The notes beneath the pieces are model-generated. The model did no database searches. It had not been told where the DNA came from and saw nothing but the letters and a program-made list of their open reading frames with translations. The translations under genes were made by a program, and so were the position numbers. 27,388 bases of DNA. Source: a virus. The stretch is from positions 1 through 27,388 of the IMG/VR virus record IMGVR_UViG_3300005288_000029, one strand, 5' to 3'. Shown piece by piece: positions 1 to 27,388 of the stretch (positions are counted from its first letter, which is position 1; each line of letters begins with the position of its first letter).

Positions 1-2430
1 GGATACAGTGTGAACCTCGAAGTCATCATCTGGCATCAGGGTGAGAACAACTCAACGATGACTCAGACGGCATATTCGGACAATGTCTACAATCTGGTTC
101 AGTATTTCCGTAGCGAATTCAATAACTGGAAAGTACCCTTCGTTATTGGTCAGATGTCTCCTGAAGGCATTGAAGCCAATGCTGGGCGAGAGAATATCGA
201 TGCCGCACATAAGGACTTGCCTAACCGCATTTCCTACTCGGCTTTCGCACCCGCTATGCGAAGCGGTTACAATGCTGGAGATACGACGCACCTTTCGCGT
301 CGTGGTGTAGAGTACCTCGGTCGAAACTATGCTGATGCTCTGGCTGTAGCACGAGCAAATGCAGATATTCGTCCTCGTTTGAAGGAAGTCGAAGATGGGA
401 TGGACAACATCCCGTCGATTGTCGCAGATACTCTTGCTGACAATCCTGATGTTATTCAGTCTGCCGTAACTATGGCTTCGAGTAACGCAGGTCTTATCGC
501 ACAGTGGAAGCCGAACACCAGTTATGTAGTGGATCAGCAGGCTGTGCATCCGGTTACTGGCGATATCCTCACAAGAACCGCCAATGGTACATCCGGTGCT
601 ACTTTCACCATGACTGGTTGGAGAGCGTCAGCTACCGCTACAAGTCTGGCGAGTAAGATGGACGATGGTGAAGCTGTCACATTCGAGCAGCTTCCCGATC
701 TTTCAGGTAAGTTCGCTGCTCTGGATTCCGGACAGAAGATTCTATATTCTCAGCTTCCGGCAGCAGCAAAGGCAGTTGACGATAAGAAGCCTATCGGTGA
801 AGGTGCCTTCGGTCTTTGGGCGCATGATTACGGATGCAAGGGTGACTACAAGTCCACCTCAAACAAGGGCACGGATAATGCTACTGCATTGAATGCCTTC
901 CGTGATGCAGCTAAGGCAGCAGCTACCTTTGGTGCTGTGTGCTTGAACTTTGGACCGGGAGCTTTCCGTACCACTCAGGAATGGGATATTTACCGGTCCA
1001 ATAGCCCGCGTCTCGACTTCGTAATCAAGGGTGAATCGAATCTTACGACGTTTATTCTTGCCGATTTCTACGGCACGAGCAAGCGTCTCATCAAGAGCCA
1101 CGATCCCTTGGGAGTTACACGTAGCTCACCGACGACCATTGCACATATTCAGCTGGGTACAGTGGATCGAAGTGGTCCAAACCCTGTCCTGTTGGATATT
1201 TATGGCCATGGTGAATCGCGAATTGAATCTGTTAGGTTTGGGCCATGTAACAATACGGTCATGACTATTGCGGCGCTTCAGAATGTTCGCTACCGAGATA
1301 TCGTATCTTTCTATGGAGGTAAGCACTACTCCTACCGCGATACTACTGGCATCACATTCACATCTACATCAGGATCGACGACAGTGACGGCATCTGCCGA
1401 TGTTTTCAACGGCTCTGATGCAGGACGGCTGCTCAACCTCTTCGGAACTACGGCGACCAAGTATTTGATTTCGACATACGTCGACGCTCGTACTGTGACA
1501 ATCAGTGGAACAACGCCTGCTATCACCCAGAATGCTGTTCCGGGTCAGTTTGAACCTGCCCGTATCACAACGGTCGCCGGTTCTAATCAAGTATCCGCTA
1601 ATGCATCCGTATTCACGAGCGATGACATTGGGCGAATCATCTACATCCTCGGTGCCCGCACAGGACCTTGGGGAGCTGCACTTCTCCGAGCTACAATTAC
1701 GGGGCTAGTGTCCGGTCTCACGGTAACGCTAGATGTTCCTGCGGATATTTCGGTTACTCGTACGGAATTCTCCGTTCCAGTCATCGAATTCTACTCGCCG
1801 ACTAAGGTTGGACAGCTCGGTACGATCAATGGCGGCAGCAACGACTTCAAGGTCGACCTGCTCCACATTGAGAACTACAAGGGTATGGGTCTCATTGCTC
1901 AGGATACCGTCTTTGGGCGAATTACTGACATGAAGATCCATGGCGAAGTCACACCGACCAATACGCAGTCCTCAGCGGGTGCTATGTGGTTGGATGACTA
2001 TGCTGGACACATCAGTGGTGATTTGGATGGTCATGCACTCGGTGATCACCGTATCCATTACTGTAACATGAATGACACGTTGACCTTCGGGGATCTCAAT
2101 ACTCGGCGTGGCGTGAACGCACGCATCCACCAAGTTGGCGTCATGACTGATCCGGGTGGCTATGTTGTAATCAAGAACTTCAACAGCTACTCGGCAACCA
2201 CATCAGGCGATCCATATGACATGGTGGAAGATACCAACACAACTCCAAGGCTGATCCATGACGGGTTCGTCAACATGCTCGGGGATGCTTTGGAGCCACG
2301 TATCTACACTGGTCGATGGTCGTACATGACAATGTCTGGCGATAGGGTCATGTACTCCCCGAACAAAACGCGATACAAGATTGTTGTGTCGGATGCGGGA
2401 GCACTCAGCACCACCGCAGCCACAGGCTAA
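1..2430 (+). CDS. Receptor-binding / tail fibre protein, SGNH-esterase-like plus beta-helix (5' partial)
   Basis: The frame is open from base 1, so the true start lies upstream; the GTG at 10 is probably not the start. Counting from base 1, residues 8-18 carry an IIWHQGENN motif like the sialate O-acetylesterase/SGNH family, and D94-T-T-H97 fits that family's C-terminal Asp/His pair. From about residue 275 the run HDYGCKGDYKSTSNKGTDN followed by NFGPGAFRTTQ resembles the start of pectate-lyase-3-type right-handed beta-helix domains of tailspikes. The remainder (to 809) is rich in Thr/Ser/Gly beta segments. I infer a tail-tip protein that binds and perhaps deacetylates a host surface glycan. 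It lies upstream of the gp10-like and tape measure genes, an unusual place for a receptor-binding protein. The enzymatic call rests on two motifs only, because the nucleophile block is outside the window. Confidence 0.72.
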   Translation, partial: GYSVNLEVIIWHQGENNSTMTQTAYSDNVYNLVQYFRSEFNNWKVPFVIGQMSPEGIEANAGRENIDAAHKDLPNRISYSAFAPAMRSGYNAGDTTHLSRRGVEYLGRNYADALAVARANADIRPRLKEVEDGMDNIPSIVADTLADNPDVIQSAVTMASSNAGLIAQWKPNTSYVVDQQAVHPVTGDILTRTANGTSGATFTMTGWRASATATSLASKMDDGEAVTFEQLPDLSGKFAALDSGQKILYSQLPAAAKAVDDKKPIGEGAFGLWAHDYGCKGDYKSTSNKGTDNATALNAFRDAAKAAATFGAVCLNFGPGAFRTTQEWDIYRSNSPRLDFVIKGESNLTTFILADFYGTSKRLIKSHDPLGVTRSSPTTIAHIQLGTVDRSGPNPVLLDIYGHGESRIESVRFGPCNNTVMTIAALQNVRYRDIVSFYGGKHYSYRDTTGITFTSTSGSTTVTASADVFNGSDAGRLLNLFGTTATKYLISTYVDARTVTISGTTPAITQNAVPGQFEPARITTVAGSNQVSANASVFTSDDIGRIIYILGARTGPWGAALLRATITGLVSGLTVTLDVPADISVTRTEFSVPVIEFYSPTKVGQLGTINGGSNDFKVDLLHIENYKGMGLIAQDTVFGRITDMKIHGEVTPTNTQSSAGAMWLDDYAGHISGDLDGHALGDHRIHYCNMNDTLTFGDLNTRRGVNARIHQVGVMTDPGGYVVIKNFNSYSATTSGDPYDMVEDTNTTPRLIHDGFVNMLGDALEPRIYTGRWSYMTMSGDRVMYSPNKTRYKIVVSDAGALSTTAATG

Positions 2431-2454
2431 ACAACTCATTCAAAATAGGACCTA

Positions 2455-2505
2455 ATTAAAGGAGCCGTTATGTCATTTACACTTGGGTCTAGCGGCTCCT
2501 TTAAT
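2455..2505 (+). promoter_or_regulatory. RBS-masking hairpin at the start of the gp10-like gene
   Basis: A perfect 13-bp inverted repeat (ATTAAAGGAGCCG at 2455-2467, its complement at 2493-2505) encloses a 25-nt loop. The 5' arm contains the ribosome binding site AAAGGAG and the loop contains the ATG at 2470. Folding would hide the Shine-Dalgarno sequence. The hairpin might also slow transcription after the tail fibre gene, but the T-tract after it is poor. Structure seen; function inferred. Confidence 0.7.
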
Positions 2506-2853
2506 AGTCTTGAAAAATTTCTTCGTTCGGCCTCTAAAAGAGACCTCTCCCGAGAGCTTGAAAAGTATGGTCGTGAAGGAGTAGCTGCACTTTCTAAAGC
2601 AACGCCTTTGGATACTGGTGAAACTAAGAACCAGTGGGACTATAAGGTAGAACACTCTCGCGGATCTTATTCGCTCAGCTGGTTTAATGGCCATCTTACA
2701 GAAGACGGCAGCCCAGTTGTTATTATGCTGCAATACGGTCACGGTACCGGAACCGGCGGATACGTTAAGGGAAGAGACTTTATTAATCCTGCAATGAAAC
2801 CCATATTTGACACTATCGCAGACAACGTTTGGAAGGCGGTGACTTCTGCATGA
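2470..2853 (+). CDS. HK97 gp10-like tail/neck protein
   Basis: The product has 127 residues. The pattern 'A-L-S-K-A-T-P-L-D-T-G-E-T-K-N-Q-W' (about 40-56) followed by a YGHGTGTGGYVKGRDFINPA motif (about 89-108) is typical of the HK97 gp10-like family of small proteins at the head-tail joint or tail terminator. The SD AAAGGAG lies 6 nt before the ATG but inside a strong hairpin (2455-2505). Its stop overlaps the tape measure start by four bases (ATGA), which suggests translational coupling. In many siphophages the gp10-like gene sits near the head genes; here it lies between a tail fibre gene and the tape measure gene. Family call by motif; exact role not proven. Confidence 0.6.
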   Translation: MSFTLGSSGSFNSLEKFLRSASKRDLSRELEKYGREGVAALSKATPLDTGETKNQWDYKVEHSRGSYSLSWFNGHLTEDGSPVVIMLQYGHGTGTGGYVKGRDFINPAMKPIFDTIADNVWKAVTSA

Positions 2854-5800
2854 GCAGCATTGACGAACGTATCGTCTCAATTAAGTTCAACAACAGCCAA
2901 TTCGAGGCTGGTATTAAGACGACCATGACTTCGTTGGATGGTCTCAAGAAGAGTCTAAACTTCTCGGCAGGGGTCAAAGCACTTGGAGACTTGAATGCTG
3001 CAGGTAAAGGTATCAACTTCAAGTTCGATACCACAGGCTTTGACGGCAAGGTCAAGGCTACCGTAGATGCGGCAAACGATCTCAAGAAAAACTTGAAGTT
3101 CGATGATGTTAAAAAGGGACTCAACGATCTCGATGCTGCTGGCAAAAAGATCAACCTTAAACTTGACCCTACACCATTCCAAAATGGTGCTAAGGGTGTC
3201 GTAGATGCAGCTAATGCTATCAAGACGAACCTGAACTTCGAGTCAGTTCAGCGTGGTATCGGCAATCTCAAGATGTCTGCGCAGAACTTCTCATTCCAGA
3301 ATGTAGTTACTGGTCTTCAGGGTGTCGGTCAGAGCATATCTGACCTCGATCTAAAAGCTAAAGCAGTATCACTGTTGCCCGTAGGCGATCAAGCAGATCA
3401 GGTAGCCGCTCGATTTAGCGCTATGTCTGCTGTAGGTATCGGAGCACTAGTTGCTCTCGGTGCTAAAGCAGCCACCATTGGTGCAAATATGGCGCAGTCA
3501 CTATTCATCGATCCAGCTAAATCGGGTCTTGCCGAATATGAGACAAACCTCGGGTCTATCCAGACCATTATGGCTAATACTCAGAGCAAGGGCTCCACGC
3601 TCAAGGACGTCAATGGCGCTTTGGATGAGCTCAACCAATATTCAGACAAGACGATCTACAACTTTTCGGAAATGGCCAAGAATATTGGTACATTCACCTC
3701 AGCTGGTGTGGATCTCAAGACCTCAACACAATCCATCAAGGGTATCGCAAACCTTGCGGCTATGTCTGGTTCAAACTCTGAACAAGCCTCTACTGCTATG
3801 TACCAGCTCTCACAGGCTTTGGCTGCGGGTAAAGTCGGTCTTCAGGACTGGAACTCTGTCGTTAACGCAGGTATGGGTGGCGAAGCTTTCCAGAATGCGC
3901 TTAAAGAAACTGCCGCAAACCAAGGTAACAATGTCGATGGTTTGATTAAGAAGTACGGTAGCTTCCGTGAGTCACTTCAGTCGGGCTGGATCACCGACAA
4001 GGTCTTGAATGAGACTTTGGCTAAGATGACCGGCGATCTATCCGACAAACAGCTTAAAGCTATGGGATACACCGATAAACAGATCGTTGATATCCAGAAG
4101 ATGGCTAAGACGGCTGGCGATGCGGCTACAAAGATCAAGACCTTCTCTCAGCTTACTGGAACTCTAAGTGAGCAGACTGGGTCTGGGTGGTCTGAAACTT
4201 GGAAGCTGATTCTTGGAGACTTCGAACAAGCCAAGGGTATGTGGACGGACACCTTCAATGCGCTAGGACCTATACTTCAAGCGTCTGCCGATGCTCGAAA
4301 TAAAATGCTTGGCGATTGGAATAAACTGGGTGGTCGAGATGTCATGATCGACGCAGTCAGGCAGTCCTTTCATGCTCTCCTAGGCGTTATTACACCCATT
4401 AAGGATGCCTTCAGAGAAGTCTTCCCGCCAACAACGGGCAAGCAGTTGTATGACATGACGGTCTTCATTCGTGATCTCATCAAAGCACTCGTCCCCGGAG
4501 AACAAGCAACTAGCCTGATTAAGAACGCATTCAAGCTCTTGTTTACGATCCTCAAAATAGGGGTAGATATTCTCAAGGGTGCTATCGGTGTTGTGGTTGC
4601 GTTCTGGAAAGCCTTTGCTACTGGTGGAGATTCAATCGCCGGAAGCATGAAACCGCTAACGGATATGCTTACTAAAGCCACCGATGCTATTGCTAACTCG
4701 ACATTCGTCAAGGACTTCTTCGATAACCTGATCAAGGGTGCGACAGTTCTCGGCGGAGCTTTGGGCCAAGTTGTTCCGATAATCATAAGCCTCGCTTCTA
4801 CTCTGGGGCAGTTCTTCTATGATATTTCGGGCTACGGTATGTACTATGTTTCGGCATTTGCAAGGCTTATTGGCGGCGCACTTGTCGATGGCATTCAGAT
4901 AGCTATCAGCTTCTTCGAGGTTTTAGTAGCAGTCATTAAATGGGCGGCCAATGGATTCGATGGAGGTCTTGATGCAGCACTGACTAGGGTTAGCGAACGA
5001 CTGAAATCTCTTGGCCGACTAGGCGAAGCCGCAACTCGTATGTGGACCGCAATCAGCGAAGCTGCACAGAGGTTCTGGGAAAAGATCAAGCCCATTCGCG
5101 ATGCGGTGGCTAAGATGTTCCAAGATATCGGTAAGAACATCAGCGAGGTGTTTACTGATGTAAACTTCAATGACACCCTCGACATGGTTAACACTGGTCT
5201 GCTTGCAGGCATCTTCCTGATCTTCCGCAACCTGTTCAAGAAACTCTTGGGTATGGGCGATGGAGTTAAGAAGGGTCTACTCGCGCATCTAGACACCAGT
5301 GTAGAGAGCATCAACAAGGTACTCGAAAGTCTTAGCGGAACGCTTGAAGCAATGCAGCAGAACCTCAAGGCGGATACCTTGATGAAGATTGCCATCGCAA
5401 TCGGCATCTTGACCATCTCTGTTGTTGTTCTGTCGATGATTGACTCGGGTAAGCTGACAAAGGCTCTTATCGGTATTGCCGTGATGGTAGTTATCTTGGG
5501 GCAAGCTATGAAGGCCTTAGATAAGATCTCGATGGGCTCCGGCTTCCTTAAGATTCCATTTATTGCCGCATCGATGATTCTGCTAGCTATTGCGATTGCT
5601 CTATTGGCTATCCCAGTCATGATGCTGTCTAAGCTAAGTTGGAATGAGCTAATTAAGGGTCTTGCGGGTGTCGCAGTCCTATTGTTCGTGTTGTCCAAAG
5701 CAACGGAAAGTATGGCTAAGAACCCTGCCAACCTAATCGCTACAGGCATTGGGCTTATGGCAGTAGCATTCGCAATCAAGATTCTAGCCAGTGCAGTAGC

Positions 5801-7880
5801 GGATATCGCCAAGCTTAGCTGGGAAGAGATGACCAAGGGTCTTATCGGCGTAGGAGTGCTACTTACTGCACTGTCTATATTCTCCAACATGACTAAAACC
5901 AATAAGGGTGCCATTGCCTCTGGCGTTGGGCTTATTCTTCTGGGCACAGCTCTTAAGATTATGGCTAGCGCTTTGGGCGACTTCGCTGCCATGGATGTCG
6001 GGAGTCTTGTCAAGGGACTCGTAGTTATGGGACTCGTGCTGGTAATGCTGTCACGATTCACGACTGCTGTTAAACCAGACGGCATATTTAAAGCTGCTGC
6101 GGCGATGATCGTTCTTGGGGTGGCTCTTAAGATAATGGCAAGTGCCCTTATGGACTTTGCCGGTATGAGTTGGGAGGAGCTTGCTAAGGGACTTCTAACC
6201 ATGGTCATAGCTCTAACTGCTATGAGTCAAGCTATGGCACGAGTTCCGCCGAACATGCTCCTGAGTGCTATCGGGTTCATAGCTGTAGCCGCAGCTATGA
6301 AGATTATGGCATCGGCGCTTAAGGATATGGGCGGTATGTCTTGGGAAGAGATTGGTAAGGGCCTCGTCGTTCTTGCCGCCTCACTGCTCCTGATGTCGGT
6401 GGCTATGATCGCAGTTTCAGGATCTATCGCTGGTGCCGCAGCTATATTCATCATGGCGACGGCGTTATCTATTCTGGCACCGGCTCTGAAGACTCTAGGC
6501 GATATGTCGTGGGATCAGATCCTCCATGGCCTTGTGGCTTTGGCAGGCATCTTCGTTATATTCGGTCTTGCCGGTCTAGTATTGACACCTCTCGTACCGA
6601 TTCTGTTCGCCTTGGGTATATCCTTGGGTATGATGGGTATCGGTCTGTTCGGTATTGGTCTGGGCACGGTACTGTTCTCAGCTGGTCTAATCGCCATCGC
6701 TGCGGCAGTTACAGTAGCCGGACCTCTATTGATTGCATTCGTCGGGTCTATCCTCGCTCTTATTCCGCTCGCAATGACGGAACTGGGTAAGGGTATTGTG
6801 GCATTTGCTGGAGTTATTGGTAATGCGATGCCCGTATTTATCGAAGCATTCGTTAAGCTGCTGCTTGGTTTGCTTACCGCTATCAACATCGTATTACCAC
6901 AGCTCATGATCACTTTGTGGGCACTTATTGTGGCATTGGTGGATCTAGTGGTGCGTGCTATTCCGCTATTCGTGGACGCTGGTATGAAGTTGCTCATCGG
7001 TATTCTAAAGGGTATCGGGGACAACATATACCAACTGGTCACGGCAGCCGCCGATATCGTTACCAACTTCCTCAATGGGCTTGCTGACAATATTGGGCGA
7101 ATTGTCGATGCAGGCGTAAATCTCGTGGTTAAATTCCTCGAAGGAGTCGGTCGAAATGTCCAAAAGATCACAGATGCTGCAGCAGACCTGATTATCGATT
7201 TCGTGAATGGACTCGCTTCCACGATCGAGACGAAATCTCAGGAAATGCGTGATGCGGGTATGAGGCTTGCTGGGGCGATCATCGACGGTATGACCGGCGG
7301 TCTTGCTTCAAGGGCTAAGGAAGTTGCTGATGGCGCATGGAAGATGGGTCAGGACGCTATCGCGAATATCGCTAAAGCAATTGACTCTCACTCTCCGTCT
7401 AAGGAAACTCATAAGCTGGGTCAATACTTCGGCGATGGTTTCCATCTGGGTATTGCTTCCCTAGGAGGCAAGGTCAATAACACGGCTGCGGGTATGGGTA
7501 CTTCTGCGGTGTCAACGCTCAAGAAGTCCATGTCGGGCATCAAGTCCGTAATTGAAGCGGATATTACCACGCAACCCACCATTCGACCTGTACTCGATCT
7601 GTCCGCTGTCAAGAAGGACTCAGCCGCTATTGGCAGCATGATCAAGCCGCCTAAGTTGACTGTCCGCACATCATATGAGCAGGCATCTACATTGGCACTG
7701 CAGGCTCGGACTAAGGATGCTGGCGAAACTGCTCCGACTAAGGGTGATGCAGTGCCTGATTCAGGTACGAACATCACTTACAATCAGTACATCAATTCGC
7801 CTAAGGCTATATCTCGTGGCGAACTATATCGTGAAACCAATAACCAACTGTCCAAAATAAGGGAGGGCAAACCTAAATAA
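2850..7880 (+). CDS. Tail tape measure protein
   Basis: The product has 1676 residues. The ATG at 2850 is chosen because it forms an ATGA overlap with the preceding stop and follows GGAAGG; a TTG at 2829 is the upstream alternative. Residues about 30-150 hold three degenerate copies of a roughly 41-residue unit (pattern NLKFDDVKKGLNDLDAAGKK). Residues about 225-355, with 'NLGSIQTIMANTQSKG' and 'GLQDWNSVVNAGMGGEAFQ', match the TP901-type tape measure core (PhageMin_Tail-like). Residues about 850-1250 are strongly hydrophobic and built from 56-60-residue repeats with an SWEE..KGL signature. The C-terminal part has SHSPSKETHKLGQYFGDGF, common near tape measure C-termini. The length sets tail length; the hydrophobic core is expected to act in DNA passage through the membrane. 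It is the largest complete gene here, followed by the distal tail gene with one base of overlap. Confidence 0.95.
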   Translation: MSSIDERIVSIKFNNSQFEAGIKTTMTSLDGLKKSLNFSAGVKALGDLNAAGKGINFKFDTTGFDGKVKATVDAANDLKKNLKFDDVKKGLNDLDAAGKKINLKLDPTPFQNGAKGVVDAANAIKTNLNFESVQRGIGNLKMSAQNFSFQNVVTGLQGVGQSISDLDLKAKAVSLLPVGDQADQVAARFSAMSAVGIGALVALGAKAATIGANMAQSLFIDPAKSGLAEYETNLGSIQTIMANTQSKGSTLKDVNGALDELNQYSDKTIYNFSEMAKNIGTFTSAGVDLKTSTQSIKGIANLAAMSGSNSEQASTAMYQLSQALAAGKVGLQDWNSVVNAGMGGEAFQNALKETAANQGNNVDGLIKKYGSFRESLQSGWITDKVLNETLAKMTGDLSDKQLKAMGYTDKQIVDIQKMAKTAGDAATKIKTFSQLTGTLSEQTGSGWSETWKLILGDFEQAKGMWTDTFNALGPILQASADARNKMLGDWNKLGGRDVMIDAVRQSFHALLGVITPIKDAFREVFPPTTGKQLYDMTVFIRDLIKALVPGEQATSLIKNAFKLLFTILKIGVDILKGAIGVVVAFWKAFATGGDSIAGSMKPLTDMLTKATDAIANSTFVKDFFDNLIKGATVLGGALGQVVPIIISLASTLGQFFYDISGYGMYYVSAFARLIGGALVDGIQIAISFFEVLVAVIKWAANGFDGGLDAALTRVSERLKSLGRLGEAATRMWTAISEAAQRFWEKIKPIRDAVAKMFQDIGKNISEVFTDVNFNDTLDMVNTGLLAGIFLIFRNLFKKLLGMGDGVKKGLLAHLDTSVESINKVLESLSGTLEAMQQNLKADTLMKIAIAIGILTISVVVLSMIDSGKLTKALIGIAVMVVILGQAMKALDKISMGSGFLKIPFIAASMILLAIAIALLAIPVMMLSKLSWNELIKGLAGVAVLLFVLSKATESMAKNPANLIATGIGLMAVAFAIKILASAVADIAKLSWEEMTKGLIGVGVLLTALSIFSNMTKTNKGAIASGVGLILLGTALKIMASALGDFAAMDVGSLVKGLVVMGLVLVMLSRFTTAVKPDGIFKAAAAMIVLGVALKIMASALMDFAGMSWEELAKGLLTMVIALTAMSQAMARVPPNMLLSAIGFIAVAAAMKIMASALKDMGGMSWEEIGKGLVVLAASLLLMSVAMIAVSGSIAGAAAIFIMATALSILAPALKTLGDMSWDQILHGLVALAGIFVIFGLAGLVLTPLVPILFALGISLGMMGIGLFGIGLGTVLFSAGLIAIAAAVTVAGPLLIAFVGSILALIPLAMTELGKGIVAFAGVIGNAMPVFIEAFVKLLLGLLTAINIVLPQLMITLWALIVALVDLVVRAIPLFVDAGMKLLIGILKGIGDNIYQLVTAAADIVTNFLNGLADNIGRIVDAGVNLVVKFLEGVGRNVQKITDAAADLIIDFVNGLASTIETKSQEMRDAGMRLAGAIIDGMTGGLASRAKEVADGAWKMGQDAIANIAKAIDSHSPSKETHKLGQYFGDGFHLGIASLGGKVNNTAAGMGTSAVSTLKKSMSGIKSVIEADITTQPTIRPVLDLSAVKKDSAAIGSMIKPPKLTVRTSYEQASTLALQARTKDAGETAPTKGDAVPDSGTNITYNQYINSPKAISRGELYRETNNQLSKIREGKPK
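2943..3296 (+). repeat. N-terminal triplicated segment in the tape measure gene
   Basis: The protein shows three diverged copies of a unit of about 41 residues: 'SLNFSAGVKALGDLNAAGK', 'NLKFDDVKKGLNDLDAAGK' and 'NLNFESVQRGIGNLK', separated by variable segments such as 'KFDTTGFDGKVKATVDAAN' and 'KLDPTPFQNGAKGVVDAAN'. The resemblance is at protein level. This looks like internal duplication of the part that lies near the tail terminus. Confidence 0.7.
5400..6590 (+). repeat. Hydrophobic 56-60-residue tandem repeats in the tape measure gene
   Basis: Six or seven successive units begin with I(L/M)ASAL-like sequence and continue with about ten residues, SWEE..KGL, a hydrophobic stretch and a short polar turn. 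Clear signature hits are LSWNELIKGL, LSWEEMTKGL, MSWEELAKGL, MSWEEIGKGL and MSWDQILHGL, plus a diverged MDVGSLVKGL. Unit lengths by hand are about 60, 59, 58, 57 and 56. The units look like paired membrane-compatible helices. Confidence 0.75.
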
Positions 7881-8722
7881 TGCTAGCTAAAGTAGATGTT
7901 CTAGCTCCGCAAGGCAATACAGTACTGTTCTCCCTTTGGAATCATTCAAATGGTTATGTGGTCAAGGATATTACGGGTCTAGATCCTGTGAAAGCAACAC
8001 TGGTGTCTTCGAAAATGGCGGGACGTGATGGCGAGGAATACCAAGCCAGTTCTCGTGAGAAACGAAACATCATATTCACTCTGGATCTAAGGCCTGAGTA
8101 TGTCAACACGACAGTTCGAGATCTTCGGAATCGACTGGCGGGCATATTCATGCCAAAGGCTGAGCTTCGTCTTCGCTTCATTGATGACGATGAGACCTTT
8201 GTTGATATTTACGGAATAGTGGAAACGTTCGATAGCCCTATCTTCGTAAAAGCTCCTGTAACTACGATCTCAATACTCTGCTTCGATCCGGATTTCTATG
8301 AGCCGGTCCCGATTACAGTGGATGGAATGACCACCTCTGGTAGTTCCGAAATAATGATCGATTACAAGGGCAGTATCGCCACAGGTATCGGATTGCGTAT
8401 GAATGTCAACCGCGACCTTCCGGCAATTACGATCCATCTTCGTCCTGAAAATGGATCGTACCGAGATCTGATGTTTGATACAGCTCTTACCCCCGGAAGT
8501 ACCCCCCTTGTCGCCGGAGACGTGCTGGATATCAGTACTGTCAATGGCGACAAGGGGGCTTCCCGCCTTCGTGGTGGAATATGGACATCCGTCATGTACT
8601 GGATCGATCCTGATTCAGCATGGGTTACCCTAGCTCCGGGAAAGAATTATATTCGAGTCAACTCAGGAGGAGCGCCAATAGCCTATACGATCGACTACAT
8701 CAATAGGTACGGGAGTCTCTAA
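7880..8722 (+). CDS. Distal tail protein (Dit / siphovirus tail component family)
   Basis: The product has 280 residues. The N-terminal half (for example 'SSKMAGRDGEEYQASSREKR', then 'NIIFTLDLRPEY' and 'YGIVETFDSPIF' with 'FDPDFYEP') fits the Sipho_tail/Dit family, which forms the ring joining the tail tube to the tip. The ATG overlaps the tape measure stop by one base (TAATG) and GGGAGGG lies 10-16 nt upstream. It ends with one base of overlap into the Gp37-like gene. Tape measure, Dit, tip protein is the canonical siphophage order, which supports the call. The family motifs are the visible support; the role is by homology. Confidence 0.85.
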   Translation: MLAKVDVLAPQGNTVLFSLWNHSNGYVVKDITGLDPVKATLVSSKMAGRDGEEYQASSREKRNIIFTLDLRPEYVNTTVRDLRNRLAGIFMPKAELRLRFIDDDETFVDIYGIVETFDSPIFVKAPVTTISILCFDPDFYEPVPITVDGMTTSGSSEIMIDYKGSIATGIGLRMNVNRDLPAITIHLRPENGSYRDLMFDTALTPGSTPLVAGDVLDISTVNGDKGASRLRGGIWTSVMYWIDPDSAWVTLAPGKNYIRVNSGGAPIAYTIDYINRYGSL

Positions 8723-9819
8723 TGGATCTTTATATTCTGGACGACCTTCTTCGCCGCATTGATATTGTCGATAAGTATGAATCGCTCATTTGGACCGAGC
8801 GGTGGGCTGCCTTTGGAGATTTCGAACTCGTCACTCGTGCGACTTGGACGAATCAAACCCTTCTGACCAAGGGAACGCGATTGTTCACAACTTCATCGGA
8901 AGGTCGCGTTATGGTCATCGATACTTGTAGTATCAAGGATGACGCGGAAGGGCGTTCTATGCTGACAGTTACCGGGAAGTCTTTGGAGTATATTCTCGAA
9001 GACCGAGTGGCTCGTCATAGCTTTGCTGATCTAACCTTAGCGCCTCGGTGGGCCATCACAGGCACACCGGGGGCTATCGTTAGGAGCATGTTTAAGGCTA
9101 TTTGTATAGACGGTATTCTGCATTCGAAGGATGTTATTCCCTTCATCAAGACTGGAACCATCCTTCCCCCCGATACAATCGCCGAGTCCGGGTCTGTTGT
9201 GAAGCGCGAATTCGAGCCCCAATCTCTATACAAAGCTATCCAAGATACTTGTAAAGAGTATGATCTAGGATTCGCACTTGTTCGTAATGCTGATAGATCA
9301 GAACTATATTTCGAAGTTTACTCCGGAAGCGATAGGACCTCGAATCAGCATGATATTCCATCTGTAGTGTTCAGCCCTGAGCTCGACAACTTGACGAACA
9401 TGTCCTCGGTATCGTCAAAGGCCGACTATAAGAATGTGGCATACGTATTTTCACCAAACGAGTCACTTGTTGTATACGGTCTCGGAGTAGATCCCTCGGC
9501 AGAAGGATTTGAGCGACGTGTCCTCGTAGTCAAGGTGGACAATGTACGCCAGAATGACAATGAAGACAAGTTGTCGATTACTGACATCCTTAAACGCAGA
9601 GGACTGGAAGCCCTGCAAGATCATAAGACAGTTACTGCATTTGATGGCGAGATTCCCAAATATGGCTATCAGTACAAACGCGATTACCGCCTAGGCGATA
9701 TTGTCGAGATGCGAAAAGCTGATGACGTCATCAAGTACATGCGTGTTACTGAACAGATCTTCATTTCCGATGCTGAGGGTGATCGTTCGTATCCGACGCT
9801 AGCAGTCGAAGCGTTCTGA
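8722..9819 (+). CDS. ReqiPepy6 Gp37-like minor tail protein
   Basis: The product has 365 residues. Its opening 'ILDDLLRRIDIVDKYESLIW' followed by ERWAAFGDFELV and the later 'GKSLEYILEDR' are characteristic of the siphovirus ReqiPepy6 Gp37-like family, found directly after Dit in many Gram-positive phages and thought to act at the tail tip (baseplate hub-like). The ATG overlaps the previous stop by one base. It is the last gene of the compact tail cluster; a 24-nt gap separates it from the next membrane protein. Family assignment is by recognisable motif; biochemical role is inferred. Confidence 0.85.
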   Translation: MDLYILDDLLRRIDIVDKYESLIWTERWAAFGDFELVTRATWTNQTLLTKGTRLFTTSSEGRVMVIDTCSIKDDAEGRSMLTVTGKSLEYILEDRVARHSFADLTLAPRWAITGTPGAIVRSMFKAICIDGILHSKDVIPFIKTGTILPPDTIAESGSVVKREFEPQSLYKAIQDTCKEYDLGFALVRNADRSELYFEVYSGSDRTSNQHDIPSVVFSPELDNLTNMSSVSSKADYKNVAYVFSPNESLVVYGLGVDPSAEGFERRVLVVKVDNVRQNDNEDKLSITDILKRRGLEALQDHKTVTAFDGEIPKYGYQYKRDYRLGDIVEMRKADDVIKYMRVTEQIFISDAEGDRSYPTLAVEAF

Positions 9820-9843
9820 AACTACCCAACCATAGGATGTAAC

Positions 9844-10272
9844 ATGCATAAACTTTTCAATACCCTACTCAAAGCTCCGTACAATGCTTACATGAAGATT
9901 GCTGAGCCTCGAGTAAGACGTCTTATCTACTTCTTCATCTACCTGCTTTTGGTCATCTCGGGAACCGGGGTAATCTTCAAACCGCCTGCAGCACTGGCAA
10001 ACATTCTAGGTGGACTAATCCTAGTCTATGTCTTGGCAGGCTTTATCGTTGTAGGGGCAACGGTATGTGCATTTTCGGTACTTCCCGGAATTTGGTGGTT
10101 TGAACGTGTGGGACTATACTCAATTGCAACGGGCATTGTCATGTATTCGGCAACCCTGCTGTTTCTTGGAGCTTCTACACTCGTAATCATCATCCCCTTG
10201 ATCGTCATTCTCCTTCTCACACTGCGCTGGTTGGATATTAAAGAGTTCTTGCTAGCGCCCAGAGAGGGGTAA
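9844..10272 (+). CDS. Four-helix membrane protein
   Basis: The product has 142 residues with four predicted membrane segments at about 27-45, 52-78, 90-110 and 112-128. The N-terminus is basic (MHKLFNTLLKAPYNAYMK) and a short polar C-terminal tail ends in LLAPREG. The ATG is preceded by AGGATG. It lies after the tail tip genes and before the coiled-coil protein and holin, so a role in lysis or in the membrane stage of infection is possible, but I recognise no family motif. It could be a second holin or an accessory membrane protein. Confidence 0.75.
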   Translation: MHKLFNTLLKAPYNAYMKIAEPRVRRLIYFFIYLLLVISGTGVIFKPPAALANILGGLILVYVLAGFIVVGATVCAFSVLPGIWWFERVGLYSIATGIVMYSATLLFLGASTLVIIIPLIVILLLTLRWLDIKEFLLAPREG

Positions 10273-10275
10273 TTC

Positions 10276-10581
10276 GTGGACGAAACCGCAAGGATGGTAG
10301 TCACCGTGTTGGGGACAGGTGGTGGTACAACACTACTAATAGCTTTTGCTAAAGGTTTCGGTAAATGGCGTTCTGGAGAAGCTCATCGTGAACAAGTACG
10401 GAACACATCTGCCGAAGCGCTACGTGTGAAAGCTATTGCGGACCGCGAGAAATCCGATAAAGAACGTGATAGAGCCGATGATCTACGACGTGAAGCAGAA
10501 GAGCATGTAGCTATGCTGCAGCGTCAAATTATTCTGCTCGGTGCAACACCTGTCAAACGCGAAACTGAACAATCAAAATAG
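10276..10581 (+). CDS. One-TM coiled-coil protein beside the holin
   Basis: The product has 101 residues and starts at GTG (GAGGGG about 8 nt upstream). Residues about 6-25 form a Gly/Thr-rich membrane segment. Residues about 35-90 are highly charged and heptad-like (Arg/Glu/Ala/Lys), a likely coiled coil, followed by a short tail. Small proteins of this shape are common in actinophages next to holins or tail genes and usually remain unnamed. It starts 4 nt after the previous stop and ends 9 nt before the holin, so the three are probably co-transcribed. A spanin-like or holin-modulating role would be a guess. Confidence 0.75.
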   Translation: MDETARMVVTVLGTGGGTTLLIAFAKGFGKWRSGEAHREQVRNTSAEALRVKAIADREKSDKERDRADDLRREAEEHVAMLQRQIILLGATPVKRETEQSK

Positions 10582-10590
10582 GAGTAATTT

Positions 10591-10977
10591 ATGGCTGAAC
10601 ATGAAGCCGTTGTTTCAAACTCAGGCCTTGTCCTGAGTGATGGCGTCTATGACTTTCTTCGGCAGCTTGTCGAGAAGGTCTTCCCGGGTCTTGGTGTGCT
10701 GTACGCAGCACTCGCTCAGATCTGGCACTGGGGCTACGAGTTCGAGGTCGGCGGAACGTTTGCCGCCCTCACCGTATTCGGTGGCTTGCTTCTGACTCTC
10801 TCTCGCAGGGGTCGGATCGTCGATCCATCGGTACCACCCGGTGGGTACGATGGTGCTGTGGTTGAAGACTCAATTGACGGACAGACGGTCCTCCGAGTCG
10901 ACCTCAGCGATGAATCCGCAGCAGACCTGTTGAACAAGAAGCAGCTCGTCATCAAAGGGTATGATGTGACCGCCTGA
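10591..10977 (+). CDS. Probable holin (Dp-1-like family)
   Basis: The product has 128 residues. Residues about 18-73 match the layout of Dp-1-type holins: a helix 'DFLRQLVEKVFPGLGVLYAA', the turn LAQIWHWGYEFEVGGT, then a second helix with FGGLLLTLS ending in a basic cluster. An unusually long acidic C-terminal tail (75-128, VVEDSIDGQTVLRVDLSDES and on) adds about 50 residues to the normal holin length. The SD is AGGAG, 7-8 nt before ATG. A holin would permeabilise the membrane and release an endolysin, but no endolysin gene is in this window. Its end lies just before the first array promoter. Confidence 0.65.
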   Translation: MAEHEAVVSNSGLVLSDGVYDFLRQLVEKVFPGLGVLYAALAQIWHWGYEFEVGGTFAALTVFGGLLLTLSRRGRIVDPSVPPGGYDGAVVEDSIDGQTVLRVDLSDESAADLLNKKQLVIKGYDVTA

Positions 10978-10984
10978 TTAGCGG

Positions 10985-11014
10985 TCGCAAGTAAAACATG
11001 TATTATAATGAGAA
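10985..11014 (+). promoter_or_regulatory. Array promoter 1
   Basis: TCGCA at 10985, ACA at 10996-10998 and TATAAT at 11004-11009, followed by GAGAAC. It starts 7 nt after the holin stop and drives the 94-aa gene at 11033. Confidence 0.75.
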
Positions 11015-11032
11015 CTCTTGAAAGGAGAAATC

Positions 11033-11317
11033 ATGTTTAAAAAAGACACCAACACTGCCGGACTCGAAAAGGTCATTGGCCTTGTAACTGCCGAACTCGA
11101 AAAGGCCACGCCCGGTACTGAAGAGTTTGCCAAGATTGCTGAACAGCTTGAACGCCTCAACAAGATCGCCTCCACACGGAAGAGCGAACCTGTTAGCGCA
11201 AACGCTATCATCGCAGTCATCGGCAACCTCCTCGGTATCGGACTGATCATCAGAACAGAACAGTTCAATGTCATCACCACGAAAGCCATTGGCTTTGTTG
11301 GTAAATTCCGATCTTAA
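11033..11317 (+). CDS. One-TM conserved phage protein (94 aa)
   Basis: The start is ATG 11033, 9 nt after a GAAAGGAG ribosome binding site; a TTG at 11018 would place the RBS inside the gene and is rejected. Residues 9-50 are helical and charged. Residues about 57-73 (AIIAVIGNLLGIGLII) form a membrane segment, followed by 'FNVITTKAIGFVGK'. I have seen the combination GNLLGI then NV(I/V)T.KA(L/I)GFV in unnamed proteins of other Gram-positive phages. It is the first array unit, directly after the holin. Function unknown; a membrane anchor or assembly factor is possible. Confidence 0.8.
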   Translation: MFKKDTNTAGLEKVIGLVTAELEKATPGTEEFAKIAEQLERLNKIASTRKSEPVSANAIIAVIGNLLGIGLIIRTEQFNVITTKAIGFVGKFRS

Positions 11318-11354
11318 CATGACCCCATCTTAATACAGAACATCAAAATAGGAG

Positions 11355-11399
11355 CCGTGTGTAAGGATTAAAAACCCTTACACACGGTTTCTTATTTTT
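11355..11399 (+). terminator. Terminator of array unit 1
   Basis: A perfect 12-bp stem (CCGTGTGTAAGG at 11355-11366, complement at 11376-11387) with a 9-nt A-rich loop is followed by TTTCTTATTTTT. Its stem and loop differ from those of all the later array terminators. Confidence 0.88.
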
Positions 11400-11460
11400 G
11401 TCTACATGCCCTCCTTTTCTTTCCCAAAAAATGCCCGGGGGGAATTCCTGACAAAACAAT

Positions 11461-11490
11461 TCGCAGGGTTTACACGGGGTATAGTGAGAA
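11461..11490 (+). promoter_or_regulatory. Array promoter 2
   Basis: TCGCA at 11461, ACA at 11472-11474 and TATAGT at 11480-11485, then GAGAAC. It drives the 69-aa gene at 11513. The spacer ends in GGGG rather than the usual CC. Confidence 0.8.
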
Positions 11491-11512
11491 CCCCTACTAA
11501 CAAAGGAACCCC

Positions 11513-11722
11513 ATGAAAAAGTTTAAGAAATCTTACATCAAAGTCGAAGACCTCCGGTCCGATGACCACATCAAGGTTGCTGGAATCTTGTACCGCGTTA
11601 ACCGAATCGAAATTATCGGTGACGCGTACCTGATCCAGTTCCGAAATGTACGTCGTCCGCTCGTGCCGGGTCTGCTGACCTTCGAGAAGAATACCCTTAT
11701 GACCATCTGGAACCCGAAGTAA
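11513..11722 (+). CDS. Small beta-rich protein (69 aa)
   Basis: ATG follows an AAAGGAAC ribosome binding site. The basic start MKKFKKSYIK is followed by 'VEDLRSDDHIKVAGILYRVN', alternating beta segments and no membrane segment. The layout (D-x-I, short hairpin, Y/W-x-V, hydrophobic strand) resembles the 69-aa product of the gene at 13982 and suggests a small SH3-like barrel, possibly nucleic-acid or peptide binding. Identity between the two is low, so paralogy is only suggested. Own promoter and terminator. Confidence 0.75.
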   Translation: MKKFKKSYIKVEDLRSDDHIKVAGILYRVNRIEIIGDAYLIQFRNVRRPLVPGLLTFEKNTLMTIWNPK

Positions 11723-11730
11723 CCCTCAAG

Positions 11731-11761
11731 CTAGGAGAGCCTACAAGCCCTCCTAGTTTTT
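11731..11761 (+). terminator. Terminator of array unit 2
   Basis: Stem CTAGGAG/CTCCTAG (7 bp, 11731-11737 and 11750-11756), 12-nt loop AGCCTACAAGCC, then TTTTT. This is a G-C version of a stem that is A-T in most other units. Confidence 0.85.
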
Positions 11762-11763
11762 CC

Positions 11764-11793
11764 TCGCAGAAATTACAAGGGATATTATGAGAA
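11764..11793 (+). promoter_or_regulatory. Array promoter 3
   Basis: TCGCA at 11764, ACA at 11775-11777 and TATTAT at 11783-11788, then GAGAAG. It is the only copy with TATTAT. It drives the 73-aa gene at 11825. Confidence 0.75.
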
Positions 11794-11824
11794 GAAACAC
11801 TACAATTTTAAGGAATCAAAAACC

Positions 11825-12046
11825 ATGAAAGCTATTGAAAACACCTTCAACGCCATTGCAATCGCACTCGCCGTTGTCATCATCACTATCGCAACCCTCT
11901 TTATCGCCAATGGCGGTACAGTAAAGGTATACGAGAAGTCGCTGGTGAACAACGTCGCAGTGCCCCTCCACGCAATGATTGATGGAAAACAGCACCACAT
12001 GTTTGAAAACCCGAATGTCATTCTCGACATCAGCTACAACAAGTAG
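11825..12046 (+). CDS. One-TM small protein (73 aa)
   Basis: The ATG follows TTAAGGAATCAAAAACC, a weaker RBS than in the other units and about 9 nt from the start. A membrane helix spans about residues 10-28 (AIAIALAVVIITIATLFIA), followed by a 45-residue polar domain with KQHHMFENP. The N-terminus is short and likely cytoplasmic, so the C-terminal domain may be outside the cell. No family recognised. Single-gene transcription unit with its own terminator. Confidence 0.75.
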   Translation: MKAIENTFNAIAIALAVVIITIATLFIANGGTVKVYEKSLVNNVAVPLHAMIDGKQHHMFENPNVILDISYNK

Positions 12047-12051
12047 CATAG

Positions 12052-12080
12052 ATGGGAATCCCACACGGATTCTCATTTTT
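12052..12080 (+). terminator. Terminator of array unit 3
   Basis: Stem ATGGGAATCC paired with GGATTCTCAT (12052-12061, 12067-12076; 10 bp, one G-T), loop CACAC, then a T-tract that overlaps the stem end. Confidence 0.82.
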
Positions 12081-12083
12081 GTC

Positions 12084-12113
12084 TCGCATAATTTACAAGG
12101 GGTATAGTGAGAA
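12084..12113 (+). promoter_or_regulatory. Array promoter 4
   Basis: TCGCA at 12084, ACA at 12095-12097 and TATAGT at 12103-12108, then GAGAAG. It drives the 31-aa gene at 12139. Confidence 0.8.
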
Positions 12114-12138
12114 GTTAACCACTATGAAAGGTACTACA

Positions 12139-12234
12139 TTGACTCAGAACCAGAACGATAACATCCTCCTGCACCTCGAATGGGAAACCAAATTCGCTGC
12201 AGCAGTTGTTACCGCCGGTATGACCAAGAAGTAA
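12139..12234 (+). CDS. 31-residue microprotein, TTG start
   Basis: The start TTG 12139 is chosen because GAAAGG lies 7 nt upstream, the spacing seen in sister units. An ATG at 12124 overlaps that RBS in the same frame and would give 36 residues. The sequence begins MTQNQNDNILLHLEWETKF and ends with a short hydrophobic patch and KK. It has its own promoter and terminator, which argues that it is expressed despite its size. No family recognised. Confidence 0.6.
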   Translation: MTQNQNDNILLHLEWETKFAAAVVTAGMTKK

Positions 12235-12254
12235 CTACTAGCAATACCCCTCAA

Positions 12255-12285
12255 TTAGGAGAGCCTACAAGCCCTTCTAATTTTT
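12255..12285 (+). terminator. Terminator of array unit 4
   Basis: Stem TTAGGAG/CTTCTAA (7 bp with one G-T; 12255-12261, 12274-12280), loop AGCCTACAAGCC, then TTTTT leading directly into the next TCGCA. Confidence 0.85.
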
Positions 12286-12314
12286 CGCACATTTTACATG
12301 TCCTATAGTGAGAA
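12285..12314 (+). promoter_or_regulatory. Array promoter 5
   Basis: TCGCA at 12285, ACA at 12296-12298 and TATAGT at 12304-12309, then GAGAAT. It drives the 75-aa gene at 12340. Confidence 0.8.
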
Positions 12315-12339
12315 TTAACCCCTAGAAAGGATCATTAAA

Positions 12340-12567
12340 ATGACCGAAACTGTTAACGTCCCGTACCTGTACATGGAGACGCTCACGCTCATTAACCGCA
12401 CCGAAGAACGCCTTCTGGACTCCCCCAATCCCATCACCCGATCGGATCTCAAGGAGCTCGGACTGCTTCACCGGAAAGCGGCTAACTACCGTGAGTCGAT
12501 CTTCAAGTCTTGGAATCGAGCCGAAAAGCCCAAAACGTCATTCTTTAAGAAACTATTCTGGATCTAA
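12340..12567 (+). CDS. Small helical protein (75 aa)
   Basis: The ATG follows AGAAAGGATCATTAAA. No membrane segment. It is mostly helical and charged ('METLTLINRTEERLLDSPNP', then 'SDLKELGLLHRKAANYRES') with a basic-aromatic C-terminus 'TSFFKKLFWI'. The 89-aa product of the gene at 13137 has a comparable layout and ends 'LKKTFWQKLLRK', so the two may be diverged copies. The amphipathic C-terminus could contact membrane. Function unknown. Confidence 0.75.
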   Translation: MTETVNVPYLYMETLTLINRTEERLLDSPNPITRSDLKELGLLHRKAANYRESIFKSWNRAEKPKTSFFKKLFWI

Positions 12568-12574
12568 TATCCAG

Positions 12575-12605
12575 CTAGAAGAGCCTACAAGCCCTTCTAG
12601 TTTTT
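12575..12605 (+). terminator. Terminator of array unit 5
   Basis: Stem CTAGAAG/CTTCTAG (12575-12581, 12594-12600), loop AGCCTACAAGCC, then TTTTT. Confidence 0.85.
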
Positions 12606-12606
12606 C

Positions 12607-12636
12607 TCGCAAGAATTACACACATTATAATGAGAA
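12607..12636 (+). promoter_or_regulatory. Array promoter 6
   Basis: TCGCA at 12607, ACA at 12618-12620 and TATAAT at 12626-12631, then GAGAAG. It drives the 59-aa gene at 12664. Confidence 0.8.
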
Positions 12637-12663
12637 GTTAACCCCCTATTAAGGAGTAATATC

Positions 12664-12843
12664 ATGACTGCACGCCCCAACCGCGCTGTCCGCACTCTCG
12701 CCTCCATCGTCCTGATCCCCAAGATCGCACTGGATCTGCCCAAAGCAGCCATCCAAAGCGTCAAGGATTTCAACGAAGATGTTCGCGAAGAGGTGGACTT
12801 CCGCAAGAAGCTTGCCACTGAATATGCCCGCAACAAGGCTTAA
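12664..12843 (+). CDS. Small protein (59 aa)
   Basis: The ATG follows AAGGAGTAATATC. The sequence is MTARPNRAVRTLASIVLIPK, then a short hydrophobic to amphipathic part and a charged helix 'VKDFNEDVREEVDFRKK'. The hydrophobic part (about 11-30) is interrupted by K20, D24 and K27, so it is not a convincing transmembrane helix; peripheral membrane binding is possible. Codon use is GC-rich like its neighbours. Own promoter and terminator. No family recognised. Confidence 0.72.
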   Translation: MTARPNRAVRTLASIVLIPKIALDLPKAAIQSVKDFNEDVREEVDFRKKLATEYARNKA

Positions 12844-12850
12844 CCCCAAA

Positions 12851-12880
12851 ATGAGAATCCCACAAAGATTCTCATTTTTT
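12851..12880 (+). terminator. Terminator of array unit 6
   Basis: Stem ATGAGAATC/GATTCTCAT (12851-12859, 12867-12875), loop CCACAAA, then TTTTTT. The flanking AAA can extend the stem into the T-tract. The same stem and loop recur at 14419. Confidence 0.85.
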
Positions 12881-12909
12881 CGCACGATAAACATGCCCTA
12901 TAATGAGAA
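12880..12909 (+). promoter_or_regulatory. Array promoter 7
   Basis: TCGCA at 12880, ACA at 12891-12893 and TATAAT at 12899-12904, then GAGAAG. It drives the 32-aa gene at 12935. Confidence 0.8.
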
Positions 12910-12934
12910 GATAATCCCTATGAAAGGATCTACC

Positions 12935-13033
12935 ATGTTTAAGAACGCCCTCGCCCTGCCCATTCGCTTTGTTGCTAATATCAAAGCCCGAATCGAACAG
13001 CAGCGAACCCTCGTAAACATCATGACCGACTAG
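12935..13033 (+). CDS. 32-residue microprotein
   Basis: The ATG follows GAAAGGATCTACC, the standard array leader. The product MFKNALALPIRFVANIKARI continues with a short polar end (VNIMTD last). It looks like one amphipathic basic helix. It has its own promoter and terminator. A longer reading from an upstream ATG in another unit's position would run across the promoter and is rejected. Function unknown. Confidence 0.62.
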   Translation: MFKNALALPIRFVANIKARIEQQRTLVNIMTD

Positions 13034-13045
13034 CACTATCACCCG

Positions 13046-13076
13046 AATGAGGGGCCCCACAAGGCCTCTTATTTTT
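13046..13076 (+). terminator. Terminator of array unit 7
   Basis: Stem AATGAGGGGCC/GGCCTCTTATT (11 bp with two G-T pairs; 13046-13056, 13063-13073), loop CCACAA, then a T-tract. Confidence 0.85.
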
Positions 13077-13082
13077 GCCTTT

Positions 13083-13112
13083 TCGTAGGATCTACATGTC
13101 CTATAGTGAGAA
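13083..13112 (+). promoter_or_regulatory. Array promoter 8
   Basis: TCGTA (variant) at 13083, ACA at 13094-13096 and TATAGT at 13102-13107, then GAGAAC. It drives the 89-aa gene at 13137. Confidence 0.78.
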
Positions 13113-13136
13113 CTAACCCCTATGAAAGGATTTACT

Positions 13137-13406
13137 ATGAACACGTCAACCAAAGCATTCGATGCCAATTGGGAACGCCGTAGAGATGTCGTCCTCGCAC
13201 TCGCTGAAGCTGAAGAGCTTATGCTGCACTATGCAAAGAAAGATGAAAACCACCCCTTGTTGGGTAGTTGTCAGATTCGTGTTGTAGAGTGGCAGTATAC
13301 ACTCTATCAGCTTAATAAGGAGTTCGAAGCGATGATTACCTACAGCGTCGACCAAGGCATACCAATGCTGAAGAAGACATTCTGGCAGAAACTGCTAAGG
13401 AAGTAA
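13137..13406 (+). CDS. Small helical protein (89 aa)
   Basis: The start ATG 13137 lies 7 nt after GAAAGG; the in-frame ATG 13122 overlaps that RBS. It is a soluble, mainly helical protein: 'NWERRRDVVLALAEAEELML', then 'VVEWQYTLYQLNKEFEAM', ending with 'MLKKTFWQKLLRK'. Its layout and basic-aromatic tail resemble the 75-aa product at 12340. One Cys (about residue 45) is present. No known family. Own promoter and terminator. Confidence 0.78.
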   Translation: MNTSTKAFDANWERRRDVVLALAEAEELMLHYAKKDENHPLLGSCQIRVVEWQYTLYQLNKEFEAMITYSVDQGIPMLKKTFWQKLLRK

Positions 13407-13410
13407 TCGA

Positions 13411-13441
13411 AATAGGAGGCCTACAAAGCCTTCTATTTTTT
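13411..13441 (+). terminator. Terminator of array unit 8
   Basis: Stem AATAGGAGGC/GCCTTCTATT (10 bp with one G-T; 13411-13420, 13428-13437), loop CTACAAA, then T-tract. Confidence 0.85.
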
Positions 13442-13470
13442 CGCAGGGATAACATATCCTATAGTGAGAA
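13441..13470 (+). promoter_or_regulatory. Array promoter 9
   Basis: TCGCA at 13441, ACA at 13452-13454 and TATAGT at 13460-13465, then GAGAAC. It drives the 37-aa gene at 13489. Confidence 0.8.
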
Positions 13471-13488
13471 CCCTACGAAAGGAAATAT

Positions 13489-13602
13489 ATGAGTAAAGTC
13501 AAGACATACTATCAACAACACAAGAACGATTTTGTAACAATCGAAGTCTACCTTCTGTTCGTAGCTAGTCTATCTGCCTTCGCATATATCGCTGTACAAT
13601 AA
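13489..13602 (+). CDS. 37-residue one-TM microprotein
   Basis: The ATG follows GAAAGGAAATAT. The polar, basic N-terminus MSKVKTYYQQHKNDF is followed by a membrane helix at about 17-36 (IEVYLLFVASLSAFAYIAV) that ends one residue before the C-terminus. By the positive-inside rule the N-terminus should be cytoplasmic. Own promoter and terminator. Such short membrane proteins may be regulators of larger membrane complexes, but no function can be read here. Confidence 0.7.
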   Translation: MSKVKTYYQQHKNDFVTIEVYLLFVASLSAFAYIAVQ

Positions 13603-13610
13603 GTTCCAAG

Positions 13611-13643
13611 AATAGGAGAGCCTACAAGCCCTCCTATTTTTTT
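13611..13643 (+). terminator. Terminator of array unit 9
   Basis: Stem AATAGGAG/CTCCTATT (8 bp; 13611-13618, 13631-13638), loop AGCCTACAAGCC, then a long T-tract. Compared with units 2 and 5 the stem pairs have changed on both sides. Confidence 0.85.
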
Positions 13644-13672
13644 CGCACGCATTACACACCCTATAGTGAGAA
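13643..13672 (+). promoter_or_regulatory. Array promoter 10
   Basis: TCGCA at 13643, ACA at 13654-13656 and TATAGT at 13662-13667, then GAGAAC. It drives the 65-aa gene at 13693. Confidence 0.8.
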
Positions 13673-13692
13673 CCCCTATGAAAGGAAATATC

Positions 13693-13890
13693 ATGACATC
13701 CCCCCTTATCGTTGAACTCGAAAAGGCTACTGACGACGAAATTAAAGTCGCGAGTAACAAGATGGCTAAGCTCCTCACCATGAAAATCGTCATTGGTGTG
13801 GTCGCTAGCGTCATCGTACACTTCGCCTCCGAAGCAATCGTCGGTGCCATCGAAAACCGAAAGAATGACCATGAACTAACCGAAGAATAG
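13693..13890 (+). CDS. One-TM small protein (65 aa)
   Basis: The start ATG 13693 lies 8 nt after GAAAGG. An in-frame GTG inside the promoter at 13666 is rejected. The acidic N-terminus (VELEKATDDEIKVASNK) leads to a membrane helix at about 30-52 (KIVIGVVASVIVHFASEAIV) and a charged tail ENRKNDHELTEE. The N-terminal 'ELEKAT..E' resembles part of the 94-aa protein at 11033, but that may be chance. Own promoter and terminator. Confidence 0.76.
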   Translation: MTSPLIVELEKATDDEIKVASNKMAKLLTMKIVIGVVASVIVHFASEAIVGAIENRKNDHELTEE

Positions 13891-13899
13891 CCCCTCAAG

Positions 13900-13930
13900 C
13901 TAGAAGAGCCTACAAGCCCTTCTAGTTTTT
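13900..13930 (+). terminator. Terminator of array unit 10
   Basis: Stem CTAGAAG/CTTCTAG (13900-13906, 13919-13925), loop AGCCTACAAGCC, then TTTTT running into the next TCGCA. Confidence 0.85.
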
Positions 13931-13959
13931 CGCACTCAATACATGCCTTATAGTGAAAC
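13930..13959 (+). promoter_or_regulatory. Array promoter 11
   Basis: TCGCA at 13930, ACA at 13941-13943 and TATAGT at 13949-13954. The following bases are GAAAC rather than GAGAA. It drives the 69-aa gene at 13982. Confidence 0.76.
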
Positions 13960-13981
13960 CCACCACTATGAAAGGCATATG

Positions 13982-14191
13982 ATGAACTCTACTATTGAAG
14001 TTCCCGCTATCGACATTCTTATTGGAGACACTATTGAATTTAATCACAAAGTTTGGACAGTCACATTCGTAACATTAGTACGAGGCACAATTGTCGAAAT
14101 TTCAGTTAAAGAAAAAGGTCTTCATGCCAGAATGACTCGTGAGGACAAATTAATGGTTCACAAAAACGCCACCGTAACCAAGGTGAACTAA
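13982..14191 (+). CDS. Small beta-rich protein (69 aa), possible SH3-like barrel
   Basis: Two adjacent in-frame ATGs occur at 13979 and 13982; the second has the better distance (6 nt) from GAAAGG. No membrane segment. 'VPAIDILIGDTIEFNHKVW' followed by 'TVTFVTLVRGTIVEISV' suggests five or so beta strands; the tail has 'MTREDKLMVHKNATV'. The layout is like that of the 69-aa product at 11513. This gene is more AT-rich than its neighbours (ATT, GAA and AAA codons), a possible sign of separate origin. Own promoter and terminator. Confidence 0.75.
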   Translation: MNSTIEVPAIDILIGDTIEFNHKVWTVTFVTLVRGTIVEISVKEKGLHARMTREDKLMVHKNATVTKVN

Positions 14192-14192
14192 T

Positions 14193-14223
14193 GAGGAGGC
14201 CCTAACAAGGCCTTCTCTTTTTT
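14193..14223 (+). terminator. Terminator of array unit 11
   Basis: Stem GAGGAGGCC/GGCCTTCTC (9 bp with one G-T; 14193-14201, 14209-14217), loop CTAACAA, then TTTTTT. Confidence 0.85.
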
Positions 14224-14225
14224 AT

Positions 14226-14255
14226 TCGCAAGATTTACACATCCTATAGTGAGAA
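14226..14255 (+). promoter_or_regulatory. Array promoter 12
   Basis: TCGCA at 14226, ACA at 14237-14239 and TATAGT at 14245-14250, then GAGAAC. It drives the 43-aa gene at 14279. Confidence 0.8.
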
Positions 14256-14278
14256 CCCCTACTATCAAAGGAACTACC

Positions 14279-14410
14279 ATGCTCAGAAAATACTCTGTTT
14301 GGAATTTCATCCTCGATGCCCTACTCGTCCTGATCACAGGAGGATTCTGGTTCATCTGGATTGGAATTCGTGAACTCCGTAATCTGGCAAATAGCCGCCA
14401 CCGCTACTAG
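14279..14410 (+). CDS. 43-residue one-TM microprotein
   Basis: The ATG follows CAAAGGAACTACC. The sequence has a basic start (MLRKYSVWN), a membrane helix at about 10-30 with the motif LITGGFWFIWIGI, and a basic tail (RELRNLANSRHRY). The pattern D-x-x-L-x-x-x-T-GG-x-W-x-x-W-x-x-IR is familiar from short unnamed membrane proteins of actinobacteria and their phages. Own promoter and terminator. Function unknown. Confidence 0.75.
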   Translation: MLRKYSVWNFILDALLVLITGGFWFIWIGIRELRNLANSRHRY

Positions 14411-14418
14411 CCCCTCAG

Positions 14419-14448
14419 ATGAGAATCCCACAAAGATTCTCATTTTTT
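14419..14448 (+). terminator. Terminator of array unit 12
   Basis: Stem ATGAGAATC/GATTCTCAT (14419-14427, 14435-14443), loop CCACAAA, then TTTTTT; same stem and loop as at 12851. Confidence 0.85.
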
Positions 14449-14477
14449 CGCTAGAATAACACACCCTATAGTGAGAA
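14448..14477 (+). promoter_or_regulatory. Array promoter 13
   Basis: TCGCT (variant) at 14448, ACA at 14459-14461 and TATAGT at 14467-14472, then GAGAAC. It drives the 85-aa gene at 14500. Confidence 0.78.
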
Positions 14478-14499
14478 CCCCTACTAACAAAGGAACACT

Positions 14500-14757
14500 A
14501 TGAAAACTCGCACTTTTACCAAAAATCTCATCGTACACACCCCGCCGACCAAAGAATCCCTCAAAAAGGCTTTTACCGCATACAAACCTAAATCATTCAA
14601 AGACTTTATAGTCATTTGTATGGTGAACGCAACTGCTGTCGACGCCGCCAAAAAGGGTTGGCTTGATCGACCGGGTACCTACGAAATCTCAGATATTTGG
14701 TTCAGTAAAGAAACGAGCTGGAACAAAGTGATCTGCCGAGTACGCAAGATCTCATAA
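14500..14757 (+). CDS. Small soluble protein (85 aa)
   Basis: The ATG follows CAAAGGAACACT. There is no membrane segment. The N-terminal part is basic ('TFTKNLIVHTPPTKESLKKA'); the middle has 'FIVICMVNATAVDAAKKGW'; the end, 'YEISDIWFSKETSWNKVICR', is likely beta-stranded. A compact alpha/beta fold is plausible. It contains two Cys residues. No family recognised. Own promoter and terminator. Confidence 0.76.
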   Translation: MKTRTFTKNLIVHTPPTKESLKKAFTAYKPKSFKDFIVICMVNATAVDAAKKGWLDRPGTYEISDIWFSKETSWNKVICRVRKIS

Positions 14758-14761
14758 CCCG

Positions 14762-14791
14762 ATAAGGGGCCCCACAAGGCCTCTTATTTTT
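14762..14791 (+). terminator. Terminator of array unit 13
   Basis: Stem ATAAGGGGCC/GGCCTCTTAT (10 bp with one G-T; 14762-14771, 14778-14787), loop CCACAA, then T-tract. Confidence 0.85.
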
Positions 14792-14794
14792 CCT

Positions 14795-14824
14795 TCGCAC
14801 GCATTACACACCCTATAGTGAGAA
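14795..14824 (+). promoter_or_regulatory. Array promoter 14
   Basis: TCGCA at 14795, ACA at 14806-14808 and TATAGT at 14814-14819, then GAGAAC. Identical to promoter 10 from TCGCA through the -10 box. It drives the 87-aa gene at 14848. Confidence 0.8.
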
Positions 14825-14847
14825 CCCCCTCAACGAAAGGAACTGAA

Positions 14848-15111
14848 ATGAAGAAATTCAAGATGAAGCCCGAAACCAAGGAAAAGCTGAAGAACGTCTG
14901 GATCGAAGCTTCGCCCTTTGTGATGCCCCTCGTTGCAGGTGTCGTTGGAGTCCTCTACATCTATTCAAAAGGTGTGGAGACCTCCAATGAGCACTATGCA
15001 GCATCGCTCAATCGCAAGGATGAAGCCTACGAAGCCATGACCGACCGAACAGCCGCCTCCACGGAACGGTTGAACCACGATATCCTCACAAGGATCGTCC
15101 CCAACGAGTAA
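14848..15111 (+). CDS. One-TM small protein (87 aa)
   Basis: The start ATG 14848 lies 8 nt after GAAAGG; the in-frame GTG at 14818 inside the promoter is rejected. A highly basic N-terminus (MKKFKMKPETKEKLKN) is followed by a membrane helix at about 22-40 (SPFVMPLVAGVVGVLYIY). The C-terminal 45 residues ('RKDEAYEAMTDRTAASTERL') are helical and charged. The C-terminal domain is probably outside the cytoplasm. Own promoter and terminator. Confidence 0.78.
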   Translation: MKKFKMKPETKEKLKNVWIEASPFVMPLVAGVVGVLYIYSKGVETSNEHYAASLNRKDEAYEAMTDRTAASTERLNHDILTRIVPNE

Positions 15112-15122
15112 ATCTCAAGAAG

Positions 15123-15153
15123 CTAGAAGAGCCCACAAGCCCTTCTAGTTTTT
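15123..15153 (+). terminator. Terminator of array unit 14
   Basis: Stem CTAGAAG/CTTCTAG (15123-15129, 15142-15148) with loop AGCCCACAAGCC (one base differs from the usual 12-nt loop), then TTTTT. Confidence 0.85.
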
Positions 15154-15155
15154 CT

Positions 15156-15185
15156 TCGCATATTCTACATGTCCTATAGTGAGAA
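15156..15185 (+). promoter_or_regulatory. Array promoter 15
   Basis: TCGCA at 15156, ACA at 15167-15169 and TATAGT at 15175-15180, then GAGAAG. It drives the 78-aa gene at 15211. Confidence 0.8.
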
Positions 15186-15210
15186 GTTAACCCCTATGAA
15201 AGGTAATACC

Positions 15211-15447
15211 ATGAACCTCAAAAAAGACATCAAAGATATCGGCTACCTGCTGATCACCCCCGTCCCCGCAAAGTACCACTTTGAAGGCGTCAACAACCAG
15301 CGTGCAGCGCGACAACTCACAGTTGTCAGCATTGCGCTCCCCCTCGTTGCCACCGTCATCGCCGTATACGCACCGGTCGTGATCGACAAGGTCCGTAATC
15401 TGAAAGTCCCTTTTGAAATTGGACCGATTTACTGGAATAAGAAGTAA
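15211..15447 (+). CDS. One-TM small protein (78 aa)
   Basis: The start ATG 15211 lies 8 nt after GAAAGG. The N-terminal 35 residues are polar to amphipathic (MNLKKDIKDIGYLLITPVPA), then a membrane helix at about 36-57 (TVVSIALPLVATVIAVYAPVV) and a tail with LKVPFEIGPIYWNKK. Own promoter and terminator. No family recognised. Confidence 0.77.
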   Translation: MNLKKDIKDIGYLLITPVPAKYHFEGVNNQRAARQLTVVSIALPLVATVIAVYAPVVIDKVRNLKVPFEIGPIYWNKK

Positions 15448-15456
15448 CACCTCAAG

Positions 15457-15487
15457 CTAGAAGAGCCTACAAGCCCTTCTAGTTTTT
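15457..15487 (+). terminator. Terminator of array unit 15
   Basis: Stem CTAGAAG/CTTCTAG (15457-15463, 15476-15482), loop AGCCTACAAGCC, then TTTTT. Confidence 0.85.
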
Positions 15488-15490
15488 GCC

Positions 15491-15520
15491 TCGCATATTT
15501 TACACACCCTATAGTGAGAA
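15491..15520 (+). promoter_or_regulatory. Array promoter 16
   Basis: TCGCA at 15491, ACA at 15502-15504 and TATAGT at 15510-15515, then GAGAAC. It drives the 56-aa gene at 15544. Confidence 0.8.
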
Positions 15521-15543
15521 CCCCTACTAACAAAGGAAACACT

Positions 15544-15714
15544 ATGAAAACCCTCATGAACCTCGACAATGCCCCCGTAACGGTATCCGAAGTCGTCAAG
15601 TCGGCTGGCTCATCGTTCGCGAAATCAATCGCAATCGAAGCCACCGTCATTGTCGGCCTCTATACCGCCTACTGGATCATGTCAGCCGTGAAGGACTCCA
15701 AGAAGTCCAAGTAA
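15544..15714 (+). CDS. One-TM small protein (56 aa)
   Basis: The ATG follows CAAAGGAAACACT; the in-frame GTG at 15514 is part of the promoter. The N-terminal 28 residues are polar (TVSEVVKSAGSSFAKS), followed by a membrane helix at about 29-49 (IAIEATVIVGLYTAYWIMSAV) and a lysine-rich end DSKKSK. The basic C-terminus suggests it lies in the cytoplasm. Own promoter and terminator. Confidence 0.74.
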   Translation: MKTLMNLDNAPVTVSEVVKSAGSSFAKSIAIEATVIVGLYTAYWIMSAVKDSKKSK

Positions 15715-15722
15715 CACTCGAG

Positions 15723-15753
15723 CTAGAAGAGCCTACAAGCCCTTCTAGTTTTT
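15723..15753 (+). terminator. Terminator of array unit 16
   Basis: Stem CTAGAAG/CTTCTAG (15723-15729, 15742-15748), loop AGCCTACAAGCC, then TTTTT joining the next TCGTA. Confidence 0.85.
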
Positions 15754-15782
15754 CGTAGAATATACATGTCCTATAGTGAGAA
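15753..15782 (+). promoter_or_regulatory. Array promoter 17
   Basis: TCGTA (variant) at 15753, ACA at 15764-15766 and TATAGT at 15772-15777, then GAGAAC. It drives the 61-aa gene at 15807. Confidence 0.78.
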
Positions 15783-15806
15783 CTAACCCCTAACAAAGGA
15801 CATACC

Positions 15807-15992
15807 ATGACCGCCAAGACATCTACCCAGCACGCTGAAGAACTTGCGATGCTCCTGCACAAACTCGCCGACCTGATCGATTCCGATCCGACCAAGGTTG
15901 AGTGGAAAGAAATGCAGAAGATAGCTCGATACTTCTGGCAGGGATGCCTTATTGGACGCCTTATGGCATTTAAAGAACGTAAAAGGAAGTAA
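15807..15992 (+). CDS. Small helical protein (61 aa)
   Basis: The ATG follows CAAAGGACATACC. It is a soluble-looking helical protein: 'AEELAMLLHKLADLIDSDPT', then 'VEWKEMQKIARYFWQGCLIG' and a strongly basic C-terminus (RLMAFKERKRK). Two amphipathic helices joined by an SDPTK turn; the basic tail could bind nucleic acid. No family recognised. Own promoter and terminator. Confidence 0.74.
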   Translation: MTAKTSTQHAEELAMLLHKLADLIDSDPTKVEWKEMQKIARYFWQGCLIGRLMAFKERKRK

Positions 15993-15996
15993 TCAA

Positions 15997-16029
15997 AATA
16001 GGAGGCCCTAACAAGGCCTCTTATTTTTT
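15997..16029 (+). terminator. Terminator of array unit 17
   Basis: Stem AATAGGAGGCC/GGCCTCTTATT (11 bp with one G-T; 15997-16007, 16015-16025), loop CTAACAA, then TTTTTT overlapping the next TCGCA. Confidence 0.86.
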
Positions 16030-16058
16030 CGCAGGTATTACACACCCTATAGTGAGAA
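16029..16058 (+). promoter_or_regulatory. Array promoter 18
   Basis: TCGCA at 16029, ACA at 16040-16042 and TATAGT at 16048-16053, then GAGAAG. It drives the 78-aa gene at 16085. Confidence 0.8.
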
Positions 16059-16084
16059 GTACCCCCACTAACAAAGGAAACATC

Positions 16085-16321
16085 ATGTTCAAGAATCACA
16101 AACTGGAACTGAAGCTTGTCAAGAACCGCAATCAGGATGAACTGGTTGATGCCACCCCGTCTGTCACGAAAGAAGACATCGTTCACATCGCAAAGAACGT
16201 TGCCAAATTCGTCATCGGAGGAGTGCTCATCACCATGGCAGCCGGTGCAGCTCTCGACACCGCTCAGTACGCAGCAATGACTCGTATCGACAAGAAGAAC
16301 TCCCGAGAACTGGAAAACTAA
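16085..16321 (+). CDS. One-TM small protein (78 aa)
   Basis: The ATG follows CAAAGGAAACATC. The basic N-terminus (MFKNHKLELKLVKNRN) is followed by an acidic stretch (QDELVDATPSVTKEDIVHIAK), a membrane helix at about 42-60 (FVIGGVLITMAAGAALDTA) and a charged tail (DKKNSRELEN). Own promoter and terminator. No family recognised. Confidence 0.76.
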   Translation: MFKNHKLELKLVKNRNQDELVDATPSVTKEDIVHIAKNVAKFVIGGVLITMAAGAALDTAQYAAMTRIDKKNSRELEN

Positions 16322-16327
16322 TCCAAG

Positions 16328-16357
16328 ATAAGGGGCCCGCAAGGCCTCTTATTTTTT
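16328..16357 (+). terminator. Terminator of array unit 18
   Basis: Stem ATAAGGGGCC/GGCCTCTTAT (16328-16337, 16343-16352) with a shortened loop CGCAA, then TTTTTT joining the next TCGTG. Confidence 0.85.
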
Positions 16358-16386
16358 CGTGAGTTTTACATGCCCTATAATGAGAA
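16357..16386 (+). promoter_or_regulatory. Array promoter 19
   Basis: TCGTG (variant) at 16357, ACA at 16368-16370 and TATAAT at 16376-16381, then GAGAAC. It drives the 73-aa gene at 16406. Confidence 0.76.
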
Positions 16387-16405
16387 CTCCTATGAAAGGA
16401 TCGAC

Positions 16406-16627
16406 ATGTTTTTCGATGATATGGATGACCTGTTCTACAAGATTTGGAGAGAGATATTTAGTCAAGAAGCTATAGCATTACCGCTAAAGAAACGACACGA
16501 TATTCAGACCCGACATGTCTTGAAGAACACCGCCCGTCACACAACACGTCCTCTATTCAACAAGCGACTATCGAAAGGAAGGGCCCCGCGTGGGCTTTCC
16601 TTTTCGCAAAATTTACATGTCCTATAA
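16406..16627 (+). CDS. Small protein whose 3' end contains a terminator and a promoter (73 aa)
   Basis: The ATG 16406 lies 6 nt after GAAAGGA. The N-terminus is acidic and aromatic (MFFDDMDDLFYKIWREIF); from residue 28 it is basic (KKRHDIQTRHVLKNTARH). Residues about 57-67 are encoded by a terminator hairpin (16574-16604). The last residues, NLHVL, are encoded by the promoter at 16604, and the stop TAA lies inside its TATAAT. The reading is therefore partly forced by regulatory DNA: the gene may have extended after losing an earlier stop, or the terminator may be weak. No family recognised. Confidence 0.6.
   Translation: MFFDDMDDLFYKIWREIFSQEAIALPLKKRHDIQTRHVLKNTARHTTRPLFNKRLSKGRAPRGLSFSQNLHVL
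16574..16604 (+). terminator. Terminator inside the 3' end of the 73-aa gene
   Basis: Imperfect stem: AAAGGAA/TTCCTTT (7 bp) and GCCC/GGGC (4 bp) separated by a small internal loop, with a CGCGT loop, then TTTT into the next TCGCA. It lies before the stop codon of the gene it would terminate. Confidence 0.65.
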
Positions 16628-16633
16628 TGAAAG
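16604..16633 (+). promoter_or_regulatory. Array promoter 20
   Basis: TCGCA at 16604, ACA at 16615-16617 and TATAAT at 16623-16628; then GAAAGG instead of GAGAA. The TAA at 16625-16627 is also a stop codon. No convincing gene follows, so it is assigned to the RNA at 16635. Confidence 0.75.
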
Positions 16634-16634
16634 G

Positions 16635-16770
16635 AGTGTAAAACTAATGGAGGCGGTATCCAACCCGCTAATATAGTCCATCCCTGCTGCCCAATTAACA
16701 ACGGCAACATCACGCCCTTTCACTGAGAAGACCACCTGCTATTCGTAAGAGTACCAGACCTTCTCTTTTT
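16635..16770 (+). ncRNA. Candidate small RNA 1 (about 136 nt)
   Basis: The unit has a promoter (-10 at 16623) and ends in a terminator-like hairpin at 16725-16770, but no ORF longer than 9 codons (ATG at 16647, MEAVSNPLI) lies between. Visible pairings: GCGG/CCGC, TGCC/GGCA, and in the last hairpin GAGAAG/CTTCTC enclosing CTG-TATTC / GAG-TA-CAG with a GTAA loop. Start site assumes +1 seven bases after the -10 box. The 9-codon frame has an AAAGGAG upstream that is transcribed only if transcription starts earlier, so a tiny peptide is not excluded. Together with the next leader this fills the roughly 300-base gap between genes. Function unknown. Confidence 0.5.
16725..16770 (+). terminator. Terminator of small RNA 1
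   Basis: GAGAAG (16725-16730) pairs with CTTCTC (16760-16765), enclosing an inner hairpin with a GTAA loop, followed by TTTTT. The wide interior makes it less certain than the array terminators. Confidence 0.6.
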
Positions 16771-16771
16771 C

Positions 16772-16801
16772 TCGCAAGAATTACATGCCCTATAATGAGA
16801 A
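16772..16801 (+). promoter_or_regulatory. Array promoter 21
   Basis: TCGCA at 16772, ACA at 16783-16785 and TATAAT at 16791-16796, then GAGAAG. It drives a 125-nt structured leader and the 102-aa gene at 16928. Confidence 0.8.
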
Positions 16802-16802
16802 G

Positions 16803-16927
16803 AAAGGTTAGGTACTGGCGAGGCCTAATAAGCATTGCCCCCGAAACCACCGCAAGGTGCGACAAATAGTTAATCACCTTTCTCCTCAACACCCCCTATA
16901 TTTTTTGCCTAACCAAGGAGACGTCCC
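16803..16927 (+). promoter_or_regulatory. Structured 125-nt leader RNA upstream of the 102-aa gene
   Basis: No credible start codon with RBS lies here. GGTTAGGTA (16806-16814) can pair with TGCCTAACC (16906-16914; 9 bp, one G-T), directly before the SD AAGGAG at 16915-16920. The same 5' strand (AAAGGT, 16803-16808) can instead pair with ACCTTT (16876-16881), so the two stems exclude each other. A CACC-GCAA-GGTG hairpin with a GNRA loop sits at 16848-16859 and GGCGA/TTGCC can pair at about 16817-16838. Mutually exclusive stems next to an SD are typical of riboswitch-like or attenuator leaders. A T-tract at 16901-16906 has no stem immediately before it. It could also be processed into a stable RNA. 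Confidence 0.5.
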
Positions 16928-17236
16928 GTGTCTGAAGAACTTAAGAAGCGTATTGATGGCGTAATGGCCGATAGCCAAAAGCGAACTGCCGCCGAGATGG
17001 ACCTGTATATTCTCCGATTCTTTGGGGATAAGGCGACCTTCGAAGAGTTCGCACACCTCTATATTTTGGAAGTGATCCATCCCAGCGAGTTTGAAACCAT
17101 GCAGAGCAATGATTTGTTTGCGGATAATTTGGAGTATAAGATCCGCATTACGACTACCTATCGCCTCCGTCGAAAGACCCAAGCTGAGCTGGCCAAAGAA
17201 GTGGTCGAGACCTCGCAGGAATTACATGCCCTATAA
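16928..17236 (+). CDS. Small helical protein under a structured leader (102 aa)
   Basis: The GTG start follows AAGGAG by 7 nt. It is charged and mostly helical ('ELKKRIDGVMADSQKRTAAE', then 'KATFEEFAHLYILEVIHPSE', then 'YRLRRKTQAELAKEVVETSQ'). No membrane segment and no family recognised. The last residues ELHAL are encoded by the following promoter and the stop TAA (17234-17236) lies inside its TATAAT. In contrast to the array genes it has a long structured 5' leader and no terminator of its own before the next promoter. Confidence 0.72.
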   Translation: MSEELKKRIDGVMADSQKRTAAEMDLYILRFFGDKATFEEFAHLYILEVIHPSEFETMQSNDLFADNLEYKIRITTTYRLRRKTQAELAKEVVETSQELHAL

Positions 17237-17242
17237 TGAGAG
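17213..17242 (+). promoter_or_regulatory. Array promoter 22, embedded in the end of a gene
   Basis: TCGCA at 17213, ACA at 17224-17226 and TATAAT at 17232-17237, then GAGAG. It lies wholly or almost wholly in the coding sequence of the 102-aa gene and supplies its stop codon. Confidence 0.76.
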
Positions 17243-17263
17243 AGTACACTTAGAGATAAGTCG

Positions 17264-17297
17264 AAGAGCCTGTAGCAATACATGCACTCTTATTTTT
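17264..17297 (+). terminator. Terminator/attenuator between promoter 22 and the 57-aa gene
   Basis: AAGAG/CTCTT (5 bp) and TGTA/TACA (4 bp) with one inner C-G pair, a small bulge and a GCAA loop, followed by ATTTTT. It ends only about 54 nt after the expected transcription start, before any gene, so transcription from promoter 22 would give a very short RNA unless it reads through to the gene at 17323. Confidence 0.7.
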
Positions 17298-17322
17298 CAT
17301 GTCTTTTGAAAGGAGACAAACG

Positions 17323-17496
17323 ATGTTTCGCTGGTACAAGTTAATTCCAAAAGGCGCGTATGTTGAAGTGCAAACTTCGGGGCCTAAGGTGCCTTGGTCT
17401 ACGGAAAAACGGCAATATCGAAACCGAGGTGAAAAGGCTTTTCACCTCGGTAAGTACCGGATCGTATGGGGTCGTCCAAGGATGTCGCAGAAATAA
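17323..17496 (+). CDS. Small basic protein (57 aa)
   Basis: The start ATG 17323 lies 7 nt after GAAAGGAG. A longer in-frame reading from 17299 includes the RBS and is rejected. The product is basic (MFRWYKLIPKGAYVEVQTSG, later 'KAFHLGKYRIVWGRP') and lacks a membrane segment; a small beta-rich fold is likely. A perfect 13-bp inverted repeat (17423-17451) lies inside the gene. The stop is inside the next promoter element. No family recognised. Confidence 0.65.
   Translation: MFRWYKLIPKGAYVEVQTSGPKVPWSTEKRQYRNRGEKAFHLGKYRIVWGRPRMSQK
17423..17451 (+). repeat. Perfect 13-bp inverted repeat inside the 57-aa gene
   Basis: ACCGAGGTGAAAA (17423-17435), a 3-nt spacer GGC and its exact complement (17439-17451). 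No T-tract follows, so it is not an ordinary terminator. It could be an operator, an mRNA hairpin or the trace of an inversion. Confidence 0.8.
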
Positions 17497-17514
17497 CATG
17501 GCCTATAATGAGAA
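17485..17514 (+). promoter_or_regulatory. Array promoter 23
   Basis: TCGCA at 17485, ACA at 17496-17498 and TATAAT at 17504-17509, then GAGAAG. Its first half lies in the end of the 57-aa gene. It drives a leader RNA and the DUF6353-like gene at 17617. Confidence 0.78.
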
Positions 17515-17515
17515 G

Positions 17516-17592
17516 AAGACCCCCATCACGAGCTACTAGCGAATGGTATGGGTCCGCGTAGAGAAAGACTACATCTTCTCATTCTTTTTTTT
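17516..17592 (+). ncRNA. Candidate small RNA / attenuated leader (about 77 nt)
   Basis: After promoter 23 no RBS-linked ORF occurs until 17617. GACCC/GGGTC (17518-17522, 17550-17554) encloses CCAT/ATGG; a second hairpin GAGAA-A-GA/TCTTCTC (17561-17568, 17574-17580) has a CTACA loop and is followed by eight Ts (17585-17592). Most transcripts would end here as a 77-nt RNA; read-through gives the DUF6353-like protein. A 24-codon reading from ATG 17543 has no RBS. Confidence 0.5.
17561..17592 (+). terminator. Attenuator-type terminator before the first DUF6353-like gene
   Basis: Seven base pairs with one bulged A, loop CTACA similar to the array terminators, then ATTC and an eight-T tract at 17585-17592. 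It lies between promoter 23 and the SD GAAAGG of the gene at 17617. Confidence 0.72.
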
Positions 17593-17616
17593 GACTCTTG
17601 AAAGGTTACCCATCTG

Positions 17617-18375
17617 ATGATACGACTAGCTCGCTACGCTGGGGCAGCAAAGAAGCTTGTCGCTGATAACTCACCGGCAGTCTTGACCGCTGTTGCAGTT
17701 GTGGGTGTTGTTACTACTGCGATTCTCGTAGCGAAGGCAGCACCTAAAGCACACATTGATCTCGCAAATGAGGAATCCGAACGTCCCGGAGAAGCAGACC
17801 TGACCGATAAGGTACTCCTCACCTACCGGTATTACATCCCGGCTGTTGCCGTAGGAACCGCAACAATCGCTTGCATTATCGGTGCAAACACCATCAGTAC
17901 TAAACGGAGTGCAGCTCTGGCAAGTGCCTACGGCCTTACCGAACTAGCATTCAAGGAATATCGTGAGAAGGCTATCGAGGTAATCGGCGAAGCCAAGGAA
18001 ACGAAGATCCATGATGAAGTCATGAAAGACGTTGTGGATCGTGTCCCGGAGTCCTCACAGATCTTCATGACTGATGGCGGCAAACAGCTCTTCCTCGATC
18101 GCCATACAGAGCGTCTATTCGAAAGCGACATGGAGTCTGTTCGCGGGGCTGTGAATGACATTAACGAGGTCATTTATAGTGACATGTATGCCTCTCTGAA
18201 CGACTTCTACAGACTGCTTGGCATTCCCACCAGCACAGTTGGTGAGGAGCTTGGTTGGACTACTGACGTTCCACTCAAGGTCCGATATTCCGCACAGCTC
18301 CATCAGGGTAAGCGACCCGTCGTGGTTGTTGACTTCGAGAAGGCACCCGTTCGTGATTACAACAGGTTCGGATAA
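17617..18375 (+). CDS. DUF6353-like membrane protein, copy 1
   Basis: The product has 252 residues. The ATG follows GAAAGG with 11 nt spacing. Two membrane segments at about 21-43 (SPAVLTAVAVVGVVTTAILV) and 72-93 (YYIPAVAVGTATIACIIGAN) flank a short polar loop. A C-terminal soluble part carries 'SLNDFYRLLGIPTSTVGEELG', matching 'FLNDVYKCLGIPATPAGQVVG' of the larger protein at 22212. The pattern fits the DUF6353 family, common in phages of Gram-positive bacteria and of unknown function. It is the first gene after the array and lies behind an attenuator. The 3' end overlaps the next gene by 23 bases. Confidence 0.78.
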   Translation: MIRLARYAGAAKKLVADNSPAVLTAVAVVGVVTTAILVAKAAPKAHIDLANEESERPGEADLTDKVLLTYRYYIPAVAVGTATIACIIGANTISTKRSAALASAYGLTELAFKEYREKAIEVIGEAKETKIHDEVMKDVVDRVPESSQIFMTDGGKQLFLDRHTERLFESDMESVRGAVNDINEVIYSDMYASLNDFYRLLGIPTSTVGEELGWTTDVPLKVRYSAQLHQGKRPVVVVDFEKAPVRDYNRFG

Positions 18376-18553
18376 CCCCAAAGAGCCTGATTTGGAAGTG
18401 ACTAATGTCGGGGAGGCCTTAGCTGGACAATTTCTTAAAGAACTGTCTATAGCTGTAGGTCTCCCTGCATCGGTCTGTGAAATCCTTCTAAAATCCGGAT
18501 GGGCTCTCGAAATGGATATGAATGCGCCTACTAGATGGGTACGAAGGCTATAA
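18353..18553 (+). CDS. Small protein overlapping the DUF6353-like gene (66 aa)
   Basis: The GTG start at 18353 (AAGG 9 nt upstream) is the best supported one; TTG or GTG codons shortly after (about 18391-18400) are alternatives. The frame differs from the overlapping DUF6353-like gene. The sequence has an acidic N-terminus, then 'EALAGQFLKELSIAVGLPAS' and CEILLKSGW, and ends RWVRRL. No family recognised. Its stop directly abuts the next ATG. An ATG at 18218 would extend it deep into the previous gene and is not used. Confidence 0.6.
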   Translation: MITTGSDNPKEPDLEVTNVGEALAGQFLKELSIAVGLPASVCEILLKSGWALEMDMNAPTRWVRRL

Positions 18554-18745
18554 ATGTCACGCCCAGTAGCCGACTCGCCCACATATTTGGGCGATCGATT
18601 CTATATCGAAATTCCGAATGCGAACGTGACAGGCTGGTTGATTCACAAAATCAGCATGAATATCATCGACCATCAAAAGCATATCGATGGGATGATCGCT
18701 GCTGGAAACACCAACTTCCGAGAGCGTAAAACCTCGCGGGAATAA
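18554..18745 (+). CDS. Small protein (63 aa)
   Basis: The ATG follows the previous stop without a gap (TAAATG) and has only a weak RBS (GAAGG 10 nt upstream), so translation is probably coupled. It is a soluble alpha/beta-looking protein with 'YIEIPNANVTGWLIHKISMN' and then 'DHQKHIDGMIAAGNTNFRER'. The end overlaps promoter 24: the TCGCG element is inside the gene and the stop lies just before the ACA. No family recognised. Confidence 0.66.
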   Translation: MSRPVADSPTYLGDRFYIEIPNANVTGWLIHKISMNIIDHQKHIDGMIAAGNTNFRERKTSRE

Positions 18746-18763
18746 CACACCCTATAATGACAC
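18734..18763 (+). promoter_or_regulatory. Array promoter 24 (last copy)
   Basis: TCGCG (variant) at 18734, ACA at 18745-18747 and TATAAT at 18753-18758, then GACAC instead of GAGAA. It drives the 64-aa gene at 18788. I find no further copy of this motif downstream. Confidence 0.72.
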
Positions 18764-18787
18764 CCACATTATCTTGAAAGGATAATC

Positions 18788-18982
18788 ATGATCAAGAAGA
18801 TCACTACCCTCGTCACCACCAACCGCAACGTCATCGCCCGAAAGGCTTTGCTCGTAGGAGGAATTGCCCTCGGCCTCGTAGCCGGAGCACTCCTCGTCAA
18901 GCCCGAAAGCGAGATCGTCATCGTTGGTGAGACGGTGGAAGAAGACGAACTGACCACCGACTCGTCCTCCGAAGAAAACTAG
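18788..18982 (+). CDS. One-TM small protein with acidic tail (64 aa)
   Basis: The ATG follows CTTGAAAGGATAATC. A basic N-terminus (MIKKITTLVTTNRNVIARK) leads to a membrane helix at about 20-37 (ALLVGGIALGLVAGALLV) and a strongly acidic tail ending in VEEDELTTDSSSEEN. The charge distribution suggests N-in, C-out. It is a single-gene unit between promoter 24 and a strong terminator, and so an outlying member of the array. Function unknown. Confidence 0.78.
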   Translation: MIKKITTLVTTNRNVIARKALLVGGIALGLVAGALLVKPESEIVIVGETVEEDELTTDSSSEEN

Positions 18983-18989
18983 GCGTCAT

Positions 18990-19036
18990 GCAGGAGTATC
19001 CGTAAGCAATTACAGATACTCCTGCTTTCATTTTTC
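18990..19036 (+). terminator. Terminator after the 64-aa gene
   Basis: A perfect 11-bp stem GCAGGAGTATC (18990-19000) / complement (19015-19025) with a 14-nt loop, followed by TTTCATTTTT. The loop lacks the ACAA core of the array terminators. Confidence 0.88.
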
Positions 19037-19058
19037 CAAACAAACTTTTAGGAGAATC

Positions 19059-19460
19059 ATGACTGACAGTACAGAACGAGCTCGCGCTTTCGACCTCTAT
19101 CAGAACCGGAAAAAGGATGCCCTTATCGAGGGCAAGGAAGTTCCGAAGTTCGAGCAAAAAACCCTGACCGATCCGGATGCCTTCATCAAGAAGGCTAAAG
19201 AGCTTGTCGCCAGCACCGTAAACAAGCTCAGTGTCGATACTGGCGGAGTCGCCGACTTGACCGATGCCGACTTCTACATCGTCTGGTTCGTCAAGGTGCT
19301 CGGCAACTGGAAGGCATTGGTAAGTACTGATGCCTTCCATGGGTACTACTATGAGGTGACCTACAACGGTGCCAAGAATGAGTCATACGTAGATACGTAT
19401 GTCAAGTCCGACAATCGAGCAGTATCCGATGAAGAATACAACGATGCCTTTATGTCCTGA
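19059..19460 (+). CDS. DUF6275-like phage protein
   Basis: The product has 133 residues; the ATG follows TTAGGAGAATC. Residues about 42-112 show the pattern known from DUF6275: AFIKKAKELVASTVN, then 'DFYIVWFVKVLGNWKALVST' and 'YYYEVTYNGAKNESYVDTY'. DUF6275 proteins are common in Gram-positive phages and have no known activity. The N-terminal 40 residues are extra, charged and probably flexible. It follows a strong terminator without a visible promoter. The end overlaps the small Cys-rich gene by 17 bases. Confidence 0.75.
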   Translation: MTDSTERARAFDLYQNRKKDALIEGKEVPKFEQKTLTDPDAFIKKAKELVASTVNKLSVDTGGVADLTDADFYIVWFVKVLGNWKALVSTDAFHGYYYEVTYNGAKNESYVDTYVKSDNRAVSDEEYNDAFMS

Positions 19461-19575
19461 ATGTCGAGACGGTAAAACTACCAATTGTGTAGGTGCAGCC
19501 CTCGACCCCGAAACCGACGACTTCGTCACATGTAACACACAAACCACACTAGTAACAGGAGTAACACCCGAATGA
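19444..19575 (+). CDS. Small Cys-rich protein, zinc-ribbon-like (43 aa)
   Basis: The frame ATG 19444 to TGA 19575 gives MPLCPECRDGKTTNC (first 15 residues) and ends in VTPE. Four Cys (4, 7, 15, 31) with a CPEC knuckle suggest zinc binding. The stop overlaps the next ATG in ATGA form and the start lies inside the end of the preceding gene, so it would close an otherwise 111-base gap as a coupled gene. The RBS (GAAGAAT) is weak. The wobble bases look coding. Function unknown; four Cys are spaced unlike a classical zinc ribbon. Confidence 0.5.
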   Translation: MPLCPECRDGKTTNCVGAALDPETDDFVTCNTQTTLVTGVTPE

Positions 19576-20192
19576 TCAGCAAAACCATTACCTTCGAAAA
19601 CTTCCTTGGCGAAAAGGAAACGGAAACCTTCCTCTTCAACATGTCGAAGGGTGAGCTCGTCCAGATGCAGATGGCCGCAATCGACCAGAAGACGGAAAGC
19701 TTTCAGGACAAGCTCGAGAAGATCGGCAAGAACCTCAATGGTCAGGCCCTCATCGATGTCGTCGACGAGATCGTGCTCAAGGGCTACGGCGAGCGTACCA
19801 CCGATGGCAAGCGGTTCATCAAGAACGCTCAGCTCTCTGAGAACTTCAAGTCCTCGGGAGCATATTCGGAACTGATCGTCGAACTCTGCACCGATGCTGA
19901 CGCAATGGCAGCCTTCGTGAACGGTCTCATGCCCACGAACCTGCGGGACACCGTGAACAAGGAAGTAGCCGCTTCACAGTCTGCACGAGAGAAGTCGCTG
20001 GCAGGGATGCAGGGCTTCCGGAAGGCGGAAGAGAAGCCTAAGCCGACCCTGTCCGTGGTTCCGGATCTTCCCGTGGTCATCGAAGGTACTGCTGATCCGG
20101 TACTGGAACCGGTAAGCGTTCCTGTAGAACAGAACGATGAGCTCGCCAAGTTCCGTGCTTGGCAGGAACAGCAGAAGGGTTCTGATCAGTAA
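19572..20192 (+). CDS. Tail-assembly-chaperone-like phage protein
   Basis: The product has 206 residues; the ATG follows AGGAGTAACACCCG. 'NFLGEKETETFLFNMSKGEL', then ALIDVVDEIVLKGYGERTTD, GKRFIKNAQ and AYSELIVELCTDADAMAAFV are typical of a family annotated in Gram-positive phages as a tail assembly chaperone-like or hypothetical protein. The last 60 residues are Pro/Val/Glu-rich and probably disordered. In canonical siphophages the chaperone gene lies just upstream of the tape measure gene, often with a programmed frameshift. This copy is more than 11 kb downstream and shows no obvious slippery site. The structural role is thus uncertain. Confidence 0.6.
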   Translation: MISKTITFENFLGEKETETFLFNMSKGELVQMQMAAIDQKTESFQDKLEKIGKNLNGQALIDVVDEIVLKGYGERTTDGKRFIKNAQLSENFKSSGAYSELIVELCTDADAMAAFVNGLMPTNLRDTVNKEVAASQSAREKSLAGMQGFRKAEEKPKPTLSVVPDLPVVIEGTADPVLEPVSVPVEQNDELAKFRAWQEQQKGSDQ

Positions 20193-20380
20193 TGGCATCA
20201 GAAGCTGTTGACAAAGCAGTAACGAGCTATCGTGTCGCTCGAGAAAATGCCGAATCCGCTCGAGACACTTTCCGGAAAGCTCAAGCAGAAGAAAAGCGAA
20301 CTGGCGACCTGCTGGATCTGGCGAATGATGAGCTGAATACCGCTCATCAAAATCTCCTCGAAGCTTGTCGGACAAAGTAA
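20192..20380 (+). CDS. Small coiled-coil protein (62 aa)
   Basis: The ATG overlaps the preceding stop by one base (TAATG), and AGAAGGG lies about 13 nt upstream. The whole product is a charged helix with heptad-like spacing ('YRVARENAESARDTFRKAQA', then 'EEKRTGDLLDLANDELNTAH'), so a coiled-coil dimer is likely. It is the last gene before a strong terminator. Function unknown; the tight coupling suggests it works with the chaperone-like protein. Confidence 0.75.
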   Translation: MASEAVDKAVTSYRVARENAESARDTFRKAQAEEKRTGDLLDLANDELNTAHQNLLEACRTK

Positions 20381-20388
20381 TACCAATG

Positions 20389-20425
20389 GAATGGGGGTGG
20401 CATATCAGTCACCCCCATTCTCATA
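20389..20425 (+). terminator. Terminator after the coiled-coil gene
   Basis: A perfect 11-bp stem GAATGGGGGTG (20389-20399) / complement (20410-20420) with a 10-nt loop, then TCATATTTAT, a weak T-tract. No promoter of the array type follows. Confidence 0.78.
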
Positions 20426-20451
20426 TTTATCTCTCTTGAAAGGAACAGATA

Positions 20452-20802
20452 ATGATCAGTCCCGCAGTAGTAGGTTTGGTAAAGCTCGGCGCAGGCTTCG
20501 TGGTATCATCCGGAGTCAGTACCATGGTAGGCTTTGCTGCCAAATCCAGCGTCCCAAAGGTCGCTCCCCACATCATTCGAAATATCCCGACCCTTGCCAA
20601 GGGCTTCCATCTCTTCCAAAAGGTGGCGATCCCTGCCGGTGCAATTGCACTCGCAGGCTTGGCTTCCGAACAGGCCGTCGCATACGCAGAGCGGCGCATC
20701 GATGAGAATGTTGCGGAGGCTAACAACATCGAGGCCCGGATCAGCGAAGCCGTCAAGAAGACCCAGAAGGGTTCCAAGCCGGAGTCCACCGAGACTGAAT
20801 AG
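20452..20802 (+). CDS. Two-TM conserved phage membrane protein (116 aa)
   Basis: The ATG follows CTTGAAAGGAACAGATA. Two hydrophobic segments at about 5-29 (VVGLVKLGAGFVVSSGVSTM) and 58-76 (VAIPAGAIALAGLASEQAV) are followed by a helical charged C-terminus (YAERRIDENVAEANNIEARI) and a polar tail. Proteins with AGFVVSSGVST-like first helices often accompany DUF6353 genes in phages, so co-function is likely. Role unknown. Confidence 0.72.
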   Translation: MISPAVVGLVKLGAGFVVSSGVSTMVGFAAKSSVPKVAPHIIRNIPTLAKGFHLFQKVAIPAGAIALAGLASEQAVAYAERRIDENVAEANNIEARISEAVKKTQKGSKPESTETE

Positions 20803-20847
20803 TACTCGAGAACCGCCTCGACGTACGCCCTACTTTAAGGATTAGAA

Positions 20848-21534
20848 ATGACATCTGCAGTACCGGGCCCTAAGCCCATGAATTACCAAGGTAACAGCAA
20901 GCTTGAAAAAGAGGTTGCCGATGAGGTACGGGAGACCCCGAAACTCAAGAAGATCGAAGGGATCGTCGTCACCGAGAAGAAGCCCTCACTCGGAAGGCGT
21001 ATCAAGGAGAACTTCGGCGGACAGGATCTCAAAAGCGTAGGTCGCTCACTCTTCGAGGAAGTCATCATCCCGTCGACTCGAGATCTTCTGATGGCCCTCA
21101 TCAACGAGGGCAGCAGTAGGGCTATCTATGGCGAAGGTTCTCGCAGGTCTTCGTCAACGATCCCGACGACCATCGTTGGCAGCTCTCGTGTTCGGTCAAC
21201 GTCCTACAACACCATGTCACAGAGCCCTCTCGTAGGAACTAGGTCTGCTGGCGATACCTCGATCGGTCAGCGTGAGCGAAACCCGTTCGATTTCTCCGGA
21301 TTGGTCTTCGCTACTCGCACTCAAGCCATGGAAACTATGGAACAGATGGGCGAGCCTGTCATGGAATTCGGTCGCGTCACAGTTGCCGACTTCTACGACC
21401 TCATCGGCAAGACAGGTAATGGCTTTACTGATCAGACAAACGGTTGGACCGCCCAAGGGTATAACCAGTTCAAGGTCGTAAAGCATCGTGACGGCTGGGT
21501 TCTGGACATGCCTTCTCCAATCGGTCTGGCATAA
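20848..21534 (+). CDS. Conserved phage protein with a C-terminal Tyr/Trp-rich domain (228 aa)
   Basis: The ATG follows TTTAAGGATTAGAA. The N-terminus is polar (LEKEVADEVRETPKLKKIEG), then 'SVGRSLFEEVIIPSTRDLLM', a low-complexity Ser/Arg linker (about 95-145), and a C-terminal domain with 'FATRTQAMETMEQMGEPVME', VTVADFYDLIGKTGNGFTDQ and DGWVLDMP. The pattern 'V(S/T)VADLYDLvGiTGN.TD..yGW' occurs in phages from Clostridia to Actinobacteria; no function is assigned. It lies in the same conserved cluster as DUF6353. No membrane segment or catalytic motif recognised. Confidence 0.72.
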   Translation: MTSAVPGPKPMNYQGNSKLEKEVADEVRETPKLKKIEGIVVTEKKPSLGRRIKENFGGQDLKSVGRSLFEEVIIPSTRDLLMALINEGSSRAIYGEGSRRSSSTIPTTIVGSSRVRSTSYNTMSQSPLVGTRSAGDTSIGQRERNPFDFSGLVFATRTQAMETMEQMGEPVMEFGRVTVADFYDLIGKTGNGFTDQTNGWTAQGYNQFKVVKHRDGWVLDMPSPIGLA

Positions 21535-21536
21535 AT

Positions 21537-21758
21537 ATGACGTTCCCACTAGTCAATGACTCGGAAATTCGAGACACTGAGTCGGGATCGAGAACCTATG
21601 CCTCTGCGAAACTTCTTCCAGATAACGATCCAGATATTACTCGGAAAATTGCCGATGACTATGCTCGTCTAGTGCAGAAATATCCTGAGTACAACTTCGC
21701 GATCGTGTACGACGAAGTGGAAGGTGTTATAAATATCGGATGGTCCAAAGCAACCTAA
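21537..21758 (+). CDS. Small protein (73 aa)
   Basis: The ATG lies 2 bases after the preceding stop; no good SD is seen, so coupling is likely. The sequence MTFPLVNDSEIRDTESGSRT is followed by 'ITRKIADDYARLVQKYPEYN' and ends with a strand-rich 'FAIVYDEVEGVINIGWSKAT'. A small alpha/beta protein with no recognised family. The gap to the next gene is 21 bases. Confidence 0.72.
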   Translation: MTFPLVNDSEIRDTESGSRTYASAKLLPDNDPDITRKIADDYARLVQKYPEYNFAIVYDEVEGVINIGWSKAT

Positions 21759-21779
21759 CAAGAGACTTCAGGGGGAGTC

Positions 21780-21905
21780 ATGTCACTTGAACAAAAGAGA
21801 GCCAAGCTGTTGGAGAGGTATCCGGGCTCAGAGAAAATAGCAAAAATGTCGGACAGGCAGATTCATGTCACATACATGCGTCTGTTGAACGAAGGTGATC
21901 TGTGA
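21780..21905 (+). CDS. Small helical protein (41 aa)
   Basis: The ATG follows GGGGGAGTC. The sequence MSLEQKRAKLLERYPGSEKI is followed by AKMSDRQIHVTYMRLLNEGD. The pattern 'L.kmSd.Qi...Y.RLl..G.L' is common in short unnamed proteins of Gram-positive phages. The TGA stop overlaps the next GTG (GTGA), a classical coupling, which supports both genes. Function unknown. Confidence 0.68.
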   Translation: MSLEQKRAKLLERYPGSEKIAKMSDRQIHVTYMRLLNEGDL

Positions 21906-22198
21906 ATCCATTAACAACCGATCAGCTCATAGCACTGGCGGCGATAGGCGGTTTTATCTTGGTGATATATGTCATCGGTGAAACCTTCCTTCGTTGTAGG
22001 AAGCAGAAGGAAGTACTGCCTACGCCGGTGACTAAAGCGGGTCTCACTCAGTTTGATGATCTTTCCCCCGGAGAAGCTGTAATTATGGCTTGGTCCGATC
22101 CCGGCAATAACCCGCATTACCATCGAATGATGCAGGATGACGTACGTGCCCAGATGCCTGTTCTGGGACGAGCACTTGACCGCATGGTCGAAAACTAA
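21902..22198 (+). CDS. One-TM protein (98 aa)
   Basis: The GTG start overlaps the preceding stop by four bases. A membrane helix spans about 10-30 (LIALAAIGGFILVIYVIGET), followed by RCRKQK and a soluble domain 'GLTQFDDLSPGEAVIMAWSD' ending with LGRALDRMVEN. The basic residues after the helix predict a cytoplasmic C-terminus. No family recognised. It ends 13 bases before the second DUF6353-like gene. Confidence 0.75.
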   Translation: MNPLTTDQLIALAAIGGFILVIYVIGETFLRCRKQKEVLPTPVTKAGLTQFDDLSPGEAVIMAWSDPGNNPHYHRMMQDDVRAQMPVLGRALDRMVEN

Positions 22199-22211
22199 TT
22201 AGGAGAATACA

Positions 22212-23183
22212 TTGAGTAACGAAGTAGCAGAAACCGTGACTGAGGTCGCGAACACTGTAGCAGCAACTGCAGTACCCGCTCAGAAGGCTGTCAACACCGC
22301 AACGAAGCTCTTCTTCAAGGGCGTCGGAAAGGTCAAGCGGTTCAGCCCCGAGATCCTCATGGTCGTCGGTGTCACTGGTGTCGTCGCTGCCGGTATCCTC
22401 GCCTGCAAGGCAACCCTCAAGCTGGAGGACGTTGTCGAGAAGGCCGAAGCCGACATCATGGACGTCAAGGATCGTCGAAGCGTGAACGAATTCGACTCCG
22501 AGGTTGAGTTCAACAAGGCTCTGACAAAGGTCTACATCAACCGTGGCCTTCAGGTCACCAAGCTCTACACCCCCGCTCTGTCAGTTGGGCTCGTAGGTAT
22601 CGGCTGTCTCCTCGGTTCACACGGCATCATGAGCCGTCGGAATATCGCAATGGCGGCGGCATACAAGGCCGTCGAGTCCAGCTTCGCTGAGTACCGCAAC
22701 CGCGTAGTCGAAGAACTCGGAGAAGATAAGGACAAGGAACTCCGCTTCGGCCTCGTCGAAACCGAAGTCCCCGTCTATGACGAGGAGGGCAACCAGACCG
22801 GCACCAAGAAGCTGACTGATGTCAAGATGGGCAAGTGGTCTTCCTACGCTCGAATCTTTGATGAAGGCAACGAGAACTGGTCCAAGATTCCGGGAATGAA
22901 CCAGATGTTCCTCTCCAATCAGCAGAACTGGCTGAACGACCGTCTCAATGCCCGGGGCTACGTATTCCTGAATGATGTCTACAAGTGCCTCGGCATTCCG
23001 GCAACGCCTGCCGGTCAGGTCGTCGGCTGGCTCAGGGAGAACCATGAAGATTCGAAGGACGGCTTTATCGACTTCGGTCTGTTTGAGATTGAGAATCAGG
23101 CCAAGCGTGAATTTGTGAACGGCTTCGAGCGCTCCGTCATCCTCGACTTCAATGTCGATGGTGATATTCACCAGAAGATCTAA
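22212..23183 (+). CDS. DUF6353-like membrane protein, copy 2
   Basis: The product has 323 residues; the TTG start follows AGGAGAATACA. Membrane segments lie at about 41-63 (EILMVVGVTGVVAAGILACK) and 115-136 (YTPALSVGLVGIGCLLGSHG). The middle region matches copy 1 in layout ('NIAMAAAYKAVESSFAEYRN' against 'SAALASAYGLTELAFKEYRE') and the C-terminus has 'FLNDVYKCLGIPATPAGQVV'. It is longer than copy 1 by about 70 residues, mostly in the soluble part. GC-rich codon use, more than copy 1, hints that the two have different histories. It ends just before a strong terminator. Function unknown; a membrane-associated virion or early protein is possible. Confidence 0.82.
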   Translation: MSNEVAETVTEVANTVAATAVPAQKAVNTATKLFFKGVGKVKRFSPEILMVVGVTGVVAAGILACKATLKLEDVVEKAEADIMDVKDRRSVNEFDSEVEFNKALTKVYINRGLQVTKLYTPALSVGLVGIGCLLGSHGIMSRRNIAMAAAYKAVESSFAEYRNRVVEELGEDKDKELRFGLVETEVPVYDEEGNQTGTKKLTDVKMGKWSSYARIFDEGNENWSKIPGMNQMFLSNQQNWLNDRLNARGYVFLNDVYKCLGIPATPAGQVVGWLRENHEDSKDGFIDFGLFEIENQAKREFVNGFERSVILDFNVDGDIHQKI

Positions 23184-23198
23184 GTACCCGTATTTCCC

Positions 23199-23239
23199 AG
23201 CTGGTGCGTTGTTGACTAATGCAGCGCACCAGCTTTTCA
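23199..23239 (+). terminator. Terminator after the second DUF6353-like gene
   Basis: A perfect 10-bp stem AGCTGGTGCG (23199-23208) / complement (23225-23234) with a 16-nt loop, then TTTCATTT. No promoter of the array type follows. Confidence 0.85.
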
Positions 23240-23273
23240 TTTATCGGTCTCAAAGTTTAAAGGAACATATCAA

Positions 23274-23447
23274 ATGTCTGTCGCTACCCCGAAGCCGTCC
23301 GTACCGTCTGTCACAACTGCCAGCGCACCGAAGCCCAAGCCTCGTGCAGAGCGAAGTGCACCGGTTCGCAACCCCGCATTCCGGGAAAACGAAGGTCTTC
23401 GGGCTCTTCAGAAGCAGCTCAACTCCCGTCCCAACAAAACCAAGTAG
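23274..23447 (+). CDS. Small Pro/Ala/Lys-rich protein (57 aa)
   Basis: The ATG follows AAAGGAACATATCAA. The first 35 residues are Pro/Ser/Thr/Lys-rich (MSVATPKPSVPSVTTASAPK) and probably disordered; the end 'FRENEGLRALQKQLNSRPNK' is helical and basic. It may bind nucleic acid or a partner protein. It sits between a terminator and the next membrane protein, 8 nt apart. Confidence 0.7.
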   Translation: MSVATPKPSVPSVTTASAPKPKPRAERSAPVRNPAFRENEGLRALQKQLNSRPNKTK

Positions 23448-23455
23448 GTAAGGAA

Positions 23456-24265
23456 GTGTCAAATGAGAAAGTCAAAATCGGTATTGCTCTCGCAGCTGGT
23501 CTCTGCATCGGTGGAGGCATTGGCTACGTCGTGGCTGATCGAAAAATCAGGGGTAAAGCTGAAGAAGAGATCGCATCTGTCCAAGATCTCTACAGTCGTC
23601 TTCGCTCTGAGGATGCTGCACAAGCCCGGGAAGACTGGTCTGCGGCACCCTTTGACCAGTCTGAGGAAGAAGACAGCGATGCTTATTCTGAAGAAAGCCT
23701 TGCTGAAGAGGTAATCAAGCTCGGCTACGTCAATTATAACTCTGTGGGACAATCCAATCGCACAGATCCAAACCATATTCCACCAACTGAGCAACCTTCT
23801 GGGGAGGAAGACGAAGTTGATCAAGATCTAAGAGAGGAGGGTGATTACGTGAGAAATATTCGCGTAGTTAACCCCAACAGGGATGCAGATCCCGATGACG
23901 TAACCCAGTGGGATCGTGATCCCCACCGTCCCTATGTAATCACCGAGGATGAATATCGGATCGATCGTCCGGATTTCTCCAAGACGTCCATCACTTATTA
24001 CAGGGGCGACGATACCCTTGCTGATGAGAACGATCGATTCGTCTCCGATTTGGATGGCACCATCGGTGAAGACAACCTTCAGTTCTTCGGTCTCGCATCG
24101 AGGGATGAACGGCTGCTTCATATTCGAAACGAGCGGGTAGAAGCTGACTTTGAGGTAGCACTCAATGACGGTCAGTATTCCCGTGAGGTTCTTGGATTCG
24201 GTATCGAGGAATCGATGGTCCGAGAGTCCAAGAAAGGGCCCAAGAAAATGAGGCACCGTGAGTGA
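23456..24265 (+). CDS. One-TM conserved phage protein with a C-terminal soluble domain (269 aa)
   Basis: The GTG start at 23456 has only AAGGAA about 2 nt upstream; an ATG at 23463 is in another frame. A Gly-rich membrane helix at about 7-27 (KIGIALAAGLCIGGGIGYVV) is followed by an acidic linker (to about 125). From about residue 130 'PHRPYVITEDEYRID', 'SITYYRGDDTLADENDRFVS', 'DGTIGEDNLQFFGL' and 'LLHIRNERVEADFEVALNDG' match an unnamed domain common beside DUF6353 genes. The C-terminus ends in MRHRE. It overlaps the next gene by four bases (GTGA). Confidence 0.75.
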   Translation: MSNEKVKIGIALAAGLCIGGGIGYVVADRKIRGKAEEEIASVQDLYSRLRSEDAAQAREDWSAAPFDQSEEEDSDAYSEESLAEEVIKLGYVNYNSVGQSNRTDPNHIPPTEQPSGEEDEVDQDLREEGDYVRNIRVVNPNRDADPDDVTQWDRDPHRPYVITEDEYRIDRPDFSKTSITYYRGDDTLADENDRFVSDLDGTIGEDNLQFFGLASRDERLLHIRNERVEADFEVALNDGQYSREVLGFGIEESMVRESKKGPKKMRHRE

Positions 24266-24822
24266 GTAGCGAAGGGACATTAGACGACCTATATCTTGAG
24301 TGGTTGTACAGGAATTTCGTAGGATCGGTAACGAATCGAAATCCCAACAGCTCACACTGGGGCCTCACAAAGCAGCTTTACAGGACTAGATATATTTGGG
24401 TCGTGCATGATGATAAGCACCGTGGTGAAGATGGTAAAGAACTTCGTCGCGAGTTTATCGAGTGCTGCGATATTGAAGATGTCGAAATCAATTGGCTGCA
24501 GATCGAATGCTCAGTGCTCGAGATGCTGATCGGTCTAGCTCGCCGGGCTGCCTTTGAAACAAATGAGGAGCCCGGCGATTGGCTCTGGAGGTTCCTAACA
24601 AATCTAGGACTTCAGAGCTATAACGACCGTATCTACACCGCTGATGTTAAGGGGGAGATTGATGCGATCGTTCAGCGATGGCTCACTCGATCCTACGACA
24701 CGAACGGAGCTGGGGGACTATTCCCCTTGAAACATGCGAGACAAGATCAAACACGAATCAAAATGTGGTATCAGCTACAGGCCTATCTTCTCGAAGGTGA
24801 AGATATCGAGAGTGCATCCTAA
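24262..24822 (+). CDS. Conserved phage protein (186 aa), unknown function
   Basis: The GTG start overlaps the preceding stop by four bases. Residues 7-45 ('LDDLYLEWLYRNFVGS' then 'HWGLTKQLYRTRYIWVVHDD') and the later KELRREFIECCDIED and 'SVLEMLIGLARRAAFE' form a pattern widely seen in phage genomes (often labelled hypothetical). No membrane segment or nucleotide-binding motif. It lies 23 nt before the replication gene and may be part of the replication module. Function unknown. Confidence 0.75.
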   Translation: MSSEGTLDDLYLEWLYRNFVGSVTNRNPNSSHWGLTKQLYRTRYIWVVHDDKHRGEDGKELRREFIECCDIEDVEINWLQIECSVLEMLIGLARRAAFETNEEPGDWLWRFLTNLGLQSYNDRIYTADVKGEIDAIVQRWLTRSYDTNGAGGLFPLKHARQDQTRIKMWYQLQAYLLEGEDIESAS

Positions 24823-24845
24823 CTAGACTCCGGGAGGGAGGTTAA

Positions 24846-27388
24846 ATGGACTTCTGTAAGATAAAAGAAAGTCCCGTGAAAAATGACGTCATTGAGATCA
24901 CACCAGATTTCAAAGTTATGCGGTCGAAAGATCTCATGGTTCGCGGAAAATCATTCTATGCAATTTGGGATGAGTCTTTGGGGCTATGGTCTCCGGATGA
25001 ATATATCGTACCGCGTCTAATCGATGCAATGCTCGAGGAACGCAAAGAAGCGGTGAAGAAACGTCATGACGGAATCGTTCGTGTTAAGTACATGGACGAT
25101 TTCAGCAGCGGTAGCTGGTTGAAGTTTCAAAACTATGTCAGAAACCTGTCGGATTCTTCACGCGAGCTTGACGATGACCTTACCTTCAGTAACACAGAGG
25201 TCAAGAAGAGTGACTTCGTAAGTCGTCGCCTTTCATATCCTTTGGCTCCCGGAGATATTAGCGCTTTCCGTGAGATTTTGGAAACGCTATATGAACCAGA
25301 GGAAGCAGCAAAAATCCTCTGGGCAATCGGTGCCATTGTGTCGGGGGACTCTAAGAAGATCCAGAAGTTCTTGGTATTCTATGGAGCCCCCGGCGCTGGT
25401 AAAGGTACCATCATCGACATCATCACGAAGCTGTTCGAGGGATATTACACCACGTTTGAGGCAAAAGCTCTTACTGGCACCAATACCTTTGCGACCGAAG
25501 CCTTCCGGACCAACCCTCTGGTGGCAATCGACCCCGACAGTGATATGTCTCGCATCGAAGACAACACAAAATTGAACTCGATCGTGGGTCACGAGCCCAT
25601 GACGATCAATGAGAAATACAAAGCTCAGCACACCATGAAGATCCGATCATTTTTGATCATGGCAACTAACAAGCCTGTCAAGATCACAGATGCTAAATCA
25701 GGTCTTATTCGTCGTATGATCGATGTGCACCCCTCCGGTGCAAGGCTATCGCCTCGTAGGTACCAAGCGCTAGTCTCACAAATAGACTTCGAGCTAGGGG
25801 CTATCGCGCATCACTGCCTCGAGGTCTATCGGAGCATGGGTCGGGACTATTACTCAGGTTACAAACCGATTGAGATGATGCTCCAGACCGACGTGTTCTT
25901 CAACTTTATTGAAGCGCACTACGACGTATTCAAAGAGCAAGATGGAGTGACCCTCCAGCAGGCTTATGACATGTACAAGACATTCTGTGATGAGTCCGGT
26001 TTCGAGTTCAAGATGAACCGGATGAAGCTTCGTGAGGAACTGAAGAACTATTTCAAGGATTTCGATGAGCGTGCCTTTGTCGGGGATGTTAGAGTGCGTA
26101 GTTGGTACTCAGGATTCAATGCGGATCGGTATAAAGCACCTACCAAAAAGGACGAAAAGAGCTTCGCACTGATCATGGATGAGACCGAATCCGTAGTCGA
26201 TATTCTGTACTCTGAACAGCCAGCACAATACACGACTGCTAATGAGACGCCTATCAAAAAATGGGCAGAAGTCACTACAAAGCTTTCAGAAATCGACACA
26301 ACAAAGCTTCATTATGTGAAGCCTCCATCAAACCATATCGTCATTGACTTCGACCTAAAGGATGCTAATGGCCAAAAGTCAGCCGAAAGAAACCTCGAAG
26401 CAGCTAGTACTTGGCCGAGTACTTATGCTGAGTTTAGTAAAAGTGGGGCCGGGGTCCATCTCCATTATATCTACGACGGAGACGCCTCAGACCTATCCCG
26501 AGTCTATGATGAGGGTATCGAGATCAAGGTCTTCACCGGTGATAGTTCTCTGCGTCGACGCCTGCTGAAATGTAACAACATCCCGATTACCACAATCAAC
26601 AGTGGGCTTCCTCTAAAGGAGAAGAAAGTGATCAACACCGATGTGGTCAAGAGCGAGCGAACTATTCGTGAGCTTATTGAACGCAACATGAAGAAGGATA
26701 TTCATCCGGCAACAAAGCCGAGTGTAGACTTCATCAAGAAAATCCTCGACGAATCCTTTGAGCAGGGTCTGACGTACGATGTGACGGACCTGAAGCCTCG
26801 TATTCTTACGTTTGCAGCTCAGAGCAACAATCAGGCTCTGACTTGCATCAAGCTCGTCAAGGATATGAAGTTCAAGTCAGCAGATTTGCCGGACAACGAT
26901 ATTGAGGTAACCCCCTCGGCATTCGTTAAGGCAGATACTCCGGAAGATGACCGCATCGTATATTTTGACGTGGAAGTCTTTCCGAACCTGTTCATGATCT
27001 GCTGGAAGTTCAAGGGTAGTGACACGGTCGTTCGTATGATCAACCCGACTGCTCAGCAGGTTGAACAGCTCATGAAGCTCAAGCTCGTGGGCTTCTACAA
27101 TCGCAACTACGATAACCACATGCTCTGGGCTGCCTACATGGGCTTCGACAATGCGGCGATCTACCGTCAGAGTCAGCGTCTTATCAACGGCGAACCCAAT
27201 GCAAAGTTCGGAGAGGCTTACAACGTCTCATATGCCGATATTCTGGATTACTCATCCAAGAAGCAGAGCCTGAAGAAGTTCCAGATCGAACTTGGTCTCG
27301 TACACAAGGAACTCGGCATCCCTTGGGATCAGCCTGTTCCGGAAGAGCGCTGGGCCGAAGTCGAAGAGTACTGCGTAAACGACGTTAT
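24846..27388 (+). CDS. SF3 helicase - AEP primase-like - 3'-5' exonuclease/DNA polymerase fusion (3' partial)
   Basis: The ATG follows GGGAGGGAGG. It is open to the window end (847 codons, no stop). Domain 1: Walker A GAPGAGKGT (180-188), acidic motif B AIDPDSD (227-233), sensor FLIMATNKP (269-277) and RR (289-290), matching P4-type SF3 helicases. Domain 2: VIDFDL (499-504), SKSGAGVHLHY (531-541) and GIEIK (557-561), matching the three AEP/prim-pol motifs (DxD, sxH, hE). Domain 3: DVE (708-710), NRNYDN (752-757) and YCVND (842-846), the Exo I, II and III motifs of DEDD exonucleases attached to DNA polymerases. The helicase stands before the primase, the reverse of the usual prim-pol order. 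I infer that one chain unwinds, primes and extends. The polymerase palm is beyond the window. Confidence 0.8.
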   Translation, partial: MDFCKIKESPVKNDVIEITPDFKVMRSKDLMVRGKSFYAIWDESLGLWSPDEYIVPRLIDAMLEERKEAVKKRHDGIVRVKYMDDFSSGSWLKFQNYVRNLSDSSRELDDDLTFSNTEVKKSDFVSRRLSYPLAPGDISAFREILETLYEPEEAAKILWAIGAIVSGDSKKIQKFLVFYGAPGAGKGTIIDIITKLFEGYYTTFEAKALTGTNTFATEAFRTNPLVAIDPDSDMSRIEDNTKLNSIVGHEPMTINEKYKAQHTMKIRSFLIMATNKPVKITDAKSGLIRRMIDVHPSGARLSPRRYQALVSQIDFELGAIAHHCLEVYRSMGRDYYSGYKPIEMMLQTDVFFNFIEAHYDVFKEQDGVTLQQAYDMYKTFCDESGFEFKMNRMKLREELKNYFKDFDERAFVGDVRVRSWYSGFNADRYKAPTKKDEKSFALIMDETESVVDILYSEQPAQYTTANETPIKKWAEVTTKLSEIDTTKLHYVKPPSNHIVIDFDLKDANGQKSAERNLEAASTWPSTYAEFSKSGAGVHLHYIYDGDASDLSRVYDEGIEIKVFTGDSSLRRRLLKCNNIPITTINSGLPLKEKKVINTDVVKSERTIRELIERNMKKDIHPATKPSVDFIKKILDESFEQGLTYDVTDLKPRILTFAAQSNNQALTCIKLVKDMKFKSADLPDNDIEVTPSAFVKADTPEDDRIVYFDVEVFPNLFMICWKFKGSDTVVRMINPTAQQVEQLMKLKLVGFYNRNYDNHMLWAAYMGFDNAAIYRQSQRLINGEPNAKFGEAYNVSYADILDYSSKKQSLKKFQIELGLVHKELGIPWDQPVPEERWAEVEEYCVNDV

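Follow-up and report, generated by a model that had tools for sequence, protein, structure and literature searches.

A rigid 30-bp motif array in a phage genome fragment as probable promoters of a phage-encoded two-barrel RNA polymerase

Results and discussion

We analyzed a 27,388-nt stretch of viral DNA (IMGVR_UViG_3300005288_000029, hereafter the window) and found 24 gapless copies of a 30-bp motif in front of small genes and small structured RNAs. Judged from their sequence and placement, these sites very probably function as promoters. They are probably read by a single-chain two-barrel RNA polymerase of the phage itself (PHROG 4291) and not by a host sigma factor.

The motif and its cassettes

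A pattern scan of the whole window for TCG-N8-ACA-N5-TATNNT gave 24 matches between 10985 and 18758, all on the plus strand. The mean in 100 shuffles was 0.05 per shuffle and never more than one. A low-threshold position-weight matrix scan of both strands, which the earlier note had proposed, returned the identical 24 sites with no extras, in exact agreement with the number of gapless copies counted there. Our recount also reproduced the composition described before: TCG and ACA are invariant (24/24) while the spacer bases vary, TCGCA is present in 19 of 24 sites, the box is TATAGT (14), TATAAT (9) or TATTAT (1), and GAGAA follows it in 20 of 24. In a pool of 13 genomes, TCGC, ACA and TATNNTGA occur together 117 times at a single spacing and never on the reverse strand; apparent other spacings are explained by an ACACA overlap or are single cases. 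The motif thus behaves as one rigid gapless unit, as for the promoter of a phage RNA polymerase. Since the spacing recurs among phages whose small genes are unrelated, the sites are likely kept by selection, as had been suggested. Megablast of the array against phages gave no match.

The sites organize the region into cassettes. Twenty of them lie 23-36 nt upstream of a ribosome site and start codon, and at each of the other four a short structured non-coding RNA begins. A hairpin with a T-tract is directly upstream of 19 of the 24 (two of these folds are weaker), which bears out the earlier observation that the T-tract of the preceding terminator lies upstream of most copies. The array, one example terminator and the sites are as follows.

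10985-18763, plus strand: array of 24 gapless promoter-like sites (pattern, matrix, folds); cassettes of promoter, small ORF or non-coding RNA, and terminator
11730-11757, plus strand: example of the terminator hairpins before 19/24 sites; T-tract at the would-be −35 position
10985-11014, plus strand: site 1, upstream of ORF 11033-11317
11461-11490, plus strand: site 2, upstream of ORF 11513-11722
11764-11793, plus strand: site 3 (TATTAT box), upstream of ORF 11825-12046 (TM-like)
12084-12113, plus strand: site 4, upstream of ORF 12139-12234 (TTG start)
12285-12314, plus strand: site 5, upstream of ORF 12340-12567
12607-12636, plus strand: site 6, upstream of ORF 12664-12843
12880-12909, plus strand: site 7, upstream of ORF 12935-13033
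13083-13112, plus strand: site 8, upstream of ORF 13137-13406
13441-13470, plus strand: site 9, upstream of ORF 13489-13602 (TM-like)
13643-13672, plus strand: site 10, upstream of ORF 13693-13890 (TM-like)
13930-13959, plus strand: site 11, upstream of ORF 13979-14191
14226-14255, plus strand: site 12, upstream of ORF 14279-14410 (TM-like)
14448-14477, plus strand: site 13, upstream of ORF 14500-14757
14795-14824, plus strand: site 14, upstream of ORF 14848-15111 (TM-like)
15156-15185, plus strand: site 15, upstream of ORF 15211-15447 (TM-like)
15491-15520, plus strand: site 16, upstream of ORF 15544-15714
15753-15782, plus strand: site 17, upstream of ORF 15807-15992
16029-16058, plus strand: site 18, upstream of ORF 16085-16321 (TM-like)
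16357-16386, plus strand: site 19, upstream of ORF 16406-16627
16604-16633, plus strand: site 20, begins a non-coding RNA
16772-16801, plus strand: site 21, begins a non-coding RNA
17213-17242, plus strand: site 22, overlaps the end of ORF 16928-17236 and begins a non-coding RNA
17485-17514, plus strand: site 23, begins a non-coding RNA
18734-18763, plus strand: site 24, upstream of ORF 18788-18982 (TM-like)

This placement bears on whether the repeats are promoters at all. Many intergenic copies in one direction are also seen in stoperators, and the repeats might instead be bound by a phage repressor or genome-organizing protein. The fixed 23-36 nt to the ribosome site and start codon, the AT-rich box, and the location just downstream of terminators and at the 5′ ends of structured RNAs make that reading very improbable.

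Structured RNAs and the start site

The four predicted RNAs are listed here; an Rfam scan at the gathering threshold gave no match.

16629-16770, plus strand: predicted structured non-coding RNA; a stem of 5′ GAAAGG and CCTTTC precedes a terminator hairpin; similar folds in relatives L129 and G049
16797-16905, plus strand: predicted structured non-coding RNA; 5′-3′ closing helix
17238-17297, plus strand: predicted structured non-coding RNA; similar folds in L129, L130 and G049
17510-17592, plus strand: predicted structured non-coding RNA; 5′ GAGAAGA forms a stem with TCTTCTC ahead of the poly-U; compensatory changes in the inner stem

Judging by the 5′ ends of these RNAs, transcription may begin closer to the box than it would with a sigma factor. 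In a permutation test, 5′-3′ pairing was found at 16 sites, weakly above the permuted values (mean 9.4, maximum 15). The motif had been described as running from −31 to −2. The conserved unit stands, but this numbering treats TATRRT as the −10 box of a sigma factor. In relatives the box lacks the A on which a sigma −10 depends most (TTAAAT, TTATAT, TTTAAT), and the RNAs point to a closer start.

Host sigma factor as the reader

The host polymerase is a rival candidate. TATAAT matches the sigma −10 box perfectly, and TATAAT or TATAGT occurs in most copies. It was claimed before that the sites share no TTGACA and are unlike housekeeping sigma promoters, and both claims held. In the array region, a scan for TTGACA-N16-18-TATAAT scored 13 promoter-like sites where shuffles gave 10.8, and just 2 of the 24 are among them. 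One possibility is that the sites are unusual promoters of the host SigA with no dedicated factor, their extra conservation coming from recent cassette copying and terminator context. The cassettes do resemble repeated units and the box is sigma-like. However, the −35 signal is not above chance, the spacing is rigid in all 117 pooled sites, and TCG and ACA stay constant while the spacers vary. In addition, the full motif occurs in only 12 stretches of 257 Gb of cellular genomes, which is about chance, and its use by the host's own genes was not seen beyond chance in this set. We consider this explanation improbable.

Another possibility is sigma appropriation: the host enzyme with SigA would use TATRRT as its −10 box, and a phage activator sitting on TCGCA/ACA would make up for the missing −35 contact, the role that MotA has in phage T4. 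The box in most copies and the upstream element at about the right position are consistent with this, and the motif has been published as a sigma-70 promoter for Gordonia phage Vardy. On the other hand, the proteins common to nine compared genomes include no sigma factor and no small DNA-binding protein, although three of them are of unknown function. A sigma-type box with A2 and T6 is present in the window, whereas A2 stands at 0.33 in phage RosaAsantewaa and 0.36 in G055 with T6 kept. RosaAsantewaa retains TCGCA, ACA and ATGAGAC and has lost A2 in 4 of 6 sites. The layout also crosses host phyla nearly unaltered. Appropriation of SigA is unlikely on this evidence, though clearly less so than SigA without a factor.

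The phage polymerase and the distribution of the motif

The reading that we prefer, a phage polymerase, has a candidate enzyme. Every complete array-bearing phage examined encodes one protein of ~900 aa that belongs to PHROG 4291. The window record is a fragment of ~27.7 kb and the polymerase gene lies outside it; we assume that this virus has the gene because relatives carrying such an array do, and its location explains why the putative recognizer was missed before. Among 50 records, mostly drawn from motif hits, PHROG 4291 is found in 28 of 32 with at least two sites and in 7 of 18 with fewer (Fisher p 8e-4). The four exceptions with at least two sites also lack the neighboring exonuclease gene and therefore seem to be truncated. 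Both the motif and the polymerase belong to the core of a single viral lineage, and the co-occurrence may be caused by shared descent.

PHROG 4291 is the sole protein with HTH or transcription domains among those common to all nine compared genomes. It carries HTH segments at both the N and C termini, and its DFDGD motif (the DxDGD metal-binding type) is invariant in 18 of 18 sequences. The AF2 model (pLDDT 75, pTM only 0.49) predicts a two-barrel (DPBB) RNA polymerase fold like those of QDE-1 (Foldseek E 2.6e-8; Z 12.2) and gp64 of Thermus phage P23-45 (Z 11.0), and RDR2 is also among its structural matches. Members include Pepy6 gp106 and phage 1706 gp75, and gene 89 occupies the place of the polymerase in Vardy. 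A T7-type polymerase had been considered because of TATAGTGAGA. The polymerase found is of the DFDGD type, and a Pfam scan of it and of eight other shared or flanking proteins gave no T7-type match. Homology to YonO was rejected on sequence (hhalign probability 0.1), and the region upstream of SPbeta yonK contains no such motif.

The polymerase was found in 250 phage records. Arrays with the same rigid spacing occur in phages of Arthrobacter, Gordonia, Rhodococcus, Streptomyces, Curtobacterium and Microbacterium, in an oral phage, and in Lactococcus phages 1706 and P078. The layout is almost unchanged across host phyla, actinophages and Lactococcus phages sharing it. The polymerase-bearing phages tested in detail (G049, G051, L130, Pepy6, P078, Lewando, Tatanka, RosaAsantewaa, 1706 and others) have 6-26 gapless sites each, and four fresh cases (Vardy, AddiRose, DizzyRudy and D_HF5_2C) have the same architecture. 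The strict pattern misses variants in 1706 and RosaAsantewaa, so its counts are lower bounds, and conservation in the diverged genomes is inflated because their sites were chosen by the matrix. No relatives were found on plasmids.

Proposed system and its implications

We propose that the polymerase would read the 30-bp unit as upstream TCGCA, middle ACA, and the AT-rich TATRRT followed by GAGAA, likely with its own N- and C-terminal HTH segments. RNA would probably start within or just past the RTG after TATA, as the non-coding RNAs weakly indicate. Each promoter would drive one small gene or small structured RNA with its own terminator at the end. In Lewando, Pepy6, G049 and G051, a site also precedes the operon of the polymerase, where the enzyme may promote its own expression. 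Annotation notes list 1706 gp75 as a structural protein, and the polymerase is possibly carried in the virion; it may enter with it and express these genes early. The whole scheme is more tentative, and we put it at somewhat below an even chance. In it, an entire lineage of siphophages infecting Actinobacteria and Firmicutes would inject a two-barrel polymerase made of a single chain with built-in HTH readers. The enzyme alone would recognize a gapless 30-bp promoter, start RNA beside TATA, and activate the one-gene cassettes, the small structured RNAs and the operon that encodes it. This would be an orthogonal transcription system masked by annotations as "HTH protein" or "RNA-dependent RNA polymerase".

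If the preferred reading is right, ~250 sequenced phages hold an unrecognized polymerase-promoter pair. The arrays would reveal the location of early genes in these phages. The promoter grammar of a two-barrel single-chain polymerase could be tested in the laboratory phages Lewando, Vardy, Pepy6 and 1706, and promoter reading by a simple relative of cellular RNA polymerase could be studied in a single chain. The pair could also become a compact orthogonal expression tool for actinobacteria.

Comparison with known systems

Promoters of T7-like single-subunit RNA polymerases are gapless, about 20-30 bp long, with TATA near the start and a purine-rich start. The sites resemble them in these features, given the proposed start (TATAGTGAGA versus TATAGGGAGA). 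However, the candidate enzyme here is a two-barrel DFDGD polymerase and not of the T7 type, and the likeness of the box is at most convergent. T4 middle promoters (MotA/AsiA) also do without a −35 box and pair their −10 box with a conserved element around −30. In contrast, no MotA-like shared protein was found here, and the layout spans host phyla.

The motif itself is already known from Vardy, where it was noted as a sigma-70 promoter. In the Gordonia cluster DJ phages Vardy and Mossy, an intergenic 50-bp motif in five copies was described as having a sigma-70 −10 box and a translation start (PMC9671010, PMC11008172). In Vardy we count the motif of the window at 8 sites, CCTCGCATATATTACACGTCCTATAATGAGAC among them, and they too lie in the mid-genome region where the small genes are. 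The published description makes no link to a phage polymerase, rigid upstream elements or other phage groups (PMC9671010, PMC11008172), and we found no earlier link of the motif to a phage polymerase in the open-licence literature.

YonO of phage SPbeta is a single-chain RNA polymerase with DxDGD that is specific to phage genes; it transcribes the late genes as one operon, and its promoter sequence was reported as undetermined (PMC5467207). YonO and PHROG 4291 share DxDGD but have no detectable sequence relationship. In Thermus phage P23-45, the single-chain two-barrel polymerases gp96 (vRNAP) and gp64 (nvRNAP) are served by short promoter motifs of their own upstream of early genes, AT-rich or GC-rich and mapped by sequencing (PMC10770324). 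The gp64 enzyme is a structural match to the PHROG 4291 model, although the P23-45 polymerases differ from it in architecture. Here, nearly every gene of the window array has its own copy of the predicted promoter.

A promoter-like array on one strand

A pattern search of the window for TCG-N8-ACA-N5-TATNNT gave 24 matches, where 0.05 were expected:

10985-18758 (extent of the pattern matches), + strand throughout, array of 24 sites

The array is real. Scanning the window with a weight matrix derived from them recovered the same 24 and nothing else, in agreement with the 24 rigid copies described in the earlier note, whose base counts for the motif elements were all correct on recount. The invariant positions are TCG, ACA, the TAT and final T of the box (TATNNT), and the GA after it; box position 5 is A or G in every site. 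Because these elements are fixed, column by column, while the bases between them differ among the sites, plain recent duplication is an insufficient explanation, as had been argued from the sequence before.

A hairpin with a T-tract lies directly upstream of 19 sites, which accounts for the T-rich -35 position. The earlier note saw no shared TTGACA, and this stands: a scan for TTGACA-N16-18-TATAAT found promoter-like sites at the rate of shuffled sequences, and only two of the 24 sites coincided with one. Downstream, 20 cassettes carry a small ORF of 31-94 aa, whose ribosome-binding sequence and start codon follow 23-36 nt after the box; a membrane-like segment is found in nine of these ORFs. 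Judged from these sequence features, the 24 sites are likely promoters.

The motif is the same as the intergenic motif of Gordonia phage Vardy, where five 50-bp copies were reported among membrane-protein genes and described as carrying a 'TATAAT -10 sigma-70' box (PMC9671010). The cluster DJ motif of Mossy, associated with rearrangements, has also been reported (PMC11008172). In the literature, we found no paper tying the motif to a phage polymerase.

Predicted non-coding RNAs behind the motif

Four + strand sites are followed by 60-140 nt of folding sequence, with no ORF directly downstream:

16604, + strand, site 20
16772, + strand, site 21
17213, + strand, site 22
17485, + strand, site 23

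The folds are closed by pairing of 5' GAGAA or GAAAG to a 3' arm located just before the terminator Ts or near them. They are predicted to be four tandem structured non-coding RNAs (16629-17592) with 5'-3' closing helices, each behind a motif copy. Similar folds are present in the relatives L129, L130, and G049, and for the RNA after site 23 the closing helix is kept with compensatory changes in the inner stem. No Rfam family matches the predicted RNAs. In a permutation test, 5'-3' pairing occurred at 16 sites, against a permuted mean of 9.4 and maximum of 15. Since the closing helices use the GAGAA after the box, they weakly suggest an RNA start several nucleotides upstream of a sigma start.

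tRNAs or tRNA-like genes lie directly 3' of the motif in phages P078 (record L166, 24012-24090), 1706 (L223, 10075-10217), and Pepy6 (L167, 41206-41278); those of P078 and 1706 are enclosed by a 5'-3' stem ending in a poly-T tract.

Arrays in related phages

The virus record that contains the window is 27,655 bases long. Scanning viral contigs for the core pattern returned at least 120 stretches, many of which hold arrays, with up to 22 sites. GTDB genomes (257 Gb) contained the full motif in 12 stretches, against about 15 by chance by our estimate. One GTDB array, four copies on a 4.1-kb contig (L212, QHXL01000552.1) binned as an Acidobacteria MAG, is probably on a phage contig.

Iterated matrices found arrays of the same layout in Pepy6 (17 sites) and P078 (10). 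Genomes chosen by their PHROG 4291 polymerase, a phage protein of about 900 residues, and then scanned in the same way also gave such arrays: G049 (21), G051 (26), G053 (15), G054 (26), G055 (11), and G061 (9). All four phages fetched later as fresh tests (Gordonia, Curtobacterium, Microbacterium, and saliva) have the array. Sites read, for example, TTTCGCATGTTTTACATATACTATAGTAGAAAG in Lactococcus phage 1706 and TTTTACATACCCTATAATGARAG in P078. The ACA, 5-nt spacer, box, and purine run persist across host phyla, in sequences of 32 to 59% G+C.

One spacing holds in 117 of 117 pooled sites. In 225 sites drawn from 15 genomes, essentially every copy keeps the C of ACA and the purine at box position 5, a conservation overstated by the matrix selection of the sites. 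The A at box position 2 drops to 0.33 in phage RosaAsantewaa and 0.36 in G055, a loss that fits a sigma -10 box poorly.

The window ORF at 17617-18375 has protein relatives in Arthrobacter, Gordonia, Streptomyces, Curtobacterium, Rhodococcus, and Microbacterium phages. Together with 22212-23183, it forms a pair of PHROG 2152 paralogues; the family is present in all nine genomes compared, and its Pepy6 homologue (gp069) matches Pfam DUF6353.

A phage polymerase as the candidate recogniser

The last large gene of RosaAsantewaa, annotated as an HTH protein, matches PHROG 4291 'RNA-dependent RNA polymerase' end to end (1337 bits). Its product has HTH matches at both ends and the motif SGADFDGDTVLV; GADFDGD is invariant in an alignment of 18 polymerase proteins. 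An AF2 model of the polymerase (pLDDT 75, pTM 0.49) matched QDE-1 (Foldseek E 2.6e-8, probability 1.00; Z 12.2 over 354 residues), P23-45 gp64 (Z 11.0), and plant RDR2. Most of the listed phage records label the protein 'helix-turn-helix DNA-binding protein', 'hypothetical protein' or 'RNA-dependent RNA polymerase' (e.g., L135 650-3280, L228 2016-4718). Directly 3' of its gene lies one for an 80-aa protein (PHROG 4303; L168 26267-26509), with homologues in nine of nine genomes, a possible partner of the polymerase.

Among 50 records, mostly picked by motif matches, 35 carry PHROG 4291: 28 of the 32 with at least two exact sites vs 7 of the other 18 (Fisher p 8e-4). The remaining four of the 32 (G003, G016, G031, and G045) are likely truncated, since the exonuclease next to the polymerase is missing from them as well. 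Of the seven polymerase-bearing records with fewer than two exact sites, 1706 (G023) and RosaAsantewaa have variant arrays. By itself, the linkage is compatible with common descent because motif and polymerase are both core to the lineage. Proteins that have a homologue in each of the nine genomes compared comprise structural, replication, and repair proteins, proteins of unknown function, and the polymerase. Of these, the polymerase alone carries HTH or transcription domains, and there is no sigma factor. Phage 1706 gp47 (L223 12499-13155), annotated 'putative positive regulator of sigma', is not among the genes found common to all relatives. As recogniser of the sites, the two-barrel RNA polymerase encoded by the phage itself is best supported, and we consider this reading probable.

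Lewando, Pepy6, G049, and G051 each have a site ahead of the VRR-Nuc/exonuclease/polymerase operon. Structural genes showed no such site, except for a doubtful Pepy6 match (29031).

Comparison with known systems

YonO has no detectable sequence relationship to the phage polymerase, and its promoter was left undetermined (PMC5467207). Motifs have been mapped for the P23-45 polymerases (PMC10770324). Annotation notes of Pepy6 and Poco6 liken gp106, the polymerase, to the structural protein gp75 of 1706. A virion-borne polymerase may be injected and could then express the small genes early. Such injection and early expression would resemble N4, crAss-like phages, and P23-45, which have virion polymerases.
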